64,000 nucleotides of DNA from Styela clava (Eukaryota; Chordata; Ascidiacea; Stolidobranchia; Styelidae): positions 6,396,974-6,460,973 of the forward strand of contig NC_135259.1 of the NCBI RefSeq assembly GCF_964204865.1. Direction: 5' to 3'. Shown here in pieces: positions 1 through 64,000 of the stretch (position 1 is its first letter; the number at the start of each line of letters is the position of its first letter). The notes under the pieces were generated by a model, which worked only from the letters and a program-made list of their open reading frames with translations, had not been told where the DNA came from and ran no database searches. A program made the position numbers and the translations under genes.

Positions 1-14
1 TAAAATCATATAAA

Positions 15-33
15 GTGGATTGTTAGGCTCCAG
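15..33 (-). promoter_or_regulatory. PSE-like promoter element of a U5 copy left of the window
   Basis: Same conserved box as at 4286-4304. The gene it would drive starts about 27 bp further left, before position 1. Confidence 0.5.
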
Positions 34-295
34 ATTGTGATTTTTATCCGCGCGCTTGTTTTCACATTAATTTATTTCTTTTGAGAATATTTCGATTTCA
101 TTGGTCGTCTCATGTTTACTAAAACATTTTTTTTATTATTATCCATTTTCTAATAGCTCAAAGTTAATTGAAAATAGAATAGTTCTCCCATAAAGTCGTG
201 GTGTTCCAGGTCTCTTAATTCATAAAAGAATAAAAGTTGTGAACACAAATTAGCATTCAACAGACCTTTCTGATCTAGAGTATAAGTAAATCATG

Positions 296-413
296 AACCC
301 AGTACATGCTTGGCTTTAAAAATCGCAAAGACTCATTGTGTGCTCCTCTCCACGGAAATCTTTAGTAAAAGGCGAAAGATTTATACGAAAAATGAAGAGA
401 AGCCTGAGTAACT
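296..413 (-). ncRNA. U5: U5 snRNA, copy 1
   Basis: Loop I intact. C103A breaks a 3'-hairpin pair; also U74C, C29U. Confidence 0.82.
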
Positions 414-721
414 AAAGAGCCTTCATAAAGAACTATCAAGTGGATTGTTAGGCTCCAGATTGTGATTTTTATCCGCGCGCTTGTTTTCACATTAATTTAT
501 TTCTTTTGAAAATATTTCGATTTCATTGGTTGTCTCATGTTTACTAAAATATTTTTTATTATTATTATCCATTTTCTAATAACTCAAAGTTAATTGAAAA
601 CTGATGAGTTCTCCCGTAAAGTCGTGGTGTTCCAGGTCTATTAATTCATAAAAGAATAAAAGTTGTGAACACAAATTAGCATTCAACAGACCTTTCTGAT
701 CTAGAGTATGAGTAAATCATG

Positions 722-838
722 AACCCAGTACATACTGGGCTTTAAAAATCGCAAAGACTCATCGTATGCTCCTCTCCACGGAAATATTTATTAAAAGCGA
801 AAGATTTATGCGAAAAATGAAGAGAAGCCTGAATAACT
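722..838 (-). pseudogene. U5: U5 snRNA, copy 2, loop I damaged
   Basis: Loop I has C49A and has lost one C (GCGCC side); G54U breaks the upper stem. Also C106U, A77G, C6U. Probably non-functional. Confidence 0.75.
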
Positions 839-864
839 AGAGAACCTTCGTAAAGACATATCAA

Positions 865-1295
865 GTGGATTGTTAAGTTCCAGATTGTGATTTTTATTCG
901 CGCGCTTGTGTTCATATTATTTTATTTTATTTTAGATTAACTCTATTTCATTTATTGCCTCATGTTTACTAAAACAATTAGATTTATTATTACTAATTTT
1001 CTAATACCTAAATCAAAGTTACTTTAAAACTGAATAGTTCCCCCAAAAAATTCGCGGTGTTTCAGGCCTATTAATTCATAAAAGAATAAACGTGGTGAAC
1101 ACAAATTAGCATTCAACAGACCTTTCTGATCTAGAATATGAGTAAATCATGAACCCAGTACATACTGGGCTTTAAAAATCGCAAAGACTCATTGTATGCT
1201 CCTCTCCACGGAAATCTTTAGTAAAAGGCGAAAGATTCATGCGAAAAATGAAGAGAAGCCTGAGTAACTGGAGAGCCTTCGTAAAATCATATAAA
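865..1295 (-). repeat. Family B monomer (reference)
   Basis: Family B differs from A mainly in the middle spacer: an ATTTTATTTT-rich run, TTAGATTAACTC, CAATTAGATTTATTATTACT and a run of C before AAAAA. The U5 gene and promoter block are nearly the same as in A. B monomers start at 865, 3001, 4711, 6848, 11114, 40035, 40891, 41749, 42612, 43470, 44333, 46042, 46902, 48187, 50591, 51875, 52737, 54020, 57404, 57835, 59543 and 60825, with a half-B hybrid at 37050. Three subtypes are visible: B1 as here; B2 with TTTGCGCGC and TTTACTTTTAG (40891, 42612, 44333, 46902, 50591); and B3 of up to 436 bp with ATTCATTGTCTC (41749, 43470, 46042, 48187, 57835). Confidence 0.9.
1152..1269 (-). ncRNA. U5: U5 snRNA, copy 3
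   Basis: Loop I intact. C106U (hairpin loop), A32G (wobble). Confidence 0.88.
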
Positions 1296-1578
1296 GTGGA
1301 TTGTTAGGCTCCAGATTGTGATTTTTATCCGCGCGCTTGTTTTCACAATAATTCATTTCTTTTGAGAATATTTTGATTTCATTGGTTGTCTCATGTTTAC
1401 TAAAACAGTTTTATTTAATATTATCCATTTTCTAATAACTCAGAAGTTAATTGAAAACTGAATAGTTCTCCCGTAAAGTCGTGGTGTTCCAGGTCTATTA
1501 ATTCATAAAAGAATAAAAGTTGCGAACACAAAATAGCATTCAACAGACCTTTCTGATCTAGAGTATGAGTAAATCATG

Positions 1579-1696
1579 AACCCAGTACATGCGGGGCTTT
1601 AAAAATCGCAAAGACTCATTGTATGCTCCTCTCCAAGGAAATCTTTAGTAAAAGGCGAAAGATTTATGCGAAAAATGAAGAGAAGCCTGAGTAACT
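1579..1696 (-). ncRNA. U5: U5 snRNA, copy 4
   Basis: Loop I intact. A104C breaks a 3'-hairpin pair; G61U. Confidence 0.82.
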
Positions 1697-2005
1697 AGAG
1701 AGGCTTCGTAAAATCATTTAAAGTGGATTGTTAGGCTCCAGATTGTGATTTTTATCCGCGCGCTTGTTTTCACATTAATTTATTTCTTTTGAGAATATTT
1801 CGATTCCATTGGTTGTCTCATGTTTACTAAAACAGTTATATTTAATATTATCCATTTTCTAATAACTCAAAAGTTAATTGAAAACTGAATAGTTCTCCCG
1901 TAAAGTCGTGGTGTTCCAGGTCTATTAATTCATAAAAGAATAAAAGTTGCGAACACATAATAGCATTCAACAGACCTTTCTGATCTAGAGTATGAGTAAA
2001 TCATG

Positions 2006-2123
2006 AACCCAGTACATGCTGGGCTTTAAAAATCGCAAAGACTCATTGTATGCTTCTCTCCACGGAAATCTTTAGTAAAAGGCGAAAGATTTATGCGAAA
2101 AATGAAGAGAAGCCTGAGTAACT
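2006..2123 (-). ncRNA. U5: U5 snRNA, copy 5
   Basis: Loop I intact. Only G69A, which still pairs with U14. Confidence 0.9.
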
Positions 2124-2430
2124 AGAGAGGCTTCGTAAAATCATATAAAGTGGATTGTTAGGCTCCAGATTGTGATTTTTATCCGCGCCCTTGTTTTCAC
2201 ATTAATTTATTTCTTTTGAGAATATTTCGATTTCATTGGTCGTCTCGTGTTTACTAAAACATTTTTTTTAATATTATCCATTTTCTAATAGCTCAAAGTT
2301 AATTGAAAATAGAATAGTTCTCCCATAAAGTCGTGGTGTTCCAGGTCTATTAATTCATAAAAGAATAAAAGTTGTGAACACAAATTAGCATTCAACAGAC
2401 CTTTCTGATCTAGAGTATAAGTAAATCATG

Positions 2431-2548
2431 AACCCAGTTCATGCTGGGCTTTAAAAATCGCAAAGACTCATTGTGTGCTCCTCTCCACGGAAATCTTTAA
2501 TAAAAGGCGAAAGATTTATGCGAAAAATGAAGAGAAGCCTGAGTAACT
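2431..2548 (-). ncRNA. U5: U5 snRNA, copy 6, loop I variant
   Basis: Loop I C49U (CGCCUUUUAUU). Also U110A, U74C. Confidence 0.8.
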
Positions 2549-2856
2549 AAAGAGCCTTCATAAAGAACTATCAAGTGGATTGTTAGGCTCCAGATTGTGA
2601 TTTTTATCCGCGCGCTTGTTTTCACATTAATTTATTTCTTTTGAAAATATTTCGATTTCATTGGTTGTCTCATGTTTACTAAAATATTTTTTTTTATTAT
2701 TATCCATTTTCTAATAACTCAAAGTTAATTGAAAACTGATGAGTTCTCCCGTAAAGTCGTGGTGTTCCAGGTCTATTAATTCATAAAAGAATAAAAGTTG
2801 TGAACACAAATTAGCATTCAACAGACCTTTCTGATCTAGAGTATGAGTAAATCATG

Positions 2857-2974
2857 AACCCAGTACATACTGGGCTTTAAAAATCGCAAAGACTCATTGT
2901 ATGCTCCTCTCCACGGAAATCTTTAGTAAAAGGCGAAAGATTTATGCGAAAAATGAAGAGAAGCCTGAATAACT
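2857..2974 (-). ncRNA. U5: U5 snRNA, copy 7
   Basis: Loop I intact. C106U, C6U (wobble in the basal stem). Confidence 0.88.
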
Positions 2975-3287
2975 AGAGAACCTTCGTAAAGACATATCAA
3001 GTGGATTGTTAAGCTCCAGATTGTGATTTTTATTCGCGCGCTTGTGTTCACATTATTTTATTTTATTTTAGATTAACTCTATTTCATTTATTGCCTCATG
3101 TTTACTAAAACAATTAGATTTATTATTACTAATTTTCTAATACCTAAATCAAAGTTACTTTAAAACTGAATAGTTCCCCCAAAAAATTCGCGGTGTTTCA
3201 GGCCTATTAATTCATAAAAGAATAAACGTGGTGAACACAAATTAGCATTCAACAGACCTTTCTGATCTAGAGTATGAGTAAATCATG

Positions 3288-3405
3288 AACCCAGTACATA
3301 CTGGGCTTTAAAAATCGCAAAGACTCATTGTATGCTCCTCTCCACGGAAATCTTTAGTAAAAGGCAAAAGATTTATGCGAAAAATGAAGAGAAGCCTGAG
3401 TAACT
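3288..3405 (-). ncRNA. U5: U5 snRNA, copy 8, loop I variant
   Basis: First loop base C40U; rest of the loop intact. C106U. Confidence 0.8.
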
Positions 3406-3714
3406 GGAGAGCCTTCGTAAAGACATAAAAAGTGGATTGTTAGGCTCCAGATTGTGATTTTTATCCGCGCGCTTGTTTTCACATTAATTTATTTCTTTTG
3501 AGAATATTTTGATTTCATTGGTTGTCTCATGTTTACTAAAACAGTTATATTTAATATTATCCATTTTCTAATAACTCAAAAGTTAATTGAAAACTGATGA
3601 GTTCTCCCGTAAAGTCGTGGTGTTCCAGGTCTATTAATTCATAAAAGAATAAAAGTTGTGAACACAAATTAGCATTCAACAGACCTTTCTGATCTAGAGT
3701 ATGAGTAAATCTTG

Positions 3715-3832
3715 AACCCACTACATACTGGGCTTTAAAAATCGCAAAGACTCATTGTATGATCCTCTCCACGGAAATCTTTAGTAAAAGGCGAAAGATT
3801 TATGCAAAAAATGAAGAGAAGCCTGAGTAACT
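3715..3832 (-). ncRNA. U5: U5 snRNA, copy 9
   Basis: Loop I intact. C112G and G71U each break a pair; also C106U, C27U. Confidence 0.8.
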
Positions 3833-4114
3833 GGAGAGCCTTCGTAAAATCATATAAAGTGGATTGTTAGGCTCCAGATTGTGATTTTTATCCGCGCGCT
3901 TGTTTTCACATTAATTTATTTCTTTTGAAAATATTTCGATTTCATTGGTTGTCTCATGTTTACTAAAACAGTTATATTTAATATTACCCACTTTCTAATA
4001 ACTCAAAAGTTAATTGAAAACTGAATAGTTCTCCCGTAAAGTCGTGGTGTTCCAGGTCTATTAATTCTTAAAAGAATAAAAGTTGCGAACACAAAATAGC
4101 ATTCAACAGACCTT

Positions 4115-4141
4115 TCTGATCTAGAGTATGAGTAAATCATG
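4115..4141 (-). promoter_or_regulatory. Conserved region just 3' of U5, possible 3' box
   Basis: The 27 bp downstream of the U5 3' hairpin (minus-strand GATTTACTCATACTCTAGA) are conserved in most monomers, where snRNA 3'-end processing signals lie. The match to the vertebrate 3' box is weak. Confidence 0.3.
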
Positions 4142-4259
4142 AACCCAGTACATGCTGGGCTTTAAAAATCGCAAAGACTCATTGTATGCTCCTCTCCACG
4201 GAAATCTTTAGTAAAAGGCGAAAGATTTATGCGAAAAATGAAGAGAAGCCTGAGTAACT
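4142..4259 (-). ncRNA. U5: U5 snRNA, copy 10 (reference)
   Basis: U5 is the RNA core of the U5 snRNP; its loop I holds and aligns the exons in the spliceosome. Minus-strand 118-nt unit, 5' end about AGUUACUC, close to the usual 116 nt. Visible parts: basal stem 5-9 with 79-83 (ACUCA/UGAGU); lower stem 12-20 with 63-71, all nine pairs formed; upper stem 32-39 with 51-58 (AAAUCUUU/AAAGAUUU); loop I 40-50 CGCCUUUUACU, identical to the invariant U5 loop; Sm site 91-97 AUUUUUA; 3' hairpin 99-105 with 112-118 (AGCCCAG/CUGGGUU). The 5' end is set by alignment with metazoan U5 and is uncertain by 1-2 nt. Recognised from memory of metazoan U5. Whether this copy is transcribed cannot be seen. Confidence 0.93.
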
Positions 4260-4276
4260 AGAGAGGCTTCGTAAAA

Positions 4277-4283
4277 TCATATA
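4277..4283 (-). promoter_or_regulatory. TATA-like heptamer, reference copy
   Basis: TATATGA on the minus strand at about -18 to -24. It is present in monomers whose upstream end reads AATCATATAAAG and absent from those reading AGAACTATCAAG or GACATATCAAG. Function is unknown. Confidence 0.25.
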
Positions 4284-4285
4284 AA

Positions 4286-4304
4286 GTGGATTGTTAGGCT
4301 CCAG
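4286..4304 (-). promoter_or_regulatory. PSE-like proximal element, reference copy
   Basis: On the minus strand this reads CTGGAGCCTAACAATCCAC and covers -45 to -27 from the predicted start of U5 copy 10. It is kept in essentially every monomer, A and B, with changes almost only at the two bases after GGAGC (CC, CG, TT, TA). Position and conservation fit an snRNA proximal sequence element. From memory it loosely resembles nematode PSE cores (GGAACC, AAC, TCC), but I cannot check this. The same element lies at every monomer start listed for the array. Confidence 0.55.
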
Positions 4305-4320
4305 ATTGTGATTTTTATCC

Positions 4321-4326
4321 GCGCGC
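4321..4326. promoter_or_regulatory. Conserved GCGCGC palindrome
   Basis: A CpG palindrome at about -62 to -67 of U5 copy 10, next to ATAAAAATCAC. It is kept in both monomer families within a very AT-rich repeat. It may be part of the promoter. Confidence 0.35.
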
Positions 4327-4383
4327 TTGTTTTCACATTAATTTGTTTCTTTTGAGAATATTTCGATTTCATTGGTCGTCTCA

Positions 4384-4390
4384 TGTTTAC
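4384..4390. promoter_or_regulatory. Conserved TGTTTAC motif in the spacer
   Basis: CATGTTTACTAAAA is the best conserved stretch of the otherwise diverged A/B spacer, at about -125 to -131 of U5. TGTTTAC matches the forkhead consensus. It could be a distal element; this is inference. Confidence 0.3.
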
Positions 4391-4566
4391 TAAAACATTT
4401 TTTTTATTATTATCCATTTTCTAATAGCTCAAAGTTAATTGAAAATAGAATAGTTCTCCCATAAAGTCGTGGTGTTCCAGGTCTCTTAATTCATAAAAGA
4501 ATAAAAGTTGTGAACACAAATTAGCATTCAACAGACCTTTCTGATCTAGAGTATAAGTAAATCATG

Positions 4567-4684
4567 AACCCAGTACATGCTGGGCTTCAAAAGTCGCAAA
4601 GACTCATTGTGTTCTCCTCTCCACGGAAATCTTTAGTAAAAGGCGAAAGATGTATGCGAAAAATGAAGAGAAGCCTGAATAACT
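4567..4684 (-). ncRNA. U5: U5 snRNA, copy 11, Sm variant
   Basis: Loop I intact. Sm site altered (U92C, A97G); A33C breaks the upper stem; U74C, C72A, C6U. Confidence 0.75.
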
Positions 4685-4997
4685 AGACAACCTTCGTAAA
4701 GACATATCAAGTGGATTGTTAAGCTCCAGATTGTGATTTTTATACGCGCGCTTGTGTTCACATTATTTTATTTTATTTTAGATTAACTCTATTTCATTTA
4801 TTGCCTCATGTTTACTAAAACAATTAGATTTATTATTACTAATTTTCTAATATCTAAATCAAAGTTACTTTAAAACTGAATAGTTCCCCCAAAAAATTCG
4901 CGGTGTTTCAGGCCTATTAATTCATAAAAGAATAAACGTGGTGAACATAAATTAGCATTCAACAGACCTTTCTGATCTAGAGTATGAGTAAATCATG

Positions 4998-5115
4998 AAC
5001 CCAGTACATACTGGGCTTTAAAAATCGCAAAGACTCATTGTATGCTCCTCTCCAAGGAAATCTTTAGTAAAAGGCGAAAGATTCATGCGAAAAATGAAGA
5101 GAAGCCTGAGTAACT
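4998..5115 (-). ncRNA. U5: U5 snRNA, copy 12
   Basis: Loop I intact. C106U, G61U, A32G. Confidence 0.86.
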
Positions 5116-5424
5116 GGAGAGCCTTCGTAAAATCATATAAAGTGGATTGTTAGGGTCCAGATTGTGATTTTTATCCGCGCGCTTGTTTTCACAATAATTT
5201 ATTTCTTTTGAGAATGTTTTGATTTCATTGGTTGGCTCATGTTTACTAAAACAGTTATATTTAATATTATCCATTTTCTAATAACTCAAAAGTTAATTGA
5301 AAACTGATGAGTTCTCCCGTAAAGTCGTGGTGTTCCAGGTCTATTAATTCATAAAAGAATAAAAGTTGTGAACACAAATTAGCATTCAACAGACCTTTCT
5401 GATCTAGAGTATGAGTAAATCATG

Positions 5425-5542
5425 AACCCAGTACATACTGGGCTTTAAAAATCGCAAAGACTCATTGTATGCTCCTCTCCACGGAAATCTTTAGTAAAAG
5501 GCGAAAGATTTATGCGAAAAATGAAGAGAAGCCTGAGTAACT
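5425..5542 (-). ncRNA. U5: U5 snRNA, copy 13
   Basis: Loop I intact. Only C106U in the 3'-hairpin loop. Confidence 0.9.
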
Positions 5543-5851
5543 GGAGAGCCTTCGTAAAATCATATAAAGTGGATTGTTGGGCTCCAGATTGTGATTTTTA
5601 TCCGCGCGCTTGTTTTCACAATAATTTATTTCTTTTGAGAATATTTTGATTTCATTGGTTGTCTCATGTTTACTAAAACAGTTATATTTAATATTATCCA
5701 TTTTCTAATAACTCAAAAGTTAATTGAAAACTGAATAGTTCTCCCGTAAAGTCGTGGTGTTCCAGGTCTATTAATTCATAAAAGAATAAAAGTTGTGAAC
5801 ACAAATTAGCATTCAACAGACCTTTCTGATCTAGAGTATGAGGAAATCATG

Positions 5852-5969
5852 AACCCAGTAAATGCTGGTCTTTAAAAATCGCAAAGACTCATTGTATGCT
5901 CCTCTCCACGGAAATCTTTAGTAAAAGGCGAAAGATTTATGCGAAAAATGAAGAGAAGCCTGAGTAACT
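5852..5969 (-). ncRNA. U5: U5 snRNA, copy 14
   Basis: Loop I intact. C101A breaks a 3'-hairpin pair; G109U in its loop. Confidence 0.83.
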
Positions 5970-6277
5970 AAAGAGCCTTCGTAAAGAACTATCAAGTGGA
6001 TTGTTCGGCTCCAGATTGTGATTTTTAGCCGCGCGCTTGTTTTCACATTAATTTATTTCTTTTGAGAATATTTCGATTTCATTGGTTGTCTCATGTTTAC
6101 TAAAACATTTTTTTTTATTATTATCCATTTTGTAATAACTCAAAGTTAATTGAAAATTGAATAGTTCTCCCATAAAGTCGTGGTGTTCCAGGTCTATTAA
6201 TTCATAAAAGAATAAAAGTTGTGAACACAAATTAGCATTCAACAGACCTTTCTGATCTAGAGTATAAGTAAATCATG

Positions 6278-6395
6278 AACCCAGTACATGCTGGGCTTTA
6301 AAAATCGCAAAGACTCATTGTGTGCTCCTCTCCACGGAAATCTTTAGTAAAAGGCGAAAGATTTATGCGAAAAATGAAGAGAAGCCTGAGTAACT
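6278..6395 (-). ncRNA. U5: U5 snRNA, copy 15
   Basis: Loop I intact. Only U74C. Confidence 0.9.
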
Positions 6396-6703
6396 AAAGA
6401 GCCTTCATAAAGAACTATCAAGTGGATTGTTAGGCTCCAGATTGTGATTTTTATCCGCGCGCTTGTTTTCACATTAATTTATTTCTTTTGAAAATATTTC
6501 GATTTCATTGGTAGTCTGATGTTTACTAATATATTTTTTTTTATTATTATCCATTTTCTAATAACTCAAAGTTAATTGAAAACTGATGAGTTCTCCCGTA
6601 AAGTCGTGGTGTTCCAGGTCTATTAATTCATAAAAGAATAAAAGTTGTGAACACAAATTAGCATTCAACAGACCTTTCTGATCTAGAGTATGAGTAAATC
6701 ATG

Positions 6704-6821
6704 AACCCAGTACATACTAGGATTTAAAAATCGCAAAGACTCATTGTATGCTCCTCTCCACGGAAATCTTTAGCAAAAGGTAAAAGATTTATGCGAAAAA
6801 TGAAGAGAAGCCTGAATAACT
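6704..6821 (-). pseudogene. U5: U5 snRNA, copy 16, loop I damaged
   Basis: Three loop I changes (C40U, G41A, A48G). Also C106U, C103U, G100U, C6U. Confidence 0.75.
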
Positions 6822-7134
6822 AGAGAACCTTCGTAAAGACATATCAAGTGGATTGTTAAGCTCCAGATTGTGATTTTTATTAGCGCGCTTGTGTTCACAT
6901 TATTTTATTTTATTTTAGATTAACTCTATTTAATTTATTGCCTCATGTTTACTAAAACAATTAGATTTATTATTACTAAGTTTCTAATACCTAAATCAAA
7001 GTTACTTTAAAACTGAATAGTTCCCCCAAAAAAGTCGCGGTGTTCCAGGCCTATTAATTCATAAAAGAATGAACGTGGGGAACACAAATTAGCATTCAAC
7101 AGACCTTTCTGATCAAGAGTATAAGTAAATCATG

Positions 7135-7252
7135 AACCCAGTACATACTGGGCTTTAAAAATCGCAAAGACTCATTGTATGCTCCTCTCCACGGAAATCT
7201 TTAGTAAAAGGCGAAAGATTTATGCGAAAAATGAAGAGAAGCCTGAGTAACT
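7135..7252 (-). ncRNA. U5: U5 snRNA, copy 17
   Basis: Loop I intact. Only C106U, although it sits in a family B monomer. Confidence 0.9.
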
Positions 7253-7561
7253 GGAGAGCCTTCGTAAAATCATATAAAGTGGATTGTTAGGCTCCAGATT
7301 GTGATTTTTATCCGCGCGCTTGTTTTCACATTAATTTATTTCTTTTGAAAATATTTCGATTTCATTGGTTGTCTCATGTTTACTAAAACAGTTATATTTA
7401 ATATTATCCATTTTCTAATAACTCAAAAGTTAATTGAAAACTGAATAGTTCTCCCGTAAAGTCGTGGTGTTCCAGGTCTATTAATTCATAAAAGAATAAA
7501 AGTTGCGAACACAAAATAGCATTCAACAGACCTTTCTGATCTAGAGTATGAGTAAATCATG

Positions 7562-7679
7562 AACCCAGTACATACTGGGCTTTAAAAATCGTAAAGACTC
7601 ATTGTATGCTCCTCTCCACGGAAATCTTTAGAAAAAGGCGAAAGATTTATGCGAAAAATGAAGAGAAGCCTGAGTAACT
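7562..7679 (-). ncRNA. U5: U5 snRNA, copy 18, loop I variant
   Basis: Loop I A48U. Also C106U, G88A. Confidence 0.78.
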
Positions 7680-7986
7680 AGAGAGGCTTCGTAAAATCAT
7701 ATAAAGTGGATTGTTAGGCTCCAGATTGTGATTTTTATCCGCGCGCTTGTTTTCACATTAATTTATTTCTTTTGAGAATATTTCGATTCCATTGGTCGTC
7801 TCATGTTTACTAAAACATTTTTTTTATTATTATCCATTTTCTAATAGCTCAAAGTTAATTGAAAATTGAATAGTTCTCCCATAAAGTCGTGGTGTTCCAG
7901 GTCTATTTATTCATAAAAGAATAAAAGTTGTGAACACAAATTAGCATTCAACAGACCTTTCTTATCTAGAGTATGAGGAAATCATG

Positions 7987-8103
7987 AACCCAGTAAATGC
8001 TGGTCTTTAAAAATCGCAAAGACTCATTGTATGTCCTCTCCACGGAAATCTTTAGTAAAAGGCGAAAGATCTATGCGAAAAATGAAGAGAAGCCTGAGTA
8101 ACT
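7987..8103 (-). ncRNA. U5: U5 snRNA, copy 19
   Basis: Loop I intact. One base lost at about G71; G109U, C101A, A33G. Confidence 0.78.
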
Positions 8104-8412
8104 AAAGAGCCTTCGTAAAGAACTATCAAGTGGATTGTTCGGCTCCAGATTGTGATTTTTATCCGCGCGCTTGTTTTCACATTAATTTATTTCTTTTGAG
8201 AATATTTCGATTTCATTGGTTGTCTCATGTTTACTAAAACATTTTTTTTTTATTATTATCCATTTTGTAATAACTCAAAGTTAATTGAAAATTGAATAGT
8301 TCTCCCATAAAGTCGTGGTGTTCCAGGTCTATTAATTCATAAAAGAATAAAAGTTGTGAACACAAATTAGCATTCAACAGACCTTTCTGATCTAGAGTAT
8401 AGGTAAATCATG

Positions 8413-8530
8413 AACCCAGTACATGCTGGGCTTTAAAAATTGCAAAGACTCATTGTGTGCTCCTCTCCACGGAAATCTTTAGTAAAAGGCGAAAGATTTA
8501 TGCGAAAAATGAAGGGAAGCCTGAGTAACT
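8413..8530 (-). ncRNA. U5: U5 snRNA, copy 20
   Basis: Loop I intact. G90A beside the Sm site, U74C, U16C. Confidence 0.82.
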
Positions 8531-8838
8531 AAAGAGCCTTCATAAAGAACTATCAAGTGGATTGTTATGCTCCAGATTGTGATTTTTATCCGCGCGCTTG
8601 TTTTCACATTAATTTATTTCTTTTGAAAATATTTCGATTTCATTGGTAGTCTCATGTTTACTAAAATATTTTTTTTTATTATTATCCATTTTCTAATAAC
8701 TCAAAGTTAATTGAAAACTGATGAGTTCTCCCGTAAAGTCGTGGTGTTCCAGGTCTAGTAATTCATAAAAGAATAAAAGTTGTGAACACAAATTAGCATT
8801 CAACAGACCTTTCTGATCTAGAGTATGAGTAAATCATG

Positions 8839-8956
8839 AACCCAGTACATACTGGGCTTTAAAAATCGCAAAGACTCATTGTATGCTCCTCTCCACGGAA
8901 ATCTTTAGTAAAAGGCGAAAGATTTATGCGAAAAATGAAGAGAAGCCTGAGTAACT
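8839..8956 (-). ncRNA. U5: U5 snRNA, copy 21
   Basis: Loop I intact. Only C106U. Confidence 0.9.
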
Positions 8957-9265
8957 GGAGAGCCTTCGTAAAATCATATAAAGTGGATTGTTAGGCTCCA
9001 GATTGTGATTTTTATCCGCGCGCTTGTTTTCACAATAATTTATTTCTTTTGAGAATATTTTGATTTCATTGGTTGTCTCATGTTTACTAAAACAGTTATA
9101 TTTAATATTATCCATTTTCTAATAACTCAAAAGTTAATTGAAAACTGAATAGTTCTCCCGTAAAGTCGTGGTGTTCCAGGCCTATTAATTCATAAAAGAA
9201 TAAACGTGGGGAACACAAATTAGCATTCAACAGACCTTTCTGATCAAGAGTATAAGTAAATCATG

Positions 9266-9382
9266 AACCCATACATACTGGGCTTTAAAAATCGCAAAGA
9301 CTCATTGTATGCTCCTCTCCACGGAAATCTTTAGTAAAAGGCGAAAGATTTATGCGAAAAATGAAGAGAAGCCTGAGTAACT
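9266..9382 (-). ncRNA. U5: U5 snRNA, copy 22
   Basis: Loop I intact. C106U and loss of C112 in the 3' hairpin. Lies in an A-to-B hybrid monomer. Confidence 0.83.
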
Positions 9383-9690
9383 AGAGAGGCTTCGTAAAAT
9401 CATATAAAGTGGATTGTTAGGCTCCAGATTGTGATTTTTACCCGCGCGCTTGTTTTCACATTAATTTATTTCTTTTGAGAATATTTCGATTTCATTGGTT
9501 GTCTCATGTTTACTAAAACATTTTTTTTTATTATTATCCATTTTGTAACAACTCAAAGTTAATTGAAAATTGAATAGTTCTCCCATAAAGTCGTGGTGTT
9601 CCAGGTCTATTAATTCATAAAAGAATAAAAGTTGTGAACACAAATTAGCATTCAACAGACCTTTCTGATCTAGAGTATAAGTAAATCATG

Positions 9691-9808
9691 AACCCAGTAC
9701 ATGCTGGGCTTTAAAAATCGCAAAGACTCATTGTGTGCTCCTCTCCACGGAAATCTTTAGTAAAAGGCGAAAGATTTATGCGAAAAATGAAGAGAAGCCT
9801 GAGTAACT
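9691..9808 (-). ncRNA. U5: U5 snRNA, copy 23
   Basis: Loop I intact. Only U74C. Confidence 0.9.
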
Positions 9809-10117
9809 AAAGAGCCTTCATAAAGAACTATCAAGTGGATTGTTAGGCTCCAGATTGTGATTTTTATCCGCGCGCTTGTTTTCACATTAATTTATTTCTT
9901 TTGAAAATATTTCGATTTCATTGGTTGTCTCATGTTTACTAAAACAGTTATATTTAATATTATCTATTTTCTAATAACTCAAAAGTTAATTGAAAACTGA
10001 ATAGTTCTCCCGTAAAGTCGTGGTGTTCCAGGTCTATTAATTCATAAAAGAATAAAAGTTGCGAACACAAAATAGCATTCAACAGACCTTTCTGATCTAG
10101 AGTATGAGGAAATCATG

Positions 10118-10235
10118 AACCCAGTACATACTGGGCTTTAAAAATCGTAAAGACTCATTGTATGCTCCTCTCCACGGAAATCTTTAGTAAAAGGCGAAAG
10201 ATTTATGCGAAAAATGAAGAGAAGCCTGAGTAACT
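10118..10235 (-). ncRNA. U5: U5 snRNA, copy 24
   Basis: Loop I intact. C106U, G88A. Confidence 0.88.
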
Positions 10236-10543
10236 AGAGAGGCTTCGTAAAGAACTATCAAGTGGATTGTTCGGCTCCAGATTGTGATTTTTAGCCGCGC
10301 GCTTGTTTTCACATTAATTTATTTCTTTTGAGAATATTTCGATTTCATTGGTTGTCTCATGTTTACTAAAACATTTTTTTTTATTATTATCCATTTTGTA
10401 ACAACTCAAAGTTAATTGAAAATTGAATAGTTCTCCCATAAAGTCGTGGTGTTCCAGGTCTATTAATTCAAAAAAGAATAAAAGTTGTGAACACAAATTA
10501 GCATTCAACAGACCTTTCTGATCTAGAGTATAAGTAAATCATG

Positions 10544-10661
10544 AACCCAGTACATGCTGGGCTTTAAAAATCGCAAAGACTCATTGTGTGCTCCTCTCCA
10601 CGGAAATCTTTAGTAAAAGGCGAAAGATTTATGCGAATAATGAAGAGAAGCCTGAGTAACT
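10544..10661 (-). ncRNA. U5: U5 snRNA, copy 25
   Basis: Loop I intact. U74C, U24A. Confidence 0.88.
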
Positions 10662-10969
10662 AAAGAGCCTTCATAAAGAACTATCAAGTGGATTGTTAGG
10701 CTCCAGATTGTGATTTTTATCCGCGCGCTTGTTTTCCCATTAATTTATTTCTTTTGAAAATGTTTCGATTTCATTGGTAGTCTCATGTTTACTAAAATAT
10801 TTTTTTTTAATATTATCCATTTTCTAATAACTCAAAGTTAATTGAAAACTGATGAGTTCTCCCGTAAAGTCGTGGTGTTCCAGGTCTATTAATTCATAAA
10901 AGAATAAAAGTTGTGAACACAAATTAGCATTCAACAGACCTTTCTGATCTAGAGTATGAGTAAATCATG

Positions 10970-11087
10970 AACCCAGTACATACTAGGCTTTAAAAATCGC
11001 AAAGACTCATTGTATGCTCCTCTCCACGGAAATCTTTAGCAAAAGGCAAAAGATTTATGCGAAAAATGAAGAGAAGCCTGAATAACT
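10970..11087 (-). pseudogene. U5: U5 snRNA, copy 26, loop I damaged
   Basis: Loop I C40U and A48G. Also C106U, C103U, C6U. Close relative of copy 16. Confidence 0.75.
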
Positions 11088-11400
11088 AGAGAACCTTCGT
11101 AAAGACATATCAAGTGGATTGTTAAGCTCCAGATTGTGATTTTTATTCGCGCGCTTGTGTTCACATTATTTTATTTTATTTTTGATTAACTCTATTTCAT
11201 TTATTGCCTCATGTTTACTAAAACAATTAGATTTATTATTACTAAGTTTCTAATACCTAAATCAAAGTTACTTTAAAACTGAATAGTTCCCCCAAAAAAG
11301 TCGCGGTGTTCCAGGCCTATTAATTCATAAAAGAATAAACGTGGGGAACACAAATTAGCATTCAACAGACCTTTCTGATCAAGAGTATAAGTAAATCATG

Positions 11401-11517
11401 AACCCATACATACTGGGCTTTAAAAATCGCAAAGACTCATTGTATGCTCCTCTCCACGGAAATCTTTAGTAAAAGGCGAAAGATTTATGCGAAAAATGAA
11501 GAGAAGCCTGAGTAACT
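11401..11517 (-). ncRNA. U5: U5 snRNA, copy 27
   Basis: Loop I intact. C106U and loss of C112, as in copy 22. Confidence 0.83.
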
Positions 11518-11826
11518 GGAGAGCCTTCGTAAAATCATATAAAGTGGATTGTTAGGCTCCAGATTGTGATTTTTATCCGCGCGCTTGTTTTCACAATAAT
11601 TTATTTCTTTTGAGAATATTTTGATTTCATTGGTTGTCTCATGTTTACTAAAACAGTTATATTTAATATTATCCATTTTCTAATAACTCAAAAGTTAATA
11701 GAAAACTGAATAGTTCTCCCGTAAAGTCGTGGTGTTCCAGGTCTATTAATTCATAAAAGAATAAAAGTTGCGAACACAAAAGAGCATTCAACAGACCTTT
11801 CTGATCTAGAGTATGAGTAAATCATG

Positions 11827-11944
11827 AACCCAGTACATGCGGGGCTTTAAAAATCGTAAAGACTCATTGTATGCTCCTCTCCACGGAAATCTTTAGTAAA
11901 AGGCGAAAGATTTATGCGAAAAATGAATAGAATCCTGAGTAACC
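11827..11944 (-). ncRNA. U5: U5 snRNA, copy 28
   Basis: Loop I intact, but C12A and C17A weaken the lower stem; A104C, G88A, A1G. Confidence 0.75.
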
Positions 11945-12251
11945 AGAGAGGCTTCGTAAAATCATATAAAGTGGATTGTTAGGCTCCAGATTGTGATTTT
12001 TATCCGCGCGCTTGTTTTCACATTAATTTATTTCTTTTGAGAATATTTCGATTCCATTGGTCGTCTCATGTTTACTAAAACATTTTTTTTATTATTATCC
12101 ATTTTCTAATAGCTCAAAGTTAATTGAAAATTGAATAGTTCTCCCTTAAAGTCGTGGTGTTCCAGGTCTATTAATTCATAAAAGAATAAAAGTTGTGAAC
12201 ACAAATTAGCATTCAACAGACCTTTCTGATCTAGAGTATGAGGAAATCATG

Positions 12252-12369
12252 AACCCAGTAAATGCTGGTCTTTAAAAATCGCAAAGACTCATTGTATGCT
12301 CCTCTCCACGGAAATCTTTAGTAAAAGGCGAAAGATCTATGCGAAAAATGAAGAGAAGCCTGAGTAACT
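12252..12369 (-). ncRNA. U5: U5 snRNA, copy 29
   Basis: Loop I intact. G109U, C101A, A33G. Confidence 0.83.
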
Positions 12370-12676
12370 AAAGAGCCTTAGTAAAGAACTATAAAGTGGA
12401 TTGTTCGGCTCCAGATTGTGATTTTTAGCCGCGCGCTTGTTTTCACATTAATTTATTTCTTTTGAGAATATTTCGATTTCATTGGTTGTCTCATGTTTAC
12501 TAAAACATTTTTTTTATTATTATCCATTTTGTAACAACTCAAAGTTAATTGAAAATTGAATAGTTCTCCCATAAAGTCGTGGTGTTCCAGGTCTATGAAT
12601 TCATAAAAGAATAAAAGTTGTGAACACAAATTAGCATTCAACAGACCTTTCTGATCTAGAGTATAAGTAAATCATG

Positions 12677-12793
12677 AACCCAGTACATGCTGGGCTTTAA
12701 AAATCGCAAAGACTCATTGTGTGCTCCTCTCCACGGAAATCTTTAGTAAAAGGCGAAAGATTTATGCAAAAATGAAGAGAAGCCAGAGTAACT
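12677..12793 (-). ncRNA. U5: U5 snRNA, copy 30
   Basis: Loop I intact. C27 lost; A9U breaks the basal stem; U74C. Confidence 0.8.
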
Positions 12794-13101
12794 AAAGAGC
12801 CTTCATAAAGAACTATCAAGTGGATTGTTAGGCTCCAGATTGTGATTTTTATCCGCGCGCTTGTTTTCACATTAATTTATTTCTTTTGAAAATATTTCGA
12901 TTTCATTGGTAGTCTCATGTTTACTAAAATATTTTTTTTTATTATTATCCATTTTCTAATAACTCAAAGTTAATTGAAAATTGAATAGTTCTCCCGTAAA
13001 GTCGTGGTGTTCCAGGTCTATTAATTCATAATAGAATAAAAGTTGTGAACACAAATTAGCATTCAACAGACCTTTCTGATCGAGAGTATAAGTAAATCAT
13101 G

Positions 13102-13219
13102 AACCCAGTACATGTTGGGCTTTAAAAATCGCAAAGACTCATTGTGTGCTCCTCTCCACGGAAATCTTTAGTAAAAGGCGAAAGATTTATGCGAAAAATG
13201 AAGAGAAGCCTGAGTAACT
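13102..13219 (-). ncRNA. U5: U5 snRNA, copy 31
   Basis: Loop I intact. G105A breaks the top 3'-hairpin pair; U74C. Confidence 0.85.
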
Positions 13220-13527
13220 GAAGAGCCTTCGTAAAGAACTATCAAGTGGATTGTTAGGCTCCAGATTGTGACTTTTATCCGCGCGCTTGTTTTTACATTA
13301 ATTTATTTCTTTTGAAAATATTTCGATTTCATTGGTTGTCTCATGTTTACTAAAATAATTTTTTTTGTTATTATCCATTTTCTAATAACTCAAAGTTAAT
13401 TGAAAACTGATGAGTTCTCCCGTAAAGTCGTGGTGTTCCAGGTCTATTAATTCATAATAGAATAAAAGTTGTGAACACAAATTAGCATTCAACGGACCTT
13501 TCTGATCTAGAGTATGAGTAAATCATG

Positions 13528-13645
13528 AACCCAGTACATACTGGGCTTTAAAAATCGCAAAGACTCATTGTATGCTCCTCTCCACGGAAATCTTTAGTAA
13601 AAGGCGAAAGATTTATGCGAAAAATGAAGAGAAGCCTGAGTAACT
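13528..13645 (-). ncRNA. U5: U5 snRNA, copy 32
   Basis: Loop I intact. Only C106U. Confidence 0.9.
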
Positions 13646-13954
13646 AGAGAGCCTTCGTAAAATCATAAAAAGTGGATTGTTAGGCTCCAGATTGTGATTT
13701 TTATCCGCGCGCTTGTTTTCACATTAATTTATTTCTTTTGAGAATATTTCGATTTCATTGGTTGTCTCATGTTTACTAAAACAGTTATATTTAATATTAT
13801 CCATTTTCTAATAACTCAAAAGTTAATTGACAATTGAATAGTTCTCCCGTAAAGTCGTGGTGTTCCAGGTCTATTAATTCATAAAAGAATATAAGTTGCG
13901 AACACAAAATAGCATTCAACAGACCTTTCTGATCTAGAGTATGAGTAAATCATG

Positions 13955-14072
13955 AACCCAGTACATGCTGGGCTTTAAAAATCGCAAAGACTCATTGTAT
14001 GCTGCTCTCCACGGAAATCTTTAGTCAAAGGCGAAAGATTTATTCGAAAAATGAAGAGAAGCCTGAGTAACT
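13955..14072 (-). ncRNA. U5: U5 snRNA, copy 33, loop I variant
   Basis: Loop I U47G. G69C breaks the lower stem; C29A. Confidence 0.75.
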
Positions 14073-14379
14073 AGAGAGGCTTCGTAAAATCAAATAAAGT
14101 GGATTGTTAGGTTCCAGATTGTGATTTTTATCCGCGCGATTGTTTTCACATTAATTTATTTCTTTTGAGAATATTTCGATTTCATTGGTCGTCTCATGTT
14201 TACTAAAACATTTTTTTTATTATTATCCATTTTCTAATAGCTCAAAGTTAATTGAAAATAGAAAAGTTCTCCCATAAAGTCGTGGTGTTCCAGGTCTATT
14301 AATTCATGAAAGAATAAAAGTTGTGAACACAAATTAGCATTCAACAGACCTTTCTGATCTAGAGTATAAGTAAATCATG

Positions 14380-14497
14380 AACCCAGTACATGCTGGGCTT
14401 TAAAAGTCGCAAAGACTCATTGTGTGCTCCTCTCCACGGAAATCTTTAGTAGAAGGCGAAAAATTTATGCGAAAAATGAAGAGAAGCCTGAGTAACT
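14380..14497 (-). ncRNA. U5: U5 snRNA, copy 34, loop I variant
   Basis: Loop I U46C, Sm site U92C; C36U (wobble), U74C. Confidence 0.75.
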
Positions 14498-14806
14498 AAA
14501 GAGCCTTCATAAAGAACTATCAAGTGGATTGTTAGGCTCCAGATTGTGATTTTTATTCGCGCGCTTGTTTTCACATTAATTTATTTCTTTTGAAAATATT
14601 TCGATTTCATTGGTTGTCTCATGTTTACTAAAACAGTTATATTAAATATTATTCATTTTCTAAAAACTCAAAAGTTAATTGAAAACTGAATAGTTCTCCC
14701 GTAAAGTCGTGGTGTTCCAGGTCTATTAATTCATAAAACAATAAAAGTTGCGAACACAAAATAGCATTCAACAGACCTTTCTGATCTAGAGTATGAGTAA
14801 ATCATG

Positions 14807-14924
14807 AACCCAGTACATGCGGGGCTTTAAAAATCGCGAAGACTCATTGTATGCTCCTCTCCACGGAAATCTTTAGTAAAAGGCGAAAGATTTATGCGAA
14901 AAATGAAGAGAAGCCTGAGTAACT
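14807..14924 (-). ncRNA. U5: U5 snRNA, copy 35
   Basis: Loop I intact. A104C breaks a 3'-hairpin pair; U87C. Confidence 0.83.
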
Positions 14925-15232
14925 AGAGAGGCTTCGTAAAATCATATAAAGTGGATTGTTAGGCACCAGATTGTGATTTTTATCCGCGCGCTTGTTTTCA
15001 CATTAATTTATTTCTTTTGGGAATATTTCGATTCCATTGGTCGTCTCATGTTTACTAAAACATTTTTTTTTATTATTATCCATTTTCTAATAGCTCAAAG
15101 TTAATTGAAAATTGAATAGTTCTCCCATAAAGTCGTGGTGTTCCAGGTCTATTAATTCATAAAAGAATAAAAGTTGTGAACACAAATTAGCATTCAACAG
15201 ACCTTTCTGATCTAGAGTATGAGGAAATCATG

Positions 15233-15350
15233 AACCCAGTAAATGCTGGGCTTTAAAAATCGCAAAGGCTCATTGTATGCTCCTCTCCACGGAAATCTTT
15301 AGTAAAAGGCGAAAGATCTATGCGAAAAATGAAGAGAAGCCTGAGTAACT
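15233..15350 (-). ncRNA. U5: U5 snRNA, copy 36
   Basis: Loop I intact. U83C breaks a basal pair; G109U, A33G. Confidence 0.83.
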
Positions 15351-15657
15351 AAAGAGCCTTCGTAAAGAACTATCAAGTGGATTGTTCGGCTCCAGATTGT
15401 GATTTTTAGCTGCGCGCTTGTTTTCACATTAATTTATTTCTTTTGAGAATATTTCGATTTCATTGGTTGTCTTATGTTTACTAAAACATTTTTTTTATTA
15501 TTATCCATTTTGTAATAACTCAAAGTTAATTGAAAATTGAATAGTTCTCCCGTAAAGTCGTGGTGTTCCAGGTTTATTAATTCATAAAAGAATAAAAGTT
15601 GTGAACACAAATTAGCATTCAACAGACCTTTCTGATCTAGAGTATAAGTAAATCATA

Positions 15658-15775
15658 AACCCAGTACATGCTGGGCTTTAAAAATCGCAAAGACTCATTG
15701 TGTGCTCCTCTCCACGGAAATCTTTAATAAAAGGCGAAAGATTTATGCGAAAAATGAAGAGAAGCCTGAGTAACT
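15658..15775 (-). ncRNA. U5: U5 snRNA, copy 37, loop I variant
   Basis: Loop I C49U; U74C. Confidence 0.8.
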
Positions 15776-16083
15776 AAAGAGCCTTCATAAAGAACTATCA
15801 AGTGGATTGTTAGGCTCCAGATTGTGATTTTTATCCGCGCGCTTGTTTTCACATTAATTTATTTCTTTTGAAAATATTTCGATTTCATTGGTTGTCTCAT
15901 GTTTACTAAAATATTTTTTTTTATTATTATCCATTTTCTAATAACTCAAAGTTAATTGAAAACTGATGAGTTCTCCCGTAAAGTCGTGGTGTTCCAGGTC
16001 TATTAATTCATAAAAGAATAAAAGTTGTGAACACAAATTAGCATTCAACAGACCTTTCTGATCTAGAGTATGAGTAAATCATG

Positions 16084-16201
16084 AACCCAGTACATACTGT
16101 GCTTTAAAAATCGCAAAGACTCATTATATGCTCCTGTCCACGGAAATCTTTAGTAAAAGGCGAAAGATTTATGCGAAAAATGAAGAGAAGCCTGAGTAAC
16201 T
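16084..16201 (-). ncRNA. U5: U5 snRNA, copy 38
   Basis: Loop I intact. C102A and G66C each break a pair; C106U, C76U. Confidence 0.8.
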
Positions 16202-16509
16202 AGAGAGGCTTCGTAAAATCATATAAAGTGGATTGTTAGGCTCCAGATTGTGATTTTTATCCGCGCGCTTGTTTTCACATTAATTTATTTCTTTTGAGAA
16301 TATTTCGATTCCATTGGTCGTCTCATGTTTACTAAAACATTTTTTTTTATTATTATCCATTTTCTAATAGCTCAAAGATAATTGAAAATTGAATAGTTCT
16401 CCCATAGAGTCGTGGTGTTCCAGGTCTATTAATTCATAAAAGAATAAAAGTTGTGAACACAAATTAGCATTCAACAGACCTTTCTGATCTAGAGTATGAG
16501 GAAATCATG

Positions 16510-16626
16510 AACCCAGTAAATCTGGGCTTTAAAAATCGCAAAGACTCATTGTATGCTCCTCTCCACGGAAATCTTTAGTAAAAGGCGAAAGATCTATGCG
16601 AAAAATGAAGAGAAGCCTGAGTAACT
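16510..16626 (-). ncRNA. U5: U5 snRNA, copy 39
   Basis: Loop I intact. 3'-hairpin loop one base shorter (C106 lost, G109U); A33G. Confidence 0.85.
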
Positions 16627-16934
16627 AAAGAGCCTTCGTAAAGAACTATCAAGTGGATTGTTCGGCTCCAGATTGTGATTTTTAGCCGCGCGCTTGTTTT
16701 AACATTAATTTATTTCTTTTGAGAATATTTCGATTTCATTGGTTGTCTTATGTTTACTAAAACATTTTTTTTTATTATTATCCATTTTGTAATAACTCAA
16801 AGTTAATTGAAAATTGAATAGTTCTCCCGTAAAGTCGTGGTGTTCAAGGTCTATTAATTCATAAAAGAATAAAAGTTCCGAACACAAAATAGCATTCAAC
16901 AGACCTTTCTGATCTAGAGTATAAGTAAATCATG

Positions 16935-17052
16935 AACCCAGTACATGCTGGGCTTTAAAAATCGCAAAGACTCATTGTATGCTCCTCTCCACGGAAATCT
17001 TTAGTAAAAGGCGAAAGATTTTTGCGAAAAATGAAGAGAAGCCTGAGTAACT
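16935..17052 (-). ncRNA. U5: U5 snRNA, copy 40
   Basis: Loop I intact. Only U31A, just below the upper stem. Confidence 0.9.
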
Positions 17053-17359
17053 AGAGAGGCTTCGTAAAATCATATAAAGTGGATTGTTAGGTTCCAGATT
17101 GTGATTTTTATCCGCGCGCTTGTTTTCACATTAATTTATTTCTTTTGAGAATATTTCGATTTCAGTGGTCGTCTCATGTTTACTAAAACATTTTTTTTAT
17201 TATTATCCATTTTCTAATAGCTCAAAGTTAATTGAAAATAGAATAGTTCTCCCATAAAGTCGTGGTGTCCCAGGTCTATTAATTCATGAAAGAATAAAAG
17301 TTGTGAACACAAATTAGCATTCGACAGACCTTTCTGATCTAGAGTATAAGTAAATCATG

Positions 17360-17477
17360 AACCCAGTACATGCTGGGCTTTAAAAGTCGCAAAGACTCAT
17401 TGTATGCTCCTCTCCACGGAAATCTTTAGTAAAAGGCGAAAGATTTATGCGAAAAATGAAGAGAAGCCTGAGTAACT
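17360..17477 (-). ncRNA. U5: U5 snRNA, copy 41, Sm variant
   Basis: Loop I intact. Only U92C, in the Sm site. Confidence 0.85.
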
Positions 17478-17786
17478 AGAGAGGCTTCGTAAAATCATAT
17501 AAAGTGGATTGTTAGGCTCCAGATTGTGATTTTTATCCGCGCGCTTGTTTTCACATTAATTTATTTCTTTTGAGAATATTTCGATTTCATTGGTTGTCTC
17601 ATGTTTACTAAAACAGTTATATTAAATATTATCCATTTTCTAATAACTCAAAAGTTAATTGAAAACTGAATAGTTCTCCCGTAAAGTCGTGGTGTTCCAG
17701 GTCTATTAATTCATAAAAGAATAAAAGTTGCGAACACAAAATAGCATTCAACAGACCTTTCTGATCTAGAGTTTGAGTAAATCATA

Positions 17787-17904
17787 AACCCAGTACATGC
17801 GGGGCTTTAAAAATCGCAAAGTCTCATTGTATGCTCCTCTCCACGGAAATCTTTAGTAAAAGGCGAAAGATTTATGCGAAAAATGAATAGAAGCCTGAGT
17901 AACT
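17787..17904 (-). ncRNA. U5: U5 snRNA, copy 42
   Basis: Loop I intact. A104C, U83A and C17A each break a pair. Confidence 0.78.
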
Positions 17905-18212
17905 AGGGAGGCTTCGTAAAATCATATAAAGTGGATTGTTAGGCTCCAGATTGTGATTTTTATCCGCGCGCTTGTTTTCACATTAATTTATTTCTTTTGA
18001 GAATATTCCGATTCCATTGGTCGTCTCATGTTTACTAAAACATTTTTTTTTATTATTATCCATTTTCTAATAGCTCAAAGTTAATTGAAAATTGAATAGT
18101 TCTCCCATAAAGTCGTGGTGTTCCAGGTCTATTAATTCATAAAAGAATAAAAGTCGTGAACACAAATTAGCATTCAACAGACCTTTCTAATCTAGAGTAT
18201 GAGGAAATCATG

Positions 18213-18330
18213 AACCCAGTAAATGCTGGGCTTCAAAAATCGCAAAGACTCATTGTATGCTCCTCTCCACGGAAATCTTTAGTAAAAGGCGAAAGATCTA
18301 TGCGAAAAATGAAGAGAAGCCTGAGTAACT
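18213..18330 (-). ncRNA. U5: U5 snRNA, copy 43
   Basis: Loop I intact. A97G gives the textbook Sm site AUUUUUG; G109U, A33G. Confidence 0.87.
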
Positions 18331-18638
18331 AAAGAGCCTTCGTAAAGAACTATCAAGTGGATTGTTCGGCTCCAGATTGTGATTTTTAGCTGCGCGCTTG
18401 TTTTCACATCAATTTATTTCTTTTGAGAATATTTCGATTTCATTGGTTGTCTTATGTTTACTAAAACATTTTTTTTTATTATTATCCATTTTGTAATAAC
18501 TCAAAGTTAATTGAAAATTGAATAGTTCTCCCGTAAAGTCGTGGTGTTCCAGGTCTATTAATTCATAAAAGAATAAAAGTTGTGAACACAAATTAGCATT
18601 CAACAGACCTTTCTGATCTAGAGTATAAGTAAATCATG

Positions 18639-18756
18639 AACCCAGTACATGCTGGGCTTTAAAAATCGCAAAGACTCATTGTGTGCTCCTCTCCACGGAA
18701 ATCTTTAGTAAAAGGCGAAAGATTTATGCGAAAAATGAAGAGAAGCCTGAGTAACT
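18639..18756 (-). ncRNA. U5: U5 snRNA, copy 44
   Basis: Loop I intact. Only U74C. Confidence 0.9.
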
Positions 18757-19064
18757 AAAGAGCCTTCATAAAGAACTATCAAGTGGATTGTTAGACTCCA
18801 GATTGTGATTTTTATCCGCGCGCTTGTTTTCACATTAATTTATTTCTTTTGAAAATATTTCGATTTCATTGGTTGTCACATGTTTACTAAAATATTTTTT
18901 TTTATTAGAATCCATTTTCTAATAACTCAAAGTTAATTGAAAACTGATGAGTTCTCCCGTAAAGTCGTGGTGTTCCAGGTCTATTAATTCATAAAAGAAT
19001 AAAAGTTGTGAACACAAATTAGCATTCAACAGACCTTTCTGATCTAGAGTATGAGTAAATCATG

Positions 19065-19182
19065 AACCCAGTACATACTGGGCTTTAAAAATCGCAAAGA
19101 CTCATTGTGTGCTCCTCTCCACGGAAATCTTTAGTAAAAGGCGAAAAATTTATGCGAAAAATGAAGAGAAGCCTGAGTAACT
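19065..19182 (-). ncRNA. U5: U5 snRNA, copy 45
   Basis: Loop I intact. C106U, U74C, C36U (wobble). Confidence 0.87.
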
Positions 19183-19491
19183 AAAGAGCCTTCATAAAGA
19201 ACTATCAAGTGGATTGTTAGGCTCCAGATTGTGATTTTTATCCGCGCGCTTGTTTTCACATTAATTTATTTCTTTTGAGAATATTTCGATTTCATTGGTT
19301 GTCTCATGTTTACTAAAACAGTTATATTAAATATTATTCATTTTCTAAAAACTCAAAAGTTAATTGAAAACTGAATAGTTCTCCCGTAAAGTCGTGGTGT
19401 TCCAGGTCTATTAATTCATAAAAGAATAAAAGTTGCGAACACAAAATAGCATTCAACAGACCTTTCTGATCTAGAGTATGAGTAAATCATG

Positions 19492-19608
19492 AACCAGTAC
19501 ATGCGGGGCTTTAAAAATCGCAAAGACTCATTGTATGCTCCTCTCCACGGAAATCTTTAGTAAAAGGCGAAAGATTTATGCGAAAAATGAAGAGAAGCCT
19601 GAGTAACT
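19492..19608 (-). ncRNA. U5: U5 snRNA, copy 46
   Basis: Loop I intact. One G of 114-116 lost and A104C, so the 3' hairpin is weakened. Confidence 0.8.
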
Positions 19609-19911
19609 AGAGAGGCTTCGTAAAATCATATAAAGTGGATTGTTAGGCTCCAGATTGTGATTTTAATCCGCGCGCTTGTTTTCACATTAATTTATTTCTT
19701 TTGAGAATATTTCGATTCCATTGGTCGTCTCATGTTTACTAAAACATTTTTTTATTATCCATTTTCTAATAGCTCAAAGTTAATGGAAAATTGAATAGTT
19801 CTCCCATAAAGTCGTGGTGTTCCAGGTCTATTAATTCATAAAAGAATAAAAGTTGTGAACACAAATTAGCATTCAACAGACCTTTCTGATCTAGAGTATA
19901 AGTAAATCATA

Positions 19912-20029
19912 AACCGAGTACATGCTGGGCTTTAAAAATCGCAAAGACTCATTGTGTGCTCCTCTCCACGGAAATCTTTAGTAAAAGGCGAAAGATTTAT
20001 GCGAAAAATGAAGAGAAGCCTGAGTAACT
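19912..20029 (-). ncRNA. U5: U5 snRNA, copy 47
   Basis: Loop I intact. G114C breaks a 3'-hairpin pair; U74C. Lies in a fused monomer. Confidence 0.83.
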
Positions 20030-20337
20030 AAAGAGCCTTCATAAAGAACTATCAAGTGGATTGTTAGGCTCCAGATTGTGATTTTTATCCGCGCGCTTGT
20101 TTTCACATTAATTTATTTCTTTTGAAAATATTTCGATTTCATTGGTTGTCTCATGTTTACTAAAATATTTTTTTTTATGATTATCCATTTTCTAATAACT
20201 CAAAGTTAATTGAAAACTGATGAGTTCTCCCGTAAATTCGTGGTGTTCCAGGTCTATTAATTCATAAAAGAATAAAAGTTGTGAACACAAATTAGCATTC
20301 AACAGACCTTTCTGATCTAGAGTATGAGAAAATCATG

Positions 20338-20455
20338 AACCCATTACATACTGGGCTTTAAAAATCGCAAAGACTCATTATATGCTCCTCTCCACGGAAA
20401 TCTTTAGTAAAAGGCGAAAGATTTATGCGAAAAATGAAGAGAAGCCTGAGTAACT
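20338..20455 (-). ncRNA. U5: U5 snRNA, copy 48
   Basis: Loop I intact. C112A, C106U, C76U. Confidence 0.84.
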
Positions 20456-20762
20456 AGAGAGGCTTCGTAAAATCATATAAAGTGGATTGTTAGGCTCCAG
20501 ATTGTGATTTTTATCCGCGCGCTTGTTTTCACATTAATTTATTTCTTTTGAGAATATTTCGATTCCATTGGTCGTCTTATGTTTACTAAAACATTTTTTT
20601 TATTATTATCCATTTTCTAATAGCTCAAAGATAATTGAAAATTGAATAGTTCTCCCATAAAGTCGTGGTGTTCCAGGTCTATTAATTCATAAAAGAATAA
20701 AAGTTGTGAACACAAATTAGCATTCAACAGACCTTTCTGATCTAGAGTATGAGGAAATCATG

Positions 20763-20879
20763 AACCCAGTAAATCTGGGATTTAAAAATCGCAAAGACTC
20801 ATTGTATGCTCCTCTCCACGGAAATCTTTAGTAAAAGGCGAAATATCTATGCGAAAAATGAAGAGAAGCCTGAGTAACT
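20763..20879 (-). ncRNA. U5: U5 snRNA, copy 49
   Basis: Loop I intact. C36A breaks the upper stem; C106 lost, G109U, G100U, A33G. Confidence 0.78.
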
Positions 20880-21186
20880 AAAGAGCCTTCGTAAAGAACT
20901 ATCAAGTGGATTGTTCGGCTCCAGATTGTGATTTTTAGCCGCGCGCTTGTTTTCACATTAATTTATTTCTTTTGAGAATATTTCGATTTCATTGGTTGTC
21001 TTATGTTTACTAAAACATTTTTATTATTATTATCCATTTTGTAATAACTCAAAGTTAATTGAAAATTGAATAGTTCTCCCGTAAAGTCGTGGTGTTCCAG
21101 GTCTATTAATTCATAAAAGAATAAAAGTTGCGAACACAAAATAGCATTCAACAGACCTTTCTGATCTAGAGTATAAGTAAATCAAG

Positions 21187-21304
21187 AACCCAGTACATGC
21201 TGGGCTTTAAAAATCGCAAAGACTCATTGTATGCTCCTCTCCACGGAAATCTTTAGTAAAAGGCGAAAGATTTTTGCGAAAAATGAAGAGAAGCCTGAGT
21301 AACT
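21187..21304 (-). ncRNA. U5: U5 snRNA, copy 50
   Basis: Loop I intact. Only U31A. Confidence 0.9.
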
Positions 21305-21610
21305 AGAGAGGCTTCGTAAAATCATATAAAGTGGATTGTTAGGCTCCAGATTGTGATTTTTATCCGCGCGCTTGTTTTCACATTAATTTATTTCTTTTGA
21401 AAATATTTCGATTTCATTGGTTGTCTCATGTTTACTAAAATATTTTTTTATTAGTATCCATTTTCTAATAACTCAAAGTTAATTGAAAACTGATGAGTTC
21501 TCCCGTAAAGTCGTGGTGTTCCAGGTCTATTAATTCATAAAAGAATAAAAGTTGTGAACACAAATTAGCATTCAACAGACCTTTCTGATCTAGAATATGA
21601 GTAAATCATG

Positions 21611-21728
21611 AACCCAGTACATACTGAGCTTTAAAAATCACAAAGACTCATTGTATGCTCCTCTCCACGGAAATCTTTAGTAAAAGGCGAAAGATTTATG
21701 CGAAAAATGAAGAGAAGCCTGAGTAACT
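21611..21728 (-). ncRNA. U5: U5 snRNA, copy 51
   Basis: Loop I intact. C106U, C102U (wobble), C89U. Confidence 0.86.
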
Positions 21729-22037
21729 GGAGAGCCTTCGAAAAATCATATAAAGTGGATTGTTAGGCTCCAGATTGTGATTTTTATCCGCGCACTTGTT
21801 TTCACATTAATTTATTTCTTTTGAGAATATTTCGACTTCATTGGTTGTCTCATGTTTACTAAAACAGTTATATTTAATATTATCCATTTTCTAATAACTC
21901 AAAAGTTAATTGAAAACTGAATAGTTCTCCCGTAAAGTCGTGGTTTTCCAGGTCTATTAATTCATAAAAGAATAAAAGTTGCGAACACAAAATAGCATTC
22001 AACAGACCTTTCTGATCTAGAGTATAAGTAAATCATG

Positions 22038-22155
22038 AACCCAGTACATGCTGGGCTTTAAAAATCGCAAAGACTCATTGTGTGCTCCTCTCCACGGAAA
22101 TCTTTAGTAAAAGGCGAAAGATTTATGCGAAAAATGAAGAGAAGCCTGAGTAACT
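22038..22155 (-). ncRNA. U5: U5 snRNA, copy 52
   Basis: Loop I intact. Only U74C. Confidence 0.9.
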
Positions 22156-22463
22156 AAAGAGCCTTCATAAAGAACTATCAAGTGGATTGTTAGGCTCCAG
22201 ATTGTGATTTTTATCCGCGCGCTTGTTTTCACATTAATTTATTTCTTTTGAAAATATTTCGATTTCATTGGTTGTCTCATGTTTACTAAAATATTTTTTT
22301 TTATTAGTATCCATTTTCTAATAACTCAAAGTTAATTGAAAACTGATGAGTTCTCCCGTAAAGTCGTGGTGTTCCAGGTCTATTAATTCATAAAAGAATA
22401 AAAGTTGTGAACACAAATTAGCATTCAACAGACCTTTCTGATCTAGAGTATGAGTAAATCATG

Positions 22464-22581
22464 AACCCAGTACATACTGGGCTTTAAAAATCGCAAAGAC
22501 TCATTGTATGCTCCTCTCCACGGAAATCTTTAGTAAAAGGCGAAAGATTTATGCGAAAAATGAAGAGAAGCCTGAGTAACT
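22464..22581 (-). ncRNA. U5: U5 snRNA, copy 53
   Basis: Loop I intact. Only C106U. Confidence 0.9.
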
Positions 22582-22890
22582 GGAGAGCCTTCGTAAAATC
22601 ATATAAAGTGGATTGTTAGGCTCCAGATTGTGATTTTTATCCGCGCGCTTGTTTTCACATTAATTTATTTCTTTTGAGAATATTTCGACTTCATTGGTTG
22701 TCTCATGTTTACTAAAACAGTTATATTTGATATTATCCATTTTCTAATAACTCAAAAGTTAATTGAAAACTGAATAGTTCTCCCGTAAAGTCGTGGTGTT
22801 CCAGGTCTATTAATTCATAAAAGAATAAAAGTTGCAAACACAAAATAGCATTCAACAGACCTTTCTGATCTAGAGTATGAGTAAATCATG

Positions 22891-23008
22891 AACCCAGTAC
22901 ACGCTGGGCTTTGAAAATCGCAAAGACTCATTATATGCTCCTCTCCACGGAAATCTTTAGTAAAAGGCGAAAGATTTATGCGAAAAATGAAGAGAAGCCT
23001 GAGTAACT
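22891..23008 (-). ncRNA. U5: U5 snRNA, copy 54, Sm variant
   Basis: Loop I intact. Sm site U96C; A107G, C76U. Confidence 0.82.
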
Positions 23009-23315
23009 AGAGAGGCTTCGTAAAATTATATAAAGTGGATTGTTAGGCTCCAGATTGTAATTTTTATCCGCGCGCTTGTTTTCACATTAATTTATTTCTT
23101 TTGAGAATATTTCGATTCCATTGGTCGTCTCATGTTTACTAAAACATTTTTTTTATTATTATCCATTTTCTAATAGCTCAAAGTTAATTGAAAATTGAAT
23201 AGTTCTCCCATAAAGTCGTGGTGTTCCAGGTCTATTAATTCATAAAAGAATAAAAGTTGTGAACACAAATTAGCATTCAACAGACCTTTCTGATCTAGAG
23301 TATGAGGAAATCATG

Positions 23316-23433
23316 AACCCAGTAAATGCTGGGCTTTAAAAATCGCAAAGACTCATTGTATGCTCCTCTCCACGGAAATCTTTAGTAAAAGGCGAAATAT
23401 CTATGCGAAAAATGAAGAGAAGCCTGAGTAACT
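23316..23433 (-). ncRNA. U5: U5 snRNA, copy 55
   Basis: Loop I intact. C36A breaks the upper stem; G109U, A33G. Confidence 0.8.
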
Positions 23434-23740
23434 AAAGAGCCTTCGTAAAGAACTATCAAGTGGATTGTTCGGCTCCAGATTGTGATTTTTAGCCGCGCGC
23501 TTGTTTTCACATTAATTTATTTCTTTTGAGAATATTTCGATTTCATTGGTTGTCTTATGTTTACTAAAACATTTTTATTATTATTATCCATTTTGTAATA
23601 ACTCAAAGTTAATTGAAAATTGAATAGTTCTCCCGTAAAGTCGTGGTGTTCCAGGTCTATTAATTCATAAAAGAATAAAAGTTGCGAACACAAAATAGCA
23701 TTCAACAGACCTTTCTGATCTAGAGTATAAGTAAATCAAG

Positions 23741-23858
23741 AACCCAGTACATGCTGGGCTTTAAAAATCGCAAAGACTCATTGTATGCTCCTCTCCACGG
23801 AAATCTTTAGTAAAAGGCGAAAGATTTTTGCGAAAAATGAAGAGAAGCCTGAGTAACT
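23741..23858 (-). ncRNA. U5: U5 snRNA, copy 56
   Basis: Loop I intact. Only U31A; same as copy 50 one hexamer earlier. Confidence 0.9.
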
Positions 23859-24164
23859 AGAGAGGCTTCGTAAAATCATATAAAGTGGATTGTTAGGCTC
23901 CAGATTGTGATTTTCATCCGCGCGCTTGTTTTCACATTAATTTATTTCTTTTGAAAATATTTCGATTTCATTGGTTGTCTCATGTTTACTAAAATATTTT
24001 TTTATTAGTATCCATTTTCTAATAACTCAAAGTTAATTGAAAACTGATGAGTTCTCCCATAAAGTCGTGGTGTTCCAGGTCTATTAATTCATAAAAGAAT
24101 AAAAGTTGTGAACACAAATTAGCATTCAACAGACCTTTCTGATCTAGAGTATGAGTAAATCATG

Positions 24165-24282
24165 AACCCAGTACATACTGGGCTTTAAAAATCGCAAAGA
24201 CTCATTGTATGCTCCTCTCCACGGAAATCTTTAGTAAAAGGCGAAAGATTTATGCGAAAAATGAAGAGAAGCCTGAGTAACT
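24165..24282 (-). ncRNA. U5: U5 snRNA, copy 57
   Basis: Loop I intact. Only C106U. Confidence 0.9.
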
Positions 24283-24591
24283 GGAGAGCCTTCGAAAAAT
24301 CATATAAAGTGGATTGTTAGGCTCCAGATTGTGATTTTTATCCGCGCGCTTGTTTTCACATTAATTTATTTCTTTTGAGAATATTTCGACTTCATTGGTT
24401 GTCTCATGTTTACTAAAACAGTTATATTTAATATTATCCATTTTCTAATAACTCAAAAGTTAATTGAAAACTGAATAGTTCTCCCGTAAAGTCGTGGTTT
24501 TCCAGGTCTATTAATTCATAAAAGAATAAAAGTTGCGAACACAAAATAGCATTCAACAGACCTTTCTGATCTAGAGTATAAGTAAATCATG

Positions 24592-24709
24592 AACCCAGTA
24601 CATGCTGGGCTTTAAAAATCGCAAAGACTCATTGTGTGCTCCTCTCCACGGAAATCTTTAGTAAAAGGCGAAAGATTTATGCGAAAAATGAAGAGAAGCC
24701 TGAGTAACT
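24592..24709 (-). ncRNA. U5: U5 snRNA, copy 58
   Basis: Loop I intact. Only U74C. Confidence 0.9.
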
Positions 24710-25017
24710 AAAGAGCCTTCATAAAGAACTATCAAGTGGATTGTTAGGCTCCAGATTGTGATTTTTATCCGCGCGCTTGTTTTCACATTAATTTATTTCT
24801 TTTGAAAATATTTCGATTTCATTGGTTGTCTCATGTTTACTAAAATATTTTTTTTTATTAGTATCCATTTTCTAATAACTCAAAGTTAATTGAAAACTGA
24901 TGAGTTCTCCCGTAAAGTCGTGGTGTTCCAGGTCTATTAATTCATAAAAGAATAAAAGTTGTGAACACAAATTAGCATTCAACAGACCTTTCTGATCTAG
25001 AGTATGAGTAAATCATG

Positions 25018-25135
25018 AACCCAGTACATACTGGGCTTTAAAAATCGCAAAGACTCATTGTATGCTCCTCTCCACGGAAATCTTTAGTAAAAGGCGAAAG
25101 ATTTATGCGAAAAATGAAGAGAAGCCTGAGTAACT
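25018..25135 (-). ncRNA. U5: U5 snRNA, copy 59
   Basis: Loop I intact. Only C106U. Confidence 0.9.
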
Positions 25136-25444
25136 GGAGAGCCTTCGTAAAATCATATAAAGTGGATTGTTAGGCTCCAGATTGTGATTTTTATCCGCGC
25201 GCTTGTTTTCACATTAATTTATTTCTTTTGAGAATATTTCGACTTCATTGGTTGTCTCATGTTTACTAAAACAGTTATATTTGATATTATCCATTTTCTA
25301 ATAACTCAAAAGTTAATTGAAAACTGAATAGTTCTCCCGTAAAGTCGTGGTGTTCCAGGTCTATTAATTCATAAAAGAATAAAAGTTGCGAACACAAAAT
25401 AGCATTCAACAGACCTTTCTGATCTAGAGTATGAGTAAATCATG

Positions 25445-25562
25445 AACCCAGTACACGCTGGGCTTTGAAAATCGCAAAGACTCATTATATGCTCCTCTCC
25501 ACGGAAATCTTTAGTAAAAGGCGAAAGATTTATGCGAAAAATGAAGAGAAGCCTGAGTAACT
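25445..25562 (-). ncRNA. U5: U5 snRNA, copy 60, Sm variant
   Basis: Same variants as copy 54: U96C, A107G, C76U. Confidence 0.82.
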
Positions 25563-25869
25563 AGAGAGGCTTCGTAAAATCATATAAAGTGGATTGTTAG
25601 GCTCCAGATTGTAATTTTTATCCGCGCGCTTGTTTTCACATTAATTTATTTCTTTTGAGAATATTTCGATTCCATTGGTCGTCTCATGTTTACTAAAACA
25701 TTTTTTTTATTATTATCCATTTTCTAATAGCTCAAAGTTAATTGAAAATTGAATAGTTCTCCCATAAAGTCGTGGTGTTCCAGGTCTATTAATTCATAAA
25801 AGAATAAAAGTTGTGAACACAAATTAGCATTCAACAGACCTTTCTGATCTAGAGTATGAGGAAATCATG

Positions 25870-25987
25870 AACCCAGTAAATGCTGGGCTTTAAAAATCGC
25901 AAAGACTCATTGTATGCTCCTCTCCACGGAAATCTTTAGTAAAAGGCGAAAGATTTATGCGAAAAATGAAGAGAAGCCTGAGTAACT
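25870..25987 (-). ncRNA. U5: U5 snRNA, copy 61
   Basis: Loop I intact. Only G109U; it lacks the C36A and A33G of its partner copy 55. Confidence 0.9.
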
Positions 25988-26291
25988 AAAGAGCCTTCGT
26001 AAAGAACTATCAAGTGGATTGTTCGGCTCCAGATTGTGATTTTTAGCCGCGCGCTTGTTTTCACATTAATTTATTTCTTTTGAGAATATTTCGATTTCAT
26101 TGGTTGTCTTATGTTTACTAAAACATTTTTATTATTATTATCCATTTTGTAATAACTCAAAGTTAATTGAAAATTGAATAGTTCTCCCGTAAAGTGGTGT
26201 TCAAGGTCTATTAATTCATAAAAGAATAAAAGTTGCGAACACAAAATAGCATTCAACAGACCTTTCTGATCTAGAGTATAAGTAAATCAAG

Positions 26292-26409
26292 AACCCAGTA
26301 CATGCTGGGCTTTAAAAATCGCAAAGACTCATTGTATGCTCCTCTCCACGGAAATCTTTAGTAAAAGGCGAAAGATTTATGCGAAAAATGAAGAGAAGCC
26401 TGAGTAACT
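26292..26409 (-). ncRNA. U5: U5 snRNA, copy 62
   Basis: Identical to reference copy 10 over all 118 nt. Confidence 0.93.
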
Positions 26410-26717
26410 AGAGAGGCTTCGTAAAATCATATAAAGTGGATTGTTAGGCTCCAGATTGTGATTTTTATCCGCGCGCTTGTTTTCACATTAATTTATTTCT
26501 TTTGAAAATATTTCGATATCATTGGTTGTCTCATGTTTACTAAAATATTTTTTTTTATTAGTATCCATTTTCTAATAACTCAAAGTTAATTGAAAACTGA
26601 TGAGTTCTCCCGTAAAGTCGTGGTGTTCCAGGTCTATTAATTCATAAAAGAATAAAAGTCGTGAACACAAATTAGCATTCAACAGACCTTTCTGATCTAG
26701 AGTATGAGTAAATCATG

Positions 26718-26835
26718 AACCCAGTACATACTGGGCTTTAAAAATCGCAAAGACTCATTGTATGCTCCTCTCCACGGAAATCTTTAGTAAAAGGCGAAAG
26801 ATTTATGCGAAAAATGAAGAGAAGCCTGAGTAACT
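26718..26835 (-). ncRNA. U5: U5 snRNA, copy 63
   Basis: Loop I intact. Only C106U. Confidence 0.9.
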
Positions 26836-27144
26836 GGAGAGCCTTCGTAAAATCATATAAAGTGGATTGTTAGGCTCCAGATTGTGATTTTTATCCGCGC
26901 GCTTGTTTTCACATTAATTTATTTCTTTTGAGAATATTTCGACTTCATTGGTTGTCTCATGTTTACTAAAACAGTTATATTTAATATTATCCATTTTCTA
27001 ATAACTCAAAAGTTAATTGAAAACTGAATAGTTCTCCCGTAAAGTCGTGGTGTTCCAGGTCTATTAATTCATAAAAGAATAAAAGTTGCAAACACAAAAT
27101 AGCATTCAACAGACCTTTTTGATCTAGAGTATAAGTAAATCATG

Positions 27145-27261
27145 AACCCAGTACATGCTGGGCTTTAAAAATCGCAAAGACTCGTTGTGTGCTCATCTCC
27201 ACGGAAATCTTTATTAAAGGCGAAAGATTTATGCGAAAAATGAAGAGAAGCCTGAGTAACT
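27145..27261 (-). pseudogene. U5: U5 snRNA, copy 64, loop I damaged
   Basis: Loop I has C49A and one U lost. U79C and G68U weaken stems; U74C. Confidence 0.75.
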
Positions 27262-27569
27262 AAAGAGCCTTCATAAAGAACTATCAAGTGGATTGTTAGG
27301 CTCCAGATTGTGATTTTTATCCGCGCGCTTGTTTTCACATTAATTTATTTCTTTTGAAAATATTTCGATTTCATTGGTTGTCTCATGTTTACTAAAATAT
27401 TTTTTTTTATTAGTATCCATTTTCTAATAACTCAAAGTTAATTGAAAACTGATGAGTTCTCCCGTAAAGTCGTGGTGTTCCAGGTCTATTAATTCATAAA
27501 AGAATAAAAGTTGTGAACACAAATTAGCATTCAACAGACCTTTCTGATCTAGAGTATGAGTAAATCATG

Positions 27570-27687
27570 AACCCAGTACATACTGGGCTTTAAAAATCGC
27601 AAAGACTCATTATATGCTCCTCTCCACGGAAATCTTTAGTAAAAGGCGAAAGATTTATGCGAAAAATGAAGAGAAGCCTGAGTAACT
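27570..27687 (-). ncRNA. U5: U5 snRNA, copy 65
   Basis: Loop I intact. C106U, C76U. Confidence 0.88.
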
Positions 27688-27994
27688 AGAGAGGCTTCGT
27701 AAAATCATATAAAGTGGATTGTTAGGCTCCAGATTGTAATTTTTATCCGCGCGCTTGTTTTCACATTAATTTATTTCTTTTGAGAATATTTCGATTCCAT
27801 TGGTCGTCTCATGTTTACTAAAACATTTTTTTTATTATTATCCATTTTCTAATAGCTCAAAGTTAATTGAAAATTGAATAGTTCTCCCATAAAGTCGTGG
27901 TGTTCCAGGTCTATTAATTCATAAAAGAATAAAAGTTGTGAACACAAATTAGCATTCAACAGACCTTTCTGATCTAGAGTATGAGGAAATCATG

Positions 27995-28112
27995 AACCCA
28001 GTAAATGCTGGGCTTTAAAAATCGCAAAGACTCATTGTATGCTCCTCTCCACGGAAATCTTTAGTAAAAGGCGAAAGATCTATGCGAAAAATGAAGAGAA
28101 GCCTGAGTAACT
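27995..28112 (-). ncRNA. U5: U5 snRNA, copy 66
   Basis: Loop I intact. G109U, A33G. Confidence 0.88.
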
Positions 28113-28419
28113 AAAGAGCCTTCGTAAAGAACTATCAAGTGGATTGTTCGGCTCCAGATTGTGATTTTTAGCCGCGCGCTTGTTTTCACATTAATTTATT
28201 TCTTTTGAGAATATTTCGATTCCATTGGTCGTCTCATGATTACTAAAACATTTTTTTTATTATTATCCATTTTCTAATAGCTCAAAGTTAATTGAAAATT
28301 GAATAGTTCTCCCATAAAGTCGTGGTGTTCCAGGTCTATTAATTCATAAAAGAATAAAAGTTGTGAACACAAATTAGCATTCAACAGACCTCTCTGATCT
28401 AGAGTATGAGTAAATCATG

Positions 28420-28537
28420 AACCCAGTACATACTGGGCTTTAAAAATCGCAAAGACTCATTGTATGCTCCTCTCCACGGAAATCTTTAGTAAAAGGCAAA
28501 AGATTTATGCGAAAAATGAAGAGAAGCCTGAGTAACT
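28420..28537 (-). ncRNA. U5: U5 snRNA, copy 67, loop I variant
   Basis: First loop base C40U; C106U. Confidence 0.8.
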
Positions 28538-28846
28538 GGAGAGCCTTCGTAAAATCAAATAAAGTGGATTGTTAGGCTCCAGATTGTGATTTTTATCCGC
28601 GCGCTTGTTTTCACATTAATTTATTTCTTTTGAGAATATTTCGACTTCATTGGTTGTCTCATGTTTACTAAAACTGTTATATTTGATATTATCCATTTTC
28701 TAATAACTCAAAAGTTAATTGAAAACTGAATAGTTCTCCCGTAAAGTCGTGGTGTACCAGGTCTATTAATTCATAAAACAATAAAAGTTGCGAACACAAA
28801 ATAGCATTCAAAAGACCTTTCTGATCTAGAGTATGAGTAAATCATG

Positions 28847-28964
28847 AACCCAGTACATGCGGGGCTTTAAAAATCGCAAAGACTCATTGTATGCTCCTCT
28901 CCACGGAAATCTTTAGTGAAAGGCGAAAGATTTATGCGAAAAATGAAGAGAAGCCTGAGTAACT
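28847..28964 (-). ncRNA. U5: U5 snRNA, copy 68, loop I variant
   Basis: Loop I U47C; A104C breaks a 3'-hairpin pair. Confidence 0.76.
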
Positions 28965-29272
28965 AGAGAGGCTTCGTAAAATCATATAAAGTGGATTGTT
29001 AGGCTCCAGATTGTGATTTTTATCCGCGCGCTTGTTTTCACATTAATTTATTTCTTTTGAGAATATTTCGAATCCATTGGTCGTCTCATGTTTACTAAAA
29101 CATTTTTTTTTATTATTATCCATTTTCTAATAGCTCAAAATTAATTGAAAATTGAATAGTTCTCCCATAAAGTCGTGGTGTTCCAGGTCTATTAATTCAT
29201 AAAAGAATAAAAGTTTTGAACACAAATTAGCATTCAACAGACCTTTCTGATCTAGAGTATGAGGAAATCATG

Positions 29273-29390
29273 AACCCAGTAAATGCTGGGCTTTAAAAAT
29301 CGCAAAGGCTCATTGTATGCTCCTCTCCACGGAAATCTTTAGTAAAAGGCGAAAGATCTATGCGAAAAATGAAGAGAAGCCTGAGTAACT
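29273..29390 (-). ncRNA. U5: U5 snRNA, copy 69
   Basis: Same variants as copy 36: U83C, G109U, A33G. Confidence 0.83.
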
Positions 29391-29697
29391 AAAGAGCCTT
29401 CGTAAAGAACTATCAAGTGGATTGTTCGGCTCCAGATTGTGATTTTTAGCTGCGCGCTTGTTTTCACATTAATTTATTTCTTTTGAGAATATTTCGATTT
29501 CATTGGTTGTCTTATGTTTACTAAAACATTTTTTTTATTATTATCCATTTTGTAATAACTCAAAGTTAATTGAAAATTGAATAGTTCTCCCGTAAAGTCG
29601 TGGTGTTCCAGGTCTATTAATTCATAAAAGAATAAAAGTTGTGAACACAAATTAGCATTCAACAGACCTTTCTGATCTAGAGTATAAGTAAATCATA

Positions 29698-29815
29698 AAC
29701 CCAGTACATGCTGGGCTTCAAAAATCGCAAAGACTCATTGTGTGCTCCTCTCCACGGAAATCTTTAGTAAAAGGCGAAAGATTTATGCAAAAAATGAAGA
29801 GAAGCCTGAGTAACT
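29698..29815 (-). ncRNA. U5: U5 snRNA, copy 70
   Basis: Loop I intact. A97G (Sm AUUUUUG), U74C, C27U. Confidence 0.86.
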
Positions 29816-30123
29816 AAAGAGCCTTCATAAAGAACTATCAAGTGGATTGTTAGGCTCCAGATTGTGATTTTTATCCGCGCGCTTGTTTTCACATTAATTT
29901 ATTTCTTTTGAAAATATTTCGATTTCATTGGTTGTCTCATGTTTACTAAAATATTTTTTTTTATGATTATCCATTTTTTAATAACTCAAAGTTAATTGAA
30001 AACTGATGAGTTCTCCCGTAAAGTCGTGGTGTTCCAGGTCTATTAATTCATAAAAGAATAAAAGTTGTGAACACAAATTAGCATTCAACAGACCTTTCTG
30101 ATCTAGAGTATGAGAAAATCATG

Positions 30124-30241
30124 AACCCAGTACATACTGGGCTTTAAAAATCGCAAAGACTCATTATATGCTCCTCTCCACGGAAATCTTTAGTAAAAGG
30201 CGAAAGATTTATGCGAAAAATGAAGAAAAGCCTGAGTAACT
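30124..30241 (-). ncRNA. U5: U5 snRNA, copy 71
   Basis: Loop I intact. C106U, C76U, C15U (wobble). Confidence 0.87.
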
Positions 30242-30548
30242 AGAGAGGCTTCGTAAAATCATATAAAGTGGATTGTTAGGCTCCAGATTGTGATTTTTAT
30301 CCGCGGGCTTGTTTTCACATTAATTTATTTCTTTTGAGAATATTTCGATTCCATTGGTCGTCTCATGTTTACTAAAACATTTTTTTTATTATTATCCATT
30401 TTCTAATAGCTCAAAGATAATTGAAAATTGAATAGTTCTCCCATAAAGTCGTGGTGTTCCAGGTCTATTAATTCATAAAAGAATAAAAGTTGTGAACACA
30501 AATTAGCATTCAACAGACCTTTCTGATCTAGAGTATGAGGAAATCATG

Positions 30549-30665
30549 AACCCAGTAAATCTGGGCTTTAAAAATCGCAATGACTCATTGTATGCTCCTC
30601 TCCACGGAAATCTTTAGTAAAAGGCGAAAGATCTATGCGAAAAATGAAGAGAAGCCTGAGTAATT
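30549..30665 (-). ncRNA. U5: U5 snRNA, copy 72
   Basis: Loop I intact. C106 lost, G109U, U85A, A33G, G2A. Confidence 0.83.
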
Positions 30666-30972
30666 AAAGAGCCTTCGAAAAGAACTATCAAGTGGATTGT
30701 TCGGCTCCAGATTGTGATTTTTAGCCGCGCGCTTGTTTTCACATTAATTTATTTCTTTTGAGAATATTTCGATTTCATTGGTTGTCTTATGTTTACTAAA
30801 ACATTTTTATTATTATTATCCATTTTGTAATAACTCAAAGTTAATTGAAAATTGAATAGTTCTCCCGTAAAGTCGTGGTGTTCAAGGTCTATTAATTCAT
30901 AAAAGAATAAAAGTTGCGAACACAAAATAGCATTCAACAGACCTTTCTGATCTAGAGTATAAGTAAATCATG

Positions 30973-31090
30973 AACCCAGTACATGCTGGGCTTTAAAAAT
31001 CGCAAAGACTCATTGTATGCTCCTCTCCACGGAAATCTTTAGTAAAAGGCGAAAGATTTATGCGAAAAATGAAGAAAAGCCTGAGTAACT
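30973..31090 (-). ncRNA. U5: U5 snRNA, copy 73
   Basis: Loop I intact. Only C15U. Confidence 0.9.
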
Positions 31091-31397
31091 AGAGAGGCTT
31101 CGTAAAATCATATAAAGTGGATTGTTAGGCTCCAGATTGTGATTTTTATCCGCGGGCTTGTTTTCACATTAATTTATTTCTTTTGAGAATATTTCGATTC
31201 CATTGGTCGTCTCATGTTTACTAAAACATTTTTTTTATTATTATCCATTTTCTAATAGCTCAAAGATAATTGAAAATTGAATAGTTCTCCCATAAAGTCG
31301 TGGTGTTCCAGGTCTATTAATTCATAAAAGAATAAAAGTTGTGAACACAAATTAGCATTCAACAGACCTTTCTGATCTAGAGTATGAGGAAATCATG

Positions 31398-31514
31398 AAC
31401 CCAGTAAATCTGGGCTTTAAAAATCGCAAAGACTCATTGTATGCTCCTCTCCACGGAAATCTTTAGTAAAAGGCGAAAGATCTATGCGAAAAATGAAGAG
31501 AAGCCTGAGTAACT
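31398..31514 (-). ncRNA. U5: U5 snRNA, copy 74
   Basis: Loop I intact. C106 lost, G109U, A33G; duplicate of copy 72. Confidence 0.86.
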
Positions 31515-31821
31515 AAAGAGCCTTCGAAAAGAACTATCAAGTGGATTGTTCGGCTCCAGATTGTGATTTTTAGCCGCGCGCTTGTTTTCACATTAATTTA
31601 TTTCTTTTGAGAATATTTCGATTTCATTGGTTGTCTTATGTTTACTAAAACATTTTTATTATTATTATCCATTTTGTAATAACTCAAAGTTAATTGAAAA
31701 TTGAATAGTTCTCCCGTAAAGTCGTGGTGTTCAAGGTCTATTAATTCATAAAAGAATAAAAGTTGCGAACACAAAATAGCATTCAACAGACCTTTCTGAT
31801 CTAGAGTATAAGTAAATCATG

Positions 31822-31939
31822 AACCCAGTACATGCTGGGCTTTAAAAATCGCAAAGACTCATTGTATGCTCCTCTCCACGGAAATCTTTAGTAAAAGGCG
31901 AAAGATTTTTGCGAAAAATGAAGAGAAGCCTGAGTAACT
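31822..31939 (-). ncRNA. U5: U5 snRNA, copy 75
   Basis: Loop I intact. Only U31A. Confidence 0.9.
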
Positions 31940-32246
31940 AGAGAGGCTTCGTAAAATCATATAAAGTGGATTGTTAGGCTCCAGATTGTGATTTTTATCC
32001 GCGCGCTTGTTTTCACATTAATTTATTTCTTTTGAGAATATTTCGATTTCATTGGTTGTCTTATGTTTACTAAAACATTTTTTTTATTATTATCCATTTT
32101 GTAATAACTCAAAGTTAATTGAAAATTGAATAGTTCTCCCGTAAAGTCGTGGTGTTCCAGGTCTATTAATTCATAAAAGAATAAAAGTTGTGAACACAAA
32201 TTAGCATGCAACAGACCTTTCTGATCTAGAGTATAAGTAAATCATA

Positions 32247-32364
32247 AACCCAGTACATGCTGGGCTTTAAAAATCGCAAAGACTCATTGTGTGCTCCTCT
32301 CCACGGAAATCTTTAGTAAAAGGCGAAAGATTTATGCGAAAAATGAAGAGAAGCCTGAGTAACT
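32247..32364 (-). ncRNA. U5: U5 snRNA, copy 76
   Basis: Loop I intact. Only U74C. Confidence 0.9.
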
Positions 32365-32672
32365 AAAGAGCCTTCATAAAGAACTATCAAGTGGATTGTT
32401 AGGCTCCAGATTGTGATTTTTATCCGCGCGCTTGTTTTCACATTAATTTATTTCTTTTGAAAATATTTCGATTTCATTGGTTGTCTCATGTCTACTAAAA
32501 TATTCTTTTTTATTACTATCCATTTTCTAATAACTCAAAGTTAATTGAAAACTGATGAGTTCTCCCGTAAAGTCGTGGTGTTCCAGGTCTATTAATTCAT
32601 AAAAGAATAAAAGTTGTGAACACAAATTAGCATTCAACAGACCTTTCTGATCTAGAGCATGAGTAAATCATG

Positions 32673-32790
32673 AACCCAGTACATACTGGGCTTTAAAAAT
32701 CGCAAAGACTCATTATATGCTCCTCTCCACGGAAATCTTTAGTAAAAGGCGAAAGATTTATGCGAAAAATGAAGAGAAGCCTGAGTAACT
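32673..32790 (-). ncRNA. U5: U5 snRNA, copy 77
   Basis: Loop I intact. C106U, C76U. Confidence 0.88.
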
Positions 32791-33097
32791 AGAGAGGCTT
32801 CGTAAAATCATATGAAGTGGATTGTTAGGCTCCAGATTGTGATTTTTATCCGCGCGCTTGTTTTCACATTAATTTATTTCTTTTGAGAATATTTCGATTC
32901 CATTGGTCGTCTCATGTTTACTAAAACATTTTTTTTATTATTATCCATTTTCTAATAGCTCAAAGATAATTGAAAATTGAATAGTTCTCCCATAAAGTCG
33001 TGGTGTTCCAGGTCTATTAATTCATAAAAGAATAAAAGTTGTGAACACAAATTAGCATTCAACAGACCTTTCTGATTTAGAGTATGAGGAAATCATG

Positions 33098-33214
33098 AAC
33101 CCAGTAAATCTGGGCTTTAAAAATCGCAAAGACTCATTGTATGCTCCTCTCCACGGAAATCTTTAGTAAAAGGCGAAAGATCTATGCGAAAAATGAAGAG
33201 AAGCCTGAGTAAAT
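33098..33214 (-). ncRNA. U5: U5 snRNA, copy 78
   Basis: Loop I intact. C106 lost, G109U, A33G, G2U. Confidence 0.85.
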
Positions 33215-33520
33215 AAAGAGCCTTCGTAAAGAACTATCAAGTGGATTGTTCGGCTCCAGATTGTGATTTTTAGCCGCGCGCTTGTTTTCACATTAATTTA
33301 TTTCTTTTGAGAATATTTCGATTCCATTGGTTGTCTTATGTTACTAAAACATTTTTTTTATTATTATCCATTTTGTAATAACTCAAAGTTAATTGAAAAT
33401 TAAATAGTTCTCCCGTAAAGTCGTGGTGTTCAAGGTCTATTAATTCATAAAAGAATAAAAGTTGCGAACACAAAATAGCATTCAACAGACCTTTCTGATC
33501 TAGAGTATAAGTAAATCATG

Positions 33521-33628
33521 AACCCAGTACATGCTGGGCTTTAAAAATCGCAAAGACTCATTGTATGCTCCTCTCCACGGAAATCTTTAGTAAAAGGCGA
33601 AAGATTTTTGCGAAAAATGAAGAGAAGC
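33521..33628 (-). pseudogene. U5: U5 snRNA, copy 79, 5' truncated
   Basis: An 18-bp deletion across the predicted start removes about 10 nt of the 5' end, including the ACUCA strand of the basal stem. Loop I, Sm site and 3' hairpin remain; U31A. The promoter box at 33647 is intact but now 18 bp closer. Confidence 0.85.
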
Positions 33629-33926
33629 TTCGTAAAATCATATAAAGTGGATTGTTAGGCTCCAGATTGTGATTTTTATCCGCGCGCTTGTTTTCACATT
33701 AATTTATTTCTTTTGAGAATATTTCGATTTCATTGGTCGTCTCATGTTTACTAAAACATTTTTTTATTATTATCCATTTTCTAATAGCTCAAAGTTAATT
33801 GAAAATTGAATAGTTCTCCCATAAAGTCGTGGTGTCCCAGGTCTATTAATTCATGAAAGAATAAAAGTTGTGAACACAAATTAGCATTCGACAGACCTTT
33901 CTGATCTAGAGTATAAGTAAATCATG

Positions 33927-34044
33927 AACCCAGTACATGCTGGGCTTTAAAAGTCGCAAAGACTCATTGTATGCTCCTCTCCACGGAAATCTTTAGTAAA
34001 AAGCGAAAGATTTATGCGAAAAATGAAGAGAAGCCTGAGTAACT
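33927..34044 (-). ncRNA. U5: U5 snRNA, copy 80, loop I variant
   Basis: Loop I C43U and Sm site U92C. Confidence 0.76.
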
Positions 34045-34352
34045 AAGGAGGCTTCGTAAAATCATATAAAGTGGATTGTTAGGCTCCAGATTGTGATTTT
34101 TATCCGCGCGCTTGTTTTCACATTAAATTATTTCTTTTGAGAATATTTCGATTCCATTGGTCGTCTCATGTTTTCTAAAACATTTTTTTTTATTATTATC
34201 CATTTTCTAATAGCTCAAAGATAATTGAAAATTGAATAGTTCTCCCGTAAAGTCGTGGTGTTCCAGGTCTATTAATTCATAAAAGAATAAAAGTCGTGAA
34301 CACAAATTAGCATTCAACAGACCTTTCTGATCTAGAGTATGAGGAAATCATG

Positions 34353-34470
34353 AACCCAGTAAATGCTGGGCTTCAAAAATCGCAAAGACTCATTGTATGC
34401 TCCTCTCCACGGAAATCTTTAGTAAAAGGCGAAAGATCTATGCGAAAAATGAAGAGAAGCCTGAGTAACT
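34353..34470 (-). ncRNA. U5: U5 snRNA, copy 81
   Basis: Loop I intact. A97G (Sm AUUUUUG), G109U, A33G; same as copy 43. Confidence 0.87.
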
Positions 34471-34777
34471 AAAGAGCCTTCGTAAAGAACTATCAAGTGG
34501 ATTGTTCGGCTCCAGATTGTGATTTTTAGCTGCGCGCTTGTTTTCACATTAATTTATTTCTTTTGAGAATATTTCGATTTCATTGGTTGTCTTATGTTTA
34601 CTAAAACATTTTTTTTATTATTATCCATTTTGTAATAACTCAAAGTTAATTGAAAATTGAATAGTTCTCCCGTAAAGTCGTGGTGTTCCAGGTCTATTAA
34701 TTCATAAAAGAATAAAAGTTGTGAACACAAATTAGCATTCAACAGACCTTTCTGATCTAGAGTATAAGTAAATCATG

Positions 34778-34895
34778 AACCCAGTACATGCTGGGCTTTA
34801 AAAATCGCAAACACTCATTGTGTGCTCCTCTCCACGGAAATCTTTAGTAAAAGGCGAAAGATTTATGCGAAAAATGAAGAGAAGCCTGAGTAACT
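34778..34895 (-). ncRNA. U5: U5 snRNA, copy 82
   Basis: Loop I intact. C84G, U74C. Confidence 0.88.
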
Positions 34896-35203
34896 AAAGA
34901 GCCTTCATAAAGAACTATCAAGTGGATTGTTAGGCTCCAGAATGTGATTTTTATCCGCGCGCTTGTTTTCACATTAATTTATTTCTTTTGAAAATATTTC
35001 GATTTCATTGGTTGTCTCATGTTTACTAAAATATTTTTTTTTATTAGTATCCATTTTCTAATAACTCAAAGTTAATTGAAAACTGATGAGTTCTCCCGTA
35101 AAGTCGTGGTGTTCCAGGTCTATTAATTCATAAAAGAATAAAAGTTGTGAACACAAATTAGCATTCAACAGACCTTTCTGATCTAGAGTATGAGTAATTC
35201 ATG

Positions 35204-35321
35204 AACCCAGTACATACTGGGCTTTAAAAATCGCAAAGACTCATTGTCTGCTCCTCTCCACGGAAATCTTTAGTAAAAGGCGAAAGATTTATGCGAAAAA
35301 TGAAGAGAAGCCTGAGTAACT
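35204..35321 (-). ncRNA. U5: U5 snRNA, copy 83
   Basis: Loop I intact. C106U, U74G. Confidence 0.88.
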
Positions 35322-35630
35322 GAAGAGCCTTCGTAAAATCATATAAAGTGGATTGTTAGGCTCCAGATTGTGATTTTTATCCGCGCGCTTGTTTTCACAT
35401 TAATTTATTTCTTTTGAGAATATTTCGACTTCATTGGTTGTCTCATGTTTACTAAAACAGTTATATTTAATATTATCCATTTCCTAATAACTCAAAAGTT
35501 AATTGAAAACTGAATAGTTCTCCCGTAAAGTCGTGGTGTTCCAGGTCTATTAATTCATAAAAGAATAAAAGTTGCGAAGACAAAATAGCATTCAACAGAC
35601 CTTTCTGATCTAGAGTATGAGTAAATCATG

Positions 35631-35748
35631 AACCCAGTACACGCTGGGCTTTAAAAATCGCAAAGACTCATTGTATGCTCCTCTCCACGGAAATCTTTAG
35701 TAAAAGGCGAAAGATTTATGCGAAAAATGGAGAGAAGCCTGAGTAACT
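35631..35748 (-). ncRNA. U5: U5 snRNA, copy 84
   Basis: Loop I intact. A107G, U19C. Confidence 0.88.
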
Positions 35749-36054
35749 AGACAGGCTTCGTAAAATCATATAAAGTGGATTGTTAGGCTCCAGATTGTGA
35801 TTTTTATCCGCGCTCTTGTTTTCACATTAATTTATTTCTTTTGAGAATTTTTCGATTTCATTGGTCGTCTCATGTTTACTAAAACATTTTTTTATTATTA
35901 TCCATTTTCTAATAGCTCAAAGTTAATTTAAAATAGAATAGTTCTCCCATAAAGTCGTGGTGTTCCAGGTCTATTAATTCATGAAAGAATAAAAGTTGTG
36001 AACACAAATTATCATTCAACAGACCTTTCTGATCTAGAGTATAAGTAAATCATG

Positions 36055-36172
36055 AACCCAGTACATGTTGGGCTTTAAAAGTCGCAAAGACTCATTGTGT
36101 GCTCCTCTCCACGGAAATCTTTAGTAAAAGGCGAAAAATTTATGCGAAAAATGAAGAGAAGCCTGAGTAACT
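36055..36172 (-). ncRNA. U5: U5 snRNA, copy 85, Sm variant
   Basis: Loop I intact. U92C in the Sm site; G105A breaks a 3'-hairpin pair; U74C, C36U. Confidence 0.8.
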
Positions 36173-36480
36173 AAAGAGCCTTCATAAAGAACTATCAAGT
36201 GGATTGTTGGGCTCCAGATTGTGATTTTTATCCGCGCGCTTGTTTTCACATTAATTTATTTCTTTTGAAAATATTTTGATTTCATTGGTCGTCTCATGTT
36301 TACTAAAACATTTTTTTTTATTATCATCCATTTTCTAATAACTCAAAATTAATTGAAAACTGAATAGTTCTCCCGTAAAGTCGTGGTGTTCCAGGTCTAT
36401 TAATTCATAAAAGAATAAAAGTTGTGAACACAAATTAGCATTCAACAGACCTTTCTGATCTAGAGTATGAGAAAATCATG

Positions 36481-36598
36481 AACCCAGTACATGGTGGGCT
36501 TTAAAAATCGCAAAGACTCATTGTATGCTCCTCTCCACGGAAATCTTCAGTAAAAGGCGAAAGATCTATGCGAAAAATGAAGAGAAGCCTGAGTAATT
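36481..36598 (-). ncRNA. U5: U5 snRNA, copy 86
   Basis: Loop I intact. G105C breaks a pair; A51G and A33G give wobbles; G2A. Confidence 0.82.
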
Positions 36599-36905
36599 AA
36601 AGGGCCTTCGTAAAGAACTATCAAGTGGATTGTTCGGCTCCAGATTGTGATTTTTAGCCGCGCGCTTGTTTTCACATTAATTTATTTCTTTTGAGAATAT
36701 TTCGATTTCATTGGTTGTCTTATGTTTACTAAAACATTTTTTTTATTATTATCCATTTTCTAATAACTCAAAGTTAATTGACAATTGAATAGTTCTCCCG
36801 TAAAGTCGTGGTGTTCCAGGTCTTTTAATTCATAAAAGAATAAAAGTTGTGAACACAAATTAGCATTCAACAGACCTTTCTGATCCAGAGTATAAGTAAA
36901 TCATG

Positions 36906-37023
36906 AACCCAGTACATACTGGGCTTTAAAAATCGCAAAGACTCATTGTATGCTCCTCTCCACGGAAATCTTTAGTAAAAGGCGAAAGATTTATTCGAAA
37001 AATGAAGAGAAGCCTGAGTAACT
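36906..37023 (-). ncRNA. U5: U5 snRNA, copy 87
   Basis: Loop I intact. C106U, C29A. Confidence 0.88.
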
Positions 37024-37336
37024 GGAGAGCCTTCGTAAAATCATATAAAGTGGATTGTTAGGCTCCAGATTGTGATTTTTATCCGCGCGCTTGTTTTCAC
37101 ATTAATTTATTTCTTTTGAGAATATTTCGATTTCATTGGTTGTCTCATGTTTACTAAAACAGTTAGATTTTTTATTACTAATTTTCTAATACCTAAATCA
37201 AAGTTACTTTAAAACTGAATAGTTCCCCCAAAAAAGTCGCGGTGTTCCAGGCCTATTAATTCATAAAAGAATAAACGTGGTGAACACAAATTAGCATTCA
37301 ACAGACCTTTTTGATCAAGAGTATAAGTAAATCATT

Positions 37337-37454
37337 AACCCAGTACATACTGGGCTTTAAAAATCGCAAAGACTCATTGTATGCTCCTCTCCACGGAAAT
37401 CTTTAGTAAAAGGCGAAAGATTTATGCGAAAAATGAAGAGAAGCCTGAGTAACT
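37337..37454 (-). ncRNA. U5: U5 snRNA, copy 88
   Basis: Loop I intact. Only C106U; in an A/B hybrid monomer. Confidence 0.9.
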
Positions 37455-37763
37455 GGAGAGCCTTCGTAAAATCATATAAAGTGGATTGTTAGGCTCCAGA
37501 TTGTGATTTTTATCCGCGCGCTTGTTTTCACATTAATTTATTTCTTTTGAGAATATTTCGATTTCATTGGTTGTTTCATGTTTACTAAAACAGTTATATT
37601 TAATATTATCCATTTTTTAATAACTCAAAAGTTAATTGAAAACTGAATAGTTCTCCCGTAAAGTCGTGGTGTTCCAGGTCTATTAATTCATAAAAGAATA
37701 AAAGTTGCGAACACAAAATAGCATTCAACAGACCTTTCTGATCTAGAGTATGAGTAAATCATG

Positions 37764-37881
37764 AACCCAGTACACGCTGGGCTTTAAAAATCGCAAAGAC
37801 TCATTGTATGCTCCTCTCCACGGAAATCTTTAGTAAAAGGCGAAAGATTTATGCGAAAAATGAAGAGAAGCCTGAGTAACT
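37764..37881 (-). ncRNA. U5: U5 snRNA, copy 89
   Basis: Loop I intact. Only A107G. Confidence 0.9.
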
Positions 37882-38187
37882 AGAGAGGCTTCGTAAAATC
37901 ATATAAAGTGGATTGTTAGGCTCCAGATTGTGATTTTTATCCGCGCGCTTGTTTTCACATTAATATATTTCTTTTGAGAATATTTCGATTTCATTGGTCG
38001 TCTCATGTTTACTAAAACTTTTTTTTATTATTATCCATTTTCTAATAGCTCAAAGTTAATTTAAAATAGAATAGTTCTCCCATAAAGTCGTGGTGTTCCA
38101 GGTCTATTAATTCATGAAAGAATAAAAGTTGTGAACACAAATTATTATTCAACAGACCTTTCTGATCTAGAGTATAAGTAAATCATG

Positions 38188-38305
38188 AACCCAGTACACG
38201 CTGGGCTTTAAAAGTCGCAAAGACTCTTTGTGTGCTCCTCTCAACGGAAATCTTTAGTAAAAGGCGAAAAATTTATGCGAAAAATGAAGAGAAGCCTGAG
38301 TAACT
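38188..38305 (-). ncRNA. U5: U5 snRNA, copy 90, Sm variant
   Basis: Loop I intact. U92C in the Sm site; U79A and G63U break pairs; A107G, U74C, C36U. Confidence 0.76.
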
Positions 38306-38612
38306 AAAGAGCCTTCATAAAGAACTATCAAGTGGATTGTTAGGCTCCAGATTGTGATTTTTATCCGCGCGCTTGTTTTCACATTAATTTATTTCTTTTG
38401 AAAATATTTTGATTTCATTGGTCGTCTCATGTTTACTAAAACATTTTTTTTATTATTATCCATTTTCTAATAACTCAAAATTAATTGAAAACTGAATAGT
38501 TCTCCCGTAAAGTCGTGGTGTTCCAGGTCTATCAATTCATAAAAGAATAAAAGTTGTGAACACAAATTAGCATTCAACAGACCTTTCTGATCTAGAGTAT
38601 GAGAAAATCATG

Positions 38613-38730
38613 AACCCAGTACATGCTGGCCTTTAAATATCGCAAAGACTCATTGTAGGCTCCTCTCCACGGAAATCTTTAGTAAAAGGCGAAAGATTTA
38701 TGCGAAAAATGAAGAGAAGCCTGAGTAACT
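38613..38730 (-). ncRNA. U5: U5 snRNA, copy 91, Sm site broken
   Basis: Loop I intact. U93A interrupts the Sm U-run; C101G breaks the 3' hairpin; A73C. Probably non-functional. Confidence 0.75.
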
Positions 38731-39038
38731 AAAGAGCCTTCGTAAAGAACTATTAAGTGGATTGTTAGGCTCCAGATTGTGATTTTTATCCACACGCTTG
38801 TTTTCACGTTAATTCATTTCTTTTGAGAATATTTCGATTTCATTGGTTGTCTTATGTTTACTAAAACATTTTTTATTATTATTATCCATTTTCTAATAAC
38901 TCAAAGTTAATTGAAAACTGAATAGTTCTACCGTAAAGTCGTGGTGTTCCAGGTCTATTAATTCATAAAAGAATAAAAGTTGTGAACACAAAATAGCATT
39001 CAACAGACCTTTCTGATCTAGAGTTTGAGTAAATCATG

Positions 39039-39156
39039 AACCCAGTACATGCTGGGCTTTAAAAATCGCAAAAATAAATTGTATGCTCCTCTCCACGGAA
39101 ATCTTTAGTAAAAGGCGAAAGATTTATGCGAAAAATGAAGAGAAGCCTGAGTAACT
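39039..39156 (-). ncRNA. U5: U5 snRNA, copy 92, basal stem lost
   Basis: Loop I intact, but G80U, A81U, G82A and C84U destroy the basal stem strand. Confidence 0.75.
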
Positions 39157-39464
39157 AGAGAGGCTTCGTAAAATCATATAAAGTGTATTGTTAGGCTCCA
39201 GATTATGATTTTTATCCGCGCGCTTGTTTTCACATAAATTTATTTCTTTTGAGAATATTTCGATTTCATTGGTCGTCTCATGTTTACTAAAACTTTTTTT
39301 TTATTATTATCCATTTTATTAATAACTCAAAGTTAATTGAACATTGAATAGTTCTCTCGTAAATTCGTGGTGTTCCAGGTCTATTAATTCATAAAAGAAT
39401 AAAAGTTGTGAACACAAATTAGCATTCAACAGACCTTTCTGATATAGAGTATAAGTAAATTGAG

Positions 39465-39582
39465 AAACAATTACATGCTGAGATTTAAAAATCGCAAAGA
39501 CTCATTATGTGCTCCTCTCCACGGAAATCTTTAGTAAAAGGCGAAAGATTTATGCGAAAAATGAAGAGAAGCCTGAGTAACT
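39465..39582 (-). pseudogene. U5: U5 snRNA, copy 93, 3' hairpin lost
   Basis: Loop I and Sm site intact. Five substitutions in the 3' hairpin (G116, G114, C112, C102, G100 positions); C76U, U74C. Confidence 0.75.
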
Positions 39583-39890
39583 AAAGAGCCTTCAAAAAGA
39601 ACTATCAAGTGGATTGTTAGGCTCCAGATTGTGATTTTTATCCGCGCGCTTGTTTTCACATTAATTTATTTCTTTTGAAAATATTTCGATTTCATTGGTT
39701 GTCTCATGTTTACTAAAATATTTTTTTTTATTATTATCCATTTTCTAATAACTCAAAGTTAATTGAAAACTGATGAGTTCTCCCGTAAAGTCGTGGTGTT
39801 CCAGGTCTATTAATTCATAAAAGAATAGAAGTGGTGAACACAAAATAGCATTAAACAGACCTTTCTGATCCAGAGTATAAGTAAATCATG

Positions 39891-40008
39891 AACCCAGTAC
39901 ATACTGGGCTTTAAAAAACGCAAAGACTCATTGCATGCTCCTCTCCACGGAAATCTTTAGTAAAAGGCGAAAGATTTATGCGAAAAATGAAGAGAAGCCT
40001 GAGTAACT
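39891..40008 (-). ncRNA. U5: U5 snRNA, copy 94
   Basis: Loop I intact. A91U at the Sm site edge, C106U, A75G. Confidence 0.82.
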
Positions 40009-40321
40009 AGAGAACCTTCGTAAAGACATATCAAGTGGATTGTTAAGCTCCAAATTGTGATTTTTATTCGTGCGCTTGTCTTCACATTATTTTATTTTAT
40101 TTGAGATTAATTCTATTTCATTTATTGCCTCAGATTTACTAAAACAATTAAATTTAATATTATTAATTTTCCAATAACTAAATCAAAGTTACTTTAAAAC
40201 TGAATAGTTCTCCTCAAAAAGTCGCGATGTTCCAGGCCTATTAATTCATGAAGGAATAAAAGTTGTGAACACCAATTAGCATCCAACAGACCCTTCTCAT
40301 CTAAAGAATACGTAAACCAAG

Positions 40322-40439
40322 AACCCACCGCATGCTGGGCTTCCAAATTCGCAAAGACTCATTGTATGCTCCTCTCCACGGAAATCTTTAGTAAAAGGCG
40401 CAAGATTTATGCGAAAAATGAAGAGAAGCCTGAGTAACT
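40322..40439 (-). pseudogene. U5: U5 snRNA, copy 95, Sm site lost
   Basis: Loop I intact, but U39G breaks the pair beneath it; the Sm site is destroyed (U92A, U96G, A97G) and C112G, A111G, U110C alter the 3' hairpin. It lies in the most divergent monomer of the window (40035). Confidence 0.78.
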
Positions 40440-40746
40440 AGAGAACCTTCGTAAAGAACTATTAAGTGGATTGTTAGGCTCCAGATTGTTATTTTTATCC
40501 GCGCGCTTGTTTTCACATTAATTTATTTCTTTTGAGAATATTTCGATTTCATTGGTTGTCTCATGTTTACTAAAACATTTTTGTTATTATTATCCATTTT
40601 CTAATAACTCAAAGTTAATTGAAAACTGAACAGTTCTCCCGTAAAGTCGTGGTGTTCATGGTCTAATAATTCATAAAAGAATAAGAGTTGTGAACACAAA
40701 TTAGCATTCAACAGACCTTTCTGATCTAGATTATAAGTAAATTATG

Positions 40747-40864
40747 AACCCAGTACATGATGAGCTTTGACAATCGCAAAGACTCATTGTATGCTCCTCT
40801 CCACGGAAATCTTTAGTAAAAGGCGAAAGATTTATGCGAAAAATGAAGAGAAGCCTGAGTAACT
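40747..40864 (-). pseudogene. U5: U5 snRNA, copy 96, Sm site lost
   Basis: Loop I intact. Sm run broken by U94G and U96C; G105U and C102U weaken the 3' hairpin. Confidence 0.76.
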
Positions 40865-41178
40865 AAAAAGCCTTCGTAAAGAACTATTAAGTGGATTGTT
40901 TAGCTCCAGATTGTGATTTTTATTTGCGCGCTTGTGTTCACATTAGTTTATTTACTTTTAGATTAACAATATTTCATTTATTGCCTCATGTTTACTAAAA
41001 ACAATTAGATTTATTATTACTAATTTTCTAATACCTAAATCAAAGTTACTTTAAAACTGAATAGTTCCCCCCAAAAAGTTGCGGTGTTCCAGGCCTATTA
41101 ATTCATGAAGGAATAAAAGTTGTGAACACAAATTAGCATTCAACAAACCTTTCTGATCTAGAGTATAAGTAAATCATG

Positions 41179-41296
41179 AACCCAGTACATACTGGGCTTT
41201 AAAAATCGCAAAGACTCATTGTATGATCCTCTCCACGGAAATCTTTAGTAAAAGGCGAAAGATCTATGCGAAAAATGAAGAGAAGCCTGAGTAACT
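41179..41296 (-). ncRNA. U5: U5 snRNA, copy 97
   Basis: Loop I intact. G71U breaks the first lower-stem pair; C106U, A33G. Confidence 0.84.
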
Positions 41297-41604
41297 AAAG
41301 AGGCTTCGTAAATAACTATCAAGTGGATTGTTCGGCTCCAGATTGTGATTTTTATTCGCGCGCTTGTTTTCACATTAATTTATTTCTTTTGAGAATATTT
41401 CGATTTCATTGGTTGTCTTATGTTTACTAAAACATTTTTTTTTATTATTATCCATTTTCTAATAACTCAAAGTTAATTGAAAATTGAATAGTTCTCCCGT
41501 AAAGTCGTGGTGTTCCAGGTCTATTAATTCATAAAAGAATAAAAGTTGTGAACACAAATTAGCACTCAACAGACCTTTCTGATCTAGAGTATAAGTAAAT
41601 CATG

Positions 41605-41722
41605 AACCCAGTACATGCTGGGCTTTAAAAATCGCAAAGACTCATTGTGTGCTCCTCTCCACGGAAATCTTTAATAAAAGGCGAAAGATTTATGCGAAAA
41701 ATGAAGAGAAGCCTGAGTAACC
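41605..41722 (-). ncRNA. U5: U5 snRNA, copy 98, loop I variant
   Basis: Loop I C49U; U74C, A1G. Confidence 0.79.
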
Positions 41723-42040
41723 GGAGAGCCTTCGTAAAATCATATAAAGTGGATTGTTAGACTCCAGATTGTGATTTTTATTCGCGCGCTTGTGTTCACA
41801 TTATTTTATTTTGTTTTATTTTAGATTAACTCTATTTCATTCATTGTCTCATGTTTACTAAAACATTTAGATTTATTATTACTAATTTTCTAATACCTAA
41901 ATCAAAGTTACTTTAAAACTGAATAGTTCCCCCCAAAAAGTCGCGGTGTTCCAGGCCAATTAGTTCATAAAAGAATAAACGTGGTGAACACAAATTAGCA
42001 TTCAACTGACCTTTCTGATCAAGAGTATAAGTAAATCATG

Positions 42041-42158
42041 AACCCAGTACATACTGGGCTTTAGAAATCGAAAAGACTCATTGTATGCTCCTCCCCACGG
42101 AAATCTTTAGTAAAAGGCGAAAGATTTATGCGAAAAATGAAGAGAAGCCCGAGTAACT
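42041..42158 (-). ncRNA. U5: U5 snRNA, copy 99, Sm variant
   Basis: Loop I intact. Sm site U95C; C106U, G88U, A65G (wobble), A9G. Confidence 0.78.
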
Positions 42159-42467
42159 GGAGAGCCTTCGTAAAATCATATAAAGTGGATTGTTAGGCTC
42201 CAGATTGTGATTTTTATCCGCCCGCTTGTTTTCACATTAATTTATTTCTTTTTGAGAATATTTCGATTTCATTGGTCGTCTTATGTTTACTAAAACAATT
42301 TTTTTTATTATTATCCATTTTCTAATAACTCAAAGTTAATTGAAAACTGATGAGTTCTCCCGTAAAGTCGTGTTGTTCCAGGTCTATTAATTTATAAAAG
42401 AATAAAAGTTGTGAACAAAAATTAGCATTCAGCAGACCTTTCTGATCTAGAGTATAAGTAAATCATG

Positions 42468-42585
42468 AACCAAGTACATGATGGGATTTAAAAATCGCAA
42501 AGACTCTTTGTATGCTCCTCTCCACGGAAATCTTTAGTAAAAGGCGAAAGATTTATGCGAAAAATGAAGAGAAGCCTGAGTAACT
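42468..42585 (-). ncRNA. U5: U5 snRNA, copy 100
   Basis: Loop I intact. 3' hairpin weakened (G114U, G105U, G100U); U79A. Confidence 0.78.
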
Positions 42586-42899
42586 AAAAAGCCTTCGTAA
42601 AGAACTATTAAGTGGATTGTTTAGCTCCAGATTGTGATTTTTATTTGCGCGCTTGTGTTCACGTTAGTTTATTTACTTTTAGATTAACAATATTTCATTT
42701 ATTGCCTCATGTTTACTAAAAACAATTAGATTTATTATTACTAATTTTCTAATACCTAAATCAAAGTTACTTTAAAACTGAATAGTTCCCCCCAAAAAGT
42801 TGCGGTGTTCCAGGCCTATTAATTCATGAAGGAATAAAAGTTGTGAACACAAATTAGCATTCAACAAACCTTTCTGATCTAGAGTATAAGTAAATCATG

Positions 42900-43017
42900 A
42901 ACCCAGTACATACTGGGCTTTAAAAATCGCAAAGACTCATTGTATGCTCCTCTCCACGGAAATCTATAGTAAAAGGCGAAAGATCTATGCGAAAAATGAA
43001 GAGAAGCCTGAGTAATT
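42900..43017 (-). ncRNA. U5: U5 snRNA, copy 101
   Basis: Loop I intact. A52U breaks the upper stem; C106U, A33G, G2A. Confidence 0.8.
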
Positions 43018-43325
43018 AAAGAGGCTTCGTAAATAACTATCAAGTGGATTGTTCGGCTCCAGATTGTGATTTTTATTCGCGCGCTTGTTTTCACATTAAT
43101 TTATTTCTTTTGAGAATATTTCGATTTCATTGGTTGTCTTATGTTTACTAAAACATTTTTTTTTATTATTATCCATTTTCTAATAACTCAAAGTTAATTG
43201 AAAATTGAATAGTTCTCCCGTAAAGTCGTGGTGTTCCAGGTCTATTAATTCATAAAAGAATAAAAGTTGTGAACACAAATTAGCACTCAACAGACCTTTC
43301 TGATCTAGAGTATAAGTAAATCATG

Positions 43326-43443
43326 AACCCAGTACATGCTGGGCTTTAAAAATCGCAAAGACTCATTGTGTGCTCCTCTCCACGGAAATCTTTAATAAAA
43401 GGCGAAAGATTTATGCGAAAAATGAAGAGAAGCCTGAGTAACC
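43326..43443 (-). ncRNA. U5: U5 snRNA, copy 102, loop I variant
   Basis: Same as copy 98: C49U, U74C, A1G. Confidence 0.79.
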
Positions 43444-43761
43444 GGAGAGCCTTCGTAAAATCATATAAAGTGGATTGTTAGACTCCAGATTGTGATTTTT
43501 ATTCGCGCGCTTGTGTTCACATTATTTTATTTTGTTTTATTTTAGATTAACTCTATTTCATTCATTGTCTCATGTTTACTAAAACATTTAGATTTATTAT
43601 TACTAATTTTCTAATACCTAAATCAAAGTTACTTTAAAACTGAATAGTTCCCCCCAAAAAGTCGCGGTGTTCCAGGCCAATTAGTTCATAAAAGAATAAA
43701 CGTGGTGAACACAAATTAGCATTCAACTGACCTTTCTGATCAAGAGTATAAGTAAATCATG

Positions 43762-43879
43762 AACCCAGTACATACTGGGCTTTAGAAATCGAAAAGACTC
43801 ATTGTATGCTCCTCCCCACGGAAATCTTTAGTAAAAGGCGAAAGATTTATGCGAAAAATGAAGAGAAGCCCGAGTAACT
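43762..43879 (-). ncRNA. U5: U5 snRNA, copy 103, Sm variant
   Basis: Same as copy 99, 1721 bp earlier. Confidence 0.78.
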
Positions 43880-44188
43880 GGAGAGCCTTCGTAAAATCAT
43901 ATAAAGTGGATTGTTAGGCTCCAGATTGTGATTTTTATCCGCCCGCTTGTTTTCACATTAATTTATTTCTTTTTGAGAATATTTCGATTTCATTGGTCGT
44001 CTTATGTTTACTAAAACAATTTTTTTTATTATTATCCATTTTCTAATAACTCAAAGTTAATTGAAAACTGATGAGTTCTCCCGTATAGTCGTGTTGTTCC
44101 AGGTCTATTAATTTATAAAAGAATAAAAGTTGTGAACAAAAATTAGCATTCAGCAGACCTTTCTGATCTAGAGTATAAGTAAATCATG

Positions 44189-44306
44189 AACCAAGTACAT
44201 GATGGGATTTAAAAATCGCAAAGACTCTTTGTATGCTCCTCTCCACGGAAATCTTTAGTAAAAGGCGAAAGATTTATGCGAAAAATGAAGAGAAGCCTGA
44301 GTAACT
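44189..44306 (-). ncRNA. U5: U5 snRNA, copy 104
   Basis: Same as copy 100, 1721 bp earlier. Confidence 0.78.
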
Positions 44307-44620
44307 AAAAAGCCTTCGTAAAGAACTATTAAGTGGATTGTTTAGCTCCAGACTGTGATTTTTATTTGCGCGCTTGTGTTCACATTGGTTTATTTACTTT
44401 TAGATTAACAATATTTCATTTATTGCCTCATGTTTACTAAAAACAATTAGATTTATTATTACTAATTTTCTAATACCTAAATCAAAGTTACTTTAAAACT
44501 GAATAGTTCCCCCCAAAAAGTTGCGGTGTTCCAGGCCTATTAATTCATGAAGGAATAAAAGTTGTGAACACAAATTAGCATTCAACAAACCTTTCTGATC
44601 TAGAGTATAAGTAAATCATG

Positions 44621-44738
44621 AACCCAGTACATACTGGGCTTTAAAAATCGCAAAGACTCATTGTATGCTCCTCTCCACGGAAATCTTTAGTAAAAGGCGA
44701 AAGATTTATGCGAAAAATGAAGAGAAGCCTGAGTAACT
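44621..44738 (-). ncRNA. U5: U5 snRNA, copy 105
   Basis: Loop I intact. Only C106U. Confidence 0.9.
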
Positions 44739-45046
44739 GGAGAGCCTTCGTAAAATCATATAAAGTGGATTGTTAGGCTCCAGAATGTGATTTTTATCCG
44801 CGCGCTTGTTTTCACATTAACTTATTTCTTTTGAGAATATTTCGATTTTATTGGTTGTCTCATGTTTACTAAAACAGTTATATTTAATATTATCCAGTTT
44901 CCAATAACTGAAAGTTAATTGAAAACTGAATATTTATCCCGTAAAGTCGTGGTGTTCCAGGTCTAATAATTCATAAAAGAATAAAAGTTGTGAACACAAA
45001 ATAGCATTAAACAGACCTTTCTGATCTAGAGTGTGAGTAAATCATG

Positions 45047-45164
45047 AACCCAGTACATGCTGGGCATTAAAAATCGCAAAGACTAATTGTATGCTCCTCT
45101 CCTCGGAAATCTTTAGTAAAAGGCGAAAGATTTATGCGAAAAATGAAGAGAAGCCTGAGTAACT
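45047..45164 (-). ncRNA. U5: U5 snRNA, copy 106
   Basis: Loop I intact. A99U, G80U (breaks a basal pair), U62A. Confidence 0.82.
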
Positions 45165-45471
45165 AGAGAGGCTTCGTAAAATCATATAAAGTGGATTGTT
45201 AGGCTCCAGAATGTGATTTTTATCCGCGCGCTTGTTTTCACATTAATTTATTTCTTTTGAGAATATTTCGATTTCATTGGTCGTCTCATGTTTACTAAAA
45301 CATTTTTTTTAATATTATCCATTTTCTAATAACTCAAAGTTAATTGAAAATTGAATAGTTCTCCCGTAAAGTCGTGGTGTTCCAGGTCTATTAATTCATA
45401 AAAGAATAAAAGTTGTGAACACAAATTAGCACTCAACAGACCTTTCTGATCTAGAGTATAAGTAAATCATG

Positions 45472-45589
45472 AACCCAGTACATGCTGGGCTTTAAAAATC
45501 GCAAAGACTCATTGTGTGCTCCTCTCCACGGAAATCTTTAATAAAAGGCGAAAGATTTATGCGAAAAATGAAGAGAAGTCTGAGTAACT
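45472..45589 (-). ncRNA. U5: U5 snRNA, copy 107, loop I variant
   Basis: Loop I C49U; U74C, G11A. Confidence 0.79.
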
Positions 45590-45897
45590 AAAGAGCCTTC
45601 ATAAAGAACTATCAAGTGGATTGTTAGGCTCCAGATTGTGATTTTTATCCGCGCGCTTGTTTTCACATTAATTTATTGCTTTTGAAAATATTTCGATTTC
45701 ATTGGTTGTCTCATGTTTACTAAAATATTTTTTTTTATTATTATCCATTTTCTAATAACTCAAAGTTAATTGAAAATTGAGTAGTTCTCCCGTAAAGTCG
45801 TGGTGTTCCAGGTCTATTAATTCATAAAAGAATAAAAGTTGTGAACACAAATTAGCATTCAACAGACCTTTCTGATCTAGAGTATAAGTTAATCATG

Positions 45898-46015
45898 AAC
45901 CCAGCACATACTGGGCTTTAAAAATCGGAAAGACTCATTGTATGCTCCTCTCCACGGAAATCTTTAGTAAAAGGCGAAAGATTTATGCGAAAAATGAAGA
46001 GAAGCCTGAGTAACC
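45898..46015 (-). ncRNA. U5: U5 snRNA, copy 108
   Basis: Loop I intact. A111G, C106U, G88C, A1G. Confidence 0.85.
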
Positions 46016-46333
46016 GGAGAGCCTTCGTAAAAATATATAAAGTGGATTGTTATGCTCCAGATTGTGATTTTTATTCGCGCGCTTGTGTTCACATTATCTT
46101 ATTTTATTTTATTTTAGATTAACTCTATTTCATTCATTGTCTCATGTTTACTAAAACATTTAGATTTATTATTACTAATTTTCTAATACCTAAATCAAAG
46201 TTACTTTAAAACTGAATAGTTCCCCCCAAAAAGTCGCGGTGTTCCAGGCCTATTAGTTCATAAAAGAATAAACGTGGTGAACACAAATTAGCATTCAACT
46301 GACCTTTCTCATCAAGAGTATAAGTAAATCATG

Positions 46334-46451
46334 AACCCAGTACATACTGGGCTTTGGAAATCGCAAAGACTCATTGTATGCTCCTCCCCACGGAAATCTT
46401 TAGTAAAAGGCGAAAGATTTATGCGAAAAATGAAGAGAAGCCTGAGTAACT
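46334..46451 (-). ncRNA. U5: U5 snRNA, copy 109, Sm variant
   Basis: Loop I intact. Sm run shortened by U95C and U96C; C106U, A65G. Confidence 0.78.
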
Positions 46452-46759
46452 GGAGAGCCTTCGTAAAATCATATAAAGTGGATTGTTAGGCTCCAGATTG
46501 TGATTTTTATCCGCCCGCTTGTTTTCACATTAATTTATTTCTTTTGAGAATATTTCGATTTCATTGGCTGTCTTATGTTTACTAAAACATTTTTTTTTAT
46601 TATTATCCATTTTCTAATAACTCAAAGTTAATTGAAAACTGATGAGTTCTCCCGTAAAGTCGTGTTGTTCCAGGTCTATTAATTTATAAAAGAATAAAAG
46701 TTGTGAACTCAAATTAGCATTCAGCAGACCTTTCTGATCTAGAGTATAAGTAAATCATG

Positions 46760-46875
46760 AACCCTACATGATGGGATTTAAAAATCGCAAAGACTCTTTG
46801 TATGCTCCTCTCCACGGAAATCTTTAGTAAAAGGCGAAAGATTTATGCGCAAAATCAAGAGAAGCCTGAGTAACT
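46760..46875 (-). ncRNA. U5: U5 snRNA, copy 110
   Basis: Loop I intact. Two bases lost near 112-113, G105U, G100U, U79A, U26G, C20G: both hairpin and lower stem weakened. Confidence 0.75.
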
Positions 46876-47189
46876 AAAAAGCCTTCGTAAAGAACTATTA
46901 AGTGGATTGTTTAGCTCCAGATTGTGATTTTTATTTGCGCGCTTGTGTTAACATTAGTTTATTTACTTTTAGATTAACAATATTTCATTTATTGCCTCAT
47001 GTTTACTAAAAACAATTAGATTTATTATTACTAATTTTCTAATACCTAAATCAAATTTACTTTAAATCTGAATAGTTCCCCCCAAAAAGTCGCGATGTTC
47101 CAGGCCTATTAATTCATAAAAGAATAAACGTGGTGAACACAAATTAGCATTCAACAGACCTTTCTGATCAAGAGTATAAGTAAATCATG

Positions 47190-47307
47190 AACCCAGTACA
47201 TACTGGGCTTTAAAAATCGCAAAGACTCATTGTATGCTCCTCTCCACGGAAATCTTTAGTAAAAGGCGAAAGATTTATGCGAAAAATGAAGAGAAGCCTG
47301 AGTAACT
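47190..47307 (-). ncRNA. U5: U5 snRNA, copy 111
   Basis: Loop I intact. Only C106U. Confidence 0.9.
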
Positions 47308-47616
47308 GGAGGGCCTTCGTAAAATCATATAAAGTGGATTGTTAGGCTCCAGATTGTGATTTTTATCCGCGCGCTTGTTTTCACATTAATTTATTTCTTT
47401 TGAGAATATTTCGATTTCATTGGTCGTCTCATGTTTACTAAAATATTTTTTTTTTATTATTATCCATTTTCTAATAACTCAAAGTTAATTTAAAATTGAA
47501 TAGTTCTCCCGTAAATTCGTGGTGTTCCAGGACTATTAATTCATAAAAGAATAAAAGTTGTGAACACAAATTAGCACTCAAGAGACCTTTCTGATCTAGA
47601 GTATAAGTAAATCATG

Positions 47617-47734
47617 AACCCAGTACATGCTGGGCTTTAAAAATCGCAAAGACTCATTGTGTGCTCCTCTCCACGGAAATCTTTAGTAAAAGGCGAAAGA
47701 TTTATGCGAAAAATGAAGAGAAGCCTGAGTAACT
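47617..47734 (-). ncRNA. U5: U5 snRNA, copy 112
   Basis: Loop I intact. Only U74C. Confidence 0.9.
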
Positions 47735-48042
47735 AAAGAGCCTTCATAAAGAACTATCAAGTGGATTGTTAGGCTCCAGATTGTGATTTTTATCCGCGCG
47801 CTTGTTTTCACATTAATTTATTGCTTTTGAAAATATTTCGATTTCATTGGTTGTCTCATGTTTACTAAAATATTTTTTATTATTATTATCCATTTTCTAA
47901 TAACTCAAAGTTAATTGAAAATTGAATAGTTCTCCCGTAAAGTCGTGGTGTTCCAGGTCTATTAATTCATAAAAGAATAAAAGTTGTGAACACAAATTAG
48001 CATTCAACAGACATTTCTGATCTAGAGTATAAGTTAATCATG

Positions 48043-48160
48043 AAACCAGTACATACTGGGCTTTAAAAATCGCAAAGACTCATTGTATGCTCCTCTCCAC
48101 GGAAATCTTTAGTAAAAGGCGAAAGATTTATGCGAAAAATGAAGAGAAGCCTGAATAACT
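48043..48160 (-). ncRNA. U5: U5 snRNA, copy 113
   Basis: Loop I intact. G116U, C106U, C6U. Confidence 0.85.
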
Positions 48161-48468
48161 ACATAACCTTCATAAAGACATATCAAGTGGATTGTTAAGC
48201 TCCAGATTGTGATTTTTATTCGCGCGCTTGTGTTCACATTATTTTATTTTAGATTAACTCTATTTCATTCATTGTCTCATGTTTACTAAAACATTTAGAT
48301 TTATTATTACTAATTTTCTAATACCTAAATCAAAGTTACTTTAAAACTGAATAGTTCCCCCCAAAAAGTCGCGGTGTTCCAGGCCTATTAATTCATAAAA
48401 GATTAAACGTGGTGAACACAAATTAGCATTCATCTGACCTTTCTGATCTAGAGTATGCGGAAATCATG

Positions 48469-48586
48469 AACCCAGTACATGCTGGGCTTTAAAAACCGCA
48501 AAGAATCATTGTATTCTCCTCTCCACTGAAATCTTTAGTAAAAGGCGAAAGATCTATGCGAAAAATGAAGAGAAGCCTGAGTAACT
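48469..48586 (-). ncRNA. U5: U5 snRNA, copy 114
   Basis: Loop I intact. A91G at the Sm site, G82U (breaks a basal pair), C72A, C60A, A33G. Confidence 0.78.
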
Positions 48587-48895
48587 AAAGAGCCTTCGTA
48601 AAGAACTATCAAGTGGATTGTTCGGCTCCAGATTGTGATTTTTAGCCGCGCGCTTGTTTTCACATTAATTTATTTCTTTTGAGAATATTTCGATTTCATT
48701 GGTTGTCTTATGTTTACTAAAACATTTTTTTTTATTATTATCCATTTTCTAATAACTCAAAGTTAATTGAAAACTGATGAGTTCTCCCGTAAAGTCGTGG
48801 TGTTCCAGGTCTATTAATTCATACAAAGAATAAAAGTTGTGAACACAAATTAGCATTCAACAGACCTTTCTGATCTAGAGTATAATTAAATCATT

Positions 48896-49013
48896 AACCC
48901 AGTACATACAGAGATTTAAAAATCGCAAAGACTCATTGTGTACTCCTCTCCACGGAAATCTTTAGTAAAAGGCGAAAGATTTATGCGAAAAATGAAGAGA
49001 AGCTTGAGAAACT
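48896..49013 (-). ncRNA. U5: U5 snRNA, copy 115
   Basis: Loop I and Sm site intact. 3' hairpin altered (C106U, A104U, C102U, G100U); U74C, C72U, G10A, A5U. Confidence 0.77.
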
Positions 49014-49321
49014 AAAGAGCCTTCAAAAAGAACTATCAAGTGGATTGTTAGGCTCCAGATTGCGATTTTTATCCGCGCGCTTGTTTTCACATTAATTTAT
49101 TTCTTTTGAAAATATTTTGATTTCATTGGTTGTCTCATGTTTACTAAAATATTTTTTTTTATTAATATCCATTTTCTAATAACTCAAAGTTAAGTGAAAA
49201 CTGATGAGTTCTCTCGTAAAGTCGTGGTGTTCCAGGTCTATTAATTCATAAAAGAATAAAAGTTGTGAACACAAAATAGCATTAAACAGACCTTTCTGAT
49301 CCAGAGTATAAGTAAATCAAG

Positions 49322-49439
49322 AACCCAGTACATACTGGGCCTTAAAAATCGCAAAGACTCATTGCATGCTCCTCTCCACGGAAATCTTTAGTAAAAGGCG
49401 AAAGATTTATGCGAAAAATGAAGAGAAGCCTGAGTAACT
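49322..49439 (-). ncRNA. U5: U5 snRNA, copy 116
   Basis: Loop I intact. C106U, A99G, A75G. Confidence 0.86.
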
Positions 49440-49745
49440 AAAAAGCCTTCGTAAAGAACTATTAAGTGGATTGTTAAGCTCAAATTGTGATTTTTATTCG
49501 TGCGCTTGTTTTCACATTAATTTATTTCTTTTGAGAATATTTCGATTTCATTGGTTGTCTCATGTTTATTAAAACATTTTTGTTATTATTATCCATTTTC
49601 TAATAACTCAAAGTTAATTGAAAACTGAACAGTTCTCCCGTAAAGTCGTGGTGTTCATGGTCTAATAATTCATAAAAGAATAAAAGTTGTGAACACAAAT
49701 TAGCATTCAACAAACCTTTCTGATCTAGAGTATAAGTAAATTATG

Positions 49746-49847
49746 AACCCAGTACATGATGAGCTTTGACAATCGCAAAGACTCATTGTATGCTCCTCTC
49801 CACGGAAATCTTTAGTAAAAGGCGAAAGATTTACGCGAAAAATGAAG
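49746..49847 (-). pseudogene. U5: U5 snRNA, copy 117, 5' truncated
   Basis: The 152-bp deletion removes RNA positions 1-16 and the entire promoter block. Loop I remains. It shares the broken Sm site of copy 96 (U94G, U96C, with G105U, C102U); A30G. Confidence 0.85.
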
Positions 49848-49852
49848 TGAGG
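49848..49852. other. 152-bp deletion junction
   Basis: GAAGTGAGG of a U5 gene runs directly into CATTTTTTTTATTATCC of the next spacer. Starts at 49466 and 50165 are 699 bp apart instead of about 851. The 5' end of one U5 gene and its whole promoter block are gone. Confidence 0.9.
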
Positions 49853-50020
49853 CATTTTTTTTATTATCCATTTTCTAATAACTCAAAGTTAATTGAAAAC
49901 TGAATAGTTCTCCCGTAAAGTCGTGGTGTTCCAGATCTATTAATTCATAAAAGAATAAAATTTGTGAACACAAATTAGCATTCAGCAGACCTTTCTGATC
50001 TAGGGTATAAGTAAATCATG

Positions 50021-50138
50021 AACCAAGTACATGATGGGCTTTAAAAATCGCAAAGACTCATTGTATGCTCTTCTCCACGGAAATCTTTAGTAAAAGGCGA
50101 AAGATTTATGTGAAAAATGAAGAGAAGCCTGAGTAACT
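50021..50138 (-). ncRNA. U5: U5 snRNA, copy 118
   Basis: Loop I intact. G114U and G105U weaken the 3' hairpin; G68A, G28A. Its monomer lacks its own left part. Confidence 0.8.
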
Positions 50139-50446
50139 AAAGAGCCTTCGTAAAGAACTATTAAGTGGATTGTCAGGCTCCAGATTGTGATTTTTATCCG
50201 CACGCTTGTTTTCACGTTAATTCATTTTTTTTGAGAATATTTCGATTTCATTGGCTGTCTTATGTTTACTAAAACATTTTTTTTTATTATTATCCATTTT
50301 CTAATAACTCAAAGTTAATTGAAAACTGATGAGTTCTCCCGTAAAGTCGTGTTGTTCCAGGTCTATTAATTTATAAAAGAATAAAAGTTGTGAACACAAA
50401 TTAGCATTCAGCAGACCTTTCTGATCTGAAGTATAAGTAAATCATG

Positions 50447-50564
50447 AACCAAGTACATGATGGGATTTAAAAATCGCAAAGACTCTTTGTATGCTCCTCT
50501 CCACGGAAATCTTTAGTAAAAGGCGAAAGATTTATGCGAAAAATGAAGAGAAGCCTGAGTAACT
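50447..50564 (-). ncRNA. U5: U5 snRNA, copy 119
   Basis: Same variants as copy 100: G114U, G105U, G100U, U79A. Confidence 0.78.
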
Positions 50565-50878
50565 AAAAAGCCTTCGTAAAGAACTATTAAGTGGATTGTT
50601 TAGCTCCAGATTGTGATTTTTATTTGCGCGCTTGTGTTCACATTAGTTTATTTACTTTTAGATTAACTATATTTCATTTATTGCCTCCTGTTTACTAAAA
50701 ACAATTAGATTTATTATTACTAATTTTCTAATACCTAAATCAAAGTTACTTTAAAACTGAATAGTTCCCCCCAAAAAGTTGCGGTGTTCCAGGCCTATTA
50801 ATTCATGAAGGAATAAAAGTTGTGAACACAAATTAGCATTCAACAATCCTTTCTGATCTAGAGTATAAGTAAATCATG

Positions 50879-50996
50879 AACCCAGTACATACTGGGCTGT
50901 AAAAATCGCAAAGACTCATTGTATGCTCCTCTCCACGGAAATCTTTAGTAAAAGGCGAAAGATTTATGCAAAAAATGAAGGGAAGCCTGAGTAACT
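50879..50996 (-). ncRNA. U5: U5 snRNA, copy 120
   Basis: Loop I intact. C106U, A98C, C27U, U16C. Confidence 0.83.
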
Positions 50997-51304
50997 GGAG
51001 AGCCTTCGTAAAATCATATAAAGTGGATTGTTAGGCTCCAGATTGTGATTTTTATCCGTGCGCTTGTTTTCACATTAATTTATTTCTTTTGAGAATATTT
51101 CGATTTTATTGGTTGTCTCATGTTTACTAAAACAGTTATATTTAATATTATCCAGTTTCCAATAACTGAAAGTTAATTGAAAATTGAATATTTATCCCGT
51201 AAAGTCGTGGTGTTCCAGGTCTATTAATTCATAAAAGAATAAAAGTTGTGAACACAAATTAGCATTCAACAGACCTTTCTGATCTAGAGTATGAGGAAAT
51301 CTTG

Positions 51305-51422
51305 AACCCAGTACATGCTGGGCTTTAAAAATCGCAAAGACTCATTGTATGCTCCTCTCCACGGAAATCTTTAGTAAAAGGCGAAAGATCTATGCGAAAA
51401 ATGAAGAGAAGCCTGAGTAACT
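51305..51422 (-). ncRNA. U5: U5 snRNA, copy 121
   Basis: Loop I intact. Only A33G. Confidence 0.9.
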
Positions 51423-51730
51423 AAAGAGCCTTCGTAAAGAACTATCAAGTGGATTGTTAGGCTCCAGATTGTGATTTTTATCCGCGCGCTTGTTTTCACA
51501 TTAATTTATTGCTTTTGAAAATATTTCGATTTCATTGGTTGTCTCATGTTTACTAAAATATTTTTTTTTATTATTATCCATTTTCTAATAACTCAAAGTT
51601 AATTGAAAATTGAATAGTTCTCCCGTAAAGTCGTGGTGTTCCAGGTCTATTAAATCATAAAAGAATAAAAGTTATGAACACAAATTAGCATTAAACAGAC
51701 CTTTCTGATCTAGAGTATAAGTTAATCATG

Positions 51731-51848
51731 ATCCCAGTACATACTGGGCTTTAAAAATCGCAAAGACTCATCGTATGCTCCTCTCCACGGAAATCTTTAG
51801 TAAAAGGCGAAAGATTTATGCGAAAAAAGAATAGAAGCCTGAATAACT
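51731..51848 (-). ncRNA. U5: U5 snRNA, copy 122
   Basis: Loop I intact. U117A, C106U, A77G, A21U, C17A, C6U. Confidence 0.8.
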
Positions 51849-52166
51849 AAAAAGCCTTCGTAAAGAACTATTAAGTGGATTGTTTAGCTCCAGATTGTGA
51901 TTTTTATTTGCGCGCTTGTGTTCACATTATTTTATTTTATTTTATTTTAGATTAACTCTATTTCATTCATTGTCTCATGTTTACTAAAACATTTAGATTT
52001 ATTATTACTAATTTTCTAATACCTAAATCAAAGTTACTTTAAAACTGAATAGTTCCCCCCAAAAAGTCGCGGTGTTCCAGGCCTATTAATTCATAAAAGA
52101 ATAAACGTGGTGAACACAAATTAGCATTCAACTGACCTTTCTGATCAAGTGTATAAGTAAATCATG

Positions 52167-52284
52167 AACCCAGTACATACTGGGCTTTAAAAATCGCAAA
52201 GACTCATTGTATGCTCCTCCCCACGGAAATCTTTAGTAAAAGGCGAAAGATTTATGCGAAAAATGAAGAGAAGCCTGATTAACT
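52167..52284 (-). ncRNA. U5: U5 snRNA, copy 123
   Basis: Loop I intact. C106U, A65G (wobble), C6A. Confidence 0.84.
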
Positions 52285-52592
52285 GGAGAGCCTTCGTAAA
52301 ATCATATAAAGTGGATTGTTAGGCTCCAGATTGTGATTTTTATCCGGGCGCTTGTTTTCACATTAATTTATTTTTTTTGAGAATGTTTCGATTTCATTGG
52401 TTGTCTCGTGTTTACTAAAACAGTTATATTTAATATTATCCAATTTCTGATAACTCAAAGTTAATTGAAAACTGAATAGTTCTCCCGTAAAGTCGTGGTG
52501 TTCCAGGTCTATTAATTCATAAAAGAATAAAAGTTGTGAACACAAAATAGCATTCGACAGACCTTTCTGATCTAGAGTATGAGTAAATCACG

Positions 52593-52710
52593 AACCCAGT
52601 ACATGCTGGGCTTTAAAAATCGCAAACACTCATTGTATGCTCCTCTCCACAGAAATCTTTAGTAAAAGGCGAAAGATTTATGCGAAAAATGAAGGAAAGC
52701 CTGAGTAACT
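52593..52710 (-). ncRNA. U5: U5 snRNA, copy 124
   Basis: Loop I intact. C84G, C60U, U16C, C15U. Confidence 0.84.
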
Positions 52711-53023
52711 AGAGAGGCTTCGTAAAATCATATAAAGTGGATTGTTAAGCTCCAGATTGTGATTTTTATTCGCGCGCTTGTGTTCACATCATTTTATTTT
52801 ATTTTAGATTAACTCTATTTCATTTATTGCCTCATGTTTACTAAAACAATTAGATTTATTATTACTAATTTTTTAATACCTAAATCAAAGTTACTTTAAA
52901 ACTGAATAGTTCCCCCCAAAAAGTCGTGGTGTTCCAGGTCTATTAATTCATAAAAGAATAAAAGTTGTGAACACAAATTAGCATTCAACTGACTTTTCTG
53001 ATCAAGAGTATAAGTAAATCATG

Positions 53024-53141
53024 AACCCAGTACATACTGGGCTTTAAAAATCGAAAAGACTCATTGTATGCTCCGCCCCACGGAAATCTTTAGTAAAAGG
53101 CGAAAGATTTATGCGAAAAATGAAGAGAAGCCTGAGTAACT
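53024..53141 (-). ncRNA. U5: U5 snRNA, copy 125
   Basis: Loop I intact. A67C breaks the lower stem; C106U, G88U, A65G. Confidence 0.82.
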
Positions 53142-53449
53142 GGAGAGCCTTCGTAAAATCATATAAAGTGGATTGTTAGGCTCCAGATTGTGATTTTTAT
53201 CCGCGTGCTTGTTTTCACATTAATTTATTTTTTTTGAGAATGTTTCGATTTCATTGGTTGTCTCGTGTTTACTAAAACAGTTATATTTGATATTATCCAT
53301 TTTCTAATAACTCAAAGTTAATTGAAAACTGAATAGTTCTCCCGTAAAGTCGTGGTGTTCCAGGTCTATTAATTCATAAAAGAATAAAAGTTGTGAACAC
53401 AAAATATCATTCGACGGACCTTTCTGATCTTGAGTTTGAGTAAATCATG

Positions 53450-53567
53450 AACCCAGTACATGCTGGGCTTTAAAAATCGCAAACACTCATTGTATGCTCC
53501 TCTCCACGGAAATCTTTAGTAAAAGGCGAAAGATTTATGCGAAAAATGAAGGAAAGCCTGAGTAACT
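53450..53567 (-). ncRNA. U5: U5 snRNA, copy 126
   Basis: Loop I intact. C84G, U16C, C15U. Confidence 0.85.
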
Positions 53568-53875
53568 AGAGAGGCTTCGTAAAATCATATAAAGTGGATT
53601 GTTAGGCTCCAGATTGTGATTTTTATCCGCGCGCTTGTTTTCACATTAATTTATTTCTTTTAAGAATATTTCGATTTCATTGGTCGTCTCATGTTTACTA
53701 AAACATTTTTTTTTATTATTATCCATTTTTTAATAACTCAAAGTTAATTGAAAATTGAATAGTTCTCCCGTAAAGTCGTGGTGTTCCAGGTCTATTAATT
53801 CATAAAAGAATAAAAGTTGTGAACAGAAATTAGCATTCAACAGACCTTTCTGATCTAGAGTATAAGTAAATCATG

Positions 53876-53993
53876 AACCCAGTACATGCTGGGCTTTAAA
53901 AATCGCAAAGACTCATCGTATGCTCCTCTCCACGGAAATCTTTAGTAAAAGGCGAAAGATTTATGCGAAAAATGAAGAGAAGCCTGAATAACT
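53876..53993 (-). ncRNA. U5: U5 snRNA, copy 127
   Basis: Loop I intact. A77G, C6U. Confidence 0.88.
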
Positions 53994-54306
53994 AGAGAAC
54001 CTTCGTAAAGACATATCAAGTGGATTGTTAAGCTCCAGATTGTGATTTTTATTCGCGCGCTTGTGTTCACATTATTTTATTTTATTTTAGATTAACTCTA
54101 TTTCATTTATTGCCTCATGTTTACTAAAACAATTAGATTTATTATTACTAATTTTCTAATACCTAAATCAAAGTTACTTTAAAACTGAATAGTTCCCCCC
54201 AAAAAGTCGCGGTGTTCCAGGCCTATTAATTCATAAAAGAATAAACGTGGTGAACACAAATTAGCATTCAACAGACCTTTCTGATCAAGAGTATAAGTAA
54301 ATCATG

Positions 54307-54424
54307 AACCCAGTACATACTGAGCTTTAAAAATCGCAAACACTCATTGTATGCTCCTCTCCACGGAAATCTTTAGTAAAAGGCGAAAGATTTATGCGAA
54401 AAATGAAGAGAAGCCTGAGTAACT
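54307..54424 (-). ncRNA. U5: U5 snRNA, copy 128
   Basis: Loop I intact. C106U, C102U, C84G. Confidence 0.86.
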
Positions 54425-54732
54425 GGAGAGCCTTCGTAAAATCATATAAAGTGGATTGTTATGCTCCAGATTGTGATTTTTATCCGCGCGCTTGTTTTCA
54501 CATTAATGTATTTCTTTTGAGAATATTTCGATTTCATTGGTCGTCTCATGTTTACTAAAACATTTTTTTTTATTATTATCCATTTCCTAATAACTCAAAG
54601 TTAATTAAAAATTGAATAGTTCTCCCGTAAAGTCGTGGTGTTCCAGGTCTATTAATTCATAAAAGAATAAAAGTTGTGAACACAAATTAGCACTCAACAG
54701 ACCTTTCTGATCTAGAGTATAAGTAAATCATG

Positions 54733-54854
54733 AACCCAGTACATGCTGGGCTTTAAAAATCGCAAAGACTCATTCATTGTGTGCTCCTCTCCACGGAAAT
54801 CTTTAGTAAAAGGCGAAAGATTTATGCGAAAAAAGAAGAGAAGCCTGAGTAACT
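54733..54854 (-). ncRNA. U5: U5 snRNA, copy 129, 4-nt insertion
   Basis: CATT is duplicated (CATTCATTG) beside the basal stem, giving 122 nt. Loop I intact; U74C, A21U. Partner copy 145 lacks the insertion. Confidence 0.82.
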
Positions 54855-55100
54855 AAAGAGCCTTCATAAAGAACTATCAAGTGGATTGTTAGGCTCCAGA
54901 TTGTGATTTTTATCCGCGCGCTTGTTTTCACATTAATTTATTGCTTTTGAAAATATTTCGATTTCATTGGCTGTCTCATGTTTACTAAAATATTTTTTTT
55001 AATATTATCCATTTTCTAATAACTCAAAGTTAATTGAAAATTGAATAGTTCTCCCGTAAAGTCGTGGTGTTCCAGGTCTATTAATTCATAAAAGAATAAA

Positions 55101-55110
55101 AGTTGTGATC
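55101..55110. other. 31-bp deletion junction in the U5 downstream region
   Basis: AGTTGTGATCTAGAG replaces the usual AGTTGTGA...TGATCTAGAG. TGA is repeated at both edges. The partner copy near 61900 is intact. Confidence 0.9.
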
Positions 55111-55130
55111 TAGAGTATAAGTAAATCATG

Positions 55131-55248
55131 AACCCAGTACATACTGGGCTTTAAAAATCGCAAAGACTCATTGTATGCTCCTCTCCACGGAAATCTTTAG
55201 TAAAAGGCGAAAGATTTATGCGAAAAACGAAGAGAAGCCTGAGTAACT
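55131..55248 (-). ncRNA. U5: U5 snRNA, copy 130
   Basis: Loop I intact. C106U, A21G. A 31-bp deletion lies just 3' of the gene. Confidence 0.86.
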
Positions 55249-55557
55249 GGAGAGCCTTCGTAAAATCATATAAAGTGGATTGTTAGGCTCCAGATTGTGA
55301 TTTTTATCCGCGCGCTTGTTTTCACATTAATTTATTTTGTTTTGAGAATATTTCGATTTCATTGGTTGCCTCGTGTTTACTAAAACAGTTATATTTAATA
55401 TTATCCATTTTCTAATAACTCAAAGTTAATTGAAAACTGAATAGTTCTCCCGTGAATTCGTGGTGCTCCAGGTCTATTAATTCATAAAAGAATAAAAGTT
55501 GTGAACACAAAATAGCATTCGACAGACCTTTCTGATCTAGAGTATGAGTAAATCATG

Positions 55558-55675
55558 AACCCAGTACATGCTGGTCTTTAAAAATCGCAAACACTCATTG
55601 TATGCTCCTCTCCACGGAAATCTTTAGTAAAAGGCGAAAGATCTATGCGAAAAATGAAGGAAAGCCTGATTAACT
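55558..55675 (-). ncRNA. U5: U5 snRNA, copy 131
   Basis: Loop I intact. C101A breaks a 3'-hairpin pair; C84G, A33G, U16C, C15U, C6A. Confidence 0.8.
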
Positions 55676-55983
55676 AGAGAGGCTTCGTGAAATCATATAA
55701 AGTGGATTGTTAGGCTCCAGATTGTGATTTTTATCCGCGCGCTTGTTTTCACATTAATTTATTTCTTTTGAAAATATTTCGATTTCATTGGTTGTCTCAT
55801 GTTTACTAAAATATTTTTTTTTATTATTATCCATTTTCTAATAACTCAAAGTTAATTGAAAACTGATGAGTTCTCCCGTAAAGTCGTGGTGTTCCAGGCC
55901 TATTAATTCATAAAAGAATAAACGTGGTGAACACAAATTAGCATTCAACTGACCTTTCTGATCAAGAGTATAAGTAAATCATG

Positions 55984-56100
55984 AACCCAGTACATACTGG
56001 GCTTTAAAAATCGCAAAGACTCATTGTGTGCTCCTCTCCACGGAAATCTTTAGTAAAAGGCGAAAGATTATTCGAAAAATGAAGAGAAGCCTGAGTAACT
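55984..56100 (-). ncRNA. U5: U5 snRNA, copy 132
   Basis: Loop I intact. One base lost at about 30-32, C29A, C106U, U74C. Confidence 0.82.
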
Positions 56101-56407
56101 AAAGAGCCTTCATAAAGAACTATCAAGTGGCTTGTTAGGCTCCAGATTGTGATTTTTATCCGCGCGCTTGTTTTCACATTAATTTATTTCTTTTGAAAAT
56201 ATTTTGATTTCATTGGTCGTCTCATGTTTACTAAAACATTTTTTTTATTATTATCCATTTTCTAATAACTCAAAATTAATTGAAAACTAAATAGTTCTCC
56301 CGTAAAGTCGTGGTGTTCCAGGTCTATTAATTCATAAAAGAATTATAGTTGTGAACACAAATTAGCATTCAACAGACCTTTCTGATCTAGAGTATGAGGA
56401 AATCATG

Positions 56408-56525
56408 AACCCAGTACATGATGGGCTTTAAAAATCGCAAAGACTCATTGTATGCTCCTCTCCATGGAAATCTTTAGTAAAAGGCGAAAGATCTATGCGA
56501 AAAATGAAGAGAAGCCTGAGTAACT
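56408..56525 (-). ncRNA. U5: U5 snRNA, copy 133
   Basis: Loop I intact. G105U, G61A, A33G. Confidence 0.83.
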
Positions 56526-56833
56526 AAAGAGCCTTCGTAAAGATCTATCAAGTGGATTGTTAGGCTCCAGATTGTGATTTTTATCCGCGCGCTTGTTTTC
56601 ACATTAATTTATTTCTTTTGAAAATATTTCGATTTCATTGGTTGTCTCATGTTTACTAAAATATTTTTTTTTATTATTATCCATTTTCTAATAACTCAAA
56701 GTTAATTGAAAACTGAATAGTTCTCCCGTAAAGTCGTGGTGTTCCAGGTCTATTAATTCATAAAAGAATAAAAGTTGTGAACACAAAATATCATTCGACA
56801 GACCTTTCTGATCTTGAGTTTGAGTAAATCATG

Positions 56834-56951
56834 AACCCAGTACATGCTGGGCTTTAAAAATCGCAAACACTCATTGTATGCTCCTCTCCACGGAAATCTT
56901 TAGTAAAAGTCGAAAGATTTATGCGAAAAATGAAGGAAAGCTTGACTAACT
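56834..56951 (-). ncRNA. U5: U5 snRNA, copy 134, loop I variant
   Basis: Loop I C42A. Also C84G, U16C, C15U, G10A, C6G. Confidence 0.75.
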
Positions 56952-57259
56952 AAAGAGGCTTCGTAAAATCATATAAAGTGGATTGTTAGGCTCCAGATTG
57001 TGATTTTTATCCGCGCGCTTGTTTTCACATTAATTTATTTCTTTTAAGAATATTTCGATTTCATTGGTCGTCTCATGTTTACTAAAACATTTTTTTTTAT
57101 TATTATCCATTTTCTAATAACTCAAAGTTAATTGAAAATTGAATAGTTCTCCCGTAAAATCGTGGTGTTCCAGGTCTATTAATTCATAAAAGAATAAAAG
57201 TTGTGAACACAAATTAGCATTCAACAGACCTTTCTGATCTAGAGTATAAGTAAATCATG

Positions 57260-57377
57260 AACCCAGTACATGCTGGGCTTTAAAAATCGCAAAGACTCGT
57301 CGTATGCTCCTCTCCACCGAAATCTTTAGTAAAAGGCGAAAGATTTATGCGAAAAATGAAGAGAAGCCTGAATAACT
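57260..57377 (-). ncRNA. U5: U5 snRNA, copy 135
   Basis: Loop I intact. U79C, A77G, C60G, C6U. Confidence 0.82.
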
Positions 57378-57690
57378 AGAGAACCTTCGTAAAGACATAT
57401 CAAGTGGATTGTTAAGCTCCAGATTGTGATTTTTATTCGCGCGCTTGTGTTCACATTATTTTATTTTATTTTAGATTAACTCTATTTCATTTATTGCCTC
57501 ATGTTTACTAAAACAGTTAGATTTATTATTACTAATTTTCTAATACCTAAATCAAAGTTACTTTAAAACTGAATAGTTCCCCCCAAAAAGTCACGGTGTT
57601 CCAGGCCTATTAATTCATAAAAGAATAAACGTGGTGAACACAAATTAGCATTCAACAGACCTTTCTGATCAAGAGTATAAGTAAATCATG

Positions 57691-57808
57691 AACCCAGCAC
57701 ATACTGAGCTTTAAAAATCGCAAACACTCATTGTATGCTCCTCTCCACGGAAATCTTTAGTAAAAGGCGAAAGATTTATGCGAAAAATGAAGAGAAGCCT
57801 GAATAACT
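57691..57808 (-). ncRNA. U5: U5 snRNA, copy 136
   Basis: Loop I intact. A111G, C106U, C102U, C84G, C6U. Confidence 0.83.
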
Positions 57809-58121
57809 ACAGAACCTTCATAAAGACATATCAAGTGGATTGTTAAGCTCCAGATTGTGATTTTTATTCGCGCGCTTGTGTTCACATTATTTTATTTTAT
57901 TTTAGAGTAACTCTATTTCATTCATTGTCTCATGTTTACTAAAACATTTAGATTTATTATTACTAATTTTCTAATACCTAAATCAAAGTTACTTTAAAAC
58001 TGAATAGTTCCCCCCAAAAAGTCGCGGTGTTCCAGGCCTATTAATTCATAAAAGAATAAACGTGGTGAACACAAATTAGCATTCAACTGTCCTTTCTGAT
58101 CAAGAGTATAAGTAAATCATG

Positions 58122-58239
58122 AACCCAGTACATACTGGGCTTTAAAAATCGCAAAGACTCATTGTATGCCCCTCCCCACGGAAATCTTTAGTAAAAGGCG
58201 AAAGATTTATGCGAAAAATGAAGAGAAGCCTGATTAACT
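58122..58239 (-). ncRNA. U5: U5 snRNA, copy 137
   Basis: Loop I intact. C106U, A70G, A65G, C6A. Confidence 0.83.
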
Positions 58240-58547
58240 GGAGAGCCTTCGTAAAATCATATAAAGTGGATTGTTAGGCTCCAGATTGTGATTTTTATCC
58301 GGGCGCTTGTTTTCACATTAATTTATTTTTTTTGAGAATGTTTCGATTTCATTGGTTGTCTCGTGTTTACTAAAACAGTTATATTTAATATTATCCATTC
58401 TCTGATAACTCAAAGTTAATTGAAAACTGAATAGTTCTCCCGTAAAGTCGTGGTGTTCCAGGTCTATTAATTCATAAAACAATAAAAGTTGTGAACACAA
58501 ATTAGCATTCAACAGACCTTTCTGATCTAGAGTATGAGTAAATCACG

Positions 58548-58665
58548 AACCCAGTACATGCTGGGCTTTAAAAATTGCAAACACTCATTGTATGCTCCTC
58601 TCCACAGAAATCTTTAGTAAAAGGCGAAAGATTTATGCGAAAAATGAAGGAAAGCCTGAGTAACT
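58548..58665 (-). ncRNA. U5: U5 snRNA, copy 138
   Basis: Loop I intact. G90A, C84G, C60U, U16C, C15U; close to copy 124. Confidence 0.83.
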
Positions 58666-58973
58666 AGAGAGGCTTCGTAAAATCATATAAAGTGGATTGT
58701 TAGGCTCCAGATTGTGATTTTTATCCGCGCGCTTGTTTTCACATTAATTTATTTCTTTTAAGAATATTTCGATTTCATTGGTCGTCTCATGTTTACTAAA
58801 ATATTTTTTTTTATTATTATCCATTTTCTAATAACTCAAAGTTAATTGAAAATTGAATAGTTCTCCCGTAAAGTCGTGGTGTTCCAGGTCTATTAATTCA
58901 TAAAACAATAAAAGTTGTGAACACAAATTAGCATTCAACAGACCTTTCTGATCTAGAGTATAAGTAAATCATG

Positions 58974-59091
58974 AACCCAGTACATGCTGGGCTTTAAAAA
59001 TCGCAAAGACTCATTGTGTGCTCCTCTCCACGGAAATCTTTAGTAAAAGGCAAAAGATTTATGCGAAAAATGAAGAGAAGCCTGAGTAACT
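58974..59091 (-). ncRNA. U5: U5 snRNA, copy 139, loop I variant
   Basis: First loop base C40U; U74C. Confidence 0.8.
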
Positions 59092-59398
59092 AAAGAGCCT
59101 TCATAAAGAACTATCAAGTGGATTGTTAGGCTCCAGATTGTGATTTTTATCCGCGCGCTTGTTTTCACATTAATTTATTTCTTTTGAAAATATTTTGATT
59201 TCATTGGTCGTCTCATGTTTACTGAAACATTTTTTTTATTATTATCCATTTTCTAATAACTCAAAGTTAATTGAAAATTGAATAGTTCTCCCGTAAAGTC
59301 GTGGTGTTCCAGGTCTATTAATTCATAAAAGAATAAAAGTTGTGAACACAATTTAGCATTCAACAGACCTTTCAGATCTAGAGTATAAGTAAATCATG

Positions 59399-59516
59399 AA
59401 CCCAGTACATGCTGGGCTTTAAAAATCGCAAAGACTCATTGTATGCTCCTCTCCACGGAAATCTTTAGTAAAAGGCGAAAGATTTATGCGAAAAATGAAG
59501 AGAAGCCTGAATAACT
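59399..59516 (-). ncRNA. U5: U5 snRNA, copy 140
   Basis: Loop I intact. Only C6U. Confidence 0.9.
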
Positions 59517-59829
59517 AGAGAACCTTCGTAAAGACATATCAAGTGGATTGTTAAGCTCCAGATTGTGATTTTTATTCGCGCGCTTGTGTTCACATCATTT
59601 TATTTTATTTTAGATTAACTCTATTTCATTTATTGCCTCATGTTTACTAAAACAATTAGATTTATTATTACTAATTTTCTAATACCTAAATCAAAGTTAC
59701 TTTAAAACTGAATAGTTCCCCCCAAAAAGTCGCGGTGTTCCAGGTCTATTAATTCATAAAAGAATAAAAGTTGTGAACACAAATTAGCATTCAACTGACC
59801 TTTCTGATCAAGAGTATAAGTAAATCATG

Positions 59830-59947
59830 AACCCAGTACATACTGGGCTTTAAAAATCGAAAAGACTCATTGTATGCTCCGCCCCACGGAAATCTTCAGT
59901 AAAAGGCGAAAGATTTATGCGAAAAATGAAGAGAAGCCTGAGTAACT
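59830..59947 (-). ncRNA. U5: U5 snRNA, copy 141
   Basis: Loop I intact. As copy 125 (C106U, G88U, A67C, A65G) plus A51G. Confidence 0.81.
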
Positions 59948-60255
59948 GGAGAGCCTTCGTAAAATCATATAAAGTGGATTGTTAGGCTCCAGATTGTGAT
60001 TTTTATCCGCGTGCTTGTTTTCACATTAATTTATTTTTTTTGAGAATGTTTCGATTTCATTGGTTGTCTCGTGTTTACTAAAACAGTAATATTTGATATT
60101 ATCCATTTTCAAATAACTCAAAGTTAATTGAAAACTGAATAGTTCTCCCGTAAAGTCGTGGTGTTCCAGGTCTATTAATTCATAAAAGAATAAAAGTTGT
60201 GAACACAAATTAGCATTCGACGGACCTTTCTGATCTTGAGTTTGAGTAAATCATG

Positions 60256-60372
60256 AACCCAGTACATGCTGGGCTTTAAAAATCGCAAACACTCATTGTA
60301 TGCTCCTCTCCACGGAAATTTTAGTAAAAGGCGAAAGATTAAAGCGAAAAATGAAGGAAAGCCTGAGTAACT
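60256..60372 (-). ncRNA. U5: U5 snRNA, copy 142
   Basis: Loop I intact, but one upper-stem base (G54) is lost; A32U, A30U, C84G, U16C, C15U. Probably non-functional. Confidence 0.76.
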
Positions 60373-60680
60373 AGAGAGGCTTCGTAAAATCATATAAAGT
60401 GGATTGTTAGGCTCCAGATTGTGATTTTTATCCGCACGCTTGTTTTCACATTAATTTATTTCTTTTAAGAATATTTCGATTTCATTGGTCGTCTCATGTT
60501 TACTAAAACATTTTTTTTTATTATTATCCATTTTCTAATAACTCAAAGTTAATTGAAAATTGAATAGTTCTCCCGTAAAGTCGTGGTGTTCCAGGTCTAT
60601 TAATTCATAAAAGAATAAAAGTTGTGAACACAAATTAGCATTCAACAGACCTTTCTGATCTAGAGTATAAGTAAATCATG

Positions 60681-60798
60681 AACCCAGTACATGCTGGGCT
60701 TTAAAAATCGCAAAGACTCATCGTATGCTCCTCTCCACGGAAATCTTTAGTAAAAGGCGAAAGATTTATGCGAAAAATGAAGAGAAGCCTGAATAACT
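60681..60798 (-). ncRNA. U5: U5 snRNA, copy 143
   Basis: Same as copy 127: A77G, C6U. Confidence 0.88.
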
Positions 60799-61111
60799 AG
60801 AGAACCTTCGTAAAGACATATCAAGTGGATTGTTAAGCTCCAGATTGTGATTTTTATTCGCGCGCTTGTGTTCATATTATTTTATTTTATTTTAGATTAA
60901 CTCTATTTCATTTATTGCCTCATGTTTACTAAAACAATTAGATTTATTATTACTAATTTTCTAATACCTAAATCAAAGTTACTTTAAAACTGAATAGTTC
61001 CCCCCAAAAAGTCGCGGTGTTCCAGGCCTATTAATTCATAAAAGAATAAACGTGGTGAACACAAATTAGCATTCAACAGACCTTTCTGATCAAGAGTATA
61101 AGTAAATCATG

Positions 61112-61229
61112 AACCCAGTACATACTGAGCTTTAAAAATCGCAAACACTCATTGTATGCTCCTCTCCACGGAAATCTTTAGTAAAAGGCGAAAGATTTAT
61201 GCGAAAAATGAAGAGAAGCCAGAGTAACT
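61112..61229 (-). ncRNA. U5: U5 snRNA, copy 144
   Basis: As copy 128 (C106U, C102U, C84G) plus A9U. Confidence 0.83.
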
Positions 61230-61537
61230 GGAGAGCCTTCGTAAAATCATATAAAGTGGATTGTTAGGCTCCAGATTGTGATTTTTATCCGCGCGCTTGT
61301 TTTCACATTAATTTATTTCTTTTGAGAATATTGCGATTTCATTGGTCGTCTCATGTTTACTAAAACATTTTTTTTTATTATTATCCATTTTCTAATAACT
61401 CAAAGTTAATTAAAAATTGAATAGTTCTCCCGTAAAGTCGTGGTGTTCCAGGTCTATTAATTCATAAAAGAATAAAAGTTGTGAACACAAATTAGCACTC
61501 AACAGACCTTTCTGATCTAGAGTATAAGTAAATCATG

Positions 61538-61655
61538 AACCCAGTACATGCTGGGCTTTAAAAATCGCAAAGACTCATTGTGTGCTCCTCTCCACGGAAA
61601 TCTTTAGTAAAAGGCGAAAGATTTATGCGAAAAAAGAAGAGAAGCCTGAGTAACT
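61538..61655 (-). ncRNA. U5: U5 snRNA, copy 145
   Basis: Loop I intact. U74C, A21U. Confidence 0.87.
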
Positions 61656-61963
61656 AAAGAGCCTTCATAAAGAACTATTAAGTGGATTGTTAGGCTCCAG
61701 ATTGTGATTTTTATCCGCGCGCTTGTTTTCACATTAATTTATTGCTTTTGAAAATATTTCGATTTCATTGGCTGTCTCATGTTTACTAAAATATTTTTTT
61801 TTAATATTATCCATTTTCTAATAACTCAAAGTTAATTGAAAATTGAATTGTTCTCCCGTAAAGTCGTGGTGTTCCAGGTCTATTAATTCATAAAAGAATA
61901 AAAGTTGTGAACACAAATTAGCATTCAACAGACCTTTCTGATCTAGAGTATAAGTAAATCATG

Positions 61964-62081
61964 AACCCAGTACATACTGGGCTTTAAAAATCGCAAAGAC
62001 TCATTGTATGCTCCTCTCCACGGAAATCTTTAGTAAAAGGCGAAAGATCTATGCTAAAAATGAAGGAAAGCCTGAGTAACT
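61964..62081 (-). ncRNA. U5: U5 snRNA, copy 146
   Basis: Loop I intact. C106U, A33G, C27A, U16C, C15U. Differs clearly from partner copy 130. Confidence 0.83.
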
Positions 62082-62390
62082 AGAGAGCCTTCGTAAAATC
62101 ATATAAAGTGGATTGTTAGGCTCCAGATTGTGATTTTTATCCGCGCGCTTGTTTTCACATTAATTTATTTTGTTTTGAGAATATTTCGATTTCATTGGTT
62201 GCCTCGTGTTTACTAAAACAGTTATATTTAATATTATCCATTTTCTAATAACTCAAAGTTAATTGAAAACTGAATAGTTCTCCCGTGAATTCGTGGTGCT
62301 CCAGGTCTATTAATTCATAAAAGAATAAAAGTTGTGAACACAAAATAGCATTCGACAGACCTTTCTGATCTAGAGTATGAGTAAATCATG

Positions 62391-62508
62391 AACCCAGTAC
62401 ATGCTGGTCTTTAAAAATCGCAAACACTCATTGTATGCTCCTCTCCACGGAAATCTTTAGTAAAAGGCGAAAGATCTATGCGAAAAATGAAGGAAAGCCT
62501 GATTAACT
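62391..62508 (-). ncRNA. U5: U5 snRNA, copy 147
   Basis: Same variants as copy 131, 6833 bp earlier. Confidence 0.8.
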
Positions 62509-62816
62509 AGAGAGGCTTCGTGAAATCATATAAAGTGGATTGTTAGGCTCCAGATTGTGATTTTTATCCGCGCGCTTGTTTTCACATTAATTTATTTCTT
62601 TTGAAAATATTTCGATTTCATTGGTTGTCTCATGTTTACTAAAATATTTTTTTTTATTATTATCCATTTTCTAATAACTCAAAGTTAATTGAAAACTGAT
62701 GAGTTCTCCCGTAAAGTCGTGGTGTTCCAGGCCTATTAATTCATAAAAGAATAAACGTGGTGAACACAAATTAGCATTCAACTGACCTTTCTGATCAAGA
62801 GTATAAGTAAATCATG

Positions 62817-62933
62817 AACCCAGTACATACTGGGCTTTAAAAATCGCAAAGACTCATTGTGTGCTCCTCTCCACGGAAATCTTTAGTAAAAGGCGAAAGA
62901 TTATTCGAAAAATGAAGAGAAGCCTGAGTAACT
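62817..62933 (-). ncRNA. U5: U5 snRNA, copy 148
   Basis: Same variants as copy 132, 6833 bp earlier. Confidence 0.82.
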
Positions 62934-63240
62934 AAAGAGCCTTCATAAAGAACTATCAAGTGGCTTGTTAGGCTCCAGATTGTGATTTTTATCCGCGCGC
63001 TTGTTTTCACATTAATTTATTTCTTTTGAAAATATTTTGATTTCATTGGTCGTCTCATGTTTACTAAAACATTTTTTTTATTATTATCCATTTTCTAATA
63101 ACTCAAAATTAATTGAAAACTAAATAGTTCTCCCGTAAAGTCGTGGTGTTCCAGGTCTATTAATTCATAAAAGAATTATAGTTGTGAACACAAATTAGCA
63201 TTCAACAGACCTTTCTGATCTAGAGTATGAGGAAATCATG

Positions 63241-63358
63241 AACCCAGTACATGATGGGCTTTAAAAATCGCAAAGACTCATTGTATGCTCCTCTCCATGG
63301 AAATCTTTAGTAAAAGGCGAAAGATCTATGCGAAAAATGAAGAGAAGCCTGAGTAACT
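63241..63358 (-). ncRNA. U5: U5 snRNA, copy 149
   Basis: Same variants as copy 133, 6833 bp earlier. Confidence 0.83.
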
Positions 63359-63666
63359 AAAGAGCCTTCGTAAAGATCTATCAAGTGGATTGTTAGGCTC
63401 CAGATTGTGATTTTTATCCGCGCGCTTGTTTTCACATTAATTTATTTCTTTTGAAAATATTTCGATTTCATTGGTTGTCTCATGTTTACTAAAATATTTT
63501 TTTTTATTATTATCCATTTTCTAATAACTCAAAGTTAATTGAAAACTGAATAGTTCTCCCGTAAAGTCGTGGTGTTCCAGGTCTATTAATTCATAAAAGA
63601 ATAAAAGTTGTGAACACAAAATATCACTCGACAGACCTTTCTGATCTTGAGTTTGAGTAAATCATG

Positions 63667-63784
63667 AACCCAGTACATGCTGGGCTTTAAAAATCGCAAA
63701 CACTCATTGTATGCTCCTCTCCACGGAAATCTTTAGTAAAAGTCGAAAGATTTATGCGAAAAATGAAGGAAAGCTTGACTAACT
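63667..63784 (-). ncRNA. U5: U5 snRNA, copy 150, loop I variant
   Basis: Same variants as copy 134, including loop I C42A. Last U5 gene in the window. Confidence 0.75.
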
Positions 63785-64000
63785 AAAGAGGCTTCGTAAA
63801 ATCATATAAAGTGGATTGTTAGGCTCCAGATTGTGATTTTTATCCGCGCGCTTGTTTTCCCATTAATTTATTTCTTTTAAGAATATTTCGATTTCATTGG
63901 TCGTCTCATGTTTACTAAAACATTTTTTTTTATTATTATCCATTTTCTAATAACTCAAAGTTAATTGAAAATTGAATAGTTCTCCCGTAAAATCGTGGTG

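Follow-up and report, generated by a model that had tools for sequence, protein, structure and literature searches.

A tandem array of 477 U5 snRNA gene copies in the genome of Styela clava, and further arrayed or clustered snRNA genes

The stretch of Styela clava DNA analysed here (the window; 64,000 bp, C13:6396974-6460973 in an assembly of 376.6 Mb and 379 contigs) is part of a long tandem array of U5 snRNA genes. The U5 array is real and gene-like. Our preferred reading, which we consider likely, is that the window belongs to a 477-copy tandem array in which a conserved upstream block precedes the U5 gene of each unit, and that a substantial fraction of the units is functional. The variation within the array is what one would expect if variants harmful to the RNA or to its base pairs were prevented from becoming common. 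Furthermore, U1, U2, U4 and U6 genes are arrayed or clustered in the same genome, so the U5 array is no isolated oddity.

Anatomy and extent of the array

An Rfam scan of the window listed 150 matches to the U5 family (Rfam: RF00020) that reached the gathering score of 40 bits, all 150 of them on the minus strand with a spacing of about 426 bp, and U5 was the sole family listed. A search by blastn with the gene of one unit also found 150 copies, and Tandem Repeats Finder reported a single array from 1 to 64000 with a period of 426 and 149.5 copies. The original prediction, of a minus-strand U5 gene in each repeat of about 427 bp, 150 copies in 64 kb and recognition of the copies by the RF00020 model, is confirmed by these searches. 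Of the 150 matches, 149 span model positions 1-117, with scores of 61.0-92.6 bits and lengths of 113-119 nt. The RNA length of 118 nt proposed before is close to this range, which describes model matches and not mapped RNA ends. The remaining match is partial (49786..49853, minus strand, 51.4 bits, model positions 9-74) and marks a damaged copy, in which the spacer directly abuts the interior of the gene and both the 5' end of the gene and the upstream block are missing.

In the larger region C13:6220001-6500000, the same blastn search found 477 copies over 202,127 bp (6265898-6468024), of which the window is about a third. Non-array DNA flanks the array on the left and on the right. The array had been described as open at both ends, which is correct for the window but not for the genome, where it is bounded at 6265898 and 6468024 of C13. 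Two diverged matches were found in the right flank, with 77% identity at 6480863 and 73% at 6486544, and three open frames in this flank had no match in Pfam. Contig C13 ends in TTAGGG repeats, which make up its final 200 bases.

For all unit statistics we used 455 of the 478 intervals between neighbouring blastn hits, namely those of 380-460 bp; the other 23 enter none of these statistics. In the unit alignment 426 of 554 columns were kept, and columns found in half of the units or fewer were dropped. The commonest offsets between exact shared 200-mers in the array are 6,833 and 4,673 bp, which indicates recent block duplication. Mean unit identity is 0.888 at lag 1 and has a maximum of 0.904 over lags 1 to 60, and no strong regular higher-order period was found over these lags. 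Thus, of the satellite-style higher-order repeats predicted for the array, recent block duplications are present but a strong regular period is not. As a long head-to-tail array with block duplications, the U5 array has the organisation of a satellite.

Conservation of the U5 RNA and of the upstream block

One example of an array unit is the best-scoring U5 copy of the window (10119..10233, minus strand, 92.6 bits). On the same strand, its loop I word GCCTTTTAC is located at 10187..10195, the ATTTTT core of the putative Sm site at 10140..10145, the 3' hairpin at 10119..10136 and the conserved upstream block (-61 to -41), a candidate proximal sequence element (PSE), at 10274..10294. Among the 455 aligned units the invariant U5 loop I word GCCUUUUAC is exact in 394, at least 20 of the 21 bases of the upstream block are kept in 432, and the motif ATTTTT[AG]AAG, the putative Sm site, is found in 365, placed before the 3' hairpin as expected but with an A as the base following the U run. 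Over 30 pairs and 455 units, 95.7% of the cells are paired, in comparison to 34-55% when the partners are slid. All 28 counted pairs are intact in 226 units and at most one is broken in 376. Only 267 units have loop I, Sm motif and upstream block together with no more than one broken pair, and 168 if all pairs are required, which we count against our main reading. The same holds for the innermost pair of the 3' hairpin, which is C-A in 276 of the 455 units and paired in only 37%. The predicted loop I and stems are well kept in the array at large, but many of its U5 copies are damaged, and the Sm motif as used here is missing from the units beyond the 365. The aligned first base is T in the array U5 and A in the dispersed U5 genes, so the start site of the array U5 is uncertain.

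Mean diversity over the 455 units is 0.046 in the gene versus 0.109 in the spacer. Because a low mean diversity can stem from few subfamilies, we compared frequency classes. Variants present in one or two units have similar frequencies per site in the gene (0.678), the -61 to -41 block (0.857) and the rest of the unit (0.745), whereas variants above 10% amount to 0.035 per site in the gene, 0 in the block and 0.200 in the rest, and are thus about sixfold rarer in the gene. The similar frequency of rare variants in gene and spacer indicates a similar input of mutations, with common variants depleted in the gene. For the gene, the Fisher p value of this contrast is 0.00038 with 455 units, 3.8e-6 after thinning to 146 units that differ by more than 3% and 1.1e-5 after thinning to 277 units that differ by more than 1%; for the upstream block it is 0.029, 0.035 (146 thinned units) and 0.020 (277 thinned units), respectively. 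In the 149 units of the window alone, the gene contrast has a p value of 5e-5 and one common variant is located within the upstream block. All these p values are optimistic, because sites and units are linked.

Besides their frequency, the effect of variants on pairing was compared, omitting the innermost pair of the 3' hairpin. Pairing is retained by 8 of the 66 stem variants that occur in 1-4 units, by 7 of the 23 that occur in 5-9 units and by 9 of the 15 that occur in at least 10 units (1-4 versus at least 10 units: p 0.00024; transitions only: 8 of 21 versus 9 of 10, p 0.009). Five of the six common pair-breaking variants are located in the 3' hairpin. When four dispersed U5 genes were compared with five from the array, 98.5% of the pair cells were paired. 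Four pairs are altered on both sides (reached by 16 of 500 shuffles), with 8 such cells (0 of 500 shuffles). Further pair types are no more frequent than in shuffles, 383 of 500 of which reach them, and this again is counted against our main reading. In the array, the way in which variants are distributed suggests continued selection on the U5 RNA and its promoter; selection on the RNA is well supported, and selection on the promoter less so.

With the 455 units, no other 21-bp window varies as little as the upstream block at -61 to -41, and after thinning this block still has the lowest variability outside the gene; its edges were fixed after the per-base values had been seen. For the comparison with other promoters, we built a 20-base matrix with CCAYRA-like words as seeds; it rests on four U5, four U2, two U1, one U4 and one U6 gene, 12 in all and none from the main arrays. 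With the own class of each gene left out of the matrix, the best site was the seed in all 12 genes, lying 63 bases upstream of the U6 gene and 55-57 bases upstream of the others. One array unit was scanned for each of U1, U2, U4 and U6; the best matrix site is at 63 in U6 and at 56 in the other three. For the consensus of the U5 array, the matrix without U5 genes placed the best site at 54; the full matrix slightly favours a site at 75 (2.1 versus 2.0), and a site at +210 exceeds both when the whole unit is scanned (2.7). Out of 500 shuffles, the best matrix score was reached by 17-41 for U1, 11-24 for U2, 55-103 for U4, 172-196 for U6 and 160-190 for U5. The conserved block of the U5 array thus overlaps the position of an element common to the 12 other snRNA genes, but its matrix score is weak, so it is mainly the position and the conservation of the block, and less its sequence, that speak for a promoter. 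An inverted promoter element, with the word GTTAGG on the other strand, was also considered and dropped because the reverse-strand matrix scores lower. A further conserved run at +136 to +154 of the U5 unit could not be linked to a known 3' box. Transcription by RNA polymerase III was judged unlikely, because the U5 gene contains two runs of five T.

Dispersed U5 genes and alternative readings

Outside the array, a family search of the genome, in which the best 46 candidates were scored, found U5 genes at C1:2775213, C1:2441187, C1:2440501 and C6:7555350. With four U5 genes elsewhere, U5 need not come mainly from the array. The genome contains 306 exact copies of a 34-base word that covers loop I and the adjacent stem, 303 of them in C13:6220001-6500000 and three on C1; no second U5 array was found genome-wide with this exact word, which a diverged array would escape.

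The dispersed genes on C1 and C6 would supply all U5 if the array were a satellite of pseudogenes, derived from a single U5 gene and multiplied by unequal exchange, a reading that we consider unlikely. It would agree with the strong promoter element in three of the four dispersed genes, the many damaged copies, the block duplications, which are typical of satellites, and the weak matrix score of the array's PSE candidate. Dead copies are not expected to have common variants depleted in the gene despite a similar input of rare variants, nor common stem variants that keep pairing, nor a conserved block at the promoter position. A satellite of this kind would be free of constraint tied to an RNA product, whereas the frequency-class and pairing tests detect such constraint.

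Less probable again is that the array was a functional cluster until recently and is now silenced, with the old signal of selection still visible while damage accumulates. Rare variants are equally common in gene and spacer and 58 of 66 (84% or more) break stem pairs, which fits relaxed selection today; with hundreds of copies, however, weak selection per copy would be expected anyway, and a working array fits the same pattern. That the assembly inflated a small cluster, as the long exact block matches at offsets of 6,833 and 4,673 bp might suggest, is very improbable in view of the 265 distinct gene sequences across the 455 aligned units, the lack of any N in the 280-kb C13 region and the position of both array boundaries inside a 22.5-Mb contig.

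Under our preferred reading of a working gene array, each intact unit would have a PSE-type promoter used by RNA polymerase II, and the array U5 RNA would take an Sm ring and join U5 snRNPs. Unequal exchange would duplicate blocks and spread variants, which selection on the total U5 output or on the array isoform would filter. The least certain step, suggested by a parallel with embryonic U1 genes in Xenopus and sea urchin, is that the array may serve a stage of very high demand, for example the oocyte or early embryo, while the few dispersed U5 genes would provide a basal supply. The description of the locus as a U5-only gene array is upheld insofar as the copies behave as genes under selection, and is qualified by the damaged copies.

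Other snRNA genes and known systems

The genome-wide snRNA family searches score best candidates only. For U2, 39 of the best 46 candidates are located at C6:17.53-17.79 Mb; a 40-base word of the array-type U2 occurs 231 times in the genome (at most two mismatches) and, among the places listed, all but one are in the C6 array, mostly 1,169 bp apart. For U6, 47 of the best 48 candidates are at C1:19.46-19.60 Mb, as are most of the listed places of a 30-base U6 word with 347 occurrences in the genome (at most two mismatches). Of the best 42 U4 candidates, 30 are at C4:20.09-20.16 Mb and 10 at C10:7.36-7.43 Mb, and of the best 42 U1 candidates, 36 are grouped on C5:2.50-4.66 Mb and four on C10. 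U12, the only minor snRNA examined, has three matches, two of them over the cut-off.

Array and dispersed types differ consistently, with few copies aligned, in U1 (3 versus 3), U2 (3 versus 3), U5 (5 versus 4) and U6 (2 versus 1), while U4 differs little (2 versus 2 copies aligned). In U1 stem-loop II all seven pairs are kept and four pairs are changed on both sides (33 of 500 shuffles), with 9 such cells (0 of 500). The array U2 keeps its 5' half, but its 3' half is much changed, which makes its function less sure. We regard this wider pattern as a stronger lead than the U5 array alone. Possibly, although this is rather doubtful, the arrays and clusters of U1, U2, U4, U5 and U6, mainly on C5, C6, C4, C13 and C1 and with isoforms unlike the dispersed set, form a second amplified set of major snRNAs that supplies a stage-specific spliceosome, for example a maternal or embryonic one, while U12 stays at two genes.

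Two further observations were made in the genome. There are four let-7 matches, one over the cut-off, and C9, which bears let-7, also carries one GH6 exon (35.4 bits, cut-off 27), whereas a search for COX1 gave no match. Together with the TTAGGG end of C13, let-7 and GH6 point to a tunicate as the probable source. To our knowledge, animals other than tunicates have no GH6 genes. Tunicate GH6 genes are thought to be horizontally acquired (PMC7464555).

Tandem snRNA genes are already known; the novelty lies in how large the array is, in a unit that contains U5 alone and in the pattern across the genome. Embryonic U1 and U2 genes are found in large tandem arrays beside a few other genes. The U5 genes of Xenopus laevis, studied by Kazmaier, Tebb and Mattaj in 1987, are said to form tandem repeats and are possibly the nearest precedent for repeated U5 genes. 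U1 isoforms of Xenopus and sea urchin are described as expressed at the oocyte or embryo stage and later giving way to others (PMC4291461). In contrast to these embryonic U1 genes, the array described here consists of U5 with about 426 bp per unit, and U4, U6 and U2 are arrayed as well. In fishes (Plectorhinchus and others), tandem units of U2 and U5 have been described, in which U5 has its own PSE and 3' box (PMC3464664); tandem U5 is common to both systems, but the fish unit contains U2 with U5 and the Styela clava unit U5 alone. In the tunicate Didemnum vexillum the major snRNAs are described as multicopy and the minor ones as few, with 12 and later 9 U5 loci (PMC5006418, PMC8704543) compared to 477 copies in the Styela clava array, and draft assemblies may collapse arrays. 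Moreover, developmental switching of snRNA isoforms is described in Drosophila, mouse and Xenopus. In the open literature, including PMC8167085, PMC7754599, PMC4291461, PMC13326754, PMC3706591 and PMC545797, we found no report of a U5-only array of hundreds of copies; subscription papers are mostly outside this scope, and a precedent may exist. Within this scope, the view of the U5 array as unprecedented would hold for its U5-only unit and its size, but has to be narrowed given the other arrayed or clustered snRNA genes of the genome and the fish units in print.

A core splicing RNA gene is here organised like a satellite, and repeat masking would hide the array. Its hundreds of natural U5 variants, apparently filtered by selection, amount to a mutational scan of U5 carried out by nature. 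If the major-snRNA arrays form a coordinated second set, stage-specific spliceosomes in an animal would become directly testable, and so would the way in which dosage selection and homogenisation shape multicopy RNA genes.

Features of the U5 unit and damage within the array

Besides the gene itself and the upstream block (-61 to -41, the candidate PSE), a second non-genic conserved run is found in the U5 unit at +136 to +154, counted from the aligned first base of the gene, which is possibly linked to 3' end formation. One copy, on the minus strand at 49786-49853 of the window, is damaged: its 5' end and upstream block are missing, lost via a junction with spacer sequence.

The U5 array is also broken by a 1.9-kb insertion at C13:6293297-6295196 (stretch L027), the sole gap of about 1.9 kb within it.

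Open frames adjoining the U5 array

Two minus-strand open frames adjoin the array, L040:7198-8106 and L041:7934-8269 (positions local to each stretch). They resemble each other and are perhaps a duplicated gene; a Pfam search of both gave no match.

Other snRNA genes of the assembly

The large U2 array lies at C6:17529476-17788488 (L013-L018), and the array-type U2 word occurs 231 times in a genome-wide word search allowing up to two mismatches. In the few copies aligned, the array isoform has a recognisable U2 5' half, but its 3' half is much altered.

U1 and U4 genes are found close together at C10:7309690-7812000, separate from the main arrays of U1 (C5) and U4 (C4).

The U6 array is located at C1:19458916-19601185 (L062, L063). 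Compared with the U6 gene on C4, its 5' stem differs in sequence while the pairing, judged by eye, is preserved.
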